From: a bacterium | Lineage (GTDB): Bacteria; Patescibacteriota; Microgenomatia; UBA1406; GWC2-37-13 | Assembly (NCBI GenBank): GCA_021789995.1 | Contig: JAJYIQ010000001.1 | Span: 124,001 to 188,000, forward strand | Direction of reading: 5' to 3' | Length of the DNA stretch: 64,000 nucleotides | Shown: piece by piece, positions 1-64,000 of the stretch | Layout: each line of letters opens with the position of its first letter | Position numbering within the stretch: position 1 is the first letter of the stretch | Translations under genes and position numbers: made by a program | Notes under the pieces: model-generated | The model's database searches: none | The model's input: only the letters and a program-made list of their open reading frames with translations | What the model was told of the DNA's origin: nothing

Positions 1-41
1 TCTAAAAAAAATTAAATTTTTAATTTTAAAATATTTAAAAA

Positions 42-899
42 TTACGTTTCCACTGACTCTTTCGCCGTAATCATATCCAATAATTCGTACGTAATCTTTT
101 CCTGCCGGATTTTATTTCTTAAAAGTGTCAAATTATAAATAACATCGCCGGCATTGTCGGTGGCATTTTTCATCGCAATCATCCGTGCCGAGTGCTCGGC
201 TGCTTCGCTGTCGATAACGGCACCACGGATTTTTTCTTCTATCAGGCTACGCAAAAGTGAATCGATAATTGTTTCCGGCGCCGGTTCAATTATGTATTCG
301 CTGTTTATCTCTTTTTCCTTCTTATCTTCTTCCGTCGGCTGCAGTTTGACCGGCAGCAAAACTGTTTCTGTCGGTTCATGCCTTAAGGTATTGATAAACC
401 GGTTATAAACCAATTTCACCTGCTGGTATTTACCGTCAAGAAATGCCATCAGGGCTGTCTGGAAAATGGCGGAAACGCTGTCGACGGAATTGCCCGTGGA
501 AAAATCGGCGATAATCTGGCTACCCATTTTGCCGACAAGTGACGCCCCTTTTTTTCCAACAGTGACGAAATCCGTTTTTCCGAATTCGACGTTTTTAACA
601 ACATATCGGAATAGGTTAAAATTGAACGATCCGCACAGACCTTTGTTGGATGAAACAAAAATAATCAGGTCGCGACCTTTTGCCGCCGGATTCCGGCTCA
701 AAAGCGGCGAGAACGCCGGATCCAGGTTGGCCACCACTCGCGTGATAATCCTTTCCAAATCATTGCGGTAGGGCTGGCCCTCAATCGCCAATTGCTGAGC
801 TTTTTTCATCTTGATTGCCGATACCATCTGCATTGCTTTCGTAATTTTGCGTACATTGGACACCGACCGGATTTTATTGCGTACTTGCCGAATATTCAT
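42..899 (-). CDS. atpG: ATP synthase F1 subunit gamma
   Basis: Central rotor shaft of the F1 motor, coupling c-ring rotation to catalysis in alpha3beta3. The 285 residues match the usual family length. The N-terminal helix carries the ITKAMQMVSAIKMKKAQ signature (about residues 19-35), and the C-terminal helix has RMIAMKNATDNAGD near residue 245, which forms the coiled coil inside F1. It lies 2 bp after atpA and is the last ATP synthase gene in the window. atpD and atpC are expected just beyond base 1. A charged insert near residues 190-215 (EEDKKEKE) is lineage-specific. Confidence 0.97.
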   Translation of the reverse strand: MNIRQVRNKIRSVSNVRKITKAMQMVSAIKMKKAQQLAIEGQPYRNDLERIITRVVANLDPAFSPLLSRNPAAKGRDLIIFVSSNKGLCGSFNFNLFRYVVKNVEFGKTDFVTVGKKGASLVGKMGSQIIADFSTGNSVDSVSAIFQTALMAFLDGKYQQVKLVYNRFINTLRHEPTETVLLPVKLQPTEEDKKEKEINSEYIIEPAPETIIDSLLRSLIEEKIRGAVIDSEAAEHSARMIAMKNATDNAGDVIYNLTLLRNKIRQEKITYELLDMITAKESVET

Positions 900-901
900 G
901 T

Positions 902-2404
902 TTAAGTCAACAATTCAACATTTTCCTTGATTATTTTATCAAGCGCTTTTTCGTCTTCTTCAGTCAATGTTTTATTTTTATTGATGTTTTTCACCCAATT
1001 TTTTCCTTTGTTTTCCAGGTAAGCCACGAGGCGGTTATCAAATTCGGGAATACTGGTAACCGGAATATTATCCAAATACCCTTTGGTAGCAGCATATAGT
1101 GCCGCTACTTCATAGGCTAAGGAATACGGATGATTCTTTTTTTGGATAAGAACTTGGGTAAGCCGTGCGCCACGGTTAAGAAATTTACGCGTCTCCTCGT
1201 CCAGCTCCGATTCGAATTGGGAAAATGCCGCCATCTCCCGGTATTGAGCCAGATCAAGCTTCAATTTTCCGGCCACTTTTTTCATTGCTTTCGTTTGAGC
1301 GTCGCTACCGACACGCGACACCGATAAGCCGACATTGATGGCCGGGCGAACGCCGGCATTGAACAAATCGGTTTCCAAAAATATTTGACCATCGGTAATG
1401 GAAATAACGTTGGTCGGAATATACGAAGAAAGATCACCTTCCAAAGTTTCGATTACCGGCAGGGCAGTCATCGAACCGCCGCCATATTTTTCCGCCAGGC
1501 GGCATGATCTTTCCAGTAAACGGGAGTGAAGATAAAAAATGTCGCCCGGGTATGCTTCCCGGCCAGCCGGGCGGCGCAAAATCAACGAAATTTGACGGTA
1601 AGCCCAGGCATGTTTGGTTAAATCATCATAAACAATCAAGACATCCTTTCCTTTATCCATAAAATATTCGCCGATAGCTGTCGCTGCATAAGGCGCCAAA
1701 TATTGTAAAGACGCCGGCTCCGAAGCTGAAGCATTGACGACTATAGTGTAATCAAGCGTTTTTTGTTTGCGGAATAATTCGATTAGCGCTGCCATTTTCG
1801 AGTTTTTTTGGCCAATTCCGCAATAAATACAAATCATGTTTTCCTGCGCTTGGTTAAGTATCGTATCGACAGCAATTGTTGTCTTGCCGGTACCACGATC
1901 GCCGATAATCAGCTCCCGCTGTCCGCGTCCAATAGGAATCAGGGCATCAATCGCCTTAATCCCGGTCTGGACCGGTGTATTTACCTTTCGACGGAAAACG
2001 ACTCCCGGTGCGACTTTTTCCAAAGGATAATGTTTGTCAGCTTTGATGCGGGGTGCATTGTCCTGTGGATTGCCTAACGGATCAACCACCCGGCCAAGAA
2101 TTTTTTCCGATACTGGCATGGATAGTGTTTCTCCTAAAGCTTTTGCTTGTTCACCGGCCTTGAGCTGCAGATAATCACCCAAGACGATAACGCCGACAGT
2201 GTCTTCGGTCATGTCGATAACATAACCTTGCACTCCCGATTCGAACTCAATCAGCTCACCATAGGAAACATTATCAAGACCAACTAAAACCGCCACACCG
2301 TCACGCACTTCAGCTACCGCCCCGACTTCTTCGGTTTTTATTTTTAGCCGCGATCGGGTAATGTCCTTTTCGATCTCCTTAATATATTGGTCAATCAATT
2401 TCAT
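902..2404 (-). CDS. atpA: ATP synthase F1 subunit alpha
   Basis: Non-catalytic nucleotide-binding subunit of F1. Its 500 residues are the normal length. The Walker A loop GDRGTGKTT lies near residue 170, and the VGLSVSRVGS and SYIPTNVISITDGQ segments are typical of alpha. The N-terminal helix that normally docks to the N-domain of delta is present (LIDQYIKEIEKDITRSRLK), although the delta gene beside it lacks that N-domain. The start overlaps atpH by 14 bp, which suggests translational coupling. Confidence 0.98.
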   Translation of the reverse strand: MKLIDQYIKEIEKDITRSRLKIKTEEVGAVAEVRDGVAVLVGLDNVSYGELIEFESGVQGYVIDMTEDTVGVIVLGDYLQLKAGEQAKALGETLSMPVSEKILGRVVDPLGNPQDNAPRIKADKHYPLEKVAPGVVFRRKVNTPVQTGIKAIDALIPIGRGQRELIIGDRGTGKTTIAVDTILNQAQENMICIYCGIGQKNSKMAALIELFRKQKTLDYTIVVNASASEPASLQYLAPYAATAIGEYFMDKGKDVLIVYDDLTKHAWAYRQISLILRRPAGREAYPGDIFYLHSRLLERSCRLAEKYGGGSMTALPVIETLEGDLSSYIPTNVISITDGQIFLETDLFNAGVRPAINVGLSVSRVGSDAQTKAMKKVAGKLKLDLAQYREMAAFSQFESELDEETRKFLNRGARLTQVLIQKKNHPYSLAYEVAALYAATKGYLDNIPVTSIPEFDNRLVAYLENKGKNWVKNINKNKTLTEEDEKALDKIIKENVELLT

Positions 2405-2675
2405 ACATCATTTTTTGGAAATTTTTTAACTGTCCCCGCAACGATAAATCAATAATCTTAGTGTTGAATTTTATAATGAGTCCGCCAAGAATATTTTCAT
2501 TGACAATATTGTCAATGTCGTATGTCTTTAGGACCGGTATCGCTGATTTAATTTCTTTTATTTCATCGGCGTCCAGTTTATAAGCCGACATGACAACCGC
2601 CCGGTATTCGCCCTTTCCGACGCGATTCTGCAGGTACCGCTCCAATTCTTGTTTGATTCGTTGATCAATGGCCAT
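2391..2675 (-). CDS. atpH: ATP synthase F1 subunit delta, C-terminal domain only
   Basis: Peripheral-stalk subunit joining F1 to the b subunits. The protein has only 94 residues, against about 175-180 in the family. What remains matches the C-terminal OSCP domain: VVMSAYKLDADEIKEIK, then GGLIIKFNTKIIDLSLRGQL. The six-helix N-domain that binds the alpha N-termini is absent. The ATG overlaps the atpF stop and the 3' end overlaps atpA, so the order atpF-atpH-atpA is conserved and nothing is lost to a visible frameshift. I see a truncated delta rather than a different gene. Confidence 0.88.
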   Translation of the reverse strand: MAIDQRIKQELERYLQNRVGKGEYRAVVMSAYKLDADEIKEIKSAIPVLKTYDIDNIVNENILGGLIIKFNTKIIDLSLRGQLKNFQKMMYEID

Positions 2676-3153
2676 AATTCTTAAGAATTGTCTTGGTAAT
2701 TTTCTTCTGCATATCCTTAGTCAGGGATTCGTCAAGGGCTTTGGTAACAATCGCAACGCTTAAGTCGGCAATTTGCTCCTTCATCGCTTTTTCCATCAAT
2801 TCCTTTTCTTCGGCCACTTGACGCCGACCACGGATAACGACCTCCTCTGCTTCTTTTTTGGCGTCGGTAATTAACGATTCCCGGACTTTGGCCGCTTCTT
2901 CCTTGCCCGATTTCATCGCCGCATCAAATTCCTTTCTTGTTTTTTCCTTAGCTTTTTTCTCTTCGGCCATCATCGCTTCTTCCTTTTTTTTCAGATCCTG
3001 CAGAATTTTCTCCTTTTCCTCTTCCTTTTTAACTTCGATATTAAGAAAGTTGGAAAACGGTTTGGCGATGAATTTCTTGAATATTAGGAAAAACAGGGCA
3101 AAGTTGATTATCTGCGCTACCAATTGTTTGACATCAATTCCAAGACTTCCCAT
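2665..3153 (-). CDS. atpF: ATP synthase F0 subunit b
   Basis: Peripheral stalk subunit. A single N-terminal membrane segment (about residues 8-28, LVAQIINFALFFLIFKKFI) is followed by a long charged coiled coil rich in Glu, Lys and Ala, the standard b architecture at 162 residues. There is one b gene, so a homodimeric stalk is expected. A TATAAT box lies 8 bases before the ATG and overlaps the atpE stop codon, so this distal part of the operon could also be started by its own leaderless transcript. Confidence 0.94.
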   Translation of the reverse strand: MGSLGIDVKQLVAQIINFALFFLIFKKFIAKPFSNFLNIEVKKEEEKEKILQDLKKKEEAMMAEEKKAKEKTRKEFDAAMKSGKEEAAKVRESLITDAKKEAEEVVIRGRRQVAEEKELMEKAMKEQIADLSVAIVTKALDESLTKDMQKKITKTILKNYGH

Positions 3154-3161
3154 AAAGATTA

Positions 3162-3414
<253 letters not shown>

Positions 3415-3447
3415 TTATACGGGTGATTATAAAAATCACTCGTATAA
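3415..3447. promoter_or_regulatory. intercistronic hairpin between the two atpE genes
   Basis: A 14-bp stem (3415-3428 with 3434-3447, one G:T mismatch position) closes a 5-base loop. It begins one base after the stop of the first atpE. No U-tract follows on the transcribed strand, so an mRNA-processing or stability element fits better than a terminator. Confidence 0.6.
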
Positions 3448-3448
3448 G

Positions 3449-3709
<261 letters not shown>

Positions 3710-3723
3710 TTAGCGCCGGCGGA

Positions 3724-4437
3724 TTAATTATGTTTGGTAATTGCCATATTAACAAATACTGCTGTCAGCATCGCAAATACCAGCGCCTGAATAAATCCGA
3801 CAAAAACTTCCAGTAATAAGAACGGAAACGAGGCCAATACCGGTACCAGAAAAGCCATAATTGTTAAAAGGACCTCGCCGGCGAAAATATTGCCGAAAAG
3901 ACGAAACGCAAAAGAAATAATTTTGGAAAATTCGGAAATTATTTCCAAAATACCGGTAAAAAAAGAGATCGGGTCCCGGAAATTAATAAACTTACTGATA
4001 TATCCGCGGAAACCTAAGAACTTTATTCCAAAAACCTGGATTAAAACCACCGATATAAGCGCCAGGGAAATAGTGGAATTCAAATCGGCTTCATTTCCTC
4101 TTAGCAACGGAATGCCATGATACAATATACTGCCAACGCCGGGAATCAATTCAAACCAATTCTGCAAGATTATAAATAGGAAAAATGAGGCCATTATTGG
4201 GAAAAAATAATCCGTTTTTTCCTTCAATACCGACTCAAACAACTGATAAATACCTTTGAGTAAAAAATTTATGAAATAAAAAAAAACGCTTTTTTTCGGT
4301 GCGCCGGCCGCCCGATTGTACATTATTGCAATAACAGTAAAAAAAATAAGAACGATGATCGATAGAAGGAGAGTGTTGTTTAAACTAAACCCAAAAACCC
4401 GCAAAACCGTTTCTGGCTTAATACTTATTACCGGCAT
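3724..4437 (-). CDS. atpB: ATP synthase F0 subunit a
   Basis: Membrane stator subunit forming the proton half-channels against the c ring. The 237-residue protein has several membrane helices. The essential Arg is in FAFRLFGNIFAGE (near residue 178), followed by the long horizontal-helix region and VGFIQALVFAMLTAVFV near the C-terminus. It starts 6 bp after the atpI-like gene. No good Shine-Dalgarno is visible before the ATG. Confidence 0.96.
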   Translation of the reverse strand: MPVISIKPETVLRVFGFSLNNTLLLSIIVLIFFTVIAIMYNRAAGAPKKSVFFYFINFLLKGIYQLFESVLKEKTDYFFPIMASFFLFIILQNWFELIPGVGSILYHGIPLLRGNEADLNSTISLALISVVLIQVFGIKFLGFRGYISKFINFRDPISFFTGILEIISEFSKIISFAFRLFGNIFAGEVLLTIMAFLVPVLASFPFLLLEVFVGFIQALVFAMLTAVFVNMAITKHN

Positions 4438-4443
4438 ATGTTA

Positions 4444-4830
4444 CTATTTATTGTCCTGGACCGTCTTCCAAAGATTATAAAATGCACCCACGATTCCCAA
4501 CCCAAAAAATAACAGCAAAAACACTGGCTTCGTCCCGAGTATCTTATCTATCCAATAACCCAAAAAAACTCCAACTAACAAAGGAGTAATTAAATAATAA
4601 CCGATATTCAGGGATTTTGCAAGTTCTATTTTATCGTCTTCCGCCTGTTTTTTTTGCGGCATTGCTTCAGTTTTTTTTATCTTCATATCATGGCCGACTT
4701 TATAGAACCGGTTCTTTGATTGCGATGAGCCACCGGAAAAAATGGTCGGATATTCGTCGTATTCGTGGTGTACCGACGTCGGTAACCGATGACGCTTCTT
4801 GGAAAAGGCAATCAATAAATCGTTATTCAT
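4444..4830 (-). CDS. AtpI/AtpZ-like small membrane protein at the head of the ATP synthase operon
   Basis: The C-terminal half has two hydrophobic helices (YYLITPLLVGVFLGYWIDKIL, then PVFLLLFFGLGIVGAFYNLW) with the Gly-rich pattern of the AtpI/AtpZ family, thought to help c-ring assembly or ion supply. The first ~48 residues are polar, rich in His, Arg and Ser, and match nothing I know. An alternative start is the ATG at 4686 (MKIKKTEAMPQ), leaving a family-sized 80-residue protein. Neither start has a clear Shine-Dalgarno. The gene begins 19 bp after the dnaE stop. Confidence 0.8.
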   Translation of the reverse strand: MNNDLLIAFSKKRHRLPTSVHHEYDEYPTIFSGGSSQSKNRFYKVGHDMKIKKTEAMPQKKQAEDDKIELAKSLNIGYYLITPLLVGVFLGYWIDKILGTKPVFLLLFFGLGIVGAFYNLWKTVQDNK

Positions 4831-4849
4831 ATTACAATTCTATTGTAAT

Positions 4850-7800
4850 CTATATTCTTACTGTTTCCAAATCCACCGCATTGTCCAAAATCACTCCGAT
4901 TCGTCCTTCACGGTTATTCAGTCTGCCTTTGAGCATAATAATTTTATTGATCAACAGAATATTTTTAAGTTTATTATAAATTTTGGGGAAAGCGACCACT
5001 TCGATATTGCCGGTTTCGTCGAACAAGTTGACAATCGCCATTTCCTTATTGTCTTTTTTTGTTTTAAGGACTTTTTTACCGCTAATTATTCCTGCCAGAA
5101 TAAGTGAGTCGGAAGTATCCTGATCGGTAATATCGCCGATTTTTTTTGCTTTCTTTTTTTCGATCAGGGCGCTATATTTAAGCAGAGGATTTTTTCCCAT
5201 GATGAAGCCGATTACTTCCCGTTCCATGTTATATAGTTCATCTTCACTGAATTCATCAACCGGTTTATACTTATCCGGTAGGACGCCAGCGGAATCTTCT
5301 TGCTGGAAAAGGTCAAACTGGCCTTTTTCGGTTTTTTCTTTCATATCGCCGATTTCCTTGACCGCCAGCGGATAATAGGTCAGTAAAGTCGCCCGGTTGC
5401 CAAATTGCGACATGGCACCGGCCTTAATCAGGCTTTCTACCGTTTTTTTATTGACCTTGCGTAAATCAATGCGGTAAAGAAAATCCCGGAAACTTTTGAA
5501 TGGACCGTTTTTTCGGCCATCGATGATCGATTCGATCGCTGCTGCGCCCACATTTTTTATTGCGGACAGGCCAAAACGGATGGAATTGCCTTCAATGGAG
5601 AAGCTGTGATGCGAACGATTAATGTCCGGCGGCAGGACAGTGATATCCATCCGGCGACACTCTTCGATCGCCTGTGACATTTTAATTTCCCGCATCGGAC
5701 CGGCCACTCCCTGTAGTTCGGCCGACAAGAGAGCCGTCATGAATTCGACCGGATAATTAGCTTTGACATAGGCAGTCCAGTAGGCGATAATGGCATAAGA
5801 TGCGGCATGGGATTTGTTGAAACCGTAGGCGGCGAACCGTTCAACGAAATCAAAAATGCTTTCTGCCAATTTTTTGGAATAACCTTTTTGGATGGCGCCG
5901 TCGATGAACTTTTTCCGTTCCTTTGTCATGATTTCTTTTTTCTTTTTTCCCATGGCCCGGCGCAAAATATCGGCTTCACCCAAACTATATCCGGCCATTT
6001 TGTGGGCGATTTCCAATACTTGCTCCTGGTACACGAGGACGCCGTAAGTTTCCTCGAAGATCGGTTTCAGGTCGGGGTGAAGATATTTGACCGAACGCGA
6101 ATTTTTTTTGCCTTCGACAAATGCCGGAATCAGATCCATTGGCCCGGGACGGTATAGGGCGACGACCGCCGTAATATCGGATATTTTTGATACCTGCAGG
6201 TCTTTGGCGAGACGCCGCATGCCGCCCGATTCGAGCTGAAAGACGCCGACGGTTTCGCCGTTTGATATCAAATCAAAGGTTTTTTTGTCGTCTTTGGGAA
6301 TATGATCGATGTCGATTTTGACACCCTTATTTTCCTCGATATATTTTAACGCTTCCTCAAGAATGGTTAAATTGCGTAGTCCGAGAATGTCCATTTTCAT
6401 CAGGCCGACCGCTTCCGGAGAGACGTTTAGGTCAAGGGAGTACATATCATATTGCGTAATTATTTTCCCTTCCTTGGATTCTTTTTGAAGCGGCACATAT
6501 TCCGTCAGTGGTTTATCGGCAATGACGACAGCCGCCGCGTGGACCGAGGCGTGACGGGGCAATCCCTCCACCCGCCTGGCGATATCAAGCACTTTTTTAA
6601 TGTCGCTTTCCGTGTTATAAGCCATTTTTAAAACCGGCGTCGTGTCGATTGCTTCCACCAGTTTCATGTGAAAACCCTGCTTTGGCGGCGGGATCATTTT
6701 GGCGATCCGGTCGCCCTGGGAATAAGACATGCCGAGGGCCCGGGCGACGTCGCGAACCGCCATCCGCGCCTCCATTGTTCCGAAGGTAATGACCTGGGCG
6801 ACTTTCTCTTCGCCGTATTGTTTTCTCATATAATCAATGACTTCATCGCGGCGGGTATCGGCAAAATCCATATCGATATCGGGAGGCGACGGTCGCTCCG
6901 GATTAAGAAACCGTTCAAACGGCAGATTGTATTCGAGCGGGTTGATACCGGTAATATTTAGCAAATAAGAAACCAGGGAGCCGGCGGCCGATCCGCGGCC
7001 GGGACCAACGGCAATTTCATGGTTTTTGGCCCAGTTGACGAAATCATAAACGAAAAGAAAATAATTGTTGTAGTCTTTGTTCGAGATGATATCCAGCTCG
7101 TATTCCAATCGTTTTTTGACATCCGCTTTGGGATATTCCTTGACTTTATCAAGGTGAGAATAAGCCAGTTTCCGCAGATACTCTTTCGCCGTTAATTTAT
7201 CCGGCACGTCATATTGCGGCAGAATCAGTTTACCGTGAGGGATTTCCAAATTGCATTGTTCGGCAATTTTTAGGGTATTGTCAATTGCTTCCGGCAAATC
7301 AAGAAATTGTGATTCCATCTCCTCCGCCGTTTTGAAATAAAAATCGGGAATATCGATCATCGACAGCGGCCGGTTCTTTTCGAGAATGGTTCTTTGAGTC
7401 TGGATACACAGCAATATTTCCTGGGCATAAGCATCATCCTTGTTCAGATAGTGGACGTCGTTGGTGGCAACAAGAGGAACGCCGAATTTTCGCGATAATT
7501 TGATTAGTTGGTTGTTGACGCGGTCAAGATCGGGGGTATCCGGATGGCGTTGTATTTCCAGGTAAAAACTATCCTTAAATACCACCATATATTTTTGGAG
7601 CACTTTTTCCGCCTCGTTAATTTGATTGTCGAGAATTAGCGACGGTATTTCTCCGGCCAGGCAGGCCGACAGACCGATCAGCCCATCGGAATATTTTTCC
7701 AGCAGTTCAAAATCAATCCGCGGCTTATAATAAAAACCTTCCAGATGGGCTATGGTAACTATTTTTAGAAGATTTTTATACCCGGTGAGGTTTTTAGCCA

Positions 7801-8071
7801 ATAAAACAAGATGATATTGGTCCCGCTCGACACCCGGCTGTTTGTCAAAACGCGATTTTTTTGCTTTATATGCCTCGACTCCAATAATCGGTTTAATGCC
7901 AATTTCACGGGCCTTGATAAAAAACTTGAAGGCGCCATAGAGCGCTCCGTGATCAGTGATCGTCACCGCCGGCATGCCCAGATCCTTGGCTTTTTGCAAC
8001 ACATCACCGATCCGGCACATGCCATCCAGCAGGGAATATTCCGAATGTAAGTGAAGATGGACGAAAGACAT
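4850..8071 (-). CDS. dnaE: DNA polymerase III subunit alpha
   Basis: Replicative polymerase, 1073 residues. The N-terminal PHP domain looks intact (HLHSEYSLLDG, TITDHGALYG, GVEAY, ATNDVHY). Catalytic aspartates of the C-family palm are in PDIDMDFAD and in KMDILGL. The HhH region and a C-terminal OB fold (about residues 980-1070, LILAGIISGKKVLKTKKDNK onward) complete the usual DnaE1 layout. It follows gatB by 8 bp and precedes the ATP synthase operon. The upstream AAAAAGG may act as a weak ribosome site. Confidence 0.97.
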   Translation of the reverse strand: MSFVHLHLHSEYSLLDGMCRIGDVLQKAKDLGMPAVTITDHGALYGAFKFFIKAREIGIKPIIGVEAYKAKKSRFDKQPGVERDQYHLVLLAKNLTGYKNLLKIVTIAHLEGFYYKPRIDFELLEKYSDGLIGLSACLAGEIPSLILDNQINEAEKVLQKYMVVFKDSFYLEIQRHPDTPDLDRVNNQLIKLSRKFGVPLVATNDVHYLNKDDAYAQEILLCIQTQRTILEKNRPLSMIDIPDFYFKTAEEMESQFLDLPEAIDNTLKIAEQCNLEIPHGKLILPQYDVPDKLTAKEYLRKLAYSHLDKVKEYPKADVKKRLEYELDIISNKDYNNYFLFVYDFVNWAKNHEIAVGPGRGSAAGSLVSYLLNITGINPLEYNLPFERFLNPERPSPPDIDMDFADTRRDEVIDYMRKQYGEEKVAQVITFGTMEARMAVRDVARALGMSYSQGDRIAKMIPPPKQGFHMKLVEAIDTTPVLKMAYNTESDIKKVLDIARRVEGLPRHASVHAAAVVIADKPLTEYVPLQKESKEGKIITQYDMYSLDLNVSPEAVGLMKMDILGLRNLTILEEALKYIEENKGVKIDIDHIPKDDKKTFDLISNGETVGVFQLESGGMRRLAKDLQVSKISDITAVVALYRPGPMDLIPAFVEGKKNSRSVKYLHPDLKPIFEETYGVLVYQEQVLEIAHKMAGYSLGEADILRRAMGKKKKEIMTKERKKFIDGAIQKGYSKKLAESIFDFVERFAAYGFNKSHAASYAIIAYWTAYVKANYPVEFMTALLSAELQGVAGPMREIKMSQAIEECRRMDITVLPPDINRSHHSFSIEGNSIRFGLSAIKNVGAAAIESIIDGRKNGPFKSFRDFLYRIDLRKVNKKTVESLIKAGAMSQFGNRATLLTYYPLAVKEIGDMKEKTEKGQFDLFQQEDSAGVLPDKYKPVDEFSEDELYNMEREVIGFIMGKNPLLKYSALIEKKKAKKIGDITDQDTSDSLILAGIISGKKVLKTKKDNKEMAIVNLFDETGNIEVVAFPKIYNKLKNILLINKIIMLKGRLNNREGRIGVILDNAVDLETVRI

Positions 8072-8079
8072 ATTATATT

Positions 8080-9414
8080 TTACCTTTTTTTGAGCTCATT
8101 TTCCAATTGTTCACGCACGATTTTGGCATCCGCCTGTCCTTTCATTTCGCGCATTACCTGTCCGACGAGAAACATAACAGCGTTGGTTTTGCCCTTCTTG
8201 TAATCTTCTGCCACTTTTGGGTTTGTTTTAATTAATTGATTAATTAAAATATAAAGCGCTTTTTCATCCGTTTTCTTCGGTTGCAATAATTCCATCGCTT
8301 TGGCCGCGAATTCTTCAACCGGCATAGTCGTGGCAATTTTCTTATTAATTATTAAATTGGCAATCGATTGGTTTGGATTTGGGATTTGTTTTGAACTTGG
8401 AACTTTGCACTTAGATATCACCATCTCAAAGAAATCGGCAGTATTTATATCTCTTGTTAAAACGAGCGCATCCTGTTCTTTAATTTTCCACTCAGCCATA
8501 TAGCGTTTCATTTTCTGCGCCGGTAATTCCGGTACTTTGATTGAATCAGGATATTCCCGGGAAAATGTCATCGGCGGAATATCGGGCTCGGGGAAGTAAC
8601 GATAATCATGCGCTTCTTCTTTACTGCGCTGCGAATAGGTGATTTGCTTTTTTTCATCAAAACCCCGCGTTTCCTGTGCCGGAGTTTCTTTGCGCTCGAG
8701 TATTTCTTTTTGCCTTTCTATTTCATACTCAATCGCTTGTTTCACAAACCGGAACGAGTTAATGTTTTTCACTTCAACCTTATAAGCAGGCAATTCAAAT
8801 TGCTGCCTTTTCTCTTCTCCATTCTCAATTGCGCGAAGGGATATATTCGGCTCCATCCTCATTGACCCTTTTTCCATATCGGCGTCGGATACGCCAAGAT
8901 AGCGGATGATCGTATGCAATTCTTCCAAGAAACGCTTGACATCTTCGGCATTGTCGAAATCCGGTTCGGTGACGATTTCGACAAGAGGCACGCCGGAACG
9001 GTTAAAATCGACGAGCGTATCCACGCCCGAATGAATCAGTTTACCGGTATCCTCTTCAAGATGGACGCGGTGAATGCGGAATTTTTTTTGGTTGATTTCC
9101 ACGTATCCTTGTGAACATAAAGGCTCGTCATACTGCGATATTTGGTAACCCTTCGGCAGATCAGGATAAAAATAATGCTTCCGGTCGAATTTGGAATTGC
9201 GGTTTAACCGGCAATTCAATGCTTTACCGATCAGCTGAGCCCATTCAACCGCCTTTTTATTGGGGACCGGCAAAGCGCCCGGCAGTCCAAGACAAACAGG
9301 ACAGGTATTGCTGTTTTGCTTTTTGCCGAAATAATCGGCCGAACACTGGCAAAACATTTTTGACTTCGACTTTAGTTCCGCATGAATTTCGAGTCCGATA
9401 ACCGGTTTAAACAT
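8080..9414 (-). CDS. gatB: Asp/Glu-tRNA amidotransferase subunit B
   Basis: Binds mischarged Asp-tRNA(Asn) or Glu-tRNA(Gln) and activates the side chain for amidation with GatA and GatC. The opening PVIGLEIHAELKSKSKMFC, zinc cysteines (CQC and CPVC), GSMRMEPNIS and the C-terminal YqeY-like helical domain identify it. The 444 residues are slightly short. Residues about 334-348 hold an odd low-complexity insert (SKCKVPSSKQIPNPNQ) coded by a short-period DNA repeat like those in other genes here. The subunits appear in the order gatC-gatA-gatB. Confidence 0.97.
   Translation of the reverse strand: MFKPVIGLEIHAELKSKSKMFCQCSADYFGKKQNSNTCPVCLGLPGALPVPNKKAVEWAQLIGKALNCRLNRNSKFDRKHYFYPDLPKGYQISQYDEPLCSQGYVEINQKKFRIHRVHLEEDTGKLIHSGVDTLVDFNRSGVPLVEIVTEPDFDNAEDVKRFLEELHTIIRYLGVSDADMEKGSMRMEPNISLRAIENGEEKRQQFELPAYKVEVKNINSFRFVKQAIEYEIERQKEILERKETPAQETRGFDEKKQITYSQRSKEEAHDYRYFPEPDIPPMTFSREYPDSIKVPELPAQKMKRYMAEWKIKEQDALVLTRDINTADFFEMVISKCKVPSSKQIPNPNQSIANLIINKKIATTMPVEEFAAKAMELLQPKKTDEKALYILINQLIKTNPKVAEDYKKGKTNAVMFLVGQVMREMKGQADAKIVREQLENELKKR
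8373..8414. repeat. short-period repeat inside gatB
   Basis: Tandem 7-base units of the GGATTTG and GAACTTG type, coding KCKVPSSKQIPNPNQ in frame in the GatB tail region. It belongs to the same class as the repeats in asnB, polX, ileS and two GT2 genes. Confidence 0.7.
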
Positions 9415-9448
9415 ATTTCAATGCATTAAAACATTAAAATGACGTCGT

Positions 9449-10813
9449 TTAATCTTTATAATTATCAATTCCCCGCTTTATTACACCGAAAAAGTCGGTT
9501 TCCTTTTCAAACTGATAAGCTAAATTTAAAATTTTTTCTTCTTCAAAATAATTTCCCATTATTTGCATGCCGACGGGCAGATTATTATTATCTAATCCGA
9601 CGGGCAAATTGATGGCTGGCGTTCCGGCAACGGCCGCCGCTTCATTCAGCTGGTCCATTACTTCGCCAAAAAAAGGATATTTTTCAAATTCACCAAGATT
9701 CAAAGCGGTAATCGGAGCGGTCGGCGCAACGATAAAGTCAACTTCGGAAAATGCTTTTTTCATGTCGTTAACGATAAGGGTTCTCGCTTTTTGCGCCTTT
9801 TTATAATAAGCATCATAGTAACCGTATGAAAGCGTATATGCGCCAAGCATGATTCTTCTTTTCGCTTCAACGCCAAACTCATTGCGCTCATTGCCATACC
9901 TTATACCGTCATACCGGGACAGATTTGACGATACTTCCGCTCTTTGTAAAATCGTATAAATAGAAATGTCGTATTTCGGATGGATGAGGGTAATTTTTTT
10001 TATTTTATGACCTAATTTTTTCAATATTTCGATTGATTTTTCAATCTTATTTATTGTTTGTTCATCGACACCATCGAAATAATCGTCCGAAATTCCGATC
10101 GTATATTTATTCTTATTTTTCAACAATTGATTATAATCCGCAGCTTTGATCGACGAACTGGTTGCGTCAAACTGGTCTTTTCCGGCAATAACTCCCAATA
10201 AATATGCCGCATCGGTCACAGTGGTGGTTAGCGGACCGGGACAATCAAAAGACGATCCCATGGCAATCACACCATAACGGGAAACCCGGCCGAATGTCGG
10301 TTTTAAGCCAACCACTCCGCTCCAGGCGGCCGGCTGCCTAATCGATCCCGCCGTTTCCGATCCAATGGCGGCTGGTGTCAAATAGGCGGAGACGGCGGCG
10401 GCCGACCCGCCCGATGATCCACCCGGTGAGCGGTTTGTATCCCACGGGTTCTTTGTCGGTCCATAATCGGATGTTTCTGTAGACGAACCGTGCGCCCAGG
10501 CATCCATGTTTGTTTTACCGATGACGGAGAAACCGTTATTGATCAATCTTTCCGTTACGGTCGATTCATAAGGCGGAATAAAATTGTCCAGGACCTTAGA
10601 TGAAGCCGTGGTTTTCAATCCTTTGGTGCAGAAATTATCCTTGACGGCGAGCGGCAGATGCGCCGAATTTTCGTTAACCGTCAGGTAAGCATTCAGCTGC
10701 GGATTGTATTTTTTTATCCGCTTCAAAAAATATTCGTTAATTTCCTTTTCCGAAATCTTTTTATCGGCTACCAATTGTTTCAATTCCAACAACGATTTTC
10801 CGAGTAAGTCCAT
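9449..10813 (-). CDS. gatA: Asp/Glu-tRNA amidotransferase subunit A
   Basis: Amidase-signature glutaminase that supplies ammonia to GatB. The catalytic Lys is in LPLAVKDNFC (near residue 58), and the Ser-cisSer-Lys centre is completed by GGSSGGSAAAV and GSETAGSIRQPA. The 454 residues are near family size. It lies 2 bp after gatC. With gatC and gatB it forms the whole GatCAB enzyme, which implies Asn- and/or Gln-tRNA are made indirectly. Confidence 0.97.
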   Translation of the reverse strand: MDLLGKSLLELKQLVADKKISEKEINEYFLKRIKKYNPQLNAYLTVNENSAHLPLAVKDNFCTKGLKTTASSKVLDNFIPPYESTVTERLINNGFSVIGKTNMDAWAHGSSTETSDYGPTKNPWDTNRSPGGSSGGSAAAVSAYLTPAAIGSETAGSIRQPAAWSGVVGLKPTFGRVSRYGVIAMGSSFDCPGPLTTTVTDAAYLLGVIAGKDQFDATSSSIKAADYNQLLKNKNKYTIGISDDYFDGVDEQTINKIEKSIEILKKLGHKIKKITLIHPKYDISIYTILQRAEVSSNLSRYDGIRYGNERNEFGVEAKRRIMLGAYTLSYGYYDAYYKKAQKARTLIVNDMKKAFSEVDFIVAPTAPITALNLGEFEKYPFFGEVMDQLNEAAAVAGTPAINLPVGLDNNNLPVGMQIMGNYFEEEKILNLAYQFEKETDFFGVIKRGIDNYKD

Positions 10814-10815
10814 AG

Positions 10816-11115
10816 TTACATAATTCTTTTAACAACGAAATAGTCGTTTTTTTTGTTTTTTGCGTTTTTCATTGCCTCATTCTGGCTTAAGCCGCGTTTA
10901 TTTTCTACGCCGTCTTTAAAAAAGACATCGGTCAGATTGGTCGTTTGCGAAGTCGGTTCAACCTTCCTTGTGTCCAGTTCGTTCAGATTTTCGACATATT
11001 CGACCGTTTCTTCCAACTGCTTCCGGTATTTTTCAATCTCATCGTTGGTGAGAGTAAGATTGGATAATTTGGCTAAATGGAGGATTTCTTCTTTATTCAG
11101 TTTGCTCTTTTTCAT
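10816..11115 (-). CDS. gatC: Asp/Glu-tRNA amidotransferase subunit C
   Basis: Small helical subunit that wraps GatA and GatB. The 99 residues show the family pattern: EEILHLAKLSNLTLTNDEIE, then LEETVEYVENLNELDT and EPTSQTTNLTDVFFKDG. The C-terminus is Lys/Asn-rich. Its start lies inside the 3' end of asnB (23-bp overlap), so translation is probably coupled. Confidence 0.93.
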   Translation of the reverse strand: MKKSKLNKEEILHLAKLSNLTLTNDEIEKYRKQLEETVEYVENLNELDTRKVEPTSQTTNLTDVFFKDGVENKRGLSQNEAMKNAKNKKNDYFVVKRIM

Positions 11116-13711
11116 GCATTAATTGTACCATAACCAACGGTGTTTGTTCGTTGGATTGGCCCATCGGATTGTCCTTAAAAACCTTTTCGATCAGGCCGCT
11201 TGGCAATGAGGTTGAATTACTTAAAACATTTTGCCCGATATCATTGGCATCAATGATAACACTTCCTAAGTAATTCTGAGTTTTGATTCTTGATTTTATC
11301 TCGGTATCAATTTCCTGGCAGACCCTAATAGGATTCTTCGGTCCCAGTTTGGCCGATACATTTGATGGATAAAGCGAATACTCCGTCGGACCATCAATCG
11401 ACCTGACAGTCTCTCCGGCAACAACATAAAACAATCCTTTTCGGCCGACTAATTTCCCGAAAATAGACACGGCGGACGCCAATAAAATCCGCAGTAAACC
11501 GACTTCGTCGATGGCGAGCTGCATTGTCCATGGACTACCCAAACCAATACCATAGGGCGTACGGGTAACATATTTCGCTAATGTTTTTGCCCAAATCGAC
11601 GGATTAATATCCCAAATGAAATAAGACCGGCCCTGGCTGATGGCCACCACTTTTTCGGATACGACTAAAAACCATTTTCGATTATCAAATTGCTGCATTA
11701 TTGAATTGTTGGCAATATAGCCATTCAGTAATTTAGCAATCTTTTCCGGGACTTTATCGCCTTTTTTGAATAACTCTGTCCTGATTGGATATCGATCGTA
11801 TTTTTTTTCGTCAATTTTTACGGTCTTTGTGATTTTTTTTATTCGTAATTCATCACTCGTAATTGTCTTGGAATCAAAGAATTCGCGAAGCCATAGTTCG
11901 ACATTCAAAAGGCGCCAGAAAAGCATTGTGTCATCGTTTTTCCCTTCAATAAACTGCTGGAATGCTTTTAATACCTCCGGCTGGTTAAAATATTTCCGCT
12001 TGGAGAAAGATTCGCTCAAAAACAGGTGATAAATCCGGTTTTTCATCCGCATGAACCAATCGTATTCCGGGGTGGTAAAGCCGATCTTGTTTCGCCGTTT
12101 GTTAATGATGTCCGGTAATAAATCAGTTGTCGCTTGCCGGAGGATAAACTTATTCCAGCCGTTTTTGATAATTGCCTCGTCAGCCAATGAGAAAATATAT
12201 TCGGCTAAATTAAAATCAAGGAAAGGGACGCGGCCCTCGATTGAAAAATGCATCGAATTACGGTCTTCATAGCGAAGGAGCGACGGCAGGCTGTTATAAA
12301 AAACGTCCTCCATCAATCTTTTCTTTAGATCATCATTGACGGTGGAAAAAGTCTCTTTTGCATACCGATCGGCGAATGTTTTCGAAAGAAGTAAAGTGAC
12401 GGAAACCGGTTTTCTGAACCTGTTTTTCAGGAAATTCATCCAGATATCGGAAGAGGAAACCAATTCCCGGATTAATAACCAATAACGACGTTCTTTGAAT
12501 AATTGTCTCCAATAGACAAAATAATACGGCAGATAACCGGCCATCATTTCGTCCGATCCCTGCCCGTCGAGAAGTACTTTAACATGTTTTTTTGCCTCTT
12601 CCATCACCTTGTACTGGGCGTACGGACCGGTGCTGATCGTCGGCTCTTCCTGTGTCCGGATAAAATCCTTAATCTCTTCGAAAAACTTTTCCGGAGTGGG
12701 CTTCACCTTAAAACTTTTTAAACTTTTTAACTTTAAAACCTCATTGATATATTTTTCTTCGTCATTGGACAATCCCGGAAAGACGGCTGAAAAAGAGTTC
12801 TGTTTTTTCCCAACCGATTGGCTTTCCTTAATCCGTTCACCAAGCAGCTTATTGATAATAGCGACAATCGTCGACGAATCCAAGCCGCCGGACAAACAGG
12901 TTCCGACCGGAACGTCGGCGATGAGGCGGTAAGTAACGGCTTTTATGAGTTCCCGGCGGAAACGGGCGATATCTTTTTGTTTAACGGGCGAATTGAGATT
13001 CGCTCCTTCAGCGCTTAACAAATCTTTTTCCAGGTTCGTATATTTTCGAATTTCAAATTTCGAGTTTCGAATTTCCAACATTTCCCCCGGCATCAATTTA
13101 CAGATATTTTCGAAAAAAGTTTCCTTCTGATCATCATGAATTCGGTAACGTAGATAACGATAAATAATCCGGTCATTCGGTTTTTTATCAATATAACCAC
13201 TGTTAAAAATTGGGGTTAATTCTGAAGCGAATATGACGCCGAGCGAAGAAACTGGGTTTCGAGCGAGGTCGATTAATGAATAGTAAAGAGGCTTGATACC
13301 GAAATGATCGCGGGCCAGGATTAATTTTTTCTCTTTCCGGGAATAAAGCGCAAGGGCAAACATACCGTTGAAACGCTCGAAACATCGATCTCCCCATTCC
13401 TCATATCCGTGGACAATCACTTCCGTATCGGCGTTGGTGCGGAATTTATGACCGCATTTTTCCAGTTCCTTTCTCAGCTCGCGGTAATTGTAGATTTCAC
13501 CATTATAAACGGTTACGATAGATTGGTCTTCATTATAAATCGGCTGGTCGCCGCCTTTTAAATCAATGATCGCCAGCCGGCGGTTTAATAACGTGATTTT
13601 ATCCTCAATAAAATAGCCCTCGCCGTCTGGGCCGCGGTGGGCCAGCTGCTGAGAAATAGTTTTAATCAGTTTATCATCGCTGAAACCGTAAAATCCGGCA
13701 ATACCGCACAT
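11093..13711 (-). CDS. asnB: asparagine synthetase (glutamine-hydrolysing) fused to a CofE-like domain
   Basis: The first ~620 residues are class-B asparagine synthetase: Cys2 glutaminase (MCGIAGFYG), RRLAIIDLKGGDQP, then the ATP-pyrophosphatase loop CLSGGLDSSTIV and later SIEGRVPFLDFNLAEY. It converts Asp plus Gln to Asn. Residues about 636-865 form a second domain resembling F420-0:gamma-glutamyl ligase (CofE)-like proteins: RTELFKKGD, VVSEKVVAISQGRS, LGSPWTMQLAIDEVG, VSAKLGPKNP. AsnB alone is ~600-650 residues, so 872 is a fusion in one uninterrupted frame. Three short-period repeats lie in it, one at the junction. The 3' end overlaps gatC, the other route to Asn. The CofE-like assignment is by remembered motifs. 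Confidence 0.85.
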   Translation of the reverse strand: MCGIAGFYGFSDDKLIKTISQQLAHRGPDGEGYFIEDKITLLNRRLAIIDLKGGDQPIYNEDQSIVTVYNGEIYNYRELRKELEKCGHKFRTNADTEVIVHGYEEWGDRCFERFNGMFALALYSRKEKKLILARDHFGIKPLYYSLIDLARNPVSSLGVIFASELTPIFNSGYIDKKPNDRIIYRYLRYRIHDDQKETFFENICKLMPGEMLEIRNSKFEIRKYTNLEKDLLSAEGANLNSPVKQKDIARFRRELIKAVTYRLIADVPVGTCLSGGLDSSTIVAIINKLLGERIKESQSVGKKQNSFSAVFPGLSNDEEKYINEVLKLKSLKSFKVKPTPEKFFEEIKDFIRTQEEPTISTGPYAQYKVMEEAKKHVKVLLDGQGSDEMMAGYLPYYFVYWRQLFKERRYWLLIRELVSSSDIWMNFLKNRFRKPVSVTLLLSKTFADRYAKETFSTVNDDLKKRLMEDVFYNSLPSLLRYEDRNSMHFSIEGRVPFLDFNLAEYIFSLADEAIIKNGWNKFILRQATTDLLPDIINKRRNKIGFTTPEYDWFMRMKNRIYHLFLSESFSKRKYFNQPEVLKAFQQFIEGKNDDTMLFWRLLNVELWLREFFDSKTITSDELRIKKITKTVKIDEKKYDRYPIRTELFKKGDKVPEKIAKLLNGYIANNSIMQQFDNRKWFLVVSEKVVAISQGRSYFIWDINPSIWAKTLAKYVTRTPYGIGLGSPWTMQLAIDEVGLLRILLASAVSIFGKLVGRKGLFYVVAGETVRSIDGPTEYSLYPSNVSAKLGPKNPIRVCQEIDTEIKSRIKTQNYLGSVIIDANDIGQNVLSNSTSLPSGLIEKVFKDNPMGQSNEQTPLVMVQLMHEKEQTE
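11841..11865. repeat. short-period repeat at the AsnB/CofE-like junction
   Basis: ATTCGTAATTC-type units with degenerate copies (TCATCACTCGTAATTG) code for SDELRIKK between the two domains. The same TTCGTAAT unit recurs inside ileS at 59918-59949. Confidence 0.55.
12705..12740. repeat. short-period repeat inside asnB
   Basis: Units of the AAACTTTTTA type, period about 10-11, code for LKLKSLKSFKVKP at residues ~324-336. The coded stretch is low-complexity and not part of the AsnB family pattern. Confidence 0.65.
13043..13079. repeat. short-period repeat inside asnB
   Basis: Alternating TTTCGAATTTC and AAATTTCGAG units code for LEIRNSKFEIRK at residues ~211-223, between the glutaminase and synthetase domains. 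Confidence 0.7.
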
Positions 13712-13714
13712 AGT

Positions 13715-13804
13715 AAAAGTTAAAGTTTGTTAAAAATTGATGAAACTTGTTAAAACTAGTTGCAACTAATTTTAACCAATTTTAACTAATTTCAACCAGT
13801 TTTA
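13715..13804. repeat. 10-base-period array between asnB and htpX
   Basis: Units AACTAATTTT, AACCAATTTT, AACTAATTTC and AACCAGTTTT follow at exactly 10-base steps from 13754, with looser copies back to 13715. The array fills the asnB-htpX gap and runs to the htpX stop codon. It has the same style as the in-gene repeats but is non-coding. Confidence 0.8.
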
Positions 13805-13805
13805 A

Positions 13806-14717
13806 CTACATATTACGCAGTATTTTTATTCTTTCTTCAGTCGGCGGATGCGTACTGAAGAGGGAAGTAAACCAGTTAGCCAGGCTCTTTTTATGGAGCG
13901 GATTAACGATAAACAAATGAGCGGTCGATGAAGTAGCGGTATGCAGTACGTGTGGATCCTGGCTGATTTTTTCCAAAGCGCGCGCCAACCCTTCGGGATA
14001 ACGTGTCAGGAGCGCGCCGCTCGCATCGGCCAGATATTCCCGCCGCCGCGAGATGGCCAATTGAATAAGAGTCGCCACAATCGGCGCCACAATCAGCGCG
14101 ACGATAAACAAGATAAAAAAAAGCGGGCTGCGGTCTTCGCCTTCATCCCGGTTCCGGCCCCAGCCGCCCCACCAGAAGCTGCGCATAATCCAGTCGGCGA
14201 CAAGCGCAATTGTACCGACCAGGACGGCAACGACAGTCGAAAGCAACATGTCGTAATTTTTGATATGCGACAATTCATGAGCGATTACCCCTTCCAGTTC
14301 CGTCCGGTCCAATCGATCCAGGAGGCCGGTCGTGGCCACGACAATCGCGTGTTTAGCGTCTCGACCGGTGGCAAATGCATTCGGGGCCGGGTCGTCGATG
14401 ACATATAGTTTAGGCATCGGCAGCCCGTCGGCCATTGCCAGATTTTCCGCCACGGTGTAAAAATCAAAATATTCCTTTTTGCCGGCCGGTTCGGCCCCGG
14501 TCGTCATCAAAACGATTTTATCGGAATAATAATAGCTGCCGACAGCCGACACCAGAGAAAACAGGATTCCAATCGTAAAATACGGCACCGGCGACCCAAA
14601 ATATTTGCCGACAATAAAGAAAAAACCCGATAACAATGCAATAAATATTGCCATGATCAGGAAAGTACGAATTTTATTGCCGGAAATCTGATCGTATAAA
14701 GACATATCATTAATCAA
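13806..14717 (-). CDS. htpX: M48-family membrane zinc protease HtpX
   Basis: Inner-membrane quality-control metalloprotease. It has two N-terminal hydrophobic helices (about residues 20-60), the zinc motif HELSHIKN and the third ligand region [18 protein letters not shown] further membrane pair lies around residues 155-215. It is 303 residues long. Its start overlaps the end of lemA by 8 bp, and lemA overlaps polX, so the three are one unit. The lemA-htpX pairing is common in bacteria. Confidence 0.95.
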
Positions 14718-15264
14718 ACTTTACCTTTATCGGTTCTTTTTCTTCATCTTTAGCCTGGAAAAAATCATACGCCTTAAATCCCATGCTGCCGGCCATCAAA
14801 TTGCCCGGAAACATCTGGATTTTGGCATTATAATCCAAGACATTGCTATTGTAAAACTGACGCGAATAAGCGACTTTATCCTCAGTATCCTGCAATTGCT
14901 GCTGCAATTCCTGGAAATTGGTACTGGCTTTCAAATCAGGATAAGCTTCGGCAACGGCAAATAATGATTTCAAAGCGGCCGTAACCTGATTATTGGCTTC
15001 CGCTTTTTCCGTCAGGCTTTTGGCTGACATCAAAGCACTTCTGGCCTTGGTAACATTTTCAAAAACCGATTTTTCGTGTTTGGCATAGCCTTTGACCGTC
15101 TCCACCAAATTGGGAATAAGATCGGTCCGTCTTTTAAGCTGGACATCGATTCCCGATGACGCTTCCATAATCCGCTGACGCATAACAACAAATCCGTTAT
15201 ACGTTGCTACAAAATAAAGAACGATCAAAACGACTACGGCAATTAATATTAAAGTTACATTCAT
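14710..15264 (-). CDS. lemA: LemA family membrane protein
   Basis: One N-terminal membrane helix ([20 protein letters not shown]) is followed by a helical domain with the LemA pattern: [52 protein letters not shown] and [14 protein letters not shown]. It is 184 residues long. The function is not well defined; the family often accompanies HtpX, as here. It overlaps polX by 4 bp and htpX by 8 bp. Confidence 0.94.
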
Positions 15265-17051
15265 TTATTGATCACCCACTTTCTGAAATTTTCGTACGCT
15301 AATGTATTCATTATATCACTTTTCCGGCACCAACCGCGGCGGGCGACGGCAATACCGTAAAACATATTATCCATTTCGCTTATTTCGTGGCTGTCGGTAT
15401 CAATTATATATTTTACACCGTATTCCAAACCGGCGCGCACCAGTGTATCGGGCAAGTCAAGCCGTGACGGCCAGGCATTGATTTCGATGGCGATATTCCT
15501 GCTGACGCATTCCTTGAATATTACCGGCCAGTCCAGCTCATATCCTTCCCGTTTATTGAGCAGCCGTCCGGTCGGATGACCAAGAATTTTTACTTTAGGA
15601 CGAGATAATGCTCTCATAACACGCGCCGTTTGCTCTTTCCGGCTCATGTTAAACGCGCTATGAATCGAAACGATAATGTAATCAAGATAGTCGACCGCCG
15701 CCTCCGGTACGGCCAACTCGCCATTTGGCTGGATATCGACTTCCAGTCCGTTAAAAACGTGAATTCCCTTATTTTCCAGTTTCTCCGTTGCCGCCTGTTT
15801 TCGCCTTAAAATCTCCGCTATTTCCTCCTTCGTCAAATCGCTCACCTTCGGATTGTGTTCGGAAAAACCAATGTACTCATAATCTAATGACTTGGCCTTT
15901 CCCATCATTTCCGAAAACGAATTTGCTCCCAGATCATGCGACGATTTCAGATCAAATGATGAATGTGTATGCAGATCACCCTTGATTTCCGATTGCTCAA
16001 CCAATTGCGGCAATTTATTTTGCCGAGCCAGTTCGATCTCATTCGTCCCTTCCCTGATCTCCGGCGGGATGTATTGCAAACCTAAAAAGTTGTAAAAGTC
16101 TTTTTCATTTGAAAATTGGAAATTATTTTGAACTTTGTCATTTGAACTTTGAACTTTCTTTATCCCGTATTCCGACAGTGAATAACCTTTTTTTAAAGCA
16201 TAAGTACGCAACTCGATATTGTGCGTCTTGCTACCGGTAAAATACTGGAGCATCGAACCGTAGTCTTCCTTATTCTGAATCCGCAAATCCACCCGAACAC
16301 CTGGCCGGACGATAACAGAGGCTTTTTTTCCGCCGGCATTATCCACTTTGGTGACTTTCGGATACTTGACGAAATGGTCGATTATTGTCTTGCTGTCCTT
16401 ATTGTCGGCCTGCACCAATATGTCGATATCGCCAATCGTGGCCAGCATCCGCCGCAGCGATCCAAGCATATCGGCGCGCCTGACTTCCGGCAGTTGTTTC
16501 AGATAAGCAATATAGTCGGCGGCCAAACCGAATGCCACCGGCAGGATCATCCGCTCAACTTGGGAAGACTGCTTTTGGTAACGGTTTATCGCGTCCAGTA
16601 TTTCCGCCTGCGATTTTTCGCCAAATGTTTCGATCGTCGCAATTCTCCCCTTCTCTGCCGCTTGTTCGACGTCGTTTAATATATTGGTGCTTGTTTTCAG
16701 GTGAAGTGCATTAATCAGTTTGAAAGCCGTTTTCGGTCCAATCGTCGGCACTTTCGTCAGCTCAAAAACCGGCGCCGGGATCTTCCCCATCACCTCGTCA
16801 AAATGGCGGACATGCCCGGTACGGAATAGCTCGTCCAAATAACCGGTAATCGACTTACCCAAAGTCGGTATTTCTCCAAGTTGACCATCTTGCCAGATAT
16901 CGCGGATTTCACGGTTAAGATGTTCGATCGTATCGGCCGCTTTCTGATAGGCGATAATTTTAAACTGATTTTCATTTTGGAGCATATAGGCGCCAGCGAC
17001 ATTGCGCAGCAATCTAGCGACCGACCGGTTGGAATATAAATTGTCAGACAT
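15261..17051 (-). CDS. polX: PolX-type DNA polymerase/3'-5' exonuclease
   Basis: Gap-filling repair polymerase. The order is an N-terminal HhH-rich 8-kDa-like region (1-~130, with [19 protein letters not shown]), the family-X palm with the metal motif GDIDILV and VDLRIQ, then a C-terminal PHP domain (from ~340: [29 protein letters not shown]). The 596 residues are normal. Residues ~298-316 ([19 protein letters not shown]) come from a short-period DNA repeat between palm and PHP. It is the first gene of the polX-lemA-htpX unit. Confidence 0.95.
16106..16158. repeat. short-period repeat inside polX
   Basis: Units of the TTTGAACTTTGAACTTT and ATTTGAAAATTGGAAATT type code for [18 protein letters not shown] in the linker between polymerase and PHP domains. 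Confidence 0.7.
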
Positions 17052-17106
17052 ATGACGCTAATTAAGGTTTATCTTTAATATAATATAATACAATTTACTT
17101 AAAATT

Positions 17107-17373
17107 ATGGCAGAGATTCAAGTGCAATCGCACGGCGAATTAACCAAATTTGTACAGGAGACTCCAAAACATCCATATGGAAAGGCGGAATTCAGGGCTA
17201 TTGGCTATCTTAATAATAAAACTGGCGAATATGCTCCTTTTTGGCTGAAAGGTTTGATTAATATTATGTCTGCACTGAACCTGGTATCGCTAAACAAACC
17301 GGCGGCGGATTACTTTGATAAAGCAACTACACCACGTACCGAAATTTCTGCTAATGGACGCCACTTGCCTTAA
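17107..17373 (+). CDS. small hypothetical protein
   Basis: I do not recognise this 88-residue protein. It has no signal peptide or clear membrane helix. A modestly hydrophobic stretch (FWLKGLINIMSALNLVSL) lies in the middle. The base composition is native. Upstream, AT-rich sequence with tandem TATAATA (17078-17090) could serve as a divergent promoter with polX. The reading frame is supported mainly by position between two transcription units and an ATG shortly after the -10-like box. Confidence 0.55.
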   Translation: MAEIQVQSHGELTKFVQETPKHPYGKAEFRAIGYLNNKTGEYAPFWLKGLINIMSALNLVSLNKPAADYFDKATTPRTEISANGRHLP

Positions 17374-17440
17374 ATAAAAAAGTATTTAAAAACACGTGAA
17401 GAGGAAATTTCCTGAAAAGAGTGCTAAAATACTATCTATT

Positions 17441-17515
17441 GGGGTCATAGCTCAATTTGGTTAGAGCGCTTCCCTGTCACGGAAGAGGTTGGGGGTTCGA
17501 GCCCCCTTGGCCCCG
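17441..17515 (+). tRNA. tRNA-Asp (GTC)
   Basis: Full cloverleaf: acceptor GGGGTCA/TGGCCCC, anticodon stem CTTCC/GGAAG with loop CTGTCAC (anticodon GTC), T arm GGGGG-TTCGAGC-CCCCT, discriminator G73 as expected for Asp. CCA is not encoded. A TAAAAT box lies 10 bases upstream. Confidence 0.97.
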
Positions 17516-17561
17516 CAAATATAATTCATCATTTTTATACATATTGATACACTTTATCACA

Positions 17562-17590
17562 TTGCATTCGATTTTCTTGACCTATATAAT
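17562..17590 (+). promoter_or_regulatory. promoter before the LysM gene
   Basis: TTGCAT (17562-17567), 17 bases, then TATAAT (17585-17590). This gives a leader of about 30 bases before the ATG at 17626 with no obvious Shine-Dalgarno. Confidence 0.5.
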
Positions 17591-17625
17591 TTTTTCAAAT
17601 TTAAAAATTTCTTACCTTAAGCAAT

Positions 17626-18246
17626 ATGGCCAGAAAAACGCATGCGATCAATTATCAATCCCTCGTTTTCTCCACTTTAAAGAAAAAATACAATTATTTT
17701 CTGCTTGGAGGAGCGATAATTTTGATTATTTTCCTGGTATTGGCTGGAGTACTTGCCAAGGACAAACTTCTGACATCGCAGCTTAGAACAGTTGCCCAAC
17801 GGATAAAAACTGCGGCTTCTGTCAAAACTAAGACCAGTGCGCAAAATACCAAAAACAATGACGTGTCGGAAAAAAAGTATATTGTTAAGGCCGGCGATAA
17901 TCTGTGGTCTATCGCCGAGGCGACTTACGGTTCCGGTTGGAACGCCTATGACCTGGCCAAAATCAACAAGATCAGTAACGCAAGCGTAATCGAAGTCGGC
18001 CAGACAATCGTTTTGCCCAGCCTGGCGCCAAAACAGCCGACGACAGGCCAGGTAGCAGCCGCCGCGACAACATCGCCGATGACGATTACCGGAAACCGGT
18101 ATACAGTCCAACATGGCGACTACCTATGGAAAATCGCCCAGGAAGCTTACGGCGACGGCTATGCCTGGGTACGCATCGCCCAGGCAAATCATCTGGCCAA
18201 TCCCGGCCTGATATTCTCAGGCAACGTACTCGTCATTCCCCGGTAA
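17626..18246 (+). CDS. membrane-anchored protein with two LysM domains
   Basis: Cell-wall binding protein of 206 residues. A short cytoplasmic start and one membrane helix (FLLGGAIILIIFLVLAGVLA, ~26-45) lead into a Lys/Thr-rich linker and two LysM modules, at ~86-132 (YIVKAGDNLWSIAEATYG) and ~157-205 (YTVQHGDYLWKIAQEAYG). No enzymatic domain is present. It probably anchors or organises peptidoglycan-associated factors. Confidence 0.9.
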   Translation: MARKTHAINYQSLVFSTLKKKYNYFLLGGAIILIIFLVLAGVLAKDKLLTSQLRTVAQRIKTAASVKTKTSAQNTKNNDVSEKKYIVKAGDNLWSIAEATYGSGWNAYDLAKINKISNASVIEVGQTIVLPSLAPKQPTTGQVAAAATTSPMTITGNRYTVQHGDYLWKIAQEAYGDGYAWVRIAQANHLANPGLIFSGNVLVIPR

Positions 18247-18320
18247 AACAAGCGGGGTCTTACGCTTTTCTTACGTTATTTCTTACCTTATTGATCGGTA
18301 TTTGTGTTTAATATAAAATA

Positions 18321-18602
18321 ATGAGTCTTAACCATAACGGAAATGGAATTTACCGTTGCCGCCGGTGTGATCGTCCGCTTTTTTCCGCCTACGCCAAATT
18401 CGAAGCTGGCTTTGATTGGCCGACATTTTGGGACGTAATCGATTCCGGCAGTATTAAACTGGCCGATAATAAAGTCTTTTGTAATCAGTGCAGTGCTTTC
18501 CTGGGTACGGTTTACGATGACGGACCTCCGGAAAAAACCGGAAAACGCTACCTGATCAACACTTTATCTTTAATCTACAAAAACGGTAAATCTCAAAAAT
18601 GA
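18321..18602 (+). CDS. MsrB-like (SelR) zinc protein lacking the catalytic cysteine
   Basis: The fold pattern of methionine-R-sulfoxide reductase is clear: CRRC and CNQC zinc pairs, LFSAYAKFEAGFDWPTF, DDGP and GKRYLINTLSL. The active-site residues are changed. The catalytic Cys of RYCxN is Leu (RYLIN), the usual resolving Cys of GCGWPSF is Phe (GFDWPTF), and the HLGH histidines are replaced (FLGT). It is 93 residues long against ~130-150. I expect no reductase activity; a zinc-stabilised binding role is possible. TATAAA/TTTAAT boxes lie within 8 bases of the ATG. Confidence 0.85.
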   Translation: MSLNHNGNGIYRCRRCDRPLFSAYAKFEAGFDWPTFWDVIDSGSIKLADNKVFCNQCSAFLGTVYDDGPPEKTGKRYLINTLSLIYKNGKSQK

Positions 18603-18624
18603 TATCTGGTAAAATAAAATCTCT

Positions 18625-19581
18625 ATGGGGGAAATACCAGGCAGGAAGCCGGAAACGGGAGAATTGCCTTTATCCGGCCGCATGATACTTGTTACCGCCG
18701 GCGTTTCGGGAATTGGATTAGAAATTTCGCGGCAGATTCTGTCGTTAGGAGGAATACCGATTGTTACCACTCACAGCGAAAAACACTACCGGGAAATACC
18801 CACACTGCTAGGCAATAGCGCCGTTCCGCTTTTTTTTGATGTCACCGAACCGAAACAAATTCAGGAAGGGTTAAATAAATTACCGGAAAAAAGAGTCGAT
18901 ATTACCGATACTATCCTCTGCCAGGCAGACGGTATCAAAGTGATGCCACTTCTTAGGGAAGTGAGAAATTTCAGTCATGAACACCCAAAAACACAGCTGG
19001 CAACACTTTCGCCAGACGAGAGAAAACCTTTCTATACCGGATTAAGAAAAAAAATTGCCGACACCCAAAAAGATGAAAAAACGGCGTTGGATGTCAACTA
19101 TTTTGGCTCCATTAATGTTCTTACTGGTATGATGAATCAGGAAGCATATCGCCCCCGGACATTTATTTACCTTTCCAGTTTGTTATCCAGCTTATACGGA
19201 AAAATTCCGACATCGGCTTTTTACGGGAATGTTGCCAAAAGCAAACATATGATGGAAACGCTCCTAAAATCCAACGGTGATATATTTGATGTTTTACAAA
19301 TCCATCCGGCAATTGTCAGCGCCAATCTTGTTCCCGATACCGGCACCGGTAGCTTTTTGAGGCTGGCCGCCAATTATTTTCCGGAAGAGGATCTACCCGA
19401 TCTGACCGATCTGCCTAAGACGCCCGATGTCGCTCACGAAATCATCCGCATATTGCTGGAGAATCCTGCGTCATGGAAAGGTGTACGAACAAGCTACGTT
19501 ATTTCGCCTCACGAAATTGTCAATAATCTGGATATGGTCGATCCGCATCGGTTGACGGAATTAACGAAAAATCCGTTTTAA
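18625..19581 (+). CDS. SDR-family protein with a displaced active-site motif
   Basis: Rossmann-type short-chain dehydrogenase relative. The nucleotide loop is VTAGVSGIGLEI and the post-strand DVNYFGSINVL and YLSSLLSSLYG segments fit the SDR core. The usual YxxxK is not present; the matching place reads FYGNVAKSK, so Lys is one residue later. At 318 residues it is longer than the ~250 norm, with an insert around 105-150. It lies 20 bp before a second, canonical SDR. Substrate unknown; weak or altered catalysis is possible. Confidence 0.75.
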   Translation: MGEIPGRKPETGELPLSGRMILVTAGVSGIGLEISRQILSLGGIPIVTTHSEKHYREIPTLLGNSAVPLFFDVTEPKQIQEGLNKLPEKRVDITDTILCQADGIKVMPLLREVRNFSHEHPKTQLATLSPDERKPFYTGLRKKIADTQKDEKTALDVNYFGSINVLTGMMNQEAYRPRTFIYLSSLLSSLYGKIPTSAFYGNVAKSKHMMETLLKSNGDIFDVLQIHPAIVSANLVPDTGTGSFLRLAANYFPEEDLPDLTDLPKTPDVAHEIIRILLENPASWKGVRTSYVISPHEIVNNLDMVDPHRLTELTKNPF

Positions 19582-19588
19582 TTTTAAA

Positions 19589-19594
19589 TATAAT
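19589..19594 (+). promoter_or_regulatory. leaderless-type -10 box
   Basis: TATAAT followed by 7 bases and then the ATG at 19602, so transcription would begin at or next to the start codon. Confidence 0.55.
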
Positions 19595-19601
19595 TAGCAT
19601 T

Positions 19602-20315
19602 ATGGATATCCGAAATAAAATCGCTATTATTACCGGCGCTTCATCGGGAATCGGATTGGCAACGGCCAGGCTTTTTTCCAAAAAAGGAGCCATGCTGGCT
19701 TTGGCGGCACGATCGTCATGTCCAAAACTACCGGATTCCATCATTATCAGGGCCGATATAACTAAACCGGCCGATATCCGACGGATTGTCAAACAAACTT
19801 TAAAACATTTCGGCCGGATCGATATCTTAATCAATAATGCCGGCCGCGGTTATGATTCTTTGGTTACGGAAATTGATTTCAAAAAATGGCAGTATATCAT
19901 TGACCTTGATCTTTTCGGACCGGTACGGACTATGCAGGCAGTTATCCCGGTTATGAAAAAACAGCGTGGCGGTGTTATTGTCAATATCAGTTCCGGTACG
20001 GCATTGATGGTCCTGCCTTCGATGTCGCCCTATTCTTCAATCAAAAGCGCTTTAAGCAAATTGTCGCAAACCGCCAGGGAGGAGTTGGCAAACGAAAAAA
20101 TTGCGGTCAGTGTCGTTTATCCGTATATAACAGCGACAAAATTCGAAAGGAATACACTCAAATCCGTCCGTAATACCGGTGAAGAAGAATGGGACAATAC
20201 TGGTATCCCGCCGCCTGATCCGCCGGAACACGTCGCCCGGATGATTTTGGAAGCGGTCGAAACTCGCATATCGGAAATTTTCGCCCACGATTGGATGGCG
20301 AAAAACCGGAGATGA
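19602..20315 (+). CDS. short-chain dehydrogenase/reductase
   Basis: Canonical classical SDR, 237 residues. It has the NAD(P) loop ITGASSGIGLA, LINNAGRGYD, the catalytic Ser in VNISSGTALM and SPYSSIKSAL (YxxxK). It is an oxidoreductase of unknown substrate. It lies after the other SDR but has its own -10 box. The stop overlaps the promoter region of the downstream tRNA-Gly. Confidence 0.92.
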   Translation: MDIRNKIAIITGASSGIGLATARLFSKKGAMLALAARSSCPKLPDSIIIRADITKPADIRRIVKQTLKHFGRIDILINNAGRGYDSLVTEIDFKKWQYIIDLDLFGPVRTMQAVIPVMKKQRGGVIVNISSGTALMVLPSMSPYSSIKSALSKLSQTAREELANEKIAVSVVYPYITATKFERNTLKSVRNTGEEEWDNTGIPPPDPPEHVARMILEAVETRISEIFAHDWMAKNRR

Positions 20316-20321
20316 TATAAT
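20316..20321 (+). promoter_or_regulatory. -10 box for tRNA-Gly
   Basis: TATAAT lies 9 bases before the first base of tRNA-Gly and directly follows the stop codon of the SDR gene. No clear -35. Confidence 0.5.
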
Positions 20322-20330
20322 AATTAAATT

Positions 20331-20402
20331 GCGGGCGTAGTTTACCGGTAAAATGTCTCCTTCCCAAGGAGAAGACAGTGGGTCCAATTCCCATCGCCCG
20401 CT
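20331..20402 (+). tRNA. tRNA-Gly (CCC) with C at position 55
   Basis: Acceptor GCGGGCG/CGCCCGC, anticodon stem TCTCC/GGAGA with loop TTCCCAA (anticodon CCC), discriminator T73. The T arm is GTGGG-TCCAATT-CCCAT, so the near-universal T55 is C. The D loop retains GG. CCA is not encoded. Its 3' end is 17 bp from the convergent DUF2341 gene. Confidence 0.93.
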
Positions 20403-20419
20403 CACTTCAGGATCCCATT

Positions 20420-22318
20420 TCACCAACATATAAACAGGAAGCATGTCTTCTGCGGCATTTTTTTAGGGACAGGTCTGACTGTAGGAACTGGAGTTACATC
20501 TGGTGTCTTTGGTTTCCCGCCATTTTCCCGTTTAACAATAGACGGTTTTTTATTAAGTACCGGTTGAGAAATCGGCCAAGTATTTGAATGGTAAGTAACG
20601 GCATATAAACCGAGATGCTTTGTAGTCGTTGCCAACGTATTATTTACCCAATCTACAGCGATTGGCGTCGTAAGCTCTGTCCATTTTCCGGTATCGCTAT
20701 TAAAGTATGAAATATTAAGGTTGCTTGGGTCCCGTCCGTTTAACCTTGCAGGATCGTAACCTAACTGAATAATAAAAGGTCTGTCGGTAGTAATAACCGG
20801 ATAACCGTTGAATGCGGATACCGCGGCAAATTGATAAATCTCGGAAACCGTATTTAATCCCTGCGACCACGGTAGCGGTATAGTAGTATTTTTTGGTTGG
20901 GGAACATCACTTTTACCCCCGGTGAGAATTAAATTCAAAGACTGGCTTAAATTATTTAAACTGGGTTGGCTTAATGATAAAGCCAAATCGTCATGGTTAA
21001 CATTATTAGTCATTAATACGCCTGTTTGCGGTGTTGAAATATTAGAAGAAATCAGTGCCGGTAGACCGACATAGTCCGGTCCTGCCATCACTTTTTTAGA
21101 CCAGCCTGTATGATTGTTAGGATCCGGTGAACCAGAACTATCATTTGAGTTGGACGGGCTATAATAGATTTCTTCCGTACCGAAAGTATTAAAATTACCG
21201 TTTTCGCTTTGGTACTGGGCAGCTATCCAGTTGGCAGAACGAGCGGTATTGGAGATTCTGGCCTCGTCCATTATTCCGTTAAAAGAACCGCCGATTGTCG
21301 GAGAACTAGGATCACCGTTCAGGGTATCACCGATCCTCAACGGCCGAGAACTATCGTAAATGGGGGTTGTCTGGGGTGCAGTGGTTTCAAGCTTCCCATC
21401 AAGATATATTTTAATATTTTTTTCATCGTAAGTCGCAACCATATCGTACCATTTTCCTGTTTGTAAAGCTGTTGTCCCGGTAATCCAAGTCTCAATCCCG
21501 GTCCCACCGGGTGTTACCGTCATAGTGACCGTATCGTTTGAATATTTACCAAACCAGAAAGATTCTTCAATACCGCTAGTACCGTTATTGCCTCCCCGCT
21601 GACTAAGCAGCGCCTCAAAGTGGCTGTTGGTTGCCGGATTAATTAATGAGTTGAATTTAACCCACGTTTCGACTGTGATTGAAGAAACATTGAGACTACT
21701 GCTATCGTTAACAAAAGCGTAATCGCTTGAACCGCTGCTATTGAAATTTTGCGCTCCGTCCAATGGGTCGGAACCGGTATAAATTGGATTAGACACACCG
21801 GCTTTGGTCGCATTATTAGCATTCGCGGTGGAATCGGCAAGCGTCGTCCCTGACGCTTCTTTCATATGCCAGACACCCGCATAACCATTGCTCCAAACAT
21901 CACTAATATTCTGCCCGTCGCTCGCTTTGGAATTACCGTAATACATATAAATAAAATCACTGGAAGAGGACGCACGTATCAAAGGAACTTTTACCCAGAT
22001 CCATGCCTGGGAGTTGGCAGAATCCCATTTCTCAATTTCATAGGAAAGCGCCTGCGAATCATTGGAGCCGATAAATCTGATATCTTCACCGTTTGATTTT
22101 GCTTTTAAAAAATTAAAATTAGAAGCATTCAATTTAACTAAAATTGGAATGTTAGTTAAATCCTCCTGTTGCAAACTATTATTAAATGTCACGGTTTTTC
22201 TGTATGCCCAATCGCTGTCCCACCAGGCGAAAGTTTGTTTAGGAAAGCAAATAATAAATAAACCCAGAAGAGTAACAGTAATGAAAATCTTTGATTTGAA
22301 ACTAAGTCCTCTATTCAC
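20420..22318 (-). CDS. secreted DUF2341-LamG surface protein
   Basis: Signal peptide ~1-31 (IFITVTLLGLFIICFPKQTFA). It is followed by a DUF2341 module (WWDSDWAYRKTVTFNN to YMYYGNSKASDG, ~32-130), a LamG/concanavalin-like module (~145-375: GVWHMKEASGTTLADST, DGKLETTAPQ, MDEARISNTARS) and a C-terminal beta region (~400-590) ending in a Pro/Thr-rich stretch. There is no anchor motif. The start is GTG at 22318, with TATAAT 6 bases upstream. It probably binds carbohydrate at the cell surface. Confidence 0.87.
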   Translation of the reverse strand: MNRGLSFKSKIFITVTLLGLFIICFPKQTFAWWDSDWAYRKTVTFNNSLQQEDLTNIPILVKLNASNFNFLKAKSNGEDIRFIGSNDSQALSYEIEKWDSANSQAWIWVKVPLIRASSSSDFIYMYYGNSKASDGQNISDVWSNGYAGVWHMKEASGTTLADSTANANNATKAGVSNPIYTGSDPLDGAQNFNSSGSSDYAFVNDSSSLNVSSITVETWVKFNSLINPATNSHFEALLSQRGGNNGTSGIEESFWFGKYSNDTVTMTVTPGGTGIETWITGTTALQTGKWYDMVATYDEKNIKIYLDGKLETTAPQTTPIYDSSRPLRIGDTLNGDPSSPTIGGSFNGIMDEARISNTARSANWIAAQYQSENGNFNTFGTEEIYYSPSNSNDSSGSPDPNNHTGWSKKVMAGPDYVGLPALISSNISTPQTGVLMTNNVNHDDLALSLSQPSLNNLSQSLNLILTGGKSDVPQPKNTTIPLPWSQGLNTVSEIYQFAAVSAFNGYPVITTDRPFIIQLGYDPARLNGRDPSNLNISYFNSDTGKWTELTTPIAVDWVNNTLATTTKHLGLYAVTYHSNTWPISQPVLNKKPSIVKRENGGKPKTPDVTPVPTVRPVPKKMPQKTCFLFICW

Positions 22319-22324
22319 AAATAT

Positions 22325-22330
22325 ATTATA
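22325..22330 (-). promoter_or_regulatory. leaderless-type -10 box before a GTG start
   Basis: Minus-strand TATAAT, 6 bases, then GTG at 22318. A second minus-strand TATAAT lies at 22343-22348. Confidence 0.6.
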
Positions 22331-22554
22331 ATTCTACAGCTAATTATAATACTCTTTAATAAAGCAGTTTGGATAGAAGTTCATTACCACTTCAGGAATT
22401 TTTAAGCAACCTCACCGAATTCTACTTTTTCTACGGTTACATTTTTCGTAACGGCAGTTTATCGGCTGACTATGTGTTATCAATCAAGAACACGTAAGAA
22501 TCCGATAAATCGGGTTACTAATCAAATTTTTTCTTTTTGATCATTCGGGATTCC

Positions 22555-22800
22555 TTATGCTCTTCTTAGCAATCGGCCAATCCAGATTAACACAATCGCG
22601 CCGATGACAGAAACGATAATGCTATATAAATTGAGGCCTGTTATTCCCGGTTGTCCGAAAAAATTCATGATTAGTCCGCCGATAATGGCGCCGACAATGC
22701 CAAAAACAATGTCCATCAGGGCTCCCTGATTGGTGCCGACGATCATTGAGGCGAGCCAGCCGGCGATGAGACCTAACAAAATCATTACCAGAATACTCAT
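22555..22800 (-). CDS. GlsB/YeaQ/YmgE family membrane protein (transglycosylase-associated)
   Basis: Three hydrophobic segments with the family's Gly-rich pattern (GLIAGWLASMIVG, VFGIVGAIIGGLIM, SVIGAIVLIWIGRLLRRA), 81 residues. I choose the ATG at 22800 because AAAGGGGTGAT lies just upstream as ribosome site; the longer GTG start would fall within that site. Function is unclear in the family, often stress-linked. Downstream (22498-22553) are short inverted repeats that may end its transcript. Confidence 0.88.
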   Translation of the reverse strand: MSILVMILLGLIAGWLASMIVGTNQGALMDIVFGIVGAIIGGLIMNFFGQPGITGLNLYSIIVSVIGAIVLIWIGRLLRRA

Positions 22801-22908
22801 AAATATCACCCCTTTCTGTTTTCCAATTTCTAATAGAATATAAGATACAGCGGGTTGTTAAAAACCGTACAGTAATGGCGTAAGAAGGGCGTAAGATTTA
22901 AGGAATTC

Positions 22909-23424
22909 TTAAGGTTTCCAGCCTTCGTAGGCGAAGTATTTGCCATCGACGACGACGCAAACATAAGGGGTATCTTTTTCCATGTTGGCGGCATGGCCCG
23001 GCGAATTAATCCACATATTAACGACGTTTTTATAATTATCTGTTTCTGCCAGATTTTCCGTAACCTCATGATAGCCGGGATAAGGCAGTGTACGATTGTT
23101 GATTCGGCTCGTAAACCCGTCATGGCTGAAATTACCGGCGATTTCGGCCGCGCGTACGGCGGCAAAAGCACAGGTGTACCCGTCGGGCTGTACCGCCGGC
23201 AAACCTTTTGCGCGGCGGTATTCGTTTATCCCTGACAGGATTGCGACCTGCTCGGAAGTCCCCTTATTGATAACGGCGGTAGGCACGGCAGACGGCACAG
23301 GCAGCTGCGGAATTGTTTTAGCAATTACCGTTTTGGAAATTGTCGAACTGTAATATAACGGCTGCAGATTGGCAACCGGAATAAGAAACGTTATAAATAA
23401 AATAACGGCCAGTTTTTTTCTCAT
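22909..23424 (-). CDS. secreted CAP-domain (SCP/PR1-like) protein
   Basis: Signal peptide about 1-22 (LAVILFITFLIPVANL), then a CAP domain: INEYRRAKGLPAV, FSHDGFTSR, ENLAETDNYKNVVNMW and INSPGHAANM, with the His and Glu positions of the CAP cleft kept. It is 171 residues long. Bacterial CAP proteins are secreted and mostly uncharacterised. A TATCAT box lies 6 bases before the ATG. Confidence 0.92.
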   Translation of the reverse strand: MRKKLAVILFITFLIPVANLQPLYYSSTISKTVIAKTIPQLPVPSAVPTAVINKGTSEQVAILSGINEYRRAKGLPAVQPDGYTCAFAAVRAAEIAGNFSHDGFTSRINNRTLPYPGYHEVTENLAETDNYKNVVNMWINSPGHAANMEKDTPYVCVVVDGKYFAYEGWKP

Positions 23425-23430
23425 AACCTT

Positions 23431-23436
23431 ATGATA
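23431..23436 (-). promoter_or_regulatory. possible leaderless -10 box
   Basis: Minus-strand TATCAT, 6 bases, then the ATG of the CAP gene at 23424. Confidence 0.4.
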
Positions 23437-23510
23437 AAAGCCGGTAACAAGTCGGTCAAGCGGCCTGAACCGTTAACAAGGCTAAAAAATCCCCATATTC
23501 TTACATTTGC

Positions 23511-23516
23511 TATAAT
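23511..23516 (+). promoter_or_regulatory. leaderless-type -10 box
   Basis: TATAAT, 6 bases, then ATG at 23523. No convincing -35. Confidence 0.6.
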
Positions 23517-23522
23517 AAAATC

Positions 23523-24137
23523 ATGCAGTTTGTCATTTTCCACGGTGCCTTCGGAAATAAAAATGGTAATTGGTTTCCTTGGTTGAAAAATAAATTAATC
23601 GAATTAAAACAGGAGGTCATTCTCGAGCAATTTCCTATCGAGAATTGGGATAAAGTACTCAAAACGGGTAAAAATTACCAAGTAAAAAACCAAACTTTGG
23701 CTAATTGGCTGCGCTTTTTCGAAAAAAACATTTTGCCGAAAATCAAGAAAAACGGCCGTTTATGCTTTATCGGCCATTCCCTCTCACCGGTATTTATTCT
23801 TCACCTGGTCGATAAATTCAATCTGCAGCTTGATTCGGCCATTTTCGTTGAACCTTTTATGGAAGCCTTGAAGCTGGATAATGTCTGGATGTTCGATCTT
23901 GTCAATGCCAGCTTTTACAAAACAGGTTTTGATTTTAAGAAATTAAAAAGACATATTCCCAAGTCTTACGTCGTATATTCGGATAATGACGAGTATGTGC
24001 CGATAAAATTGCCGCTAACATTCGCTGAAAAAATGGGCAGTGAAAAAATACTGGTCAAGGATGGCCGCCACCTGGGCGAAAACTTCCCCGAATTCCCCCT
24101 CGTACTCGATCTCTGCCTATTGCGAATAAAATTATGA
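23523..24137 (+). CDS. RBBP9/YdeN-type small alpha/beta hydrolase
   Basis: A 204-residue serine hydrolase fold: FHGAFGNKNGNWFPWL at the N-terminus, nucleophile elbow GHSLS, acid in YSDNDEYVP and His in GRHLGENF. The pattern fits the RBBP9/YdeN family, whose substrates are largely unknown. There is no signal peptide, so it is cytosolic. Confidence 0.85.
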   Translation: MQFVIFHGAFGNKNGNWFPWLKNKLIELKQEVILEQFPIENWDKVLKTGKNYQVKNQTLANWLRFFEKNILPKIKKNGRLCFIGHSLSPVFILHLVDKFNLQLDSAIFVEPFMEALKLDNVWMFDLVNASFYKTGFDFKKLKRHIPKSYVVYSDNDEYVPIKLPLTFAEKMGSEKILVKDGRHLGENFPEFPLVLDLCLLRIKL

Positions 24138-24176
24138 ATTAGTGTTATAATAATTTCAATCAAGTGCCGATGTAGC

Positions 24177-24196
24177 CCTGCCTGCCGGCAGGCAGG
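24177..24196. repeat. 20-bp perfect GC-rich palindrome
   Basis: A perfect inverted repeat centred on CTGCCGGCAG, in the short gap before tRNA-Thr. I see no second copy in the window. It could form a small hairpin or be a dispersed palindrome. Confidence 0.75.
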
Positions 24197-24218
24197 TCAG
24201 CTGGCAATAATTGTTTCA

Positions 24219-24293
24219 GCCGACTTAGCTCAATGGTAGAGCAACGGTATCGTAAACCGTAGGTTATCGGTTCAAGTCCGATAGTCGGCTCCA
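24219..24293 (+). tRNA. tRNA-Thr (CGT) with encoded CCA
   Basis: Acceptor GCCGACT/AGTCGGC, anticodon stem ACGGT/ACCGT with loop ATCGTAA (anticodon CGT), T arm ATCGG-TTCAAGT-CCGAT, discriminator T, and CCA encoded at 24291-24293. It is the only CCA-encoding tRNA of the four here. One base later an ATG opens the next gene. Confidence 0.96.
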
Positions 24294-24294
24294 T

Positions 24295-25002
24295 ATGTCG
24301 CGACTGGAACGGCATCAGAAAAATCAATTGACGGCAAAAATTGTCGTATTTTCGGTGATTTTATTGATTGTCGTTTATTTCGTTCTCACCATCGGGTTCA
24401 AACTCCTTTTCAGCATGTCGCTATTCATTGCCGGAATGACCAACAAAACCGGCAGCGTTCCCCTGACAAAGACAAGTGATATTGTCGGCAGTGTTGATGT
24501 CAATTCGATTCCCGTCGCCACCAATTCGGCGACAATCACTGTTGGTGGCTCGGTCATGAACCTCAATAAAATCGAATTTTATATCAACGACGTAAAAGTG
24601 AAGAGTGTCACTCTTGACGCCTCCGACAGCTTCAACGAAGATATCGGCAATCTTCAAAAAGGCGATAACAGCGTTTATGTCAAAGCTTTCTCGTCGGACG
24701 GACAACTGCAGAAACACTCAAAAACTTTTGATGTCTTTTATAAACCGGACAAACCAAAACTCGACATCTCCCAGCCGGCCGATAAAACCAAAACCGACAA
24801 TCCGGATATCGTCGTTCATGGCACGACCGACAAGGAAACTTTTGTCAAGATAAACGATTCACCGGCGGTCGTCGATGCTAACGGCACTTTCGATATGGAT
24901 ATCCAGCTGAAAGAAGGCGACAATCCGATTACCGTCACGGCGACCGATGACGCCGGAAATACGGAGACTAAGACGCTAACGGTCACCTACCAGAAGGATT
25001 AA
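24295..25002 (+). CDS. membrane-anchored protein with Ig-like domains
   Basis: One membrane helix (about 15-40, KIVVFSVILLIVVYFVLTIGF), then two beta-sandwich modules of bacterial Ig-like type (~60-150 and ~155-235), the second with KLDISQPADKTKTDNPDIVV and GDNPITVTATDDAGNTETK. It is 235 residues long. The ATG comes one base after the tRNA-Thr CCA, with no room for a ribosome site. Its message would be leaderless once the tRNA is cut away. A later start at 24415 (MSLFIAGM) would remove the helix and is less likely. The 3' end overlaps the convergent O-antigen ligase gene by 27 bp. Confidence 0.82.
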   Translation: MSRLERHQKNQLTAKIVVFSVILLIVVYFVLTIGFKLLFSMSLFIAGMTNKTGSVPLTKTSDIVGSVDVNSIPVATNSATITVGGSVMNLNKIEFYINDVKVKSVTLDASDSFNEDIGNLQKGDNSVYVKAFSSDGQLQKHSKTFDVFYKPDKPKLDISQPADKTKTDNPDIVVHGTTDKETFVKINDSPAVVDANGTFDMDIQLKEGDNPITVTATDDAGNTETKTLTVTYQKD

Positions 25003-26040
25003 CCCCAGCAAAAACATAATAAACGGGTGAAGTAAAATATTATCCGTAAACGACATCAATACCAGAAAGACAACATACAAAGCGGCCTGTTTATTGAACA
25101 GCAATAAACGATACAATATTGCCCCGAATAATGCCAGACCGATAATCCCTCCGGTAACCAGAATGATGAGAAAACTGCTGCTATAACCGGAGCTGGCATG
25201 GCCCTGGCCGCGCTTAATATGGTTGTAACCGATACCGATCAATGGATTCTTTGTCCAAACGCTTATTGCTTCATGATAATCGGCAAGCCGTGATTCAATG
25301 GAAAAAACGCGTGTTAGACCGACACCCCGGCCGAAATTGGTCGGGATAAATATCAGTATGGTTAAAAAAATAAAAACACCGGTAATAAACAATTTTAGCT
25401 GCCGGCGGGAAAAAAAATAGTAAAACATCGTAACGAATAATACGATGTATGCACTCCGGGAGTAAGTTAAAATGATAAATACCAAATAGATCACGATCGT
25501 GATCAAATTGGTATTAATAATTAATAAATATAAAAATATTAAACCGTATACGGCCGCCGCCACCGACGTATCGAAAAAGACACCAAATAACCGGTGGTAA
25601 TGCGGATCCCAACCAAGGTAGATCAGATTACGCAGGTTCGGGTATAAAAAAAATTGGACCAGCGAACTGGTTACCGTCAACCAGATAAAAACGAATAGGT
25701 GCTTCTTTGTAATGTGCCGATAAATATAAACGAAAAATAACCAATAAAATAACAGTCGCCCCCAGTAAAGGAAGCCGACCAAATTTCTTTGCCAGCCGTA
25801 CTGCGGTATGTTAATCAAAAATGATAACAACAGATAACCGAGAAAAAAATACACCAGGCGGATTTTATTCCATGATAAGGATAACGGCTTGAATCGGTAC
25901 TTAAAGAATGAAACTGCCAAGACAATGGCCATTGACAATTCATATAAATAAAAATTTACCTGTTGGTTATGAATAGATATTCTTCCCAGTTGTCCAAAAG
26001 AAAATAACAAAATGGTTAAATAGAGTAGTGCGTTTAACAT
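24976..26040 (-). CDS. O-antigen ligase/polymerase-like membrane protein
   Basis: Polytopic protein of 354 residues with about ten hydrophobic helices. The Wzy_C/WaaL-type region is ESRLADYHEAISVWTKNPLIGIGYNH, followed by a periplasm-facing loop and GGIIGLALFGAILYR. It probably joins or polymerises surface glycan units. It stands at the downstream end of a glycosyltransferase row on the minus strand. Confidence 0.85.
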   Translation of the reverse strand: MLNALLYLTILLFSFGQLGRISIHNQQVNFYLYELSMAIVLAVSFFKYRFKPLSLSWNKIRLVYFFLGYLLLSFLINIPQYGWQRNLVGFLYWGRLLFYWLFFVYIYRHITKKHLFVFIWLTVTSSLVQFFLYPNLRNLIYLGWDPHYHRLFGVFFDTSVAAAVYGLIFLYLLIINTNLITIVIYLVFIILTYSRSAYIVLFVTMFYYFFSRRQLKLFITGVFIFLTILIFIPTNFGRGVGLTRVFSIESRLADYHEAISVWTKNPLIGIGYNHIKRGQGHASSGYSSSFLIILVTGGIIGLALFGAILYRLLLFNKQAALYVVFLVLMSFTDNILLHPFIMFLLGLILLVGDR

Positions 26041-26058
26041 AGAATTCGTGAAAATCCG

Positions 26059-26862
26059 CTATTTATTCGTGGCAATTCTGTTCAGCTGATACAATTTGGC
26101 GCGCACGAGGAATGAATGGAAGCTCATAAAAAAGCAGTAGGCAAAACCGGCCGGCCCGTCCAAAAATCCGCCGTACAGGAAATAATTCAGCTTAAATTTG
26201 ATTAGCGGATAAAAAATAATTTGGAAAAGATTGGCGGTTTTACCCTGATCATATAATTCTTCGGCACGAATTGAACTATAAGTATTCACCGAATTAATAA
26301 AATCCTTAACCGTTGGATGAGGATAATGATTTAGATAGCCGTCAAGTGTTCCGATTGCTGTCGCCGTATAAAACACTTCGTGGACATCACCTAAAAATAT
26401 CCCGCTGCCTTTTTTCACCAGGCGAACAATCCCCTTGTTCCTGGTTTTGGCCGTTTCTCCATGCCTCAACTCTTTCCCCCACCAGAAATCCCGGCGCTTG
26501 ATGTAAAATGCGTTGAATGCTCGGTCCGATCGATGATCCGCCCCTACCGCGCGGATGATGTTATTTTTTAATTCATCGGTTATTCGTTCGTCCGCGTCGG
26601 CAAACAATATCCACTCCCCGGTTGCCTCCTTCATGCCGAAATTCCGCTGTGCCGCAAAATCCCCTTTCAGCTCTCTCTCGATGATTTTAATTTTTAGCTT
26701 GAAATTTTGCCTTTTAACTTTCAGTTTTTGAATTTCCTCCAGGGTCCGGTCGATGGAATGATCATCGATAACAATAATTTCCGTGCAGAATTCCAGCGAT
26801 TCAATGCAACCGATTATGTTTTTTTCCTCGTTTTTTGTCAGAATAACTGCCGATATATTCAT
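26059..26862 (-). CDS. family-2 glycosyltransferase (WaaE/KdtX-like)
   Basis: GT-A fold enzyme of 267 residues. It shows AVILTKNEEKNI, VIDDHSIDRT, the metal motif ADADERI and RRDFWWGKELRHG, like the LPS-core heptose/glucose transferases. Residues ~42-60 (KLKVKRQNFKLKIK) are an insert coded by a short-period repeat between the DDxSxDxT helix and the next strand. It is packed 3 bp after the neighbouring glycosyltransferase in the same unit. Confidence 0.9.
   Translation of the reverse strand: MNISAVILTKNEEKNIIGCIESLEFCTEIIVIDDHSIDRTLEEIQKLKVKRQNFKLKIKIIERELKGDFAAQRNFGMKEATGEWILFADADERITDELKNNIIRAVGADHRSDRAFNAFYIKRRDFWWGKELRHGETAKTRNKGIVRLVKKGSGIFLGDVHEVFYTATAIGTLDGYLNHYPHPTVKDFINSVNTYSSIRAEELYDQGKTANLFQIIFYPLIKFKLNYFLYGGFLDGPAGFAYCFFMSFHSFLVRAKLYQLNRIATNK
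26683..26737. repeat. short-period repeat inside a GT2 gene
   Basis: Units such as TTTTAACTTTCAGTTTTTGAA and TTAGCTTGAAATTTTG code for EIQKLKVKRQNFKLKIKI after the DDHSIDRT motif. The GT2 gene at 30750-31538 has a similar repeat at the equivalent protein position. Confidence 0.65.
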
Positions 26863-26865
26863 TGA

Positions 26866-27825
26866 TTATTTATTATATAACTTCGTCAGCTCTGAAACAT
26901 AACGCTTCCATGAAAATTTCCTGACAATTGCCTTAGCATCGAATTTTACTCCTTCGCCCTTTAAAACCTTTTGAACTTTTTCAACAAAATCATATTTATC
27001 GTTTGCCACATTGACATAAGGCGCCAGTTCGGGAATAATGGCCGACTGCAAACCGACGACCGGCGTTCCCTGCGATAGCGCTTCCAGTACCGGCAGATTG
27101 AAACTTTCGTAATGGGAAGCGGTCAATAAGGCGGTCGCACCCAAATATAAACGCCGCAGTTGCTGCCGGCTGGCCGCTGTTGCTTGTTTCAGTTCGTACC
27201 GTGGAAATTCCTTCATGATCCGGTGCAAAAATCCGGTGTTTTTAATCGGGTGATTCATCCCGACATATAATAAATATTTTTTACGACTTTCGTTGTTCGA
27301 TCGTACAGCGAAAGTCATGTCCGCCGGTACGCCGAAAGGGATGACTTTTACGTTTTTACGATTTGGGAATAATTCATTCATCTCTTTCCTAACTTTTCGA
27401 GAAGAAACGATAATGGTATCGGCCCGTCTGACCATTTCTCCCAAATAAATACTCATCCGCCAAAAAATATCCCGGTAATAATGAGGAAAATAACGGTACG
27501 ACAAACCATGGGAAAAAGCGATGATTTTTGCCCGTGTATACAAAGGAATTGCCTGATTCAAGGCAAGAAAAACATGGCTGTTTTGCAAAAATTCTTCCAG
27601 GCTGACGCGGGTTTTCATCCACAGACGCCGCGGCAAAAGGATGCGGTAATCAGATAGTCCGGTCATTTGCAATTCCAACGGCTTTTGGCACAGCGAATAA
27701 AGAGCATAATAATTATTTTTGTCATAATTGAGGATCGACTGGATTAAGTTGAATGAAAACACATAATTGCCGAATTTATAGCCGGGCGGGGCGCATAAGC
27801 CGCCGGCATCAATGGCGATACGCAT
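26866..27825 (-). CDS. GT4-type glycosyltransferase
   Basis: GT-B fold, 319 residues. The C-terminal half has the sugar-nucleotide signature ESFNLPVLEALSQGTPVVG and KKYLLYVGMNHPIKNTGFL, typical of glycosyltransferase group 1. The N-terminus reads MRIAIDAGGLCAPPGYKFGNY. It overlaps the GT2-flippase gene by 17 bp, so translation is likely coupled. It should add a hexose to the surface glycan. Confidence 0.9.
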   Translation of the reverse strand: MRIAIDAGGLCAPPGYKFGNYVFSFNLIQSILNYDKNNYYALYSLCQKPLELQMTGLSDYRILLPRRLWMKTRVSLEEFLQNSHVFLALNQAIPLYTRAKIIAFSHGLSYRYFPHYYRDIFWRMSIYLGEMVRRADTIIVSSRKVRKEMNELFPNRKNVKVIPFGVPADMTFAVRSNNESRKKYLLYVGMNHPIKNTGFLHRIMKEFPRYELKQATAASRQQLRRLYLGATALLTASHYESFNLPVLEALSQGTPVVGLQSAIIPELAPYVNVANDKYDFVEKVQKVLKGEGVKFDAKAIVRKFSWKRYVSELTKLYNK

Positions 27826-29740
27826 AGTATTTGGCCCAGACTATCCGGGTAATTATAAGTAATATTATCAGATTGACCAGTTCCGACAGGACGGTATTGA
27901 TGCTGGCCGCCATAAATGAATAGCGGGGGATGAAAATCAGGTTCAACCCGAAGTTGAAAATCGTCTGGAAAAGAAAAACAAAAATTACCAGATAAGCCTT
28001 CTTCAGGACATATAGAATATTAAGGAAAACCGAATTAAGAAGCAAAAAAGGCAGGGCGAAAGTTACGGTTTTGAGGACGGGAATCGACGGCTGAAAATTA
28101 CTTTTAAGTATATATGGCAGTATCGGCGGCGCGAGAAAGTATATTCCCAAAGCCGTTCCCAAACCGACGAACGCCAAAAAAACGAGGTCTTTTTTTATCT
28201 TACTGATAAACAAGCGGTTGTTTTTCGCCAGCCGGGCAAAAACCGGCGTTGCCGTGACATTATAACTGGCGGCAATAAAAAGCAAAGCGTCAAAAAATTT
28301 ATAGCCGGCCGAATAAATCCCGACAGCCTCTTCCCCTTTCATTCCCTTGAGTAAAAACACGTCGAGATTGAAATACAGTTCACCGAAAAAGGCGATCAGA
28401 ACGAAAACATACGACTGCTTGATAATCGCCAACCAGCCGGCCGGATCGAATTTAAAAACCAGGCGGCGTAATTCATGGCGAAGTAAAAAGTAATTGGCCG
28501 CAGCATACCCGGCGTAAAAAAGGAAGATAACGATAAACACTGCCAACAGCCGCCGGGTCAGAAACAAAACGGTGATGATCGTCGATATCAGAAACAGGTT
28601 AAAAATAAACGAATTGCGTGAAGATACGAAAATTTTTTCCTTGATGGCGTTCCAAATAAAATAACTGCCGGACATCATATTCGTGAAAATGGCGATCGAC
28701 GTCACCAAAATGTAGATAAAAATTTTCTGGCTACCATGGAATATGATACCCGCCAGGATTACCGTCAGGGCAAAAATAACCAGCGACAGGAAAAATCGTA
28801 GGCTGACCAGTGTTCGAAAACGCTCTTCCTTTTCCGTCGGTAGATGGACGATTCCATAGGAAGTGGTGCCAAAATCGACTAAAGGAGATAGCAGACCGAC
28901 TTGCGCCCAGACCAAAGTATAGATACCGTATTCCGGCACTGTCAGGAAGCGGATGAGGAAAATAAAATTAACAAAATTCAATAACCGGGTAAAAAAGGAC
29001 GATAAATTCATGCTGAAGAAATTGACCAAAAAAGGCCGCTTAACTATCTCCTCGAAGATTGTTTTAGGCGAGCGGATCAATTCGCGGATTTTTTGGCGGA
29101 AATTGCTGTACTGCCAGAAAAAAAATAACCGGTTACGGGCCAGCAGGTAATCTTTTTGCGGGTTGGCTCGGTTGGATACTTCCAGATGCTTATATTTCCA
29201 AGCGGTGTCGATCCCCACTTTTAATTCCATTTGTCTTGCCCGGTAGCAATACTCAACTTCTTCATAATAAATAAAGTATTTTTCGTTAAGGAATCCCAGC
29301 CGGTCGATCGCCTTGCGGTTAACGATCATGAACGAACCGGAAATGAAATCGCGCTCGGCAAAACGCGCATCCGGTTTTTCCTTGATCAAGCCGCCGCTCA
29401 TCCGCCAATGGTCGATTTCTCCGCCGTAATAAGTAATACCATCTTGTTTCATCGCCCCACCCCAGATATCAAAATGGCTTTTTCCGGCCAACAGGTCCTT
29501 GGCAGTCAAACCAACAAGGGAAATATCTGGATTGCTGATAATAAATAAGTCACAACCGTCTTTTATTGCCTGACGGAGGCACTCGTTGATACCGACGGCA
29601 TAACCGCGGTTATCCCGGCGCTTGTCGCTCACATAAAAATGCCAATCGGAAAAACCTAAACCGGCGATTTCCTTTTCCAACCGCCTGATATTTTTTAATT
29701 CCTCAGTCCGGTAAAATGTCGTTACCCAGGCAATTTTCAT
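27809..29740 (-). CDS. GT2 glycosyltransferase fused to a Wzx-like flippase
   Basis: A 643-residue two-part protein. Residues 1-~235 are a rhamnosyltransferase-like GT2 (DNRGYAVGINECLRQA, FIISNPDIS, GSFMIVNRKAIDRLGFLNE, YYEEVEYCYRARQM). From ~240 onward there are about twelve membrane helices with the MOP/oligosaccharide-flippase pattern (LTVPEYGIYTLVWAQVGL, AVGIYSAGYKFFDALLFIA). The fusion would tie addition of a sugar to export of the lipid-linked glycan. It opens the minus-strand glycan operon and starts from a shared ATTATAAT promoter. Confidence 0.88.
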   Translation of the reverse strand: MKIAWVTTFYRTEELKNIRRLEKEIAGLGFSDWHFYVSDKRRDNRGYAVGINECLRQAIKDGCDLFIISNPDISLVGLTAKDLLAGKSHFDIWGGAMKQDGITYYGGEIDHWRMSGGLIKEKPDARFAERDFISGSFMIVNRKAIDRLGFLNEKYFIYYEEVEYCYRARQMELKVGIDTAWKYKHLEVSNRANPQKDYLLARNRLFFFWQYSNFRQKIRELIRSPKTIFEEIVKRPFLVNFFSMNLSSFFTRLLNFVNFIFLIRFLTVPEYGIYTLVWAQVGLLSPLVDFGTTSYGIVHLPTEKEERFRTLVSLRFFLSLVIFALTVILAGIIFHGSQKIFIYILVTSIAIFTNMMSGSYFIWNAIKEKIFVSSRNSFIFNLFLISTIITVLFLTRRLLAVFIVIFLFYAGYAAANYFLLRHELRRLVFKFDPAGWLAIIKQSYVFVLIAFFGELYFNLDVFLLKGMKGEEAVGIYSAGYKFFDALLFIAASYNVTATPVFARLAKNNRLFISKIKKDLVFLAFVGLGTALGIYFLAPPILPYILKSNFQPSIPVLKTVTFALPFLLLNSVFLNILYVLKKAYLVIFVFLFQTIFNFGLNLIFIPRYSFMAASINTVLSELVNLIILLIITRIVWAKYYAYRH

Positions 29741-29749
29741 TTACCGTAT

Positions 29750-29757
29750 ATTATAAT
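29750..29757. promoter_or_regulatory. bidirectional ATTATAAT promoter core
   Basis: ATTATAAT reads TATAAT on both strands. Plus strand: 7 bases to the epimerase ATG at 29765. Minus strand: 9 bases to the flippase-fusion ATG at 29740. The two start codons are only 24 bp apart, so both mRNAs would be leaderless or nearly so. Confidence 0.65.
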
Positions 29758-29764
29758 TGACTGC

Positions 29765-30772
29765 ATGAAAAAAGTACCGGTCAGTCTGGTTACCGGCGGC
29801 GCCGGCTTCATCGGTTCTCACGTTGCCAAACATCTGACAAAAGCGAAACATAAAGTTATCGTTCTCGACGACTTAAGCGGCGGCGACAAGGAAAATATTC
29901 CTACCGCGGCAATATTCGTTGGCGGATCAATTACCGATAATAAATTATTAGCGAAAATATTTAACCGCTACCGTTTCGATTACGTTTTTCATCTGGCCGC
30001 TTATGCCGCCGAAGGCTTAAGTCATTTTATCCGCCGGTTTAATTACATGAATAATGTCGTCGGTTCGGAAAATTTAATAAATTTGTCGGTAAAACATAAG
30101 GTAAAACGGTTTGTTTTTACCTCAAGCATCGCCGTCTATGGCGCTAACCAGACGCCTTTTACCGAAGAAACCGTTCCCCATCCCGAAGATCCGTATGGTA
30201 TCGCCAAATATGCGGTCGAGCTTGACCTGCAAGCCGCCCATCGTTTATTTGGATTAAATTACACAATATTCCGGCCGCACAATGTTTATGGCGAGCGTCA
30301 GAACCTTAACGATCCCTTCCGCAATGTCATCGGCATTTTCATGAGGCAAATCAAGCGGGGTGAACCGATGACGATCTTCGGCGATGGCCGCCAAACCCGC
30401 GCTTTTTCCTATATCGGCGATGTCGCTCCCTATATCTCCGGTTGCATGAACATTAATAAAACCGCCAATCAAATTTATAATATCGGGGCCGATACTCCTT
30501 ACCGCATCCTTGATCTGTCATATATGGTCGCGGCAACAATGGGGGTCAAACCGGATATTATTCATTTGCCGTCAAGGAAAGAAGTGATAGACGCTTATTC
30601 CGATCATCGCAAAGTCCGCCGGGATTTTGGCATCAAAAATACGGTTCCGTTAAATGAAGGGCTGAAAAGAATGGCTACCTGGGCAAAAACGGTTAAGTTG
30701 AAAAAAAAAGCAATAAAATTTCAGCTGGAGTTGTCCAAAAACCTGCCGGTCAGTTGGAAAAAATATTTTTGA
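29765..30772 (+). CDS. NAD-dependent epimerase/dehydratase (UDP-sugar 4-epimerase type)
   Basis: Extended SDR of 335 residues: VTGGAGFIGSHVA, VLDDLSGG, FHLAAYAAEG, the catalytic Ser/Thr region FTSSIAVYG, PYGIAKYAVE (YxxxK) and RPHNVYGERQN. It probably makes an activated sugar for the surrounding glycan cluster. Its 3' end overlaps the convergent GT2 gene by 23 bp. Confidence 0.92.
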   Translation: MKKVPVSLVTGGAGFIGSHVAKHLTKAKHKVIVLDDLSGGDKENIPTAAIFVGGSITDNKLLAKIFNRYRFDYVFHLAAYAAEGLSHFIRRFNYMNNVVGSENLINLSVKHKVKRFVFTSSIAVYGANQTPFTEETVPHPEDPYGIAKYAVELDLQAAHRLFGLNYTIFRPHNVYGERQNLNDPFRNVIGIFMRQIKRGEPMTIFGDGRQTRAFSYIGDVAPYISGCMNINKTANQIYNIGADTPYRILDLSYMVAATMGVKPDIIHLPSRKEVIDAYSDHRKVRRDFGIKNTVPLNEGLKRMATWAKTVKLKKKAIKFQLELSKNLPVSWKKYF

Positions 30773-31538
30773 CGGCGAGCGTAATATAAGTTAGAAACTC
30801 CATGTAGGCAAATCCCAGATCGAGCGGCATCCGCCACCATCCGTCCTTATAACCCTTGCTTTTTATAAACCGCGCCCAAAACATGTGCGGCGGATATAAA
30901 AATATTTTTTTCAGCGAGCTTTTTTCGCCGGCGGCCATTTTTTGCCGGGCGTCGCGGATGGCATAGCCGGTAAATTTTTTATACATCTGCCATAGTGATC
31001 GGTAGGAGTAATGATCAAGATGGCCTTTCAGCTTCCCGGTCTTCTTGCTTTTCAGCTCGAATTTTTCATGGACCAGCCGTGGTGAGATTTGGCCGGTGCC
31101 TCTGCGGAATAAACGCAGCATCGAATAGTTTTCCCCGCCGTATTTCACCCGCCGGCCTAAAAAATGATTGTGGTACGGTATGTAATAACCGGCTATTTTA
31201 TCATTCTGGATCCGCCGTCTGGCGGAGATAGAATCTCTTATTTCCATCTTCAGGGGAGCAGAAACGATTTCATCGCTATCCAAAATCAATATCCATTTTC
31301 CCCTCGCTTTGCCGACGGCATATCTTTTCTGCTTTCCCAAATCCTTTTCATGATGTTTGAATACTTTATAAACTTTACGATCTTGAAGAACTTGATGAAC
31401 TATCCCGATCGTTTTGTCCGTCGAATAATCGTCAACGACGATTATTTCATCCGCCAACCCCCGAACGGATTCCAACGACCGGCCAATCGTTGCCGCGGCA
31501 TTTTTGGTGATCATGACGACGGATAAGGACAATTTCAT
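30750..31538 (-). CDS. family-2 glycosyltransferase
   Basis: A 262-residue GT-A enzyme: VVMITKNAAATIGRSLESV, VVDDYSTDKT, LDSDEIVSAPL and HNHFLGRRVKYGG. It is similar in layout to the GT2 at 26059. Residues ~46-62 (HQVLQDRKVYKVFKHH) come from a short-period DNA repeat at the same structural position as in that gene. It starts 6 bases after the minus-strand TATAAT of a bidirectional promoter. Confidence 0.9.
   Translation of the reverse strand: MKLSLSVVMITKNAAATIGRSLESVRGLADEIIVVDDYSTDKTIGIVHQVLQDRKVYKVFKHHEKDLGKQKRYAVGKARGKWILILDSDEIVSAPLKMEIRDSISARRRIQNDKIAGYYIPYHNHFLGRRVKYGGENYSMLRLFRRGTGQISPRLVHEKFELKSKKTGKLKGHLDHYSYRSLWQMYKKFTGYAIRDARQKMAAGEKSSLKKIFLYPPHMFWARFIKSKGYKDGWWRMPLDLGFAYMEFLTYITLAVKNIFSN
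31352..31402. repeat. short-period repeat inside a GT2 gene
   Basis: Units of the CTTTATAAACTTTACGA and CTTGAAGAACTTGATGAA type code for HQVLQDRKVYKVFKH between conserved motifs. Confidence 0.6.
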
Positions 31539-31544
31539 GAAAAT

Positions 31545-31552
31545 ATTATAAT
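31545..31552. promoter_or_regulatory. bidirectional ATTATAAT promoter core
   Basis: The same 8-base core as at 29750. Plus strand: 8 bases to the radical SAM ATG at 31561. Minus strand: 6 bases to the GT2 ATG at 31538. The start codons are 22 bp apart. Confidence 0.65.
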
Positions 31553-31560
31553 ATACCTAA

Positions 31561-32937
31561 ATGCCACGCTTTAAAAAAATCCTTCTGGTTAATCCCCCGA
31601 AAGTAGACCAGGGCGGTTATACCCCCAGCCCGCTCGGGCTATTGTACTTGGCTTCTTACTTGAAAAATAAAGGAATTAATAATGTCTGCGTTGTCGATGC
31701 GGCCATCCGCGGGGAAAAAATCCTTAGGAAAAAAATTGTCGAATTCAAGCCTGACTTGGTCGGTATTTCCTGTCTTACTCCTGGACGGCATCAGGCACTG
31801 GGCGTAGCTTCATATGCTAAAAAAATCAATCCGAATTGCAAAACTGTCCTCGGCGGCATCCATCCGACATTGATGTGGCACCAGATATTGTCTCATTACC
31901 CGCAAGTCGACTACATTGTTCGGGGTGAAGGGGAAGTGACTTTTTTTGAACTGGTAAAAGGCAAAAAACCGGCCGATATAACCGGACTGGTTTGGAAAAG
32001 ATACGGAAAAATTATCAATAATCCTGACCGGCCACTTATTACGGATTTAAATTCTATTCCGCTGCCTGCTTGGGATTTGGTCGATCCGACTACCTATCCC
32101 CCCTGGGGCATAGGGATCGAAAACGGCATCGATCTCACAAAAGAAACACGATATTCGATTATCTTTTCCCGCGGTTGCATGGGGTGCTGTACTTTCTGTT
32201 CCAGTTGGAAGGTCTGGAAAGGTTACCGTTATCGTAGCGGCCTAAAGGTCGCCGACGAGATCGAATCGCTTGTCCGCCAATTCGGCGCCAAACACTTTGC
32301 CTTTTATGACGATACGCTGACTGGTAACCGTGAGGAAGTTATTAACTTTTGCCGGGAGATTGTCAAGCGTAAAATCCGCGTCGCTATCCACGGCACTACC
32401 CGGGTTGATTTTGTCGATGCTCAATTATTATCATGGATGAAAAAAGCGGGATTTTACGAAATAAGTTACGGGATTGAGTCGGGCTCGCCGTCAATGCTTA
32501 TAAAAATCAATAAGCGTACCGACCTGGAAAAGATCAAGAGGACGGCGAAACTGACAAAAAAGGCAAAAATAAAACTTTGCGCCCTGATGATGTTTGGCCT
32601 ACCAAGAGAAACAAGAGAGGATAAAGAGGAGTCATTAAAATTATTGCGACAAATAAAACCGGACGACATCGGCACTGTCGGCGAGGTCTGGATATTTCCA
32701 GGAACCGCTCTTTATGAGCAGGCGAAAAATGCCCGGCTTATTGACGACCGTTTCTGGCTAAGCCGGAAACCGTATTATATTTATCGTGGCGGGATCGGCG
32801 GCGACTCGATCAACTATTTTCAGCGTTTTAAAGACCAGGTGATTTATCTTTCTTCCTATACCCCACTGGAAAATCAAGTCAGCGTATTCTTTATCAGGCT
32901 GGAAAGGCTATACCGCCGAATCGTTAGAAATAATTAA
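31561..32937 (+). CDS. B12-binding-domain radical SAM protein
   Basis: A 458-residue enzyme with an N-terminal cobalamin-binding-like Rossmann domain (~1-140: LVNPPKVDQGGYTPSPLGLLYLASYLK, VLGGIHPTLM, YIVRGEGE) and a radical SAM core with the cluster motif CMGCCTFC (CxxxCxxC, ~200-207), then GIESGSPSMLIKINKRTD and MMFGLPRETRED. The family performs methylation or rearrangement of varied substrates. The glycan setting suggests sugar or lipid modification, which is inference. The 3' end overlaps a convergent methyltransferase by 30 bp. Confidence 0.9.
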   Translation: MPRFKKILLVNPPKVDQGGYTPSPLGLLYLASYLKNKGINNVCVVDAAIRGEKILRKKIVEFKPDLVGISCLTPGRHQALGVASYAKKINPNCKTVLGGIHPTLMWHQILSHYPQVDYIVRGEGEVTFFELVKGKKPADITGLVWKRYGKIINNPDRPLITDLNSIPLPAWDLVDPTTYPPWGIGIENGIDLTKETRYSIIFSRGCMGCCTFCSSWKVWKGYRYRSGLKVADEIESLVRQFGAKHFAFYDDTLTGNREEVINFCREIVKRKIRVAIHGTTRVDFVDAQLLSWMKKAGFYEISYGIESGSPSMLIKINKRTDLEKIKRTAKLTKKAKIKLCALMMFGLPRETREDKEESLKLLRQIKPDDIGTVGEVWIFPGTALYEQAKNARLIDDRFWLSRKPYYIYRGGIGGDSINYFQRFKDQVIYLSSYTPLENQVSVFFIRLERLYRRIVRNN

Positions 32938-33741
32938 CAGCTGCGCTTCACCGGTATTTAACATGTGGTTAATAAACGAAAGACATTTAAAATATATTCT
33001 TTTTGCCAATGGATATTCAAACCGGTCGTCATCGGAATAACTGGCGTCAATGATTTTAAAACCGTTTTTTTGCAGCAACTGCCGGATCTGTTTTTTGCCG
33101 AAGTGCCAGAAATGTTGCGTCGGCATTAAAAATTCCCAATATTTTTTACGGAGAGAAAAAATGATGTTATCGGTATTGGGCAGACCGATGACGATAATCC
33201 CGCCGGGCTTTAATATTCTTTTAGCCAGCGCCAATTCGCCACCAACGTCTCTTATATGCTCAAGAACATGATTGTAAATAATGACGTCGAATTTCTTCCG
33301 GTGCTTCCTGGTATATATATTAATAGTAGCATTAATGACTGTGCTTCCCAGTCTTTTATTGGCTTTTAAATATTCTTTACGGTTTGGTTCGATACCGGTT
33401 ATATCGTATCCTTCTTTTTTCAGAAGCGATAGCAAGATGCCGGTGGCGCAACCGACATCCAGTATCCGGCCTGCCGGTTTATAACTTTTAATTTTACTAG
33501 CAATTGGCTGAAAAAGTTTTTCAAACTTTCGAACGTCTTTTTCGTAAACGGAAGTATGGCTTTCTTGCGGATCAAAAGCAGCACTATTCTTTGGCGGAAA
33601 TGTTTTCATTGTTCCGCATGTGGCACATTTACCAATAATTATTCCTTCATAATGGGAAAAAATCGTTTCGTTTTGATAACGGATATATTCCCGAAAATCG
33701 CTCTCTTTCCCGCAGCAAACGCATTCGGATTTGAACAACAT
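32908..33741 (-). CDS. zinc-ribbon SAM-dependent methyltransferase
   Basis: Residues 1-~45 hold a Cys4 zinc ribbon (CVCCGK, CATCGT), then a class I methyltransferase with RILDVGCATGILLSLL, IEPNRKEY, VLEHIRDVGGEL and PGGIIVIGLPN. It is 277 residues long. Similar proteins in glycan clusters methylate sugars. It has native base composition, unlike the related upstream gene 15 bp away, which looks like a divergent paralogue acquired separately. Confidence 0.9.
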   Translation of the reverse strand: MLFKSECVCCGKESDFREYIRYQNETIFSHYEGIIIGKCATCGTMKTFPPKNSAAFDPQESHTSVYEKDVRKFEKLFQPIASKIKSYKPAGRILDVGCATGILLSLLKKEGYDITGIEPNRKEYLKANKRLGSTVINATINIYTRKHRKKFDVIIYNHVLEHIRDVGGELALAKRILKPGGIIVIGLPNTDNIIFSLRKKYWEFLMPTQHFWHFGKKQIRQLLQKNGFKIIDASYSDDDRFEYPLAKRIYFKCLSFINHMLNTGEAQLLIISNDSAV

Positions 33742-33756
33742 ATTTAAAAAAATACC

Positions 33757-34620
33757 TCACCTCTCAGCGATTAAAAAAATAAGCCCACCGAGTTCTAACC
33801 TCCAAATAGTTTTTCTTGCTAAGATATAAAATGGTATAAATAACCCAAAAAAAATACCCTTTAATAATTTTCGAATGATACTAATATCAATATTTGCAAA
33901 ATTTCCATCCATATTTTTTTTAAAATCATATAAATCTTCGTAAGTTGAAAAGTATCTAATTTTATAACCGGTCTTATTAAGCATTAATTTAATAGAATTT
34001 GGTGAAAACATGAATTTATGATCTTCTACCATCCACCATGACCATTGTTTACATAACTTTGCCATTAAACTCTGATAATTTGGAGTTTGTATTACTAAAA
34101 TCGCATTTTCACTCATTAAACCAGCTATCTTTTGAAGAGTAAGAATAGGTTTTTGGAAGTGCTCAATAACATCAAGTGCTATTACAATGTTATATTTATA
34201 AGTATTTTTTTTTATAAACTCTTCAAAACTTTTTTTATAAACTTTAATATCTTTAGCATATTTAGTTTCTAAATATGGTTCTAATATTTCAACTTCATAA
34301 CTTGATAAATTATTTAATATTGAACTAAATAAACCGAACCCTCCTCCTATATCTATAACTTTTCCCTTATTTTTATATTTCTGAATGATTGACATAAGTC
34401 TTCTTGACCTTTTAATAATTTTTTTGGATTCAACTGAGTAATTATTGAAGTTGTACATCTGACCCAATTTGTTTTGTAAAACTTTTTTAAATTCATGATT
34501 AGTTATAGTAACTATCTTGCAGTTTGTGCACTCGTAAATATCGGCTTTTCCGATTTTACGTATTAGCTTCATTTTTCCTTTGCATATAATGCATCTTTTT
34601 ACACTGTCATGATATTCCAT
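33757..34620 (-). CDS. zinc-ribbon SAM-dependent methyltransferase of foreign composition
   Basis: 287 residues with the same plan as its neighbour: N-terminal Cys pairs (CIICKG, CTNCKI), then GKVIDIGGGFGLFSSIL, ILEPYLETKY, VIALDVIEHFQKP and a C-terminal hydrophobic stretch (LLKGIFFGLFIPFYILA) that may sit on the membrane. The DNA is very AT-rich (two 60-base lines I counted are about 17% and 22% GC against ~40% or more in flanking genes). This points to recent transfer together with the 5' part of the next gene. It starts 4 bp from the divergent lipase frame. Confidence 0.9.
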   Translation of the reverse strand: MEYHDSVKRCIICKGKMKLIRKIGKADIYECTNCKIVTITNHEFKKVLQNKLGQMYNFNNYSVESKKIIKRSRRLMSIIQKYKNKGKVIDIGGGFGLFSSILNNLSSYEVEILEPYLETKYAKDIKVYKKSFEEFIKKNTYKYNIVIALDVIEHFQKPILTLQKIAGLMSENAILVIQTPNYQSLMAKLCKQWSWWMVEDHKFMFSPNSIKLMLNKTGYKIRYFSTYEDLYDFKKNMDGNFANIDISIIRKLLKGIFFGLFIPFYILARKTIWRLELGGLIFLIAER

Positions 34621-35615
34621 ATATATGTATTTGTGGATTATAATCCATAGACATTTAAAATATTTTATGAAACACTGTTTTTTAATGATTAAAAAAATAT
34701 TATTTCTTTTCCTCTTTAATATTCTTTTTTTGACTCGTGTAAAAGAAATTCTAGCTCAAGAGTTCGTTAAATACACCAATAATCCAATTATTACATATGA
34801 TTCTAACATAAGCTGGAAAAGTCAGCATGTCGCAGGTCCGTTCGTAATCTTCGATAATGGTATTTTTAAAATGTGGTATAGTGCACATAACGGAACACGA
34901 TGGAGTATTGCGTATGCTACTTCCACAGATGGTATTAATTGGTCTGATTATCCAACTAATCCCGTACTTACTCCCTCACTTGACGGCACAGAAGGTCATG
35001 TCCTTACACCTAAGATAATAAAAAATTCCGATAATAATTATTTCCTTTACTATTCAGCGACTCCAGACAATTCATCTTATATTGAAATTAGAACAGCTCA
35101 ATCCAATGATGGTATTAACTGGCACAAATTAGGTAACTATAATATTACATTAACTCAACCATGGGAAAAATGGGGAATAGCATATCCTATGGTTACTAAA
35201 GATTCACTTGGTTATCATATGTGGTATGATTCGCATGATGGAAATGTATGGAGAAATGGCTATGCAACATCAAACGATGGTCTAACGTGGACAAAATCAA
35301 ATAATAATCCACTATCATGGTATATTGGTAATGCTTCAGGAGCATTGTTCGTGTTAAATAAAGAATCAAAAATGATTGGTTGGAAACATGGTGGGTATGG
35401 TAAAGCAACTTCAATATACCAAGCTGAATCAATAGATTATATAAACTGGATTAACCAAAAATCAATAATATCGATTAGTGGTAATCCAAATAATTTTGAT
35501 AGCGACTCTATTTATGCTCCATCAGTTATTATCAAGGATAATAAAGAATATTTATATTACGCAGGATCTAACGGTCAACATCTGCAGATTGGTCTTGCGA
35601 TTAGGGAAGATGCTG
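33757..35615. other. AT-rich island ending inside a gene
   Basis: The methyltransferase gene and the first third of the propeller-lipase gene share very low GC and an AAT/ATT/AAA-heavy codon style. Near 35615 composition switches within a few codons to the GCC/CCG/GGC-rich native style. No terminal repeats, integrase or tRNA flank it. Confidence 0.75.
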
Positions 35616-37405
35616 TTCCGGAAAAAACGCCTGTCGTCATCATCCCCGGCTTTATGGCTTCATGGAATAGGGATGCGATCCTGCACAATGCGGTCGTCAA
35701 CACCGGCGATTGGCAGTTGACACCTTTTGTTGAAGAATATAAGGGAATAATTAATACTTTCAAAAATCTGGGGTATGTGGAAAATAAGGATTTTTTGGTA
35801 TATCCGTACGACTGGCGTAAACCGCTCGACCAGGATGCGACAGATCTGAATAATTTTCTTCAGCAAAAAATTTGGAATGATAAGCCGGACGCCAAAATCG
35901 ATCTTGTCGGCCATTCGCTTGGTGGACTGGTCGCCCGAACATGGGCACAAAAATATAATCCGGATAAGGTCGATAAATTAATTACCGTCGGCACTCCCCA
36001 TAAGGGCACGGCCCAGGTCTATAAATCCGTCGAGGCCGGTGAAATCGACAAAAGCAACGATTGGTTGTGGCTGGCGGAAAAATCGATATTGATGCTGAAT
36101 AAAAATACAATAGAAACCGATAAAGAAACTGTCAATGATCGGCTACCCATTCTAGCCGACATGCTGCCGATCGAACCGTTTCTAAAACAAAACGGCAGCA
36201 ACATTTCTATCGATTCGATGCAAATTAAAAACAATTATTTAATTACTGTTAATAATAGCCTAACTCCAATATTGCCAAAACTATCGACGGTCGTGGGCCA
36301 AAAAAGCAATAATACTCTGGCCGGTTATGATATCGGTACCCGGACGGTCCTCGACCAGTTGCTCGATCTTTATCCCGATGGCCGACCGATTGGCAGTTTC
36401 GGCGACACCGGTGATTATTTAATTTTAGCCGCTAGCGCCGGAATCGGAGATAATATCAAAACTTTCTCCATATTTAATCACGGTGAATTGATTTTTAAAA
36501 AAGACGCCATCAAAGAGATACTGACAGAATTAAATATTCCGGTAACCGATAACCAAATCGTTGAAGGCAGTCCGACAATCATTTCTCCGTCGCTAATTTT
36601 CATGATTAGATCACCGGCGACAATGGAAGTCATCTACAACGGCAATTCATATCATGAGCATGACGGAATTATTTTTATACCCGGTGCCCAGAATGGCGAT
36701 TACGTCCTGAGCATTCACGGAAAAGAAAACGGCCATTATACCGTTCTTGCCGGCCGGATTATCGCCGGTGGCGATTTTTGGAATACGATCGACGGCGATA
36801 TTATCCAGACCCCGCCCACCAACCAAACCGACACTTATCATATCAATTTCGATTCCAATTTATCCCAACCACCATTATCTCCCGAATCCGCCTTTGACGA
36901 AATCATCAATGACCTTACCGGCCTCCGTCAGAATTACGACAATACCCAAATTGCCTCAGCCATCAATTCGCTTAAACAAGGAAAAATACTTTTCCAGTCC
37001 AATCAGATATCAGCGCTGAAATCATTTTTGCTTCTTGCCCATTCCTATTTGCTCGCCGCAAAAAATGGGACCAACGATAATGAAGTAAAAAATAAATTGC
37101 TGGTCATTTTGGAAAAATCGGAAAACTTGTACCAAACGGCTTTAAGCGGAAATAACGAAGGGATAAATACCGTTTATCTGCAAAATAAAATGCAGGGCGA
37201 CAATGATATTTTTTCCACCCTAACCGTCAACTTATTATTGCAAAAAAATCAGGGACAAAATACCGCCGGAAAAAATAGCCTGTTGGCCGAAACACAAAAC
37301 CGGCTGACAACAGCACAAAATTTTTACTCCCGCCAAAATTATTTAGCAACCGAAATCACGCTGGATACCGGTGAAAATTTAATTGACGATCTTAGAAAAC
37401 CATAA
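34667..37405 (+). CDS. secreted beta-propeller plus lipase-like protein (mosaic gene)
   Basis: A signal peptide (MIKKILFLFLFNILFLT) leads into ~300 residues with repeated blades (FKMWYSAHNGTRWSIAYATSTDGINW, YHMWYDSHDGN, GYATSNDGLTW), like the five-bladed GH43/GH32-type fold. Residues ~325-640 are an LCAT/PGAP1-like lipase: VVIIPGFMASW, YPYDWRKPLDQ, nucleophile elbow GHSLGG (~Ser417), GTPHKGTAQV and FNHGEL for His. A helical tail follows. I start at the ATG at 34667, after TAAAAT plus 5 bases; 34625 and 34685 are alternatives. The propeller half is AT-rich and the lipase half native. Confidence 0.85.
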   Translation: MKHCFLMIKKILFLFLFNILFLTRVKEILAQEFVKYTNNPIITYDSNISWKSQHVAGPFVIFDNGIFKMWYSAHNGTRWSIAYATSTDGINWSDYPTNPVLTPSLDGTEGHVLTPKIIKNSDNNYFLYYSATPDNSSYIEIRTAQSNDGINWHKLGNYNITLTQPWEKWGIAYPMVTKDSLGYHMWYDSHDGNVWRNGYATSNDGLTWTKSNNNPLSWYIGNASGALFVLNKESKMIGWKHGGYGKATSIYQAESIDYINWINQKSIISISGNPNNFDSDSIYAPSVIIKDNKEYLYYAGSNGQHLQIGLAIREDAVPEKTPVVIIPGFMASWNRDAILHNAVVNTGDWQLTPFVEEYKGIINTFKNLGYVENKDFLVYPYDWRKPLDQDATDLNNFLQQKIWNDKPDAKIDLVGHSLGGLVARTWAQKYNPDKVDKLITVGTPHKGTAQVYKSVEAGEIDKSNDWLWLAEKSILMLNKNTIETDKETVNDRLPILADMLPIEPFLKQNGSNISIDSMQIKNNYLITVNNSLTPILPKLSTVVGQKSNNTLAGYDIGTRTVLDQLLDLYPDGRPIGSFGDTGDYLILAASAGIGDNIKTFSIFNHGELIFKKDAIKEILTELNIPVTDNQIVEGSPTIISPSLIFMIRSPATMEVIYNGNSYHEHDGIIFIPGAQNGDYVLSIHGKENGHYTVLAGRIIAGGDFWNTIDGDIIQTPPTNQTDTYHINFDSNLSQPPLSPESAFDEIINDLTGLRQNYDNTQIASAINSLKQGKILFQSNQISALKSFLLLAHSYLLAAKNGTNDNEVKNKLLVILEKSENLYQTALSGNNEGINTVYLQNKMQGDNDIFSTLTVNLLLQKNQGQNTAGKNSLLAETQNRLTTAQNFYSRQNYLATEITLDTGENLIDDLRKP

Positions 37406-37422
37406 AGATCGGAGGTGAAAAA

Positions 37423-38037
37423 ATGAAAAAAATATTATCAAGCTTAATAATTATTCTGGTCTTATCTGCGCTTACTATTTCCGCCACCCGCGCCTATTTC
37501 AGCGATACGGAAACATCGACCGGCAACCGAATTGCCGCCGGGACGCTGGATCTAAATTTGGAAGGAGGTAATACTAATGTTGTGAAATTTGATTCGGTGG
37601 GGATAATGCCGGACGAAACCAAAAGCGGTACCTGGACCATCCACAACGCCGGATCGATCGACGGCTATCTTGATCTGCATAATATTACCAAAGGCAGCGA
37701 CGAAAACGGCTGTATTGATTCCGAACAGGCGGCCGGCGACAGCTCTTGCGGCAATCCTGGTAGCGGCGAAGGGGAATTGTTAGATTTATTGGGTGTCAAA
37801 CTATTCGTCGATACCAACCATAACAATATTTATGATGACGATGAAACGATGATTTATCACGGATCGTTTAACGACCTGGACAATAATTATGATATGAATC
37901 TACCGCTTGCCGCCGGAGAAACAAAATATATTACGATGAATATTTCCTGGCCGCATAGCACCAAAGACGATCAAGGCCAAGGTGATACTTTGAATTTCGG
38001 TCTGACCTTTGAATTGGGTCAAACCGCCGGACAATGA
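37423..38037 (+). CDS. TasA/camelysin-family secreted protein
   Basis: A SipW-type signal peptide (SSLIIILVLSALTISATRA) followed by AYFSDTETSTGNRIAAGTLDLNL, the hallmark start of camelysin/TasA (CalY) proteins, which form extracellular fibres or are surface proteases in Firmicutes. It is 204 residues long. An acidic DTNHNNIYDDDE stretch could bind calcium. Strong Shine-Dalgarno GGAGGTGA. Its stop overlaps the next start (ATGA), beginning a coupled series. Confidence 0.88.
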   Translation: MKKILSSLIIILVLSALTISATRAYFSDTETSTGNRIAAGTLDLNLEGGNTNVVKFDSVGIMPDETKSGTWTIHNAGSIDGYLDLHNITKGSDENGCIDSEQAAGDSSCGNPGSGEGELLDLLGVKLFVDTNHNNIYDDDETMIYHGSFNDLDNNYDMNLPLAAGETKYITMNISWPHSTKDDQGQGDTLNFGLTFELGQTAGQ

Positions 38038-38975
38038 AAAAAATCAGCGCCAAACTAATATTGGTTTTTTTATTATTAAACATGAAAATGATGCCGATAA
38101 GCGGCGCCTATCTGACCGATAGCGAGACGTCCGACAATAATCTCATCCGGGCCGGAGTATGGAATGTGGCTCCGAATATTGCCGACGTCTCTTCCCGGCT
38201 GGCAACACCCAACGCGATTAATGAACCACAGACCGTCGTCAACTGGACTACCGACCGGCCCGCAACCGCTAATCTCGAGTGGAAAATCGCCCCGGGCGAT
38301 CCTTGGACAGCGGCCGGACCGATGGATAAGACGGCCAATAAAACAAACCAGTCGGTAATATTCACCGGTCTATTACCGCTGACGACTTATTATTACCGGC
38401 TTCGCAGCGCCAACCAATACGGCCGGGAAACGGTTTCTAAAGAATACAAGTTTGCCACCGGCCAATTCCGCTTCGACAATTTTTTTGCCAAAAGCGATAT
38501 TGTCATCAATGAATTTTTGCCCAATCCGGCCGGCGCCGACGATGCACCAATGCCCGCCGGTGAATGGGTCGAGCTTTTCAACCGCAGTTATACCGCTTCC
38601 CATGATTTGACCGGCTGGTACCTGAGCGATTCCGTCGTCGCCCACCATCTTAAGATTACAAAAACTAATTCTGTCAACTCTGATTCCACCGGCCAGGCCA
38701 TGACTCTCTCTCCGCGACAATTTTTAGTCGTTTACCGTAACGGCAATCATGGTTTCAATCTAAATCATGGTTCTGACCAGGTCAATCTGTTTGATAATAC
38801 CGGTACACTTGTCGACCAGTATGAATACAGTAATAACAATGGCGATATGGTGCTGGAAAATAAATCTTTTTGCCGTTATCCCGACGGCAGTGACACATGG
38901 TTTGACCCGCCGTCGACGCCGGGGAGAAATAACCGGCTGGATAATCAGCAACGAAGTTATATTGAAATGCCATGA
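38034..38975 (+). CDS. secreted protein with FN3 and lamin-tail domains
   Basis: The N-terminal signal is followed by GAYLTDSETSDNNLIRAG, the same start as the preceding camelysin, so SipW-dependent export is likely. Next comes a fibronectin type III-like domain (~50-145: TVVNWTTDRPATANLEW, LLPLTTYYYRLRSANQYG) and a lamin-tail domain (~155-305: DIVINEFLPNPAGADD, GEWVELFN, LTGWYLSD, PGRNNRLDNQQRS). It is 313 residues long. It is coupled by ATGA overlaps on both sides. Confidence 0.88.
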   Translation: MKKISAKLILVFLLLNMKMMPISGAYLTDSETSDNNLIRAGVWNVAPNIADVSSRLATPNAINEPQTVVNWTTDRPATANLEWKIAPGDPWTAAGPMDKTANKTNQSVIFTGLLPLTTYYYRLRSANQYGRETVSKEYKFATGQFRFDNFFAKSDIVINEFLPNPAGADDAPMPAGEWVELFNRSYTASHDLTGWYLSDSVVAHHLKITKTNSVNSDSTGQAMTLSPRQFLVVYRNGNHGFNLNHGSDQVNLFDNTGTLVDQYEYSNNNGDMVLENKSFCRYPDGSDTWFDPPSTPGRNNRLDNQQRSYIEMP

Positions 38976-39154
38976 AATTTAATCTTAATCAGAAAAAAGT
39001 GATAGCCGATATTTTAGGTAATTTCGCCATTGCCTGGATTTCCATTGGTGTAATATCGCAAACGTTTTTTGCAATAAAGAACATAGTACTAATAATAGTT
39101 AGCATCATATCTTTTGTTATTTTATCTTTACTGTCAGTCTATATGCTAAAATAA
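38972..39154 (+). CDS. small two-helix membrane protein
   Basis: 60 residues with two hydrophobic segments (AIAWISIGVISQTFFAI and IVLIIVSIISFVILSLLSVYML) after a short Lys-rich start. It resembles small uncharacterised membrane proteins, but I assign no family. It is coupled to the lamin-tail gene by an ATGA overlap, is more AT-rich than that gene, and is followed by two even smaller membrane peptides. Confidence 0.7.
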   Translation: MKFNLNQKKVIADILGNFAIAWISIGVISQTFFAIKNIVLIIVSIISFVILSLLSVYMLK

Positions 39155-39158
39155 ATTT

Positions 39159-39251
39159 ATGAAACTCAATTGGGAAGGAATTTATTACCTATATAGTATT
39201 ATAATAATAATATTTGCTTTAATCGTTATCTATTTTGTTAAAAAAAAATAA
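39159..39251 (+). CDS. 30-residue single-helix membrane peptide
   Basis: ATG at 39159, TAA at 39249. The peptide MKLNWEGIYYLYS continues as an Ile/Val/Phe-rich helix ending VKKK. It starts 4 bases after the preceding stop. A membrane helix with a positive end in a packed series supports it as a real small gene; homology would decide. Confidence 0.55.
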   Translation: MKLNWEGIYYLYSIIIIIFALIVIYFVKKK

Positions 39252-39253
39252 TT

Positions 39254-39343
39254 ATGGATATTAACAGTATTTTAGGAATTATTGCCTTAATCCTTGGGAT
39301 AGGCACTTTAATTTTTCTTATCCGGGAGCTCAAAAAAAAATAA
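39254..39343 (+). CDS. 29-residue single-helix membrane peptide
   Basis: ATG at 39254, TAA at 39341, two bases after the previous stop. The peptide begins MDINSILGIIALILGIG, continues as one helix and ends RELKKK. Its size, topology and Lys-rich end are like the gene before it, suggesting a pair of related small membrane proteins. Confidence 0.55.
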   Translation: MDINSILGIIALILGIGTLIFLIRELKKK

Positions 39344-39359
39344 CCTGCTTGTCATCCTC

Positions 39360-39388
39360 TTGACAAATATAAAAAAGATCATTATACT
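39360..39388 (+). promoter_or_regulatory. strong sigma70-type promoter
   Basis: TTGACA (39360-39365), 17 bases, TATACT (39383-39388). It gives a leader of ~95 bases before the TTG-started camelysin gene, with a GGGGAGGTGA ribosome site just before the start. Confidence 0.8.
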
Positions 39389-39490
39389 GCTCTCATTTAT
39401 GAAATCGGTCCACTCGGTGACAGATTCATTCTTCACAAAAAATCGGGAACACGATTATTCGTTTCTTTCATTGGGGGGAGGTGAAAATAA

Positions 39491-40018
39491 TTGAGAAAAA
39501 TAATGATTAGTTTGATAACAATTCTGTTGGTTTCCGGTTCGATGGTCGGAGCCACAAGAGCTCAGTTTTCCGACTCGGCAACAGTCACATTAAATACATT
39601 CAGCACTGGAGTTATCAACTTAACCACCTCGCCAACTTCCGCAGCGGTGACGGCTAGCAACATGGCTCCAGGCGTATGGAGTCCTAATTATAAGCTAACT
39701 TTAACCAATAACAACGGCGTAAGTCCCGCAAGCACATTGCCTATTAACTTGCTGACGCTTACTCCGCAATATGCGTCGGGCAATGGTTCACTGTACAACA
39801 AAATATGGGTCAAGGTTGTTCAAGATAACGCTCCGAGCAATGTGTTTTATGAAGGATGGTTAAAGGATATGGCAAATGTTGACGTAACGGCACCAAAACC
39901 ATTAAATCCAGGTTCATCGGTAGATGTAAGATTTAATTTATTACTTGATTCAACTGCCGATAATTACTATCAAGGCATATCAACAACATTTAATCTTATT
40001 GCTAATGCCCAGCAATAA
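39491..40018 (+). CDS. second TasA/camelysin-like secreted protein
   Basis: The signal region ISLITILLVSGSMVGATRA is followed by QFSDSATVTLNTFSTGVINL, the camelysin-type mature start. It is 175 residues long with Ser/Thr/Asn-rich beta-strand character. The start is TTG at 39491, 6 bases after GGAGGTGA; the ATG at 39503 lies too far from that site. It precedes the SipW-like peptidase, which probably processes it. Confidence 0.82.
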   Translation: MRKIMISLITILLVSGSMVGATRAQFSDSATVTLNTFSTGVINLTTSPTSAAVTASNMAPGVWSPNYKLTLTNNNGVSPASTLPINLLTLTPQYASGNGSLYNKIWVKVVQDNAPSNVFYEGWLKDMANVDVTAPKPLNPGSSVDVRFNLLLDSTADNYYQGISTTFNLIANAQQ

Positions 40019-40122
40019 AGCGGTTTAGATTGTTGAGCCTAAGATCGTCTCTTTTTTCCAAAAAAAGGGGCGATCGAAAGGAATAATAATTATTCCGACT
40101 ATTAATTATTAATTAAACAAGT

Positions 40123-40752
40123 ATGCGTATCACTAGAATACTATACATTCTTATTCTCATATTAATCTTTTCAGCTACTTGCCTCATCCTGTTTTCTACT
40201 TCAGCAATACCGGGTGGATACAATCTATATGCGGTTATGTCAGGCAGTATGGAACCAACAATAAAAACCGGTAGTGTAATTGTGGTTCATAAACAACCAC
40301 GTTATAAAATCGGAGATATTATTACGGTTATCCAGTTAAACAGTAAAGAAACTATAACGCATAGAATAAATCAAATTATCAAAAAAACAAATAAAACTGA
40401 ATATATACTTAAAGGTGATGCCAATAAATCATATGATCCTCAACCAATTATTCAGCAACGCGTCATTGGAAAAGTATTGTTTTCATTTCCATCCATCGGG
40501 TACGTTACTTCATTTTCCAAAACTCTCCCCGGTTTAATAATTTTAATCGTTATTCCGGCAACACTGATAATTTATACCGAACTGATCAATATCAAAAACG
40601 AAGCCTACCGGTTGATACGGGAAAGGCGTAAAAGAAAATTGACGGCATTTGAAACCGTCGAGGAAAAAGTCGGTGAGGAAATCATCGCCGTCGAAAAGGA
40701 AGTAAAAAAGGATATTAAAAAAATAAAGGGACGGAAAAAGCAACGATCATGA
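40123..40752 (+). CDS. SipW-like signal peptidase I (Ser-His type) with charged tail
   Basis: A 209-residue peptidase of the ER/SipW class. An N-terminal helix is followed by YAVMSGSMEPTIKTGSVIVV (catalytic Ser in SGSMEP) and ETITHRINQI, where His replaces the Lys of bacterial LepB, then YILKGDANKSYDP and a second helix. SipW enzymes process TasA/camelysin precursors, and five such candidates flank this gene. The last ~45 residues are a highly charged cytosolic tail (RLIRERRKRKLTAF, EKEVKKDIKKIKGRKKQ), unusual for the family. The first ~430 bases are AT-rich; the tail is native in style. Confidence 0.92.
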   Translation: MRITRILYILILILIFSATCLILFSTSAIPGGYNLYAVMSGSMEPTIKTGSVIVVHKQPRYKIGDIITVIQLNSKETITHRINQIIKKTNKTEYILKGDANKSYDPQPIIQQRVIGKVLFSFPSIGYVTSFSKTLPGLIILIVIPATLIIYTELINIKNEAYRLIRERRKRKLTAFETVEEKVGEEIIAVEKEVKKDIKKIKGRKKQRS

Positions 40753-41516
40753 AAAAAAGAATTCTTAAACTGTTTATATTGATTTTACTTTTGGGAATAA
40801 CGCGCATCAATGGCACCGGTGCTTATTTCTCTTCCCGGCAGACGGTTGCAAATAATAATGTTTCGACCGGCTGGTGGGTTAACCCCGCTGTCACCGTCAC
40901 CTCGCCAAACGGCGGTGAGATCTGGACGGTCGGCTCGGTCCACAATATCACCTGGACGGCGACAGCCAACGATCCGGGAGCATCAATTACTTCCATCGAT
41001 ATTCTTCTTTCGATCGATGGCGGCGCCACTTATCCGATCACACTCGCGTCCGGCCTGGCCAATACCGGCAGTTATTCATGGACGATTGCCGATCCGAAAT
41101 CGGCGACGATGAAAATAAAAATTGTCGCCACCGACAGTCACGGTCTGACTGGCAGCGATGAAAGTGACAATGTCTTTGATCCGGTGGATGCACCAATCTG
41201 TCAGCCGCCAGCTGCCCCGTCGCTTGAATTAAATCTAAGCGGCGATAAAAAATCAATTTCTTTCCAAGTAAAAAATATTAAGGATTATAAAACCCTTGAT
41301 TATGAGCTAACCTACAAATCCTATGATGTCGAAAAAGGCGTCGTCGGCTCGGGAGTGGACATTGCCAATGTGGATAATTATAGTAAGCAAATCGATCTGG
41401 CAACATGCTCAAGCGGCGTCTGCACCTATGATCAAAACGTCCACGATTTCAAATTGTCGGTCACTCTCACCGATCAAAACGGCCATACCATTAATCTCGA
41501 ACAAACACTCCCATGA
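40749..41516 (+). CDS. secreted Ig-like (Kre9/Knh-type) surface protein
   Basis: A SipW-type signal and GAYFSSRQTVANNNVSTGWW lead into a domain with SPNGGEIWTVGSVHNITWTAT, the pattern of Kre9/KNH N-terminal Ig-like modules (~50-140), then a second beta domain (~155-255). It is 255 residues long with no anchor. It is coupled by ATGA overlaps to sipW before and to the next gene. Confidence 0.8.
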   Translation: MKKRILKLFILILLLGITRINGTGAYFSSRQTVANNNVSTGWWVNPAVTVTSPNGGEIWTVGSVHNITWTATANDPGASITSIDILLSIDGGATYPITLASGLANTGSYSWTIADPKSATMKIKIVATDSHGLTGSDESDNVFDPVDAPICQPPAAPSLELNLSGDKKSISFQVKNIKDYKTLDYELTYKSYDVEKGVVGSGVDIANVDNYSKQIDLATCSSGVCTYDQNVHDFKLSVTLTDQNGHTINLEQTLP

Positions 41517-42715
41517 AATTTTTAAAATTTCTCATCGCCGTTTTTGGCTTATTATTTTTATTTTCTTTTTTGGCGGCTAACACTTTTGCCGTGACTGAAA
41601 CGGACGGCGATTTACAGGTAACCTACGACCCGCTTTTTCCCTCAAGCATTATTTGGTATCCGGGTCTATCCGTAACCAAACCGATAACTGTAAAAAACGT
41701 CGGCGGATCAATGCACACGGCGTATATCAACGCCAGCAATACATCGCAAACCGGCGGCATTGCCGATATGTACCTTTTTAAAATCACCGAAGGATCAACC
41801 GACCGGTATGGCGGATCCGATAATAAAACCATGAAAAGCTTCTGGGACGCCGGCAATCTTACACTATCGGGTATTCCAGCCGGAAACTCCACCACGTATG
41901 ATATTACCATTACCATGCCTTCTTCAGCCGGCAACGACTATCAGAATCAAACCGCGAAGTTCGATTTCACTATCGGCTTCGTCGGGACGACGGAAACGGT
42001 AACGGTTAGCGGTGGAGGCGGCGGCGCGGTGGCCGGTGCAGCGACCACGGTGTGTAATGATCAAAAACCCGGTTCGGCACCGATCCTTGTTTCCGTTATT
42101 TCCGGCACTAACAACGTAACATTAAATTGGAATAAGGCAACAGATCCGGTCAGTTACTATCTTGTAGCATACGGCATATCCCCGAACAACAATAGCTACG
42201 GAAACCCAAATGTGGGAGACAAAAACTCAACCAGTTATACCGTTTCCAATCTTTCCGGTGGCATTACCTACTGTTTCATCGTCCGCGCCGGCAACGGCTG
42301 CACTCCGGGCGATTTTTCCAACCAGATTTGTACCACACCATTGGGCGGTACAGTCAACGGCATCGCCAATTCTTTTGCCCCAAATGTATTGGGGGTATCG
42401 ACGCCCTCAGCCGGGCTGGCGGCGCAAAAACCGGGAGAAATCAAAGGCGCGGAAGTGGTCGCGGTGTGCCAAAATTGTGTCTGGTGGCCAATAATTTTAG
42501 CTGAAGCGGTTTTATTATTGCTTTACCGGAAATGCCGGAAAAAATGGTGGCCGTCCTTGCTGCTTCCAGTCGCCGCCTATTTGCTTTTCCGTTATTTTAA
42601 CCGCCACTGTTATTTGCCGGATGCCTTTTGCCGCTATTTTCCCATCCTTGACGCCGGTGTTTTTCTTCTATTCTGGCTCGACAAAATATTTTCCAAAATA
42701 GCTCCCCATCATTAG
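41513..42715 (+). CDS. surface protein with FN3-like domain and C-terminal membrane helices
   Basis: Signal peptide (1-~26), then a beta domain (~30-165) in TasA-like style (LSVTKPITVKNVGGSMHTAYI), a Gly-rich linker GGGGGAVAGAA, an FN3-like module (~190-275) and a membrane end with three hydrophobic segments rich in Trp and Cys (CQNCVWWPIILAEAVLLLLY onward). It is 400 residues long. The membrane end could anchor the fibre or export complex. It is the last member of the coupled series. Confidence 0.72.
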   Translation: MKFLKFLIAVFGLLFLFSFLAANTFAVTETDGDLQVTYDPLFPSSIIWYPGLSVTKPITVKNVGGSMHTAYINASNTSQTGGIADMYLFKITEGSTDRYGGSDNKTMKSFWDAGNLTLSGIPAGNSTTYDITITMPSSAGNDYQNQTAKFDFTIGFVGTTETVTVSGGGGGAVAGAATTVCNDQKPGSAPILVSVISGTNNVTLNWNKATDPVSYYLVAYGISPNNNSYGNPNVGDKNSTSYTVSNLSGGITYCFIVRAGNGCTPGDFSNQICTTPLGGTVNGIANSFAPNVLGVSTPSAGLAAQKPGEIKGAEVVAVCQNCVWWPIILAEAVLLLLYRKCRKKWWPSLLLPVAAYLLFRYFNRHCYLPDAFCRYFPILDAGVFLLFWLDKIFSKIAPHH

Positions 42716-42736
42716 TCATTTAAATGCATTAAAATA

Positions 42737-42982
42737 ATGGAAAAAGAACCAAACAGGAGTAAAGTTCTTAATTACGGGCTTATCGGATTTATAGTCCTTA
42801 ACGGTGAAGGCAACTTATACGAGCGTTTGTTCCGGCTAAACGAATGGCTGCAACAGTGCCAGCCGGGGGCCCGGCCAATCTCGATTCAGGACGTGTGCGA
42901 CGGTATCGCTTCTCTGGAAAAGTTCAAAAAACGTAGCCGGGCGATCCGCGACGGATTGCGAAAAAAGCGGAAACCGGAATAA
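42737..42982 (+). CDS. small hypothetical protein
   Basis: I do not recognise this 81-residue protein. It is soluble, with a helical look and a basic C-terminus (FKKRSRAIRDGLRKKRKPE). The composition is native. A TAAAAT box is close to the ATG, preceded by ATGCATT, an arrangement also seen upstream of gatB. Nucleic-acid binding is possible from charge only. Confidence 0.55.
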   Translation: MEKEPNRSKVLNYGLIGFIVLNGEGNLYERLFRLNEWLQQCQPGARPISIQDVCDGIASLEKFKKRSRAIRDGLRKKRKPE

Positions 42983-43023
42983 AAAAATGCGGATAAACAA
43001 ATAGATGGTCTTCGATATATCTA

Positions 43024-43052
43024 TTGATTTTTTACCTTATATACTATATATT
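43024..43052 (+). promoter_or_regulatory. promoter giving a near-leaderless mRNA
   Basis: TTGATT (43024-43029), 17 bases, TATATT (43047-43052), then 8 bases to the ATG at 43061. It is one of the few leaderless-type promoters with a visible -35. Confidence 0.6.
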
Positions 43053-43060
43053 TAATTATC

Positions 43061-43321
43061 ATGAGATACGAATTTTCAGCAACACAAAGGCATGACGCGG
43101 CCACATTTCAAACTAACCTTAGAGAAAGATTTAAACGCGTCCATGGTAATAAAATCCCTGATCCGGATGTTCCGTCTTTTTTTTTATTCGGTGGAGGAGC
43201 TTTCGAAACGGATAAAAATGCCGTTATCACTTCGAGGGAAATCGCCTGGTTTTTTACCCCGTTTATTAATAAATTAAGCCAAACGGCAAAATCTGCCGGC
43301 AAAACATTGCACCTTCTATAA
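43061..43321 (+). CDS. small hypothetical protein
   Basis: 86 residues, not recognised. It is soluble, starts MRYEFSATQRHDAATF and contains SFFLFGGGAFETDKNAV. The promoter spacing supports the start. It has no link to the similar-sized gene at 17107 that I can see. Confidence 0.55.
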   Translation: MRYEFSATQRHDAATFQTNLRERFKRVHGNKIPDPDVPSFFLFGGGAFETDKNAVITSREIAWFFTPFINKLSQTAKSAGKTLHLL

Positions 43322-43375
43322 GGAAAAGTCTTCTTTCTGACAGATAATAAACAATCCATACAATAAGATAGAGCC

Positions 43376-44539
43376 ATGGAAAGGGATATCTCCCGATTGT
43401 CGATGAACCGGCGTGATGTTATAAAACTCATGGCAGTCGCCGGTATTGCGGTAACCGCAAATTATTATCCGCATCTTTCCGCGACTTTAAATGCTCCCTG
43501 GCTTGACTTCAATCCGGAAAATATCGTTGGCGGCCGGTTTCCCGATTTGAAAAATTACCGGGTCATCGCGCCCGAACACCGGCTGCCGGCCGGTTTGGAC
43601 GGTCTCTACTCTAATTCGCCGAGACTGTATTTAAGCGATGAGATGACACAAGCCCAATACCTGGATAAAGTCAAAATGTTTGGCAAACGTGTACGTCTGT
43701 TTATCAATGACGAATTCGAACCGCAGCTGGGACAATACAACGATAATATCACCGGACGAATAGCGCGGTTTGCCCAAAAAGTGGACGGAGTGGAAATCGA
43801 CCTGGCGGATTTTTTTACCATCGGCAATTGTCTGACCGATAATCCCGTATACGGTCACAATATCCCTTCATCCCCATATAATCCGATCAAAGACCGGACA
43901 GGCTACAACCACGTCTATACCGATCCCAAAATGGTCGGGGCGTTTCAAAAGAGAATCGATCATGCCGTCAACCGGCTTCTGAATGTCTATCATGTCGGCA
44001 ACATCAAAGCTTGGAGCTTTAACGAACCAGCACCACCGACCAACAGTGAAGGACGGGAAATATTAACCGCATGGTACCAAAAAATGGTTGACACTATCCG
44101 CCAGATCGACCCGAAAACCCCGATTTTTTCCGGCGTGGCAGTCCCCTGGTTTATCAACGAAAAAGCCGTCCCGGGACTGACTGCCAATACTTTTCATCTC
44201 TATCCTTTCAACAGTGTTAATTTCCAACGGTTAAGCGATTACCTCCACAGTCCGCAAACCGTCTTGCCTTTAATCTGCCAGGAAATCGGCTTTCCCGAGC
44301 AAGTTTTCGGCCACCACATACCCAGGGGGCTTTATGACTACCTTTACAACAACTTTATCAATAAGCTGATTAACTATACTACCGTCTTTGACCATGAGAA
44401 CAAACTGATTAAACCCGAAGTATTGTCTGTCGGCGTCTGGAAAATTGATGATTATCCCGATGGCTTCAATGCCAATCCATATTCATCCCCGATGAAATTG
44501 CTGCAATGGTGGTTTAAAAATGTTATATTGAAGTTATGA
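43376..44539 (+). CDS. Tat-exported glycoside hydrolase (clan GH-A-like)
   Basis: The N-terminus MNRRDVIKLMAVAGIAVTA is a twin-arginine signal. The 387-residue protein looks like a TIM-barrel glycosidase: KAWSFNEPAPP provides a Glu at ~217 in an NEP motif (acid/base position) and LICQEIGFPEQ a Glu at ~303 (nucleophile position). I cannot name the GH family or substrate; it could trim the organism's own or a host's surface glycans. Its stop overlaps the pilin-like gene (ATGA). No tat genes are in the window. Confidence 0.75.
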   Translation: MERDISRLSMNRRDVIKLMAVAGIAVTANYYPHLSATLNAPWLDFNPENIVGGRFPDLKNYRVIAPEHRLPAGLDGLYSNSPRLYLSDEMTQAQYLDKVKMFGKRVRLFINDEFEPQLGQYNDNITGRIARFAQKVDGVEIDLADFFTIGNCLTDNPVYGHNIPSSPYNPIKDRTGYNHVYTDPKMVGAFQKRIDHAVNRLLNVYHVGNIKAWSFNEPAPPTNSEGREILTAWYQKMVDTIRQIDPKTPIFSGVAVPWFINEKAVPGLTANTFHLYPFNSVNFQRLSDYLHSPQTVLPLICQEIGFPEQVFGHHIPRGLYDYLYNNFINKLINYTTVFDHENKLIKPEVLSVGVWKIDDYPDGFNANPYSSPMKLLQWWFKNVILKL

Positions 44540-45192
44540 AGGGACTTACCTTGATAGAACTTGTCATCGTCATCGCCATTCTCGGAGCGCTTTATTTTTT
44601 GATTACGCCGACAGTTATTACTCAGCTCGAAAAAGCCCGTGACGCACGGCGTAAAATCGATTTTAACCTGATTCAGAAATCGCTTGAACAATATTATGAC
44701 AGCGCCAATTGCTATCCTTCCTCTCTACCCGCCTGCAATCAAAGCCTGAAGCTGGGAACAACCACTTATCTGGACGGCATTCCCTGCGATCCCAAAACCC
44801 ATAGCGCCTATACCTACATCGGCAGTGGCAGCTCATGCAGTCCATCATTTACCCTTTACACCAATCTGGAACGGACCGACGATATCTCCATCGATTTAGC
44901 CGGTTGCCACTATGGTTGCGGGCCCGGTTGCCAATATAATTATGGTATTGCCAGCCCCAATATGGCCGTCGTTCGCTGTGGTCCGACACCGTCGCCGGCA
45001 CCCACGGCAGTACCAACACCGACGCCGCTTCTTTACGCCTGTTCACCGGGATATAATAGCTGTGACCAGTACGACAATCCCTATATAAGCCTTTGCCCGA
45101 AAGTTTTTCCCAACGATCCTACGTGTCAAAATGCCTGCATCGATCCTCAAAACCGCTGCAAAAATGCCGCCGGCAAGCATATTCCCCAGTAA
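44536..45192 (+). CDS. type IV pilin-like (pseudopilin) protein
   Basis: A very short leader MKG is cut before LTLIELVIVIAILGALYF, the class III prepilin signal with Glu5, followed by the helix LEKARDARRKIDFNLIQKSLEQYY. The globular part is Cys-rich (about 18 cysteines) with a Pro/Thr hinge (PTPSPAPTAVPTPTP) and a Cys-rich C-terminal module. It is 218 residues long. No peptidase, ATPase or platform genes are nearby, so assembly would need machinery coded elsewhere. Confidence 0.87.
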   Translation: MKGLTLIELVIVIAILGALYFLITPTVITQLEKARDARRKIDFNLIQKSLEQYYDSANCYPSSLPACNQSLKLGTTTYLDGIPCDPKTHSAYTYIGSGSSCSPSFTLYTNLERTDDISIDLAGCHYGCGPGCQYNYGIASPNMAVVRCGPTPSPAPTAVPTPTPLLYACSPGYNSCDQYDNPYISLCPKVFPNDPTCQNACIDPQNRCKNAAGKHIPQ

Positions 45193-45227
45193 CAGCAGCA
45201 TATACGAAAATATAAGCTTCCTCTGGA

Positions 45228-45256
45228 TTGAAATTTAGCTTCATAAATGGTATACT
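45228..45256 (+). promoter_or_regulatory. strong sigma70-type promoter
   Basis: TTGAAA (45228-45233), 17 bases, TATACT (45251-45256). Transcription would start near 45263, ahead of the terminator and hairpin region. Confidence 0.75.
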
Positions 45257-45307
45257 ATGGGCTTATGCTCATGAATCGTGGAGCAAATAGCGGTATAAAC
45301 GAGGCGT

Positions 45308-45339
45308 TAGCGGCCTGAAAAAATTGCCGCTATTTTTTT
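45308..45339 (+). terminator. intrinsic terminator, possibly an attenuator
   Basis: TAGCGGC (45308-45314) pairs with GCCGCTA (45326-45332), followed by a T run to 45339. The 3' arm can also pair with AATAGCGG at 45286-45293, so two alternative hairpins share it. It would stop most transcripts ~75 bases after the promoter, giving a small RNA or a controlled leader. Confidence 0.75.
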
Positions 45340-45470
45340 GTGGCCAAAAACCACCGTTTTCATCAGCCGAAAACGGACAGTCACGGCCGCACCTTGATAA
45401 TCAGAGTCAAACCTCCTAATGGAGGCCTGCACTTTACTTCCGAATCATCGGCAGTAAACCGCAGGTTTCC
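45340..45470 (+). ncRNA. structured leader RNA candidate
   Basis: Successive hairpins: CCGTTTTC/GAAAACGG (45354-45376), CCTCC/GGAGG (45412-45425), and a nested long stem CCTGC..TTTACT..CCGA/TCGG..AGTAAA..GCAGG (45426-45465). AAACC at 45409 can also pair with GGTTT after 45464. It matches no riboswitch consensus I can recall. It lies between an intrinsic terminator and the surface-protein gene. Confidence 0.55.
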
Positions 45471-45571
45471 ATAAAGAAAAAAATGAAAAAGAAAAGAGGT
45501 GATGAAAAAGAAAACGAAAAAAAAGCAGAAAAAGGAAAAGAAAGAGCACAAAAAATCAGGAGAGGTGAAAA

Positions 45572-46525
45572 ATGAAGAAAGTAATGTGGGGTTTAGTTGT
45601 ATTCGGTACGTTGTTCGTTACAGTTAGTATTGCCGGTTTGCAAGGCGTGTCCGCTGATGGTACGAAGTCGATTAGTGTTAAAACGTCGACTCTCACAGAC
45701 CATGAATGCAATTCTTCGGAATGGCATTTTGTGATCACCCAAATTGATGTGGAAGCACATGCGCCCGCATCAATCACCGTCAGTTGGAGCAACGGAAGTT
45801 CGCAAGTTGTACCTTTGCAGAAGTTCGTCGGTGGAGTCGCACATTATGTTACAACACAAAATCTTGATTCGAAGGTGACGAATGCTACGGCCCAAATTTA
45901 CGGAAGTTGGACAGGTGAATTTAACCTATCTCATGGACCATGTAATTCCACATCCACGCCAACCGCGACAGCAACGGCCACTTCGACAAGTACTCCGACG
46001 AATACACCGACCAAAACCCCGTCGCCAACGATGACATCGACCAGCACGCCCAGCAAGACACCGACCAGCACTAGCACTTACACCCCGACTAAAACGAGCA
46101 CGTCTACCCGCACGCCAAGCTCTACCCCGACCCAGACACGAACGTCCACCTCAACCAATACGCCGACCTTAACACCCTCGTCAACGCCGACGAAAACCAA
46201 GACGCCAAAGTCGACTGCGACTGGAACTGTAACTCCCCTTACACCAACCAGCACAGCAACGCTGACCAGTACTCCAACAAGTACGTTTACGCCGACAAAT
46301 ACGCCGCAAACTCCATGTTGCAATGCAACAGCGACGAACACGCCGACGTTCACAAACACGCCAGCGCCAAGCCCGACGCAGCCAGCAAAACCGATCAAGG
46401 TACCCCCAACCGGATACTTCGGTCCTGATCCGGATTTTATCGATCCAGGTCCATTGCTGAAGCTTGCAACATTACTGTTAATCAGTTTGTTCACAATCAT
46501 TTTAAAAATGATTAAAGGAGGCTAA
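45572..46525 (+). CDS. Thr/Pro-rich stalk surface protein with a VPPTG-type tail
   Basis: Signal peptide 1-~29, a beta domain (~30-128) with two Cys, then ~150 residues of TSTPTNTPTKTP-type repeats forming an extended stalk. The C-terminus has KVPPTG, a Pro-rich spacer, a hydrophobic helix (LLKLATLLLISLFTIILKMI) and a Lys end, resembling a sortase signal of the VPPTG variety. A sortase-like gene follows. The ribosome site is GGAGAGGTG before the ATG. It is 317 residues long. It is probably a wall- or membrane-anchored projecting protein. Confidence 0.82.
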   Translation: MKKVMWGLVVFGTLFVTVSIAGLQGVSADGTKSISVKTSTLTDHECNSSEWHFVITQIDVEAHAPASITVSWSNGSSQVVPLQKFVGGVAHYVTTQNLDSKVTNATAQIYGSWTGEFNLSHGPCNSTSTPTATATATSTSTPTNTPTKTPSPTMTSTSTPSKTPTSTSTYTPTKTSTSTRTPSSTPTQTRTSTSTNTPTLTPSSTPTKTKTPKSTATGTVTPLTPTSTATLTSTPTSTFTPTNTPQTPCCNATATNTPTFTNTPAPSPTQPAKPIKVPPTGYFGPDPDFIDPGPLLKLATLLLISLFTIILKMIKGG

Positions 46526-46536
46526 GACTCTGATGA

Positions 46537-46645
46537 GAGACGTAGCGACGATTTTGTAGACATTGGTCTACTCAACCCTCACGGGTTGCAAAATAATCGT
46601 TATGCTACGTCTCCTCAATCTTGTCACGGAAAAGTTCCGGGACAA
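46537..46645 (+). ncRNA. three-way-junction RNA plus hairpin before the sortase gene
   Basis: Outer stem GAGACGTAGC (46537-46546) with GCTACGTCTC (46604-46613). A second stem is ACGATTTTG (46548-46556) with 46589-46600. Two inner hairpins are GTAGAC-ATTG-GTCTAC (46556-46571) and CAACCC-TCAC-GGGTTG (46573-46588). Directly after, TTGTC-CGGAA pairs with TTCCG-GACAA (46621-46645), ending 3 bases before the TGGAGGAA ribosome site. Several independent perfect stems in ~110 bases make chance unlikely. Confidence 0.7.
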
Positions 46646-46661
46646 AATGGAGGAAATAATT

Positions 46662-47567
46662 ATGAATAAATTGGAAAAAACAGTTTTGGCCGGTGTCATA
46701 AGCGTGAATATGCTTACTGCCGCCGGTGTTGGTATGGCCCTCGGTTATGTTTACATGAACCGGTTACCGCCCGGTACCACGCCATTACCTGATACCGCGG
46801 GAGAGTTTGAGCCGACAATTGCGCCGGCGAAAATACCGACGATGCCGATAGTGTTATCGACGCCATCCGTTCTACATCCCCCGACATTAGTGCTGCCGAC
46901 GGAAACCGCCGTTGCCCCGCGTGATCTTTTTAATATCGCCGGATTTAATCTGCGAGGCAAAGAATCAAACGGTGTTCTCAAACCGGCTGATCCGCTGCGT
47001 TTCTATTTCAACAATGGCGTTTCGGCTTATTCCTATCCGAAGGCGCTGGAAAAAAATGATAACTGGACCGATGTCTTCAACCCTTTTAAGCCTGTCAACA
47101 TGAGTTATTTCGATACGGTAAGAATTAACGCCGACAATACTGTCGACGGCTTTGTCATCCAAACCGGCCATACCGGAAAGTTTACCAATACCGGCCGGCT
47201 CCTGCCTTGGCAGGCGTACCTCGAATCTCTGGAGTCACCCGGCAAACAGCTCACTCCGGCAATATGGAAGGACAATGTCGGCAAGCTGGTCGGGTCGGCC
47301 GTCACTATAAAACAAGGCGACAAGACTGCCACCGCCAAAATCACGGCGATCATCCGTTTCGGCCCGAAGGAACTGGCGAAAATGGAAAAAAAACTGGCCG
47401 ATCCGCAACAAACCGACGATATCCTCGCGCTCATTCCCCCGGGCGATCGGCCGGCATTTACCGAGCGGACGCTCGCAACCGTCATCTGCGGCGAAAAATT
47501 ATTTCCTGGTGAATCCAGCACAAGCGATTTTCCCAGCCGGGTATTCACTTTTTTTGATATCGAGTAA
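46662..47567 (+). CDS. sortase-like membrane transpeptidase
   Basis: An N-terminal membrane helix (LAGVISVNMLTAAGVGMALGYVYM) is followed by a Pro-rich linker and a C-terminal domain with the sortase elements: His in VIQTGHTGKF (~170), a beta core GSAVTIKQGDKTATAKITAI, Cys in TLATVICGE (~276) and Arg in SRVFTFF (~293). TLxTC is stretched by two residues, so it is a divergent class. Start: the ATG at 46662 after GGAGGAA; an upstream frame to 46563 runs through structured RNA and is rejected. Candidate substrates end in VPPTG (upstream gene) and LPDTG (gene at 49512). Confidence 0.68.
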   Translation: MNKLEKTVLAGVISVNMLTAAGVGMALGYVYMNRLPPGTTPLPDTAGEFEPTIAPAKIPTMPIVLSTPSVLHPPTLVLPTETAVAPRDLFNIAGFNLRGKESNGVLKPADPLRFYFNNGVSAYSYPKALEKNDNWTDVFNPFKPVNMSYFDTVRINADNTVDGFVIQTGHTGKFTNTGRLLPWQAYLESLESPGKQLTPAIWKDNVGKLVGSAVTIKQGDKTATAKITAIIRFGPKELAKMEKKLADPQQTDDILALIPPGDRPAFTERTLATVICGEKLFPGESSTSDFPSRVFTFFDIE

Positions 47568-47629
47568 AACCAATTTGCTCCAGTAATCTTACTTAATCCT
47601 TATATTCTTTTGCTAAAATTGTCGCGTAT

Positions 47630-49447
47630 ATGAAAAGAAGTTATCGGTTTTTGCTCAACATCGCTATTATTGTTGGCGCTATTGTCGTCATAGTATTGTA
47701 CCTGACGCAAAAAAACATCATTAAAAACGCCAATGTCGGTTTGCTGCTTGCGGAAATGTTATTGACCGTTTTTTTCATCCTTTTTATCATCCGCTGGCTT
47801 ATTATGGAACCGATAAAAATCATTGCCGATTCCATTAAGAAAGCCCGTTCCGGCGGCGACGCTTTTTCCATTCCTGATCTCCGGGCCAACATCCTTTTCC
47901 GGCCGCTAATCAACGAGATTTTGAACATCACCGACAGCTTGTTTGAAGCCCGGCGGAGCGCCAGCGAGGAGGCGCGCCTGCGGCTTTTGAAATCGGAGTC
48001 GCCCTGGACGGCATCCCGTCTGCAGGAATTCGTTAAATCCATCCTAAAAGGCCGGACGATTTTCGTTGTCAGCAATCGTGAACCGTATATCCATATTAAA
48101 CAGGGCAACCAAATAACTTATTATGAACCGGCGAGCGGCATGGTGACGGCAATCGAGCCGATGATAGCAGCCACCGGCGGATTATGGATAGCTCACGGTT
48201 CCGGCGATGCCGACCGCCTGACTGTCGACAAAAAAGATAAACTGCCGGTTCCGCCCGTTGAGCCGAAATATACTCTCAAACGGATCTGGTTGACACCCGA
48301 GGAAGAAAAAGGCTTTTACTACGGCTTTGCCAATGAAGGCATTTGGCCGCTTTGCCACATGGCCCATACCCGACCGATTTTCCGTAAGGAAGACTGGAAG
48401 GAATACCAGGTGGTCAACGGAAAATTCGCCCGGTCACTCCTGACGGAAATGAAAGACGTTTACCGGCCGATCGTCCTGGTCCAGGATTTCCATTTTTCCC
48501 TTCTGCCGAGAATGATCAAAAAAAGCCGGCCTGACGCTCTTATTGGTCTATTCTGGCATATTCCCTGGCCAAATGCCGAAGCCTTCAGCATTTGCCCATG
48601 GCGCGAAGATATCCTTGACGGCATACTCGGCGCCGATTTAATCGGCTTTCATACCCAGCTGCATTGCAACAATTTTATCGATACTGTCGGCCATGAACTG
48701 GAATCACTCGTCAACAAAGAACAATTTACCATTACCCGGAGCTCCCACCAGTCAAAAATCAAATCCTTCCCGATCAGCATTCCTCTTAACAACAATAATA
48801 AGGAAATGAAGACAATCACCTTACACGACTTGGGTATAACAACGCCTTATATGGGTCTTGGCGTCGACCGGCTCGATTATACCAAAGGCATCATGGAACG
48901 GTTGAATGCCGTGGAATTATTTTTCAAAAAAAATCCGTCCTACAAGGAAAAATTTACTTTTGTCCAGATCGCCGCTCCCTCCCGCAGTATTATTCCCGAA
49001 TACCAGAAAATCGCCAAAGACGTCGAGGAAAAGGTGGCCGAGATCAACCGGAAAGTGGCGGTCAATGGCTGGAAACCGGTAATCCTATTGGAACGGCACC
49101 ATTCCCATAAGGAAATCAATGATTATTACCAGTTGGCCAATGTCTGCCTGGTTACCTCGCTTCACGACGGCATGAATCTGGTCGCCAAGGAATTTGTCTG
49201 GGCACGCAAGGATAAACAGGGAGTGCTAATACTTAGCCAGTTTACCGGCGCTTCACGCGAACTTAAGGACGCATTGATCATCAATCCGTACAATACAGAA
49301 GAATTATCTGACGCAATCGAGAAAGGATTGACAATGGGCCGAGCCGAACAAAAAAAACGGATGGATAAAATGCGCGAAAAAGTGATGAGCAACAATGTCT
49401 ACCGCTGGTCGGCCGAATTCCTGAAGGAACTCATCAGCTTGGAGTAG
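47630..49447 (+). CDS. membrane-anchored trehalose-6-phosphate synthase (GT20)
   Basis: Makes trehalose-6-phosphate (or a close glycosyl phosphate) from a nucleotide sugar and glucose-6-phosphate. Residues 1-~65 hold two membrane helices, then a HAMP-like stretch and a charged helix (~65-135). The GT20 catalytic part starts at FVVSNREPY (~144) and includes [53 protein letters not shown] and [14 protein letters not shown]. It is 605 residues long. It belongs to a GT20 subgroup with NREPYIHI and long N-termini, so the anchor may respond to osmotic or envelope state; that is inference. Confidence 0.88.
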
Positions 49448-49511
49448 CCTCTTACTTTTCTATTACCCTTCTATTGTCTTGTTTTCATGTGGGGCAATTA
49501 TTCTTTTTCGC

Positions 49512-51443
49512 ATGAAAAAAATCGCCAGAATAATTACGACTTTAATTTTTTCCTTTTTCTTATTCTTCAACCATACAATCGCCCTCGCCGACACAATGCC
49601 AAACTCCCAAGAGCTCTCGGCTCAAATAACACAACAGGCCACCAGCCAAACGAACCAAATCCACCCCGATACCAGTTCGGCGCCGACAACGGCAGCGCCA
49701 GCGCCCGCAAGCAGCACGCAAACAACAAACTCCACCACCAATACCGGCAATAATGCCAATACCGCCACCAATTCCACCACAAATGATAGCGCTAATATTA
49801 ACAATAATAACAATACAACAATTCAACAATCAACCACGGCAAAAGCCAATACCGGCAACAATGATGCCAGTCGCAATATCGCAATCGGCGGCAACGCCGG
49901 AGTAATAACGACCGGCAATGCTACCGTCAATACCCAATCGACGGTAAATACCGGTGGCAACGTCACTGCAATTAGCGGTAACGGTAACGGTGCCAATTCC
50001 GAAAATAGCACAATAAACACCGGTGATAATACAAATAGTTCCACTAATTCGACGGCCAATTCCATTACATTAGTCAATAACGGCAATACGACAATTGTTT
50101 CTCAAAACGTTAACGCTTCCGCCAATACAGGCAACAATACGGCCGACAGGAATATCAGTATCGGTGGTTCAGCAGGAGTAATAACGACCGGCAATGCTAC
50201 CGTCAATACTTCATATCTTGTCACCAATAACGGCAATGTCACGCTGATCGGAGGAACCGACAACGGCAACGGTCCGGGTAGCGGCGCCTCAATCGTCATC
50301 AACAATACCGGCGTCAATTCCCTTTTTAATTCTTCATCAACACACAACCAATATGTGCTCGTCGATAACAATAATCGGGCCTTGTTAAACCAGATGTGCG
50401 GCGGCAATATTCCAGCAAACCAGCTGGTCGTCAGCGCCGAAAATTGTGTCGCCAATACCGGTGGTAATACCGCCAATGGTAATATCGGCATGGGTAGTAA
50501 CGCCGGAGTAATAAATACCGCCAATGCGACTGTCAATGTCACAATGAACGCCGATTTAAATGGTAATAATACCGCTATTGATAACGGATCAAACGGATCA
50601 TCGACCTCATTAAACGGAACAAATACCGGCAATAATGTTAATGCTTCCGCCAACTCGACCAGCAACCAAGATACAACAGTTAACAATAATAATAATTCAT
50701 CAGTACAACAATCGGTTAATGCCGTCGCCAATACCGGCAATAACCAGGCCAGTCGCAATATCGCAATCGGCGGCAACGCCGGAGTAATAACGACAGGCAA
50801 TGCTATCGTAAATGTCAATATGAATGTTAATACCAATGGTAACGATACCGCTATTTCCACTCTTGATCCGCAAAGCGATCCTGCCTCATCGGCGACTTTA
50901 AATACCGTTAACACCGGCAATAACTCAACAATTGCCAGTAATTCCAACACCAATAATACCGTTACGGTTAACAATATTAACAATACAGATATACAGCAAT
51001 TATTGAATGCCTCGGCCAATACCGGTAACAATTCCGCCTCCGGAAATATCGGCAATAATGCCGGCACCATCACGACCGGCAACGCTTCGGTTAATGTTTC
51101 TTTGAATAGCGAATCCAACCTGAATGAAACTCTAATCGCATTAAACAATCCCGTACCCACACCGACGCCGACCAACTCGCCGAGTTCCAATAATACATCT
51201 AATACATCCGGTAATTCCTCCAGCAATACTTCTAATAATCCATCGGGTAGCTCCACCGGTAACTCTTCAAGTAGTTCCACTGGCACGGGCGGCAGTTCGT
51301 TACCGTCTTCCGACGGTCAGGTGCTGGGCGCCTACGCGTCGCTTCCCGACACGGGCAGCCACGCCCTGCTTTTTATTACTGCTACTTTATTCTTCATCGC
51401 TTGCGGATACAAGTTATCACAGTTTTCTGCGGAAAGGGGGTGA
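49512..51443 (+). CDS. Asn-rich repeat adhesin with LPDTG sorting signal
   Basis: Signal peptide, then about five ~90-120-residue repeats built on ANTGNNxASRNIAIGG, NAGVITTGNATVN and NGNxTAI, likely a beta-solenoid. A Ser/Asn/Gly linker (~545-605) leads to LPDTG, a hydrophobic helix (ALLFITATLFFIACGY) and SAERG: a standard LPXTG cell-wall sorting signal. I start at the ATG at 49512; the upstream extension lacks signal character. It is 643 residues long. Parts of the repeats are identical at DNA level. It is the probable client of the sortase-like protein. Confidence 0.87.
   Translation: MKKIARIITTLIFSFFLFFNHTIALADTMPNSQELSAQITQQATSQTNQIHPDTSSAPTTAAPAPASSTQTTNSTTNTGNNANTATNSTTNDSANINNNNNTTIQQSTTAKANTGNNDASRNIAIGGNAGVITTGNATVNTQSTVNTGGNVTAISGNGNGANSENSTINTGDNTNSSTNSTANSITLVNNGNTTIVSQNVNASANTGNNTADRNISIGGSAGVITTGNATVNTSYLVTNNGNVTLIGGTDNGNGPGSGASIVINNTGVNSLFNSSSTHNQYVLVDNNNRALLNQMCGGNIPANQLVVSAENCVANTGGNTANGNIGMGSNAGVINTANATVNVTMNADLNGNNTAIDNGSNGSSTSLNGTNTGNNVNASANSTSNQDTTVNNNNNSSVQQSVNAVANTGNNQASRNIAIGGNAGVITTGNAIVNVNMNVNTNGNDTAISTLDPQSDPASSATLNTVNTGNNSTIASNSNTNNTVTVNNINNTDIQQLLNASANTGNNSASGNIGNNAGTITTGNASVNVSLNSESNLNETLIALNNPVPTPTPTNSPSSNNTSNTSGNSSSNTSNNPSGSSTGNSSSSSTGTGGSSLPSSDGQVLGAYASLPDTGSHALLFITATLFFIACGYKLSQFSAERG
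49866..49912 (+). repeat. 47-bp exact repeat, copy 1
   Basis: Identical to 50748-50794 (starts GCCAGTCGCAATATCGCAAT), coding ASRNIAIGGNAGVITT. A further 35-bp exact repeat links 49899-49933 with 50175-50209. Confidence 0.9.
50748..50794 (+). repeat. 47-bp exact repeat, copy 2
   Basis: Second copy of 49866-49912, 882 bases downstream (294 codons), so recombination between them would remove whole repeats in frame. Confidence 0.9.
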
Positions 51444-51451
51444 TTAAACAT

Positions 51452-52636
51452 ATGAAAACAAGAAAATTAGTTACTGCTGGAATCGGTTTATTGTCTTCAA
51501 TGGTATTAATGTTGTCGCCATTAGCCGTGTTTGCGGATACGACAACCAATAATAGCCAACTGGTAAATAGCGGTAACAACGTCACTTCAAATAGCACCAC
51601 CAATACGTCCACCAACGTTAACGTTTCCAATAACAATACTGCCAACATTATCCAATCGGTTGCGGCCAGTACCAATACCGGAGGGAATACATCAAACAGT
51701 AATATTGGCGGCGGATCGGTTAACACAGGTTCGGCTAATGTCGGCGTCACCTTAAACGCCACGGCCAACAGAAACGTAACGGCGGTAACCGGACTTGATC
51801 CCACGAGTACTAATAATACCGACGTGGTCAATACCGGTAACAGCGTCAACGCCAATTCAACCACCAACACTTCTACCAATGTCAATGTTAGTAACTCTAA
51901 TATGGCCAAAGTAGAACAATCGGTGCTCGGTACGGCCAATACCGGCAATAATACAGCCAATAAGAATATTGGCGGCGGCTCGGTCAATAGCGGTATGGCC
52001 AACCTTAATACCACCATGAATACTGATGTCAATCACAATGACACTTTTGTCGGCGGATCGGGAGGAAGCAATTCTCTCACCAACAACACATCGGTAACCA
52101 ATACGGGTGATCATACCAATACGAATAGTACTATCAATTCGGATACCGACGTCAGCGTCAACAATTCGAATATGGCAATGATCACACAAATGCTGATGGG
52201 TAATGTGAATAGCGGTGGTAATGCAGCCAATAAGAATATTGGCGGCGGCTCGGTCAATAGCGGTATGGCCAACCTGGGCGCAACGATGAATGTTAGCGGT
52301 AACAGTAACCTAACCGGTCTCGACCTTAGTAGTGTCGATCCGATGCTGACTAACAACATGGATACCGTCAATACCGGCAACCATGTCGCGACCAACAATA
52401 CCGTCAATTCGGAAATGGATGTCACGACATCTAACGGTAATTCGTTCTCATTGGGACAATTACTGTTCAGTTTCGTATCCAGCGGACACAACTATGCCAA
52501 TAATAATATTGGCGGTGGTTCGACTACCACTGGCGGATCGAATAGCGGAACAACATTTAGTACGTCAAGCAATCTCAACGCAACCGTTTTCGGTGGCGTG
52601 GGCAGTTTTGTGCTGACGATGTTGGGTCTTATTTAA
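51452..52636 (+). CDS. Asn-rich repeat surface protein without anchor
   Basis: Signal peptide (TAGIGLLSSMVLMLSPLAVFA), then four ~85-90-residue repeats with NSTTNTSTNVNVSN, NTGNNTANKNIGGGSVNSGMAN and NGNxT elements, related to the preceding LPDTG protein. The C-terminus ends hydrophobic (GVGSFVLTMLGLI) without LPXTG. It may be secreted and assembled on its anchored neighbour. Start: the ATG at 51452 after AAAGGGGGTGAT, 8 bp from the previous stop, so coupling is likely. It is 394 residues long. Confidence 0.85.
   Translation: MKTRKLVTAGIGLLSSMVLMLSPLAVFADTTTNNSQLVNSGNNVTSNSTTNTSTNVNVSNNNTANIIQSVAASTNTGGNTSNSNIGGGSVNTGSANVGVTLNATANRNVTAVTGLDPTSTNNTDVVNTGNSVNANSTTNTSTNVNVSNSNMAKVEQSVLGTANTGNNTANKNIGGGSVNSGMANLNTTMNTDVNHNDTFVGGSGGSNSLTNNTSVTNTGDHTNTNSTINSDTDVSVNNSNMAMITQMLMGNVNSGGNAANKNIGGGSVNSGMANLGATMNVSGNSNLTGLDLSSVDPMLTNNMDTVNTGNHVATNNTVNSEMDVTTSNGNSFSLGQLLFSFVSSGHNYANNNIGGGSTTTGGSNSGTTFSTSSNLNATVFGGVGSFVLTMLGLI
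51954..52005 (+). repeat. 52-bp exact repeat, copy 1
   Basis: Identical to 52224-52275, spaced 270 bases (90 codons), coding ANKNIGGGSVNSGMAN in adjacent protein repeats. Confidence 0.9.
52224..52275 (+). repeat. 52-bp exact repeat, copy 2
   Basis: Second copy of 51954-52005. Exact identity amid otherwise diverged repeats suggests recent duplication or gene conversion. Confidence 0.9.
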
Positions 52637-52677
52637 TCCCGGACTTTTAAATTAAGTTTGGGTAACTGGTAAGATAA

Positions 52678-52703
52678 CCCCCCGAGCCAATAAGCTCGGG
52701 GGG
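52678..52703 (+). terminator. strong GC hairpin between repeat-protein genes
   Basis: CCCCCCGAGC (52678-52687) pairs with GCTCGGGGGG (52694-52703) around a CAATAA loop. No T run follows, so it could be a stability or partial-termination element between the second and third Asn-rich genes. Confidence 0.6.
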
Positions 52704-52728
52704 GTCCCATATTTAACGGAAAAATAAC

Positions 52729-54207
52729 ATGGATTATAAAAAAATATTGATACAATTGATTCTCGTAATCTTTCTCATCACACCGGTGAATATTTTCGCC
52801 GCTGATGCAACATTAAGCGCCACCCTAAATCCTACACCCATACCATCTCCCGTCATCCCGATAGCTCAAATTTCCCCAATGCCAACCATAACCCCAACTC
52901 CTACACCCTCGCCTGATCTAACTGTCAGTATCAAGCAAGATACCGACCTTACTGACAATAAAACCATTCAAATCTATACCAACGGCTTGGCCACTGCCGA
53001 AGCTTCCATCACCCAGAACGTCAATCAAAACACCGTCGGCAATGATTTGACGGCCAATGTCGTCAACACCGTTGCTCCGAATGACAAACCGATTGATTTA
53101 AGCCAACCCGTTAACCCGTGCCTTTCCACTCCCTTTGCCGGTCAGACAAATAATATCACGGCCAGCAATGCCGCCCAATTAAATAACAACATCAACGTTA
53201 CCGTCGTTGCTTCGGGCAGCGCCACCGCCAAAGCCGCTATCGCTGCTATCGCCAATACCAACCTGAACGGCAACTGCGGTTCGTTCAATATTGTCAATCT
53301 TTTTGACAACCAAAAAGGTAACGTTACCCTTCCCAATGAATTAAATTACATCAGCCCGGACAAACCGGTTGCCGGAGTAAACAATATGTATGTCAGCAAT
53401 AACAATAATATTATCATGAATAATAATACTATTACTGTTGCCACCAGTTCGGCCGGCATCGCCGACAATATCACTCACATTTTAAATATCGTTAATACCA
53501 ATATCACCGGTAATAATTGGCTCTACCTGCGGATCAATAATTTCGGCCACTGGAATGGCAGCCTGCTCAATTGGCGGGGCGATTATCTGGCTGACCCGCT
53601 GGGAATTACTGCCTGGTGGATCGGTGGCAGTCGTAATTACGCTGGACAAGTAGCTGTCCAAAACAACAATTCGGGTAAAATCATCAACAATATCTCTTTG
53701 TCGGCGACATCAGGGGGTGTCGGCGATGCCACCGTAATTGCCAATATTTTCAGCCTGGTAAATACTAATATTACCGGTAATCACTGGTATTTTGCCATGG
53801 TCAATAATTACGCCGACTTCACCGGTGATGTCGTTTTATATCATCCGCCGGATCCAAGCCACACACCTTCCCCTGCCGCTAATAATATTACCAATGACGA
53901 TCCTCCACAATCATCAACTCCATCGGAGTTGAGTGCGGTTACCGACCAGCTCAGCCGGCCAACCCCCTCGCCCACCTCGCTTCCGCCGGAACCATCGCCT
54001 CTTATCGCCGATTATAAAGCGGTAAAAGGCAGTATTCTGGCCGCCGATAACGTATATCACGTCAATCTCGCGGACCAGAATTCTTCCTTTGATTACTGTA
54101 AAAAATATTCTTTCGCCTGCGGTTCAATCGGCATTGGCGCTATTTTATCGTTAATAATTTTATCATCCGGAGAAATCGGTTTTTTTAAAAAGAAATATGA
54201 GAATTAA
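52729..54207 (+). CDS. Asn-rich repeat surface protein with C-terminal membrane helix
   Basis: Signal peptide (~1-24), a Pro/Thr-rich stretch (~35-65: PTPIPSPVIPIAQ, PTPTPSPD), then about four ~75-residue repeats of a type distinct from the previous two genes (NNIIMNNNTITVATSSAG, HILNIVNTNITGNNW, VNNYADFTGDVVLY). A second Pro/Ser linker (~375-430) and a membrane helix (IGIGAILSLIILS) with a KKKYEN end complete 492 residues. It is probably membrane-anchored rather than sortase-linked. Confidence 0.82.
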   Translation: MDYKKILIQLILVIFLITPVNIFAADATLSATLNPTPIPSPVIPIAQISPMPTITPTPTPSPDLTVSIKQDTDLTDNKTIQIYTNGLATAEASITQNVNQNTVGNDLTANVVNTVAPNDKPIDLSQPVNPCLSTPFAGQTNNITASNAAQLNNNINVTVVASGSATAKAAIAAIANTNLNGNCGSFNIVNLFDNQKGNVTLPNELNYISPDKPVAGVNNMYVSNNNNIIMNNNTITVATSSAGIADNITHILNIVNTNITGNNWLYLRINNFGHWNGSLLNWRGDYLADPLGITAWWIGGSRNYAGQVAVQNNNSGKIINNISLSATSGGVGDATVIANIFSLVNTNITGNHWYFAMVNNYADFTGDVVLYHPPDPSHTPSPAANNITNDDPPQSSTPSELSAVTDQLSRPTPSPTSLPPEPSPLIADYKAVKGSILAADNVYHVNLADQNSSFDYCKKYSFACGSIGIGAILSLIILSSGEIGFFKKKYEN

Positions 54208-54739
54208 ACCATTCATCAATTTTCGGTTATCGGTTATCGGAATATTGTTTGCCGGTTTTCTGTTATATAGTTTTAAACCGATAAGCCAACAGCTGATAAA
54301 CCGAAGGCTGAAAATAGAAAGTGGAAAACCGATAACCGAAGTATACGCGGAAGTCAATTCCTCCGTGACCACCAACGTCAGCAGCCAAGGCGGCGGCAGT
54401 ACAAGCGTCAGTGTCCAGAATAATGTCACCAGTTCAAACAGCAGCAGTACCAGTGTTTCCAAACATATCGAAATCAATGTCAACGGTCAAAAAAAAGTAA
54501 TTGATTCTAATCAGCCGGGCAATACCAGTGTCCAGGTTCAAAGCAGCGGCCCGAACGCGACACCGACAATCGTCATCACCGAAACCCCGGCCACGCCGTC
54601 CGCCACCGGTTCGCCGACCGTCTCGCCGATTATCACCATTACGCCACCAAGTAGCCGGCAAATCAACAATCTTATTCAGCAGTTAGTGAATAATGTCCGG
54701 CGACAGATAGAAGCTCTTCTTCGATCCCTGCGGTTTTAG
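54197..54739 (+). CDS. small secreted Ser/Thr/Asn-rich protein
   Basis: A signal/anchor helix (RLSVIGILFAGFLLYSF) precedes a Ser/Asn/Val beta-rich part (SSVTTNVSSQGGGSTSVSVQ), a Pro/Thr linker and an amphipathic C-terminal helix (NNLIQQLVNNVRRQIEALLR). It is 180 residues long. It overlaps the preceding repeat-protein gene by 11 bp, so it belongs to that unit. Its stop codon directly abuts the 3' end of the antisense tRNA-Val. Confidence 0.7.
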   Translation: MRIKPFINFRLSVIGILFAGFLLYSFKPISQQLINRRLKIESGKPITEVYAEVNSSVTTNVSSQGGGSTSVSVQNNVTSSNSSSTSVSKHIEINVNGQKKVIDSNQPGNTSVQVQSSGPNATPTIVITETPATPSATGSPTVSPIITITPPSSRQINNLIQQLVNNVRRQIEALLRSLRF

Positions 54740-54811
54740 TGGTCGCTAAAGGATTTGAACCTTTGACCCCTTCAATGTGAATGAAGTGCTCTACCGCTGA
54801 GCTAAGCGACC
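54740..54811 (-). tRNA. tRNA-Val (CAC)
   Basis: Minus strand: acceptor GGTCGCT/AGCGACC, anticodon stem CTTCA/TGAAG with loop TTCACAT (anticodon CAC), T arm AAAGG-TTCAAAT-CCTTT, discriminator A. CCA is not encoded. It is squeezed between two plus-strand genes. Confidence 0.96.
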
Positions 54812-54842
54812 ATAGTTTACTTTTAATTATATCAAAATCCTG

Positions 54843-54848
54843 TATAAT
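54843..54848 (+). promoter_or_regulatory. leaderless-type -10 box
   Basis: TATAAT, 7 bases, then ATG at 54856 of lepB. The box overlaps an earlier in-frame ATG (54847), which therefore should not be the start. Confidence 0.6.
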
Positions 54849-54855
54849 GAAATTT

Positions 54856-55425
54856 ATGAAGCTTGTCAAAGGAATCATTGATTTTGTGATGGATATCCTG
54901 GAAACGGTCGCTTTCATCGGTTCGATCTTTATCGTTATTTACCTGTTTATCCTCACTCCCAACCAGGTCAAGGGAGCGTCGATGGAACCGAATTTCCAGG
55001 ACGGTAATTATATCCTGACCAGCCGTATCACCTACCGTTTCCGGCAGCCGCAGCGTGGCGATGTCATTGTCCTCAAGGCACCGTCCAATCCCGATATTGA
55101 ATATATCAAACGCATCATTGGTCTGCCCGGTGACACTATCATGATCAAAGACGGTAATGTTTATGTCAATGAAAAAGAAATTCCCGAACAATTTACTTCG
55201 GCGGCCACTAACGTCTGGCAAGACGGCTTCAGCAAAGAAGGCGTACCGTTTACCGTTCCCGCCGGTGATCTTTTTGTCATGGGCGACAACCGCCCACGCT
55301 CCTCCGATTCACGGGAATTCGGACCGATACCGGAGAATAGTGTCATCGGCGTCGTTTTTTACCGCTATTACCCGGTAAATGAAGTGGGAGCCATCATCAA
55401 TCCTCTACCGTTGTCATGGCGTTAA
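54856..55425 (+). CDS. lepB: signal peptidase I (Ser-Lys type)
   Basis: General leader peptidase, in contrast to the SipW-like enzyme at 40 kb. One N-terminal membrane helix (TVAFIGSIFIVIYLFIL), catalytic Ser in GASMEPNF, catalytic Lys in YIKRIIGLPGD, and FVMGDNRPRSSDSREFG box E. It is about 189 residues from the ATG at 54856, chosen because the -10 box lies 7 bases upstream. The longer frame would start in tRNA-Val. Its 3' end overlaps the convergent ParB-like gene by 12 bp. Confidence 0.95.
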   Translation: MKLVKGIIDFVMDILETVAFIGSIFIVIYLFILTPNQVKGASMEPNFQDGNYILTSRITYRFRQPQRGDVIVLKAPSNPDIEYIKRIIGLPGDTIMIKDGNVYVNEKEIPEQFTSAATNVWQDGFSKEGVPFTVPAGDLFVMGDNRPRSSDSREFGPIPENSVIGVVFYRYYPVNEVGAIINPLPLSWR

Positions 55426-55953
55426 CCGGTTAAGGATTTTTTTGGCCGTGCCCGTCGTTTCCTTCAGACTGCCTTTCATTTCGATTACCAGTTTGCTTTT
55501 AATCCGTGTCTGAATAATTTTGACACCGGCATTATTATATTCCGATTTTATGGTATTGATATAACGAGTTATTTCTTCTGCCGTCAACCGGTCGCCGGTG
55601 GTTTTCGTCTGATATATCATCTCCCTGACTGCTTCCTCTGTCCGGATCACCGTCAGGTTTTCGGACAGGATTTTTTCGTATAATCGGACAATCTTTTGCG
55701 ATTCTTTCAAGCGGGAAATGATAAACAGGTGACTGATCGATATTTGTTTGCCGTAGAAACCGTCGACGACCATTTCCGGAATCCGGTTCAGACGCAGAAT
55801 ATGGCAAATATATGAAGGCTTTATTCCCAGCTTTTTGGATAAATCGACAATGCGGATATTTTTGACTTGGGTAAGATGTTGCAATAGCTTGGCTTTTGCG
55901 AAGAAATCCTCCGTCCTGTTTATTTCGTCAATATACTGGTCGATGTTATCCAC
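55414..55953 (-). CDS. ParB-like HTH protein without nuclease domain
   Basis: 179 residues. It has the ParB/KorB-type helix-turn-helix (RIVDLSKKLGIKPSYICHILRLNRIPEMVVDGFYGKQ in outline, ~35-70) and the following LKES and helical segments, but no N-terminal ParB CTP-binding domain. It could be a DNA-binding regulator derived from ParB. The start is GTG at 55953 with TATAAT 7 bases upstream. Function is unknown. Confidence 0.78.
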   Translation of the reverse strand: MDNIDQYIDEINRTEDFFAKAKLLQHLTQVKNIRIVDLSKKLGIKPSYICHILRLNRIPEMVVDGFYGKQISISHLFIISRLKESQKIVRLYEKILSENLTVIRTEEAVREMIYQTKTTGDRLTAEEITRYINTIKSEYNNAGVKIIQTRIKSKLVIEMKGSLKETTGTAKKILNRLTP

Positions 55954-55960
55954 GTATTAA

Positions 55961-55966
55961 ATTATA
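55961..55966 (-). promoter_or_regulatory. leaderless-type -10 box before a GTG start
   Basis: Minus-strand TATAAT, 7 bases, then GTG at 55953. Confidence 0.6.
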
Positions 55967-56207
55967 CAACCGCCACGTACGCTTCACCTTTTTTCTGGAA
56001 GAATTTGACTTTTCCTTTTTTCAGGGCAAGAATCGTAAAATCGCGGGAAAGCATGGTGCCCAGGCCGGCATTGACCTTTGTCCCCTTCTGGCGAATGATG
56101 ACATTGCCCGGATTGACAAACTGACCGCCGAATACTTTTACACCCAGTCTTTTCGAGCGAGAATCACGGTTGCCGCGAACTGTTTTCTGTGCCTTGGTAT
56201 GTGCCAT
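55962..56207 (-). CDS. rpmA: ribosomal protein bL27
   Basis: 81 residues: AHTKAQKTVRGNRDSRSKRLGVKVFGGQ at the start and GNVIIRQKGTKVNAGLG, the defining bL27 segments near the peptidyl-transferase centre. There is no cleavable N-terminal extension. It follows rplU by 31 bp, the usual pair. AT-rich sequence with TAACT repeats fills the gap. Confidence 0.96.
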   Translation of the reverse strand: MAHTKAQKTVRGNRDSRSKRLGVKVFGGQFVNPGNVIIRQKGTKVNAGLGTMLSRDFTILALKKGKVKFFQKKGEAYVAVV

Positions 56208-56238
56208 ATTTTTTAGTTATAACTGTCTTTAACTCGCT

Positions 56239-56553
56239 TCATCCGATTTTAACTATTTTTAACTGCGTAAGGTGCGGACGGAATCCGGTTACTTTGCGGT
56301 AGCGTACTTTCGCTTTGAACTTCGCCACCCGGATTTTATCGCCTTTTACCTGGCTGATGACTTCTGCCTTGATTCCTTTAGCCAAAGTAGGCATCCCTAA
56401 TTTCAGCGATTTTCCTTCATTATCAAACATCGCCAATACCGGCAGTTCGACTGTCTCTTTTTCCTTATTGGGAAGCTTATCGACGGTAATAATATCCTGT
56501 TCTTTGACAAGATACTGCTTTCCACCGGTTTTGACAACGGCAAAATTTACCAT
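56239..56553 (-). CDS. rplU: ribosomal protein bL21
   Basis: 104 residues, the normal size: FAVVKTGGKQYLVKEQDIITVDKL at the start, then KAEVISQVKGDKIRVAKFKAKVRYRKVTGFR, the bL21 signature. It is first in the rplU-rpmA unit, with TATAAT 6 bases before the ATG. Confidence 0.96.
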   Translation of the reverse strand: MVNFAVVKTGGKQYLVKEQDIITVDKLPNKEKETVELPVLAMFDNEGKSLKLGMPTLAKGIKAEVISQVKGDKIRVAKFKAKVRYRKVTGFRPHLTQLKIVKIG

Positions 56554-56559
56554 TTTTTA

Positions 56560-56565
56560 ATTATA
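56560..56565 (-). promoter_or_regulatory. leaderless-type -10 box before rplU
   Basis: Minus-strand TATAAT, 6 bases, then ATG at 56553. The site also lies just downstream of the rodA stop. Confidence 0.6.
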
Positions 56566-56575
56566 CCGGAATTTA

Positions 56576-57610
56576 TCAGGGAATCAAGGCAAAAGCGATC
56601 ATTAGCGCCACGATTGAGCTGCCGCCATAGGAAATAAAGGGCAAGGCGATGCCGGCGACCGGCATTATCCCCAGATTCATCCCGATATTAACAAAAATCT
56701 GGAAAACCAGGTAAGCAAGTACGCCGATCGTATAAAGGAATTTTTTTTTGTCCTCTTCGTCCCGGCGGAAATAAAATCTAAGCGCCCGTTTGACCAAAAG
56801 ATAAACGATGACCGCATAAATAACCAAAATCGCCAGACCACCGAGGAAACCGAACTGCTCAACGAGTGATGCAAAAGCAAAATCCGTATGGTTTTCCGGC
56901 AAAAAGAACAGTTTCGCCTGCGTCCCCAGCCCCAGTCCCCGGCCGAAGAATTTACCCGAGCCGACGGTAATCATTGCCTGGATCATGTTGTATGCTGTCC
57001 CCTGCGTATTGACGTGCGGACTTAAAAAACTCAAAATCCGGGCCCGCTGGTACCCTTTCATAAAAAACCATCCGAGGGGAATAGTCATCAGCAAAAACCC
57101 GATAAAATACAAAATGTACCGTTTTGGATAATCGGAAAAAAGGACCATCACCAAAAAAATAAAGAAAAAAACCATCGCGTTACCCAGATCCGGTTGTTTA
57201 AAGATGATGAATGTCGGCAGTATAAAATAAGCGATACTTTTTAAAAAAACGTCAAAACTGTTGTGCCGGATATATCTTTTTGTCAAATGCTCAGCCAAAA
57301 ACAGTATGAAAAAAGCTTTGAAAAACTCCGATGCCTGGAAGTTGAACAAGCCGAAATTCAGCCAGCGTTTCGACCCCTTGGCTTCCACACCGATAATATA
57401 AGTGATTGCCAAAACGGTTATGAAAAACCAGTATAAAAACTTATTGTTCAGCCGGAATACCGGCAGGCCGATTTTCTTGACGGCAGCAAACGCGGCAAAA
57501 GCGATTACGACAAAAATTAACTGATGGAAAAACAAACCGGTATCGATGCCAAAAAGCGTAAACACCCCAAACAGGGAAAGGAGAACCGAGGGGATTAATA
57601 GGTTGGTCAT
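56576..57610 (-). CDS. rodA: rod-shape SEDS peptidoglycan polymerase RodA
   Basis: Membrane glycosyltransferase of the SEDS family with about ten helices, 344 residues. It shows KGSKRWLNFGLFNFQASEFFK, the KQPDLGNAM motif, HTDFAFASLVEQFGFLGG and GIALPFISYGGSSIV at the end. Length and sequence fit RodA better than FtsW. It overlaps ileS by 4 bp, so the start codon is fixed by coupling. Confidence 0.93.
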   Translation of the reverse strand: MTNLLIPSVLLSLFGVFTLFGIDTGLFFHQLIFVVIAFAAFAAVKKIGLPVFRLNNKFLYWFFITVLAITYIIGVEAKGSKRWLNFGLFNFQASEFFKAFFILFLAEHLTKRYIRHNSFDVFLKSIAYFILPTFIIFKQPDLGNAMVFFFIFLVMVLFSDYPKRYILYFIGFLLMTIPLGWFFMKGYQRARILSFLSPHVNTQGTAYNMIQAMITVGSGKFFGRGLGLGTQAKLFFLPENHTDFAFASLVEQFGFLGGLAILVIYAVIVYLLVKRALRFYFRRDEEDKKKFLYTIGVLAYLVFQIFVNIGMNLGIMPVAGIALPFISYGGSSIVALMIAFALIP

Positions 57611-60597
57611 ACTTGGACTGTCAGTTCGCTACCTGCTTCAACTTTCTCCGCCATGATTTTCTTTTTGATGTAGTCAAGATCTTCGAGAAAACGGTCGGGG
57701 ACAGTCACTTTTACCTTATCCGTCGGCTTGAGTCCCAGTAGTTTTCTTTCCGCCTGGATTTTGCGGATGAGATCCCGCAGCTCCCCTTCCTTGGCGAGTT
57801 CTTCCTCGTTGACGGCCACTTCTTTTTTCGGGTACTTGACTTTACCGTTGATTTCCAAATTCTTCACGTTTAATTCTTTCAGCACCACTTCCCAGACGTC
57901 ACTGCCGACATTCGTAAATTCGCCGTCCGCCGTTACTGCCAATTTTGCCAACGGCATTCTCACTTTCAGATTTTCGCCTTTCCTTTTGGCATGTCCCGCT
58001 TCCGCCACTTTTCTCGCCAACATCATTTCTTCTTCCAGTTTTGAATTTTGAATTTTGAGTTTTGCACTTACTGCTGGCCAATCAGCCAGATTAACCGATT
58101 CTTCCCCGGTTAAATTAACGTAAATTTCTTCGCTTATAAAAGGCATGAAAGGAGACAAGACAACTGATAGGTTGACTAAAATAAAATGCAAAGTGCTGTA
58201 AAAATCGTTCTTATCTTTTTCGTCTTCGGAATTGGTCCAAACGCGGTCGCGGCTCCGGCGTATGTACCATGTCGATAAATCACTGACAAATTTTTCCACT
58301 TCGCCGGCCGCATCCTGGGCGTCATAAATTTTCAGGCTTTCAGCAATGAATTCGACCAGACCGACGAACCGGCTCATTATCCATTTATCCAAAACGGTCA
58401 TGTCATTGCGAGAAACGTAGTGATGAAGTAATCTGTCACCGCGTTTTACGGAGTCGGATGGAACCCATTTATCCAAATTTGCGTATTCCACAAAAAACTT
58501 ATACACATTCCACAACATCAGGTAAAACTGCCGCCGGACTTCATCGGCTTTTTTGTAGCCGAAAAGCATATTTTCCGCTGGATTCTGCCGGCAAAACATC
58601 CAGCGCATGACATCGACGCCGATTTTGTCGGCACCTTCGGCGAATTCGATGGCATTGCCCCAGCTTTTATGCATCGGCCGGCCGTCTTCGCCCAAGAGGG
58701 TGCCGAAACCGAGAACGGTCTTGTAGGGGTTTTTGTTTTCGAGAACGGTTGATTCGGCGATCAGTGCGTAAAACCAGTTCTTGAATTGCCCGGGAAAACT
58801 TTCGGTGATGAAATCGGCCGGAAACCAATGCCGCCATTCCGTCTTGTTTTTCCAATACAACGGTTCGCCCCGGTTATTTTCCTTTATCGTAGAATAAGAA
58901 ACGATACCGGCGTCCAGCCACGGATTGCCGACATCACCGATTCGGGATACTATCTCGCCGCATTTTTGGCACCTGATCTTCACTTCGTCGATAAACGGCT
59001 TATGCGGCGTATGGCCGGCAAATTCTTCCCAGCCGGCGACCGCCCGTTTTTTCAGTTCTGCCTTTGAACCGATGACTTCATATGTGCCGCATTGTTTGCA
59101 TTCGAAGATCGGCAACGCCAACCCCCAGTAACGGTTTGGTTTACTTATCAGCCAATCGTGCATGTTTTTGAGCCAGTCGAGTTCGCGATCCAGCCCGAAT
59201 TTCGGCCGCCAATTGATTTCTTTTGCCACCGCCATCATTCGTTTTCTTAGTGTAAGATTTTTTTGCTTGCCGGCCGAAGCCTTGCGCGAAGGATGGTCCA
59301 TTGCGATATACCATTCATCCGCCACTTTCCAAACGAGTTCCGTCTTACACCGCCAGCAGGCCGGATAACGGTGCTTATAATGATGAATTTTGAAAGCATA
59401 ACCTCTCTTTTCCATGTAATCAAGAATAAGCCGCGGATTTTTTTTGGCGTTTTTCTCCGACAGGAAATCCATTCCCGACAGGTAATCGGCGTTATCGGCG
59501 ATAACGGGAATCATCGGCAGCCCCAGTTTTTTACCGAGTTTGAAATCCTCGGCGCCGGCGGAAACGGCCGTATGGACCATACCGGTGCCTTCGGTTAGCG
59601 TAATCGGCAGGATATTTTCGTCGGTTGCAACGACGGTATGGAAGGTTTTTGGGTTTTTTTCGGCGACTTCCTTCACTCGTGGCAAATGGTCAAATGCCGC
59701 CTCGTACTTCAAACCGGCCAGTTTCTTGCCCTTAACGGTTTTAACGATTTTTTTATAATCTTTGCCAAAAACCGCCGGAATTAATTCCCGGGCTAACCAA
59801 TAATTTTTGCCATCCGTCCCTTCCACCAAGCTGTAATCGTATTTTTCATCGATGGCGACGGCAATATTGGCGGGAATCGTCCACGGCGTCGTCGTCCATA
59901 CCAGTAAAAAGGTATTTGGTAATTCGTAATCCGTAATTCGTAATTTAAAATAAATCGATTCATGAACCACTTCCTTGTAATCTTCCGTCAGCATTTCGTG
60001 CTGTGAGATTGCCGTTTCGCAACGCGGACACCAGGGGACGGATTCATGGCCTTTGTAAATCCAGCCGTTATCGTAGCAAACCTTGAGAAAATCCCAGATC
60101 ATATAATTGTTGTCGTCGCTCATTGTATAGTAGGAATTATCCCAATCCATGAAGTAACCGAGGCGTTTTGATTGCTCGGTCTGGATGCCGGAAAATTTCA
60201 TAACACGGTTTTTACAAAGCTGGACAAATTTAGCAATTGATGCTTTGCGGTCGCCCGGTACAAGATTTTCGATTTCTTTTTTGTTTTTCAAACCAAGCTC
60301 TTTTTCCACTTCAACCTCAACCCACAATCCCTGGCAGTCAAAACCGTTTTGGAAACGCTGTTTCTGACCCAACAAATTATGAAACCGCTGCCATAAATCC
60401 TTGTATGTCCGGCCCCAGGCATGGTGGACTCCCATCGGATTGTTGGCGGTAATCGGGCCGTCGAGGAAGGAAAAATAATTTTTTGATGTGTCGTTTTTAC
60501 GAAGATATTTTTGGACGATGCCTTTTTCGTACCAGTGCTTGAGCCACTTTTTCTCCATCTCGGGAAAATTGGTATTATTGTCGACCGGTTTGAACAT
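57607..60597 (-). CDS. ileS: isoleucyl-tRNA synthetase with altered signature motifs
   Basis: Class I synthetase of ~996 residues. The HIGH region reads GVHHAWGRTYKD and the KMSKS region GRPMHKSWGNAIEF. The editing domain (VWTTTPWTIPANIAVAID, TGMVHTAVSAGAEDFKLG), zinc-type Cys pairs (CPRC, CWRC, CKQC, CQKC) and DWDNSYYTMSDDNNYM identify IleRS. These belong to a distinct bacterial subgroup as I recall it. I use the ATG at 60597, 8 bases after TATAAT; a TTG at 60606 is in frame. Two short-period repeats lie in it, in the editing domain (~217-226) and near the C-terminus (~843-853). Confidence 0.93.
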   Translation of the reverse strand: MFKPVDNNTNFPEMEKKWLKHWYEKGIVQKYLRKNDTSKNYFSFLDGPITANNPMGVHHAWGRTYKDLWQRFHNLLGQKQRFQNGFDCQGLWVEVEVEKELGLKNKKEIENLVPGDRKASIAKFVQLCKNRVMKFSGIQTEQSKRLGYFMDWDNSYYTMSDDNNYMIWDFLKVCYDNGWIYKGHESVPWCPRCETAISQHEMLTEDYKEVVHESIYFKLRITDYELPNTFLLVWTTTPWTIPANIAVAIDEKYDYSLVEGTDGKNYWLARELIPAVFGKDYKKIVKTVKGKKLAGLKYEAAFDHLPRVKEVAEKNPKTFHTVVATDENILPITLTEGTGMVHTAVSAGAEDFKLGKKLGLPMIPVIADNADYLSGMDFLSEKNAKKNPRLILDYMEKRGYAFKIHHYKHRYPACWRCKTELVWKVADEWYIAMDHPSRKASAGKQKNLTLRKRMMAVAKEINWRPKFGLDRELDWLKNMHDWLISKPNRYWGLALPIFECKQCGTYEVIGSKAELKKRAVAGWEEFAGHTPHKPFIDEVKIRCQKCGEIVSRIGDVGNPWLDAGIVSYSTIKENNRGEPLYWKNKTEWRHWFPADFITESFPGQFKNWFYALIAESTVLENKNPYKTVLGFGTLLGEDGRPMHKSWGNAIEFAEGADKIGVDVMRWMFCRQNPAENMLFGYKKADEVRRQFYLMLWNVYKFFVEYANLDKWVPSDSVKRGDRLLHHYVSRNDMTVLDKWIMSRFVGLVEFIAESLKIYDAQDAAGEVEKFVSDLSTWYIRRSRDRVWTNSEDEKDKNDFYSTLHFILVNLSVVLSPFMPFISEEIYVNLTGEESVNLADWPAVSAKLKIQNSKLEEEMMLARKVAEAGHAKRKGENLKVRMPLAKLAVTADGEFTNVGSDVWEVVLKELNVKNLEINGKVKYPKKEVAVNEEELAKEGELRDLIRKIQAERKLLGLKPTDKVKVTVPDRFLEDLDYIKKKIMAEKVEAGSELTVQV
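58036..58071. repeat. short-period repeat inside ileS
   Basis: TTTTGAATTTTGAATTTTGAG-like units code for KLKIQNSKLEE near the C-terminus. Confidence 0.65.
59918..59949. repeat. short-period repeat inside ileS
   Basis: Units TAATTCGTAATCCGTAATTCG (period ~9-10) code for KLRITDYELPNT just before the conserved VWTTTPWT of the editing domain. Confidence 0.65.
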
Positions 60598-60605
60598 AAT
60601 CTTCA

Positions 60606-60611
60606 ATTATA
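60606..60611 (-). promoter_or_regulatory. leaderless-type -10 box before ileS
   Basis: Minus-strand TATAAT, 8 bases, then ATG at 60597. It overlaps the stop codon of the upstream P-type ATPase. Confidence 0.55.
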
Positions 60612-63177
60612 GCAAATTTTTCAGCGCCTCAAACCAAATGATACTGACCAAACCGGCGGCTGCAACAAGCAGATAATCATTATTGTGGAGAGTCGAGAAA
60701 TAAAACAATTCCCGCAAAAACGGCACTGAAATAATTATTAACAGAAATATTACTGTTAACGACAGTACCAGATATAACGCCTTATTCTTCTCAAGAATTA
60801 TTTTCACAAAATTTTTCGACCAGGAAAGATTGGTGATTATAAGCATTAAATTAGCCAGTACCAAAGTCAAGAAAGCCGGCGTCCGGTCTTTGGTCAAAAC
60901 ATATACCAGAAAAACGATTCCGAGGACACCCAATCCCTGAAGGCTGCTTCTGATCAGACTTGCCCGACCAAACAGCGGCTCCTTCAAATTACGCGGCGGC
61001 CGTTCCATGATGTTTCCCTCCTCCTTTTCCGATTCAAAAACCACCGAACAGGCCGGATCGATAATCAGTTCCAGAAAGGCGATATGCGCCGGCATGAGAA
61101 CTATCGGCATTTGCAGCATAACCGGTAAAAGAGCCATTCCGGCAATCGGCACATGAACTGCCAACGTATACGCCATTGCCTTTTTCAGGTTGTCAAAAAT
61201 CCGCCGACCCAGACGAACAGCTTTTACGATCGATGAAAAATCGTCGTTAAGGAGTACCAAATCAGCCGCCTCACGGGCGACATCTGTCCCTCGTTCGCCC
61301 ATGGCGATGCCGATATGAGCCGCTTTCAACGCCGGAGCGTCGTTGACGCCGTCCCCGGTCATGGCGACGATCTCACCGTTGGCTTTCAAGGCATTGACAA
61401 TCGCCAGTTTTTGTTCCGGCACCACCCGGGCAAAGATATTCGTATTTTTAATTTTTTCCCTTAATTGTAAATGGTCCAGTTTTGCCAATACAGGCCCGAT
61501 AATAAAATTTTCGGGATTCTTGATACCGATCTGCCGGGCAATATATTGTGCCGTCCCCGGATAATCGCCGGTAATCATGATGACACGCATGCCGGCCCGG
61601 TGAGCCTCTGCCACTGCTTCCGGCACAGTGGAACGGATCGGATCGGAAAAACCCAATAAGCCGACGAATTCAAAATTGAAATCATGTTGTTTTTCGGGAA
61701 GCGACTGTTTCCTGAATGACGCTTTGGCAACAGCAATCACCCGCAAACCGCGGTCAGCCATTTGTTGGATTTGCACTGTCATGGTTTTGATTTGCTTTTC
61801 GTTGAAATGGCACAGTTCGGCCACCGCTTCCGGCGCCCCTTTGGCGGCGATAACAAGATCTGTTTTTGCGGGCGATTCCCAAACATGCGACAGGGCAAGC
61901 AGTTTCTTTGACAGGGGATATTCGTGGATAAATTTCCAGGATTTATGAATATGTTCGGTCTGGCCAAGAAATAAATCCCCGGCTTTTTTAACCTCCTTTT
62001 CGATCGGGTCAAACGGATCTTTTTGGCTAGCGAGGATCGCGTATTCCAACAAGTGATGGTAATCCTCCGGCAATTGCCGGTCACCGGCCGTGATTTTATG
62101 GGAACAATTACCGGTACGCATCATCTGTAATTCCATTTTATTAAGGGTCAGCGTCCCGGTTTTATCGACGCACAAAGCCGTCGCCGCTCCCAGTGTTTCG
62201 ATAGCGGCGGATTTGCGCGTCAAGACTTTGCTTTTGGAAATTCGCCAGGCACCAAGAGCCAAAAATACCACTAAGATTACGCCGAACTCCTCCGGCAGGA
62301 CAGCCATACTCAAACTTAAACCGGCCAAAAAACCCTGTAACCAATGGCCGCGGGTCAAACCAAAAATAACGACAACAAGGACGGAAACGAATATACCGGC
62401 GATGGCAAATTTTTTGACGATCTGGCCGGTTTCTTTTTGCAACAGGGTATCTTCTTCGGTGATCGATTCCAATGAACGGCCGATTTTCCCCATTTCCGTA
62501 TGGATACCGGTGGCAAATACTCTGGCGATGCCGTGTCCCTGGGTGATCATTGTGCCGGAGAAAACTTTGAACTCATTATTGATTGTTGTTGCAGGTGTCG
62601 CGAGTGAGGTGTCTCTTCGAGAAGCGGATTTCCGGAGTTGCCGGAAGAGCCTCGCAGAAGAGAAGGGATCACGAGCGACAGAATCTGCAACAGCATATTC
62701 TCTTTTCATTACCGGCAATGATTCACCCGTCAGTAGCGATTCATCCACCAGAAGATTCGCCGAATAAAGCACTACCGCATCCGCCGGCACCCGGTCGCCT
62801 TCCTGCAGAACCAGGATATCATCCCGGACTACTTCCCGGCCGGCGATACGCAACTGCTCCCCGCCACGGATAACAAGCGCCCGCGGGCTGGACAAATCCT
62901 TCAGCGCTTCAAGCGCTCTTTCGGTTTTTTGTTCCTGGTAAAAAGTGATGCCGACAACGACGATGACAAAGGATAGTAACATTAAGGCATCCCGCGGTTC
63001 GCCGAGAAACAGGTAGATGATGCCACTGCCGATAATTAGAAGCAGCATCGGCTCGGTGATTACTTCCCATAAGATCACCCAAACACTTTGTTTTTTTTGT
63101 TCTGGCAACTCATTATAACCCTCCGCTTTCAGTTTGTCCGCCGCTTCCTTTTCCGTCAGTCCGGTATATTTTGTCAT
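60607..63177 (-). CDS. P2-type cation-transporting ATPase
   Basis: Calcium-ATPase-like pump of ~856 residues: N-terminal cation-ATPase domain (TGLTEKEAADKLKAEGYNELP), ten or so helices, TLLTGES-type actuator motif (DESLLTGESLP), phosphorylation site DKTGTLT, KGAPEAV, and TGDGVNDAPALK. The M4 motif is PEEFGV rather than the PEGL of SERCA-type pumps, so the ion is uncertain. I start at the ATG at 63177, 7 bases after TATAAT; the ORF can extend to 63186. Confidence 0.93.
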   Translation of the reverse strand: MTKYTGLTEKEAADKLKAEGYNELPEQKKQSVWVILWEVITEPMLLLIIGSGIIYLFLGEPRDALMLLSFVIVVVGITFYQEQKTERALEALKDLSSPRALVIRGGEQLRIAGREVVRDDILVLQEGDRVPADAVVLYSANLLVDESLLTGESLPVMKREYAVADSVARDPFSSARLFRQLRKSASRRDTSLATPATTINNEFKVFSGTMITQGHGIARVFATGIHTEMGKIGRSLESITEEDTLLQKETGQIVKKFAIAGIFVSVLVVVIFGLTRGHWLQGFLAGLSLSMAVLPEEFGVILVVFLALGAWRISKSKVLTRKSAAIETLGAATALCVDKTGTLTLNKMELQMMRTGNCSHKITAGDRQLPEDYHHLLEYAILASQKDPFDPIEKEVKKAGDLFLGQTEHIHKSWKFIHEYPLSKKLLALSHVWESPAKTDLVIAAKGAPEAVAELCHFNEKQIKTMTVQIQQMADRGLRVIAVAKASFRKQSLPEKQHDFNFEFVGLLGFSDPIRSTVPEAVAEAHRAGMRVIMITGDYPGTAQYIARQIGIKNPENFIIGPVLAKLDHLQLREKIKNTNIFARVVPEQKLAIVNALKANGEIVAMTGDGVNDAPALKAAHIGIAMGERGTDVAREAADLVLLNDDFSSIVKAVRLGRRIFDNLKKAMAYTLAVHVPIAGMALLPVMLQMPIVLMPAHIAFLELIIDPACSVVFESEKEEGNIMERPPRNLKEPLFGRASLIRSSLQGLGVLGIVFLVYVLTKDRTPAFLTLVLANLMLIITNLSWSKNFVKIILEKNKALYLVLSLTVIFLLIIISVPFLRELFYFSTLHNNDYLLVAAAGLVSIIWFEALKNLL

Positions 63178-63184
63178 TACTATC

Positions 63185-63190
63185 ATTATA
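63185..63190 (-). promoter_or_regulatory. leaderless-type -10 box
   Basis: Minus-strand TATAAT, 7 bases, then ATG at 63177. It overlaps an earlier ATG (63186), which is thus unlikely to be the start. Confidence 0.6.
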
Positions 63191-63375
63191 CTCGATAAAC
63201 TACTTCTTACGCTCCGCTTACATAATTTTTACATTTCTATTACTGCACTTTTATCACCATCTGATATTTTATTGGAATGTCGCAGTTACGGTCAACACTG
63301 ATCAATCTGATGATTCTTATCCTGCAGTTTGGTCCTCTCCTGATACTGGTGGTCGATATTTTTGTCTGACCGGAG

Positions 63376-64000
63376 TTATTTCTTTCTCAAAAAAGCGGGG
63401 ATATCGAATTCGTTTTTATCGTCAATAAATTCCTCGTCGTCACCTAGCAGTTCCTGATCGTCCGACAACTCCTTTTTTCCTTCAATAGCCGACTTGTTTG
63501 GCGGCGGTTCGAACGTTTTCTTTTCTTCCTTAGTAAAGCGGAAAAACTTTAACTTGCTGTCGTCGAACTTGGTGGCGATAAGCGTCACTTTTATCTGGTC
63601 GACCATTTTATCGTCGATGACGGCACCAAAAATAATATCGGCGTCGGGGTCGACACTTTTGGCAATGATCGAAGCGGCTTCATCAATTTCGTTCATCGTC
63701 AGATCCGGACCTCCGACCACATTGAAAAGGACCCCCTTGGCCCCGTCTATCGACACATCCAGAAGCGGTGACGAAATCGCCTGCTTTATGGCCATCATCG
63801 CCCGTTTGTCGCCGCTTCCCACTCCGATTCCCATGAGAGCGGTACCGGCGTTATTCATTACTGTCTTGACATCAGCAAAATCGACGTTAATTAAACCCGG
63901 CGTCGTAATGAGTTCGGCGATACCCTTAACTCCCTGATGCAAAACCGAATCGATCCGCCTGAAAGCTTCTAATATCGGCGTTTTTTTGTCAATGATCGAT
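63376..64000 (-). CDS. ftsZ: cell-division protein FtsZ, C-terminal part (runs off the window)
   Basis: Only the 3' part is present. Reading to the edge gives KKTPILEAFRRIDSVLHQGV, then LINVDFADVKTVM, GIGVGSGDKRAMMAI, the C-terminal tubulin domain and a charged linker ending DEFDIPAFLRKK-like (NEFDIPAFLRKK), the conserved tail that binds FtsA-type partners. The GTP-binding half with the tubulin signature lies beyond base 64000. Codon 63942 is TTG within the frame, not a start. The 190-bp gap before the ATPase holds no gene. Confidence 0.95.
   Translation of the reverse strand, partial: SIIDKKTPILEAFRRIDSVLHQGVKGIAELITTPGLINVDFADVKTVMNNAGTALMGIGVGSGDKRAMMAIKQAISSPLLDVSIDGAKGVLFNVVGGPDLTMNEIDEAASIIAKSVDPDADIIFGAVIDDKMVDQIKVTLIATKFDDSKLKFFRFTKEEKKTFEPPPNKSAIEGKKELSDDQELLGDDEEFIDDKNEFDIPAFLRKK

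Follow-up and report, generated by a model that had tools for sequence, protein, structure and literature searches.

Rickettsia palindromic elements (RPEs; Ogata et al. 2000, reviewed in PMC2229807) are the model case of selfish DNA lying in frame within conserved genes, and are given in that review as 105-146 bp long. Heptameric repeats, such as GGGAATC in Xanthomonas and GGGGA(C/T)T in Nostoc (PMC4692102) or TAACTGA in Beggiatoaceae (PMC4679880), are over-represented in many bacteria and mostly intergenic (PMC4692102, PMC4679880), and REPs are sometimes found inside genes (PMC3733652). A literature search, with most subscription papers outside its scope, found no paper on in-frame heptamer elements in enzymes of the CPR.

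We interpret the heptamer arrays analyzed here as dispersed repeats of small size which linkers tolerate; they resemble the RPEs but are heptamer-built. As with the RPEs and the protein-coding palindromes of Wolbachia, these are small dispersed palindromic repeats which occur both between genes and in frame in conserved proteins, and which are tolerated at the landing site. They differ from RPEs in (i) the heptamer-array body (PMC2229807 does not describe RPEs as heptamer-built), (ii) the coding copies, which are usually single arms, and (iii) their occurrence in many genera, with different units at one site. With heptameric simple sequence repeats they share tandem units of exactly 7 bases, far more frequent than expected by chance, dispersed and genome-specific. 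The known heptameric repeats, however, are described as direct, and they are mainly intergenic and under-represented or peripheral in coding DNA, whereas many of those described here lie in the interior of enzymes and the intergenic ones often form inverted pairs. The GTAG- or CGTC-tagged REPs and REPINs (PMC3733652) are also short palindromes, at times located in genes, and related species sometimes carry them at one common position, but the arms found here are heptamer-built, bear no GTAG/CGTC tag and are not linked to a RAYT gene.

The window, i.e. the whole stretch of 64,000 nucleotides that was analyzed (G000:C3:124001-188000), is part of a four-contig genome of 0.9 Mb (G000), whose size and gene content point to an organism of the CPR/Patescibacteria type; the relatives used for comparison include a genome of the same genus (G001) and an array-rich one (G026). 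Arrays were called as scored segments of lag-7 autocorrelation, and the numbers reaching thresholds of at least 10 and at least 12 were compared with the expected counts. The window contains six segments scoring at least 10 (0.1 expected) and three scoring at least 12 (0 expected); one strong array is located in asnB and two in ileS (Table 1). An earlier note on this DNA had listed in-frame repeats with units of about 7-11 bases in gatB, asnB (three), polX, ileS (two) and two GT2 genes, plus a non-coding 10-base array. The arrays of asnB, ileS, polX and gatB stand and are above chance, but their true period is 7, and the quoted words of 9, 11 and 13 bases are pieces of heptamer arrays. The scan for autocorrelation at periods 7-11 proposed in the note, when run on 395 kb of G000, gave a sharp excess at lag 7 (17 arrays, 0.0 expected) and 0-9 segments at other lags, the nine at lag 14 being a harmonic of 7. 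Neither GT2 gene contains a lag-7 array with a score above 7.5, and the sole TRF match, in the GT2 gene at 30750-31538, is a weak one of period 9 (31371-31401); the claim that both genes carry a repeat at one shared structural position is therefore unsupported. The 10-base array is real but is not a member of the heptamer set.

Taken singly, the window copies in gatB (8390-8412, score 8.5), polX (lag-7 core) and at the two remaining asnB sites are weak, which leaves one strong repeat of the three reported for asnB. All of these weak copies are backed by strong arrays at the same sites in G001 or other relatives: in G001 the asnB site at aa 806-813 carries a perfect AAATTTC array (4.9 copies), and the third asnB site, without a score in the window, reaches 12 in G001 and as much as 24 in other genera.

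Table 1. Heptamer arrays and neighboring repeats of the window (positions in the window; scores from lag-7 autocorrelation).
Feature	Position	Strand	Sense unit	Score	Residues	Remarks
gatB weak array(s)	8372-8412	-			335-348 KCKVPSSKQIPNPN	variable linker before C-terminal domain
asnB degenerate array	11274-11295	-		7.5	806-813 KSRIKTQN	
asnB degenerate third site	11837-11869	-			about 615-625	domain linker
asnB array	13044-13078	-	AAATTCG	15.5	212-223 LEIRNSKFEIRK	predicted beta-hairpin
Intergenic period-10 array	13719-13806	.				upstream of asnB; real, not a heptamer element
polX array	16127-16157	-	AAAGTTC	10	about 299-309	lag-7 core 16141-16157
Inverted pair of heptamer arms	54220-54340 (arms 54220-54240, 54310-54340)	.				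encloses a gene start; hairpin z -3.8
ileS array	58039-58064	-	AAAATTC	16.5	848-856 AKLKIQNSK	
ileS array	59911-59945	-	AATTACG	18	221-232 KLRITDYELPNT	beta-hairpin turn

The inverted pair of heptamer arms, which is of TCGGTTA type and surrounds the start of ORF 54197-54739, was absent from the earlier list. The period-10 array lies directly upstream of asnB and forms a weak hairpin. In the window, asnB (11093-13711) carries a fused F420_ligase-like domain at its C-terminus (Pfam PF01996); some relatives have this C-terminal portion as an open frame of its own.

Orthologues of ileS, asnB, gatB and polX were gathered from the family, order and class (30-55 per gene). Approximately 30-43 sequences per gene yielded 78 arrays at lag 7, compared with 12 at lag 8, 7 at lag 9 and between 0 and 2 at most of the remaining lags (5-13); with 55 ileS genes included, the survey comprised 102 arrays in 36 genomes. 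Nearly all of them are found at linkers or beta-hairpins, at 2-5 sites in each gene: near aa 221-232, 438-450, 713-735 and 846-857 in ileS, 148-153, 211-224, 324-335, 615-624 and 799-814 in asnB, 103-108, 194-208 and 332-342 in gatB, and 214-221 and 298-312 in polX, with single further matches at the C-termini of GatB and PolX. The 47 arrays of ileS form 4 clusters (mean of 18.3 and minimum of 11 in 2000 random placements) and the 33 of asnB form 5 (mean 15.6, minimum 9), i.e. random placement produces three to four times as many clusters as seen in these two genes. This recurrence is not a count of events, because it includes arrays inherited from a common ancestor.

The sites of the four genes are loops, hairpin turns and domain borders, in agreement with the suggestion of the earlier note that the repeats are tolerated in linkers. 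In AlphaFold2 models built from the orthologue alignments, with a mean pLDDT of 79.9 and a modest 75.8, the ileS array at 59911-59945 is placed at the turn of a hairpin whose strands are 209-223 and 231-237 (residue numbers in the model are lower by one), the other at a linker and helix start between domains, and the remaining ileS sites in loops. The strong asnB array is placed on a beta-hairpin (strands 210-215 and 218-223). Around aa 214-236 and 705-740, the ileS genes of G342 (L332), G344 (L342), G348 (L344) and G350/G351 (L326, L327) carry other small in-frame palindromes (for example GTAGAGACGAGGCATGCCTCGTCTCTAC and CACCCTCAGGGTGACC...GGTCACCCTAAGGGTG), some of which resemble GTAG-tagged REPs. 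Small repeats in general thus seem to land in these two ileS regions.

At most sites the arrays are insertions, as had been claimed, the medians being mostly 2-14 residues longer when an array is present. In ileS 214-236 the median is 32 residues with an array and 21 without, in polX 292-318 it is 36 and 22, and ileS 842-862 has 21 residues in all six array-bearing genes and 19 without an array. Both window arrays of ileS add two residues, the one at 59911-59945 relative to the usual 21. The strong asnB array, in contrast, leaves the length unchanged and aligns without gaps to array-free orthologues, as ordinary sequence would according to the note, and 7 of 10 array-bearing genes have the array-free median of 26 residues at asnB 205-230. 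This segment is nevertheless not ordinary sequence, because it is a strong period-7 array at the DNA level which has different units in different genera. That most asnB-hairpin arrays are length-neutral argues against copying, in that plain insertion does not explain it.

All coding copies keep the reading frame, as the earlier note stated, but this is partly forced: since 7 is not a multiple of 3, a heptamer run without stops yields one and the same heptapeptide whichever frame is used, and only the total length must fit. Stops occur in 16 of 68 sense units and in 41 of 68 antisense units. The encoded beta-hairpin and the conserved length in asnB could be taken to mean that heptapeptides such as LEIRNSK and LRITNYE are favored as hairpin formers, the DNA repeat being a by-product. 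This is very unlikely, given that the repetition exists at the DNA level (the three frames in which a given unit is translated use different codons), that the same array families occur in intergenic DNA, where those of G026 share units with the coding ones, and that other sites are linkers and helix starts.

The array at ileS 58039-58064 is identical in the independent genome G001, with flanks that are 96-97% identical, and the same sites are occupied in dozens of genomes. Short repeats are generally known to mislead assemblers, but with these observations, and with no result here pointing to an artefact, we consider an assembly or binning error to be scarcely credible.

A single site carries different seven-base units in different genera. 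The units at the asnB hairpin are AAATTCG (window, G001, G344), AGGATTC (G026), AAAAATT (G034), AAAGTTC (G016) and AAGAATT (G338). The polX unit differs even within one genus, AAAAATC being present in G001 at the place of AAAGTTC. This is one of the cases in which arrays with different units but equal or similar length face each other in G000 and G001 (another is L008:9368-9398), the flanks being about 75-84% identical. Within the group of arrays at ileS 842-862, phase and copy number are constant and the unit differs, which indicates that all units of an array can change in concert at an unchanged position. For two non-coding arrays of G000 (L014:9297 and L015:13135), the aligned G001 sequence contains no corresponding array. 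The heptamer array at L011:111-141 of G000 faces a palindrome, TTGTCCCGTCTTGACGGGACAA, at the same gene spot in L242 of G001. The ileS pairs among the long genes compared are at most 84% identical, too distant for the junctions of single events to be read cleanly.

An alternative to copying is local slippage by steps of 7, by which chance near-repeats would expand and homogenize in place and survive in tolerant linkers, with no copying between loci. Among the long simple repeats of many bacteria, heptamers are the most frequent, and slippage of the polymerase by 7 nt has been proposed (quoted in PMC4692102 and PMC4679880). The length-neutral turnover in asnB and the constant phase with changed units at ileS 842-862 are consistent with transient misalignment, and no two of the 17 sampled arrays of G000 share 14 nt. 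Local slippage is a possible source of the window's own arrays; as an explanation of the whole set we regard it as rather unlikely, in view of the following observations on unit pools, inverted pairs and block copying in relatives.

Units are genome-specific across genes. A 9-mer of array sequence is shared between different genes in 28 of 114 pairs from the same genome (25%), compared with 295 of 3309 pairs from different genomes (9%), a level of within-genome sharing reached in none of 500 label permutations, which ignore shared ancestry within genera. In G007, asnB, gatB and ileS all contain a run of AAGTTGG type with an AAACCTC run behind it. The excess of period 7 is present in all four genomes sampled, and in G026 it amounts to 91 arrays in 400 kb, with the families AAGATCT, AATCATG, AAATTTC and AACCCAY. 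Identical arms of 31-33 nt, with variant units in the same order, occur in G026 at several separate loci, and the mean longest shared stretch is 17.5, versus 15.0 after shuffling of the unit order. As in RPEs, one family comprises both in-frame and intergenic copies: coding arms match intergenic arms over 23-30 nt, the arm at L362:1662 being identical to an intergenic one over 30 nt. The RPE form of a palindromic element of 105-146 bp was not found; coding copies are mostly single arms of about 31 nt, and the intergenic arrays of G026 are mostly inverted pairs forming hairpins of 70-100 nt. Such a partner is present within 100 nt of 40 of the 53 non-coding arrays of G026 (1-2 in reversed or complemented controls), so that the elements have terminal inverted repeats, as MITEs do. 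Alignment of the G026 copies reveals separate elements, each of two arms joined by a variable loop; the termini of two aligned families are TGATT...AATCA or AGATC...GATCT, and several elements fold better than shuffled sequence. One coding stretch of G026, of about 1.7 kb (L351:3219-4907), contains many clustered heptamer arrays of several families.

Intergenic DNA (about 9% of the sequence) is enriched per base, with 5 of 17 arrays in G000 and 46 of 91 in G026, and many others lie in genes. A role as terminators was considered for the G026 intergenic elements and rejected, their distribution over gene orientations (37 co-directional, 8 divergent and 6 convergent) following the background (107, 33 and 16). 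An inverted partner accompanies four of the six non-coding arrays of G000 and none of its catalogued coding arrays. The inverted form is not confined to the family: a search for LRITNYE-type patterns gave 116 loci in cyanobacteria, Bacteroidota, Chloroflexi, Acidobacteria, Clostridia, a Vibrio and some CPR, where 50 of the 296 arrays are paired with an inverted one, versus 5 in the control.

The hairpin form, together with the presence of Y1_Tnp matches in the family (52 of 72 genomes; two matches in G000), might indicate RAYT/REP-type elements mobilized by a Y1 tyrosine transposase. Arrays, however, are not enriched within 1.5 kb of 30 Y1_Tnp loci (6 in 84 kb), G001 has no Y1_Tnp match and yet as many arrays as G000, and no GTAG end was seen in the aligned families, which makes this origin most improbable. 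In terms of Y1_Tnp presence and proximity, no mobilizing gene or transposase was linked to the arrays.

We therefore favor, with a probability of about 0.65, the reading that the window segments derive, as copies or as decayed remnants, from small heptamer-built repeats that are dispersed by copying between loci and survive in linkers. The spreading proposed in the earlier note is thus seen at the level of the family, in the genome-specific unit pools and the block copying of G026, but not in the G000 sample, and its insertions apply to most sites but not to the asnB hairpin. We infer a copying origin for the window's arrays from their relatives, because no two sampled arrays of G000 share 14 nt and the coding ones have no inverted partner; they probably arose like those of the relatives. 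The body of the element would be a run of four to five seven-base units (about 30 nt), and its usual intergenic form in the array-rich relative would be two such runs inverted around a short loop. Arms would be copied between loci of one genome, which would give each genome its own unit pool, and our best guess for the copying step is that heptamers shared between loci prime template switching or ectopic conversion. A copy in a gene would survive only at a loop, hairpin or domain linker able to accommodate added residues, and only if the net change in length is a multiple of 3 and the sense strand is free of stops. Once established, an array may persist while the unit changes in all copies together. 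No target duplication was evident in the aligned copies, with one usable empty site for comparison.

More tentatively, heptamer hairpins may form an independent class of small mobile DNA, whose spread depends on an unrecognized enzyme or replication mechanism and whose frame-blind design lets them colonize essential genes and supply loops and beta-hairpins; we regard this as a doubtful but possible extension. By the copying reading, database peptides such as FEIRNSK or LRITNYE are signatures of a DNA repeat and not of homology. The repeated occurrence of arrays at a few flexible spots of these enzymes represents small repeated DNA rewriting protein loops. If the copying reading is right, it provides a concrete route from non-coding repeat to protein sequence, in essential enzymes, which can be tracked across a whole bacterial family, and it would offer a test of why seven is the favored repeat length in bacteria.

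Follow-up and report, generated by a model that had tools for sequence, protein, structure and literature searches.

Leaderless genes have been catalogued across 953 bacterial genomes, where they are described as 'TA-led' (Zheng et al., 2011; PMC3160421). In that survey, a TG peak in Lactococcus may replace a missing −35 element, and the section on leaderless genes does not name CPR bacteria (PMC3160421). The genome considered here resembles the TA-led genes in that a −10 signal of TA type lies roughly 10 bp ahead of its start codons, above background, and in having a TG near the box as a possible substitute for the −35. It differs from them in that the Shine-Dalgarno (SD) sequence is almost absent, and in that some divergent genes share one box.

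Two further groups of bacteria bear comparison. Translation in Bacteroidia is SD-blind, with the 16S tail sequestered by bS21, bS18 and bS6 (PMC9976891); as there, the anti-SD here is intact, SD is hardly used and at least one gene carries an extended SD, but here leaderless promoters are prominent. Little SD use has also been described in CPR bacteria, with CPR rows listed as lacking a conserved CCUCC in 16S (PMC10783764). The present genome shares the scarcity of SD but keeps this motif, and what that paper says of CPR does not claim leaderless transcription for them. Bidirectional promoters, which arise from −10 symmetry, have been characterised by Warman and colleagues (PMC10268837; PMC12825309). 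In E. coli these often drive mRNAs, and the two polymerase orientations compete.

The window is the whole 64-kb stretch of DNA that was analysed, and 464 kb of its 898-kb CPR (Microgenomates-like) genome served as the sample. Leaderless transcription is very probably prevalent in this genome, judging from the placement of a −10 box, mostly 6–9 nt upstream of the start codon, with initiation at the 5' end of the mRNA. This is best read as transcription of a known kind, joined here with a near-loss of SD and with shared two-way promoters. CPR bacteria are a large uncultivated share of bacterial diversity, and gene finders rely on SD signals. Where a promoter abuts the start codon, sequence alone could show where the transcript begins and where the protein begins. 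In addition, the family may lend itself to the study, in natural bacteria, of ribosomes that seldom use SD although their anti-SD is intact, and of leaderless gene pairs that a single palindromic −10 may govern.

Proposed mode of initiation

RNA polymerase with its primary sigma factor would bind a TATAAT-type −10, often with TGn and in a minority of cases with a TTG at −35. Transcription begins about 7 nt past the −10 box, so the 5' end of the mRNA would fall at the start codon or within about three nt of it; spacers of 7–9 make leaders of 1–3 nt possible. The ribosome would then load on the 5'-terminal AUG or GTG. We infer both the transcript start and 5'-terminal initiation in this scheme. 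A changed sigma factor is not supported, as the RpoD match exceeds the curated cut-off and regions 2–4 appear canonical by eye in comparison with E. coli.

Box-led genes in the window

A sequence-only reading of the window had listed at least ten starts with a box ending 6–9 nt upstream. All 12 starts on its list (10 ATG, and GTG at 22318 and 55953) prove to have an exact TATAAT, with spacers, in order of position, of 7, 6, 6, 9, 7, 6, 8, 7, 7, 6, 8 and 7 nt. On the forward strand, the box at 19589..19594 (spacer 7) precedes ATG 19602 of a short-chain dehydrogenase, and that at 23511..23516 (spacer 6) precedes ATG 23523 of a serine hydrolase family gene, whose coding-best start is 23583. On the reverse strand, 22325..22330 (spacer 6) lies upstream of GTG 22318, which begins a concanavalin-like/DUF2341 protein; this start is less certain because the coding-best start of the gene call lies downstream, at 22174. 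Further reverse-strand boxes precede GTG 55953, encoding a protein with a ParB-HTH match (55961..55966, spacer 7), ATG 56553 of rplU, encoding ribosomal protein bL21 (56560..56565, spacer 6; kept in relatives), and ATG 60597 of a class I aminoacyl-tRNA synthetase of the I/L/M/V group (60606..60611, spacer 8). Four listed starts belong to divergent pairs, considered below. Two box starts were absent from the earlier list, both on the reverse strand: ATG 3153 of a 162-aa ORF (3162..3167, spacer 8) and ATG 26862 of a 267-aa ORF (26872..26877, spacer 9).

In two genes the box was said to overlap an earlier in-frame ATG and so to resolve the true start, and both overlaps are real. For signal peptidase I (lepB), the box at 54843..54848 (+, spacer 7) overlaps ATG 54847, and the later start, ATG 54856, is backed by lepB orthologs. 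For the P-type cation ATPase, the box at 63185..63190 (−, spacer 7) overlaps ATG 63186; the proposed start, ATG 63177, has for comparison a sole, distant ortholog (31% identity), with TATAAT 6 nt upstream of its ATG.

A gene call made without promoter information gave 53 genes in the window, with a box at the coding-best start in 11 and at a plausible start in 14. Control windows contain a box in 1.4% of genes, so fewer than one would be expected by chance among the 53.

Enrichment and conservation

Under a uniform pipeline, exact TATAAT at a spacer of 5–9 precedes 59 of 416 genes in the 464-kb sample, compared with 6.0 in control windows. The pattern TATAATN{5,8}ATG occurs 180 times genome-wide, against 60 for the backward pattern. 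Same-family relatives show 63 box genes in 525 (control 4.4), in a set of 38 stretches that includes one from the window's own genus (L104, 11 kb) and excludes L175 and L176, which come from other families. Other DnaE-bearing loci, nearly all CPR, give 38/873 (control 14.2), and E. coli 0/171 (control 0.2). The other loci are 71 of 80 (L021–L091, with L092–L100 left out), with titles mostly of CPR or Patescibacteria, some of just 'bacterium', and one of Planctomycetota (L076); all 80 together give 40/932 for the box (control 14.4) and 91 for SD (control 21). The check proposed with the sequence-only reading, enrichment genome-wide over shuffles and in related genomes, thus came out strongly positive.

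Exact TATAAT is found at only 14% of own genes. Lower bounds are about 31% of genes with TAnnnT, a loose pattern, and 25% by a matrix with one start per gene. A three-component EM mixture assigned 83% of genes to a promoter component, yet also 68–82% in three shuffles; this fraction was discarded as overfitted and replaced by the excess over control windows.

Among relatives, rplU has an exact TATAAT 4–11 nt upstream of the homology-fixed ATG in 22 of 29, as in the own genome (the best 30 loci were fetched, out of 50 matching genomes). When up to one mismatch is tolerated, the box is kept in 66 of 89 ortholog pairs of box genes (21 genes; control 8.2), although a single locus supplies 68 of the 89 pairs through three genes (lepB, 55953 and rplU); it occurs in 36 of 145 pairs for genes without a box (83 genes; control 13.0). 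Per-gene means are 0.70 and 0.27, respectively; for 55953 the box is kept in just 7 of 20 pairs. This retention at homology-fixed starts bears on whether the boxes could be accidental, or the start codons misassigned, in a genome rich in A+T. At the 56–57% A+T of the sample, composition makes TATAAT frequent, but three start rules gave 54/425, 55/425 and 61/416 box genes (spacer 5–9), with a spacing peak at 6, whereas 200 shuffles of the same sample averaged 2.6 and reached at most 7–9, and such an origin is improbable in the extreme.

Promoter features of the box

The boxes carry further elements of a promoter. TGn accompanies 38 of 122 boxes (mean 6.3 at other positions) and is commoner with weak boxes, at 36/68 TA[ACG]AAT compared with 38/117 TATAAT promoters (Fisher p 0.008). 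A TTG lies 16–18 bp upstream of 8/56 TATAAT boxes (control 2.1) and 9/31 TA[ACG]AAT boxes (control 1.6), and a TTG at −35 is likewise commoner with weak boxes (19/68 vs 16/117, p 0.02). A search for the consensus TTGACA found nothing above shuffles. The earlier statement that most boxes lack a −35 therefore stands for the majority, and is softened because testing TTG alone revealed a minority that keeps one, above controls. Exact TATAAT also lies 7–15 nt before the mature 5' end in 9 of 19 tRNA genes.

An AT-rich hexamer at this position could instead be a non-SD ribosome-binding signal, as in Bacteroides and relatives. The near-absence of SD would suit such a signal, as would the general A/T-richness of start regions and the presence of an open frame of 358 aa in which three S1 domains are matched. 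The strand test is divided: exact TATAAT at spacer 5–9 gives 30 sense and 9 antisense occurrences, but with one mismatch allowed the bias nearly disappears (60 sense vs 50 antisense), as this explanation would have it. TGn, the compensation of weak boxes by TGn and −35, the tRNA promoters, ortholog conservation and the exact-match strand bias all argue against it, as does the distribution by gene class, the box being commonest at divergent first genes (23/112, vs 7/94, 4/66 and 20/152 in other classes). We regard it as very unlikely.

The boxes might also be secondary promoters, with the main mRNAs starting farther upstream and carrying leaders. The 20/152 class consists of genes close behind a same-strand neighbour, so an upstream promoter may read these too. 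However, upstream of divergent or far genes, exact TATAAT shows no sense excess at spacers 10–199 (65 sense vs 72 antisense, a count blind to degenerate boxes), and leadered mRNAs would find hardly any SD. This arrangement seems unlikely, if less so than a ribosome signal. The claim that mRNAs begin at the start codon is favoured by the enrichment together with the promoter-specific features.

Shine-Dalgarno use

SD words occur at control level (own genome 18 vs 14 of 416; family 20 vs 18 of 525), so the absence of SD noted earlier holds statistically; among the box-ortholog pairs SD appears in 1 of 89 (control 2). About eight genes still have a strong SD, one being GGAGGTGA at 37411..37418 (+), upstream of ATG 37423 of a 204-aa protein that looks secreted by eye. 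A whole-genome count of GGAGGN{3,8}ATG conflicts with this scarcity (98 vs 44 backwards), but wrong-spacing controls in the sample (57 vs 43–49) suggest that most of the excess is bias of the backward control.

A first Rfam scan of the own genome found no 16S; searching for the tail by pattern, and then with Rfam again, recovered 613 bases at a contig end, and the 3' end and anti-SD are intact. A bS21 match is present in the genome. Across the phylum an inverse relation between SD and box was expected. The crude ratios from 240 genomes instead show a positive correlation (Spearman 0.33), which does not support a trade-off; the correlation is not interpreted, since both ratios use backward-pattern controls, apparently biased for the SD pattern.

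Divergent genes sharing one box

The earlier description of individual boxes is upheld, but it was silent on shared divergent boxes, as on the genome-wide scarcity of SD. In the window the palindrome ATTATAAT occurs between two divergent pairs, readable on both strands. At 29750..29757 it would serve as the −10 of ATG 29740 (−, spacer 9) and ATG 29765 (+, spacer 7), across a gap of 24 bp; at 31545..31552 it would serve ATG 31538 (−, spacer 6) and ATG 31561 (+, spacer 8), across 22 bp. The start codons are 25 and 23 bp apart, respectively. Some facing divergent genes have a box on both strands, a single self-complementary one in these two pairs, and with one such box for two genes two polymerases should compete for a single melting site. 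The near-palindromic −10 with bases shared between strands recalls the bidirectional promoters of Warman and colleagues (PMC10268837; PMC12825309). There, however, transcription starts are usually 18 bp apart, whereas here two leaderless mRNAs are predicted.

Among divergent pairs separated by 14–39 bp, TAnnnT at a spacer of 5–10 on both strands is found in 6/10 in the own genome (family 3/10; other loci 0/2); the six have gaps of 14–31 bp and start codons 15–32 bp apart. The loose TAnnnT alone is not specific, as it also occurs on both strands at gaps of at least 60 bp (12/40 own, 11/52 family, 15/105 other loci). Conservation of the shared promoter of 31538 and 31561 was sought among orthologs and not found; in the best full-length match to 31561 among them (62% identity), the box lies 11 nt upstream and no divergent partner stands at such a distance. 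A wider reading, which we hold tentatively and at a little under an even chance, is that the family has largely abandoned the 5' UTR. Leaderless initiation would be the default for first genes, SD would be rare despite an intact anti-SD and would persist at only a few genes, and in some pairs of genes set head to head about one 8-bp palindromic −10, that box would act as a two-way switch making either leaderless mRNA. Short divergent gaps occur in E. coli too, in 2 of 34 pairs.

A TATAAT-type box at start codons

The genome examined (GCA_021789995.1) comprises 898,136 bases in 4 contigs and is 93% complete; the window covers positions 124001–188000 of contig C3. Among the best 80 DnaE loci listed, the nearest to its own are titled Roizmanbacteria (56% identity) and then Collierbacteria (52%), and most are CPR or Patescibacteria by title, so the bacterium is treated here as a Microgenomates-like member of the CPR. 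In a 464-kb sample, 426 genes were called using a coding-score script that ignores promoters. A sequence-only reading had claimed that TATAAT 6–9 nt before start codons marks leaderless transcription, and exact TATAAT is present with this spacer at 12/12 of the starts it named. Of the 53 genes called in the window, 14 carry a box at a plausible start, including two that the earlier reading had not listed. Across the 464-kb sample, TATAAT lies at a spacer of 5–9 nt in 54/425 genes (coding-best start rule), 55/425 (longest) or 61/416 (first ATG), against a mean of 2.6 and maxima of 7–9 in 200 shuffles of the upstream sequences, and the enrichment implied by the claim is thus borne out. The spacer distribution peaks at 6 nt (21, 22 and 28 genes by the three rules), with shoulders at 7, 8 and 9.

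The share of genes with a box was taken as the excess over controls at spacers 6–9, a lower bound. For TATAAT, TANAAT and TAnnnT respectively, it is at least 13%, 20% and 31% in the genome's own sample (n=416), at least 11%, 17% and 27% in the family set of relatives (n=524), and at least 3%, 7% and 13% in other loci, nearly all CPR (n=872), while E. coli (n=170) shows zero excess for all three. By a weight matrix, the lower bounds are 25% of all genes and 40% of divergent genes when each gene has a single start, and 31% and 54% when several candidates are allowed. Counts of the box pattern are higher than those of its backward control in 48/48 genomes examined from the order (sum 6789 vs 2652) and in 206/240 sampled from the phylum, where this genome is 4th in excess and 17th in ratio. 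A very high excess is also seen in several genera of a second CPR family, f27 (G159, G203, G214, G285); in G159, TATAATN{5,8}ATG occurs 207 times vs 43 backwards.

Promoter-like features and conservation of the box

Five lines of evidence indicate that the box is a promoter, namely an upstream TGn, compensation, tRNA genes, strand bias and conservation. TGn precedes 38/122 boxes vs a mean of 6.3 elsewhere, and T is preferred at -5 from the box. Both TGn (36/68 TA[ACG]AAT vs 38/117 TATAAT; Fisher p 0.008) and TTG at 16–18 bp (19/68 vs 16/117; Fisher p 0.02) are commoner with weaker boxes, as would fit compensating promoter elements. Most boxes lack a -35, as the earlier reading stated, but a minority have a TTG -35. 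Exact TATAAT lies 7–15 nt before the mature 5' end of 9/19 tRNA genes. For divergent and far genes, exact TATAAT at spacers 5–9 is found 30 times in sense vs 9 in antisense, with no strand bias at spacers 10–199 (65 vs 72); with one mismatch allowed, the bias at 5–9 is only 60 vs 50.

Conservation was followed in orthologs. For rplU (start 56553, minus strand), where the best 30 loci were fetched of 50 genomes with a match (own included), exact TATAAT lies 4–11 nt before the ATG in this genome and 23/29 relatives; one of these 23 has it before a start that lies 23 codons upstream of the position set by homology, leaving 22/29 at the homology-fixed start. In one relative's rplU (L134), GGAGGG lies between the ATG and a TATAAT ten nt upstream of it, placing a promoter and a Shine-Dalgarno (SD)-like word within 10 nt. 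For lepB, TA[ACGT]AAT lies 6–9 nt before the ATG in 18/22 orthologs shown (own count), and by eye a TTGT-like -35 often precedes this box by about 17 bp. Since the in-frame ATG overlapping the box is common only to the same-genus ortholog among the 22, the start at 54856 is favoured over 54847, as had been proposed. Among ortholog pairs drawn from the fetched loci, the box (≤1 mismatch) is retained in 66/89 pairs for box genes (21 genes; control 8.2) and occurs in 36/145 for genes without one (83 genes; control 13.0). Because 68 of the 89 stem from three genes of one locus, the per-gene means of 0.70 and 0.27 are the fairer figures. Taken from enrichment, promoter traits and conservation, the leaderless reading of the boxes is supported.

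Leaderless transcription in bacteria is already of a well-known kind. One study gives leaderless shares of ~20% in Actinobacteria and ~40% in Deinococcus-Thermus (Zheng et al., PMC3160421), and the StartLink paper cites predictions that 21.6% of bacterial species have leaderless transcription (PMC9581028). YchF, a factor tied to leaderless translation, is described as broadly conserved in a CPR ribosome-biogenesis study (PMC12641178). Among the papers listed by full-text searches, with subscription papers and preprints mostly outside coverage, no description of leaderless transcription for CPR was found.

Shine-Dalgarno words and the 16S tail

SD words before starts are at control level in the own sample (18 vs control 14, of 416) and the family set (20 vs 18, of 525), compared with 87 vs 20, of 873, in other loci and 36 vs 2, of 171, in E. 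coli. Nor are SD words in excess at genes lying close behind a neighbour (14/152, control 22). A whole-genome count of GGAGGN{3,8}ATG (98 vs 44 backwards) runs counter to SD absence; however, this backward control looks biased, because such words occur almost as frequently at incorrect distances in the 464-kb sample (57 vs 43–49). GGAGG is correctly placed at 9/1022 candidate starts, one of which, by eye, seems to lie within a coding region, leaving ~8 SD-led genes, several with a long anti-SD complement such as AAAGGAGGTGAT. SD-led sites with a strong, sometimes extended SD comprise 37423(+) in the window and eight others across the 464-kb sample; by eye, their products include secreted-looking, penicillin-binding-protein-like and cysteine-desulfurase-like proteins.

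The genome's own 16S tail, identified as 16S by Rfam, is intact (GGATCACCTCCT); the gene is cut by a contig end (C4, L191), with 613 bases present. Across 57 genomes, 36 have this tail, 18 have no match at three mismatches and 3 have variants only. Most genomes of family f2 lack any match to the tail pattern, and in the relatives G038 and G041 (family f3) the likely 16S 3' end reads GGATCATCTCCT instead of GGATCACCTCCT, which alters the anti-SD core. The genome examined also contains a 358-aa open frame that matches the S1 domain three times, and a bS21 match.

Divergent genes sharing a box

Divergent pairs with gaps of 10–39 bp make up 10/68 in the own sample, 10/73 in the family set, 2/116 in other loci and 2/34 in E. 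coli (own and family 20/141 vs other loci 2/116; Fisher p 0.0002). At gaps of 14–39 bp, TAnnnT lies at spacers 5–10 on both strands in 6/10 own and 3/10 family pairs; this loose pattern is also seen at wider gaps (12/40 and 11/52). In the window, the pairs 29740(-)/29765(+) and 31538(-)/31561(+) each have one exact ATTATAAT in common. In 3/4 of their proteins a domain or family match begins within the first eight residues, so that these have little room for another start. Polymerases starting in opposite directions at one shared box should exclude each other. Conservation of the 31538/31561 pair was not found among orthologs, and leaderless bidirectional promoters of this kind were not found among the papers listed by a full-text search, judged by their titles. 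Near-absent SD alongside an intact anti-SD, together with shared putative leaderless divergent promoters, sets this case apart as a variant of the known kind that merits testing. The minus-strand gene of the first pair (27809-29740) encodes 643 aa and is apparently a fusion: its N-terminal part (residues 44–185) has a rhamnosyltransferase-like match that falls below the curated cut-off, and residues 239–504 form a polysaccharide-flippase domain.
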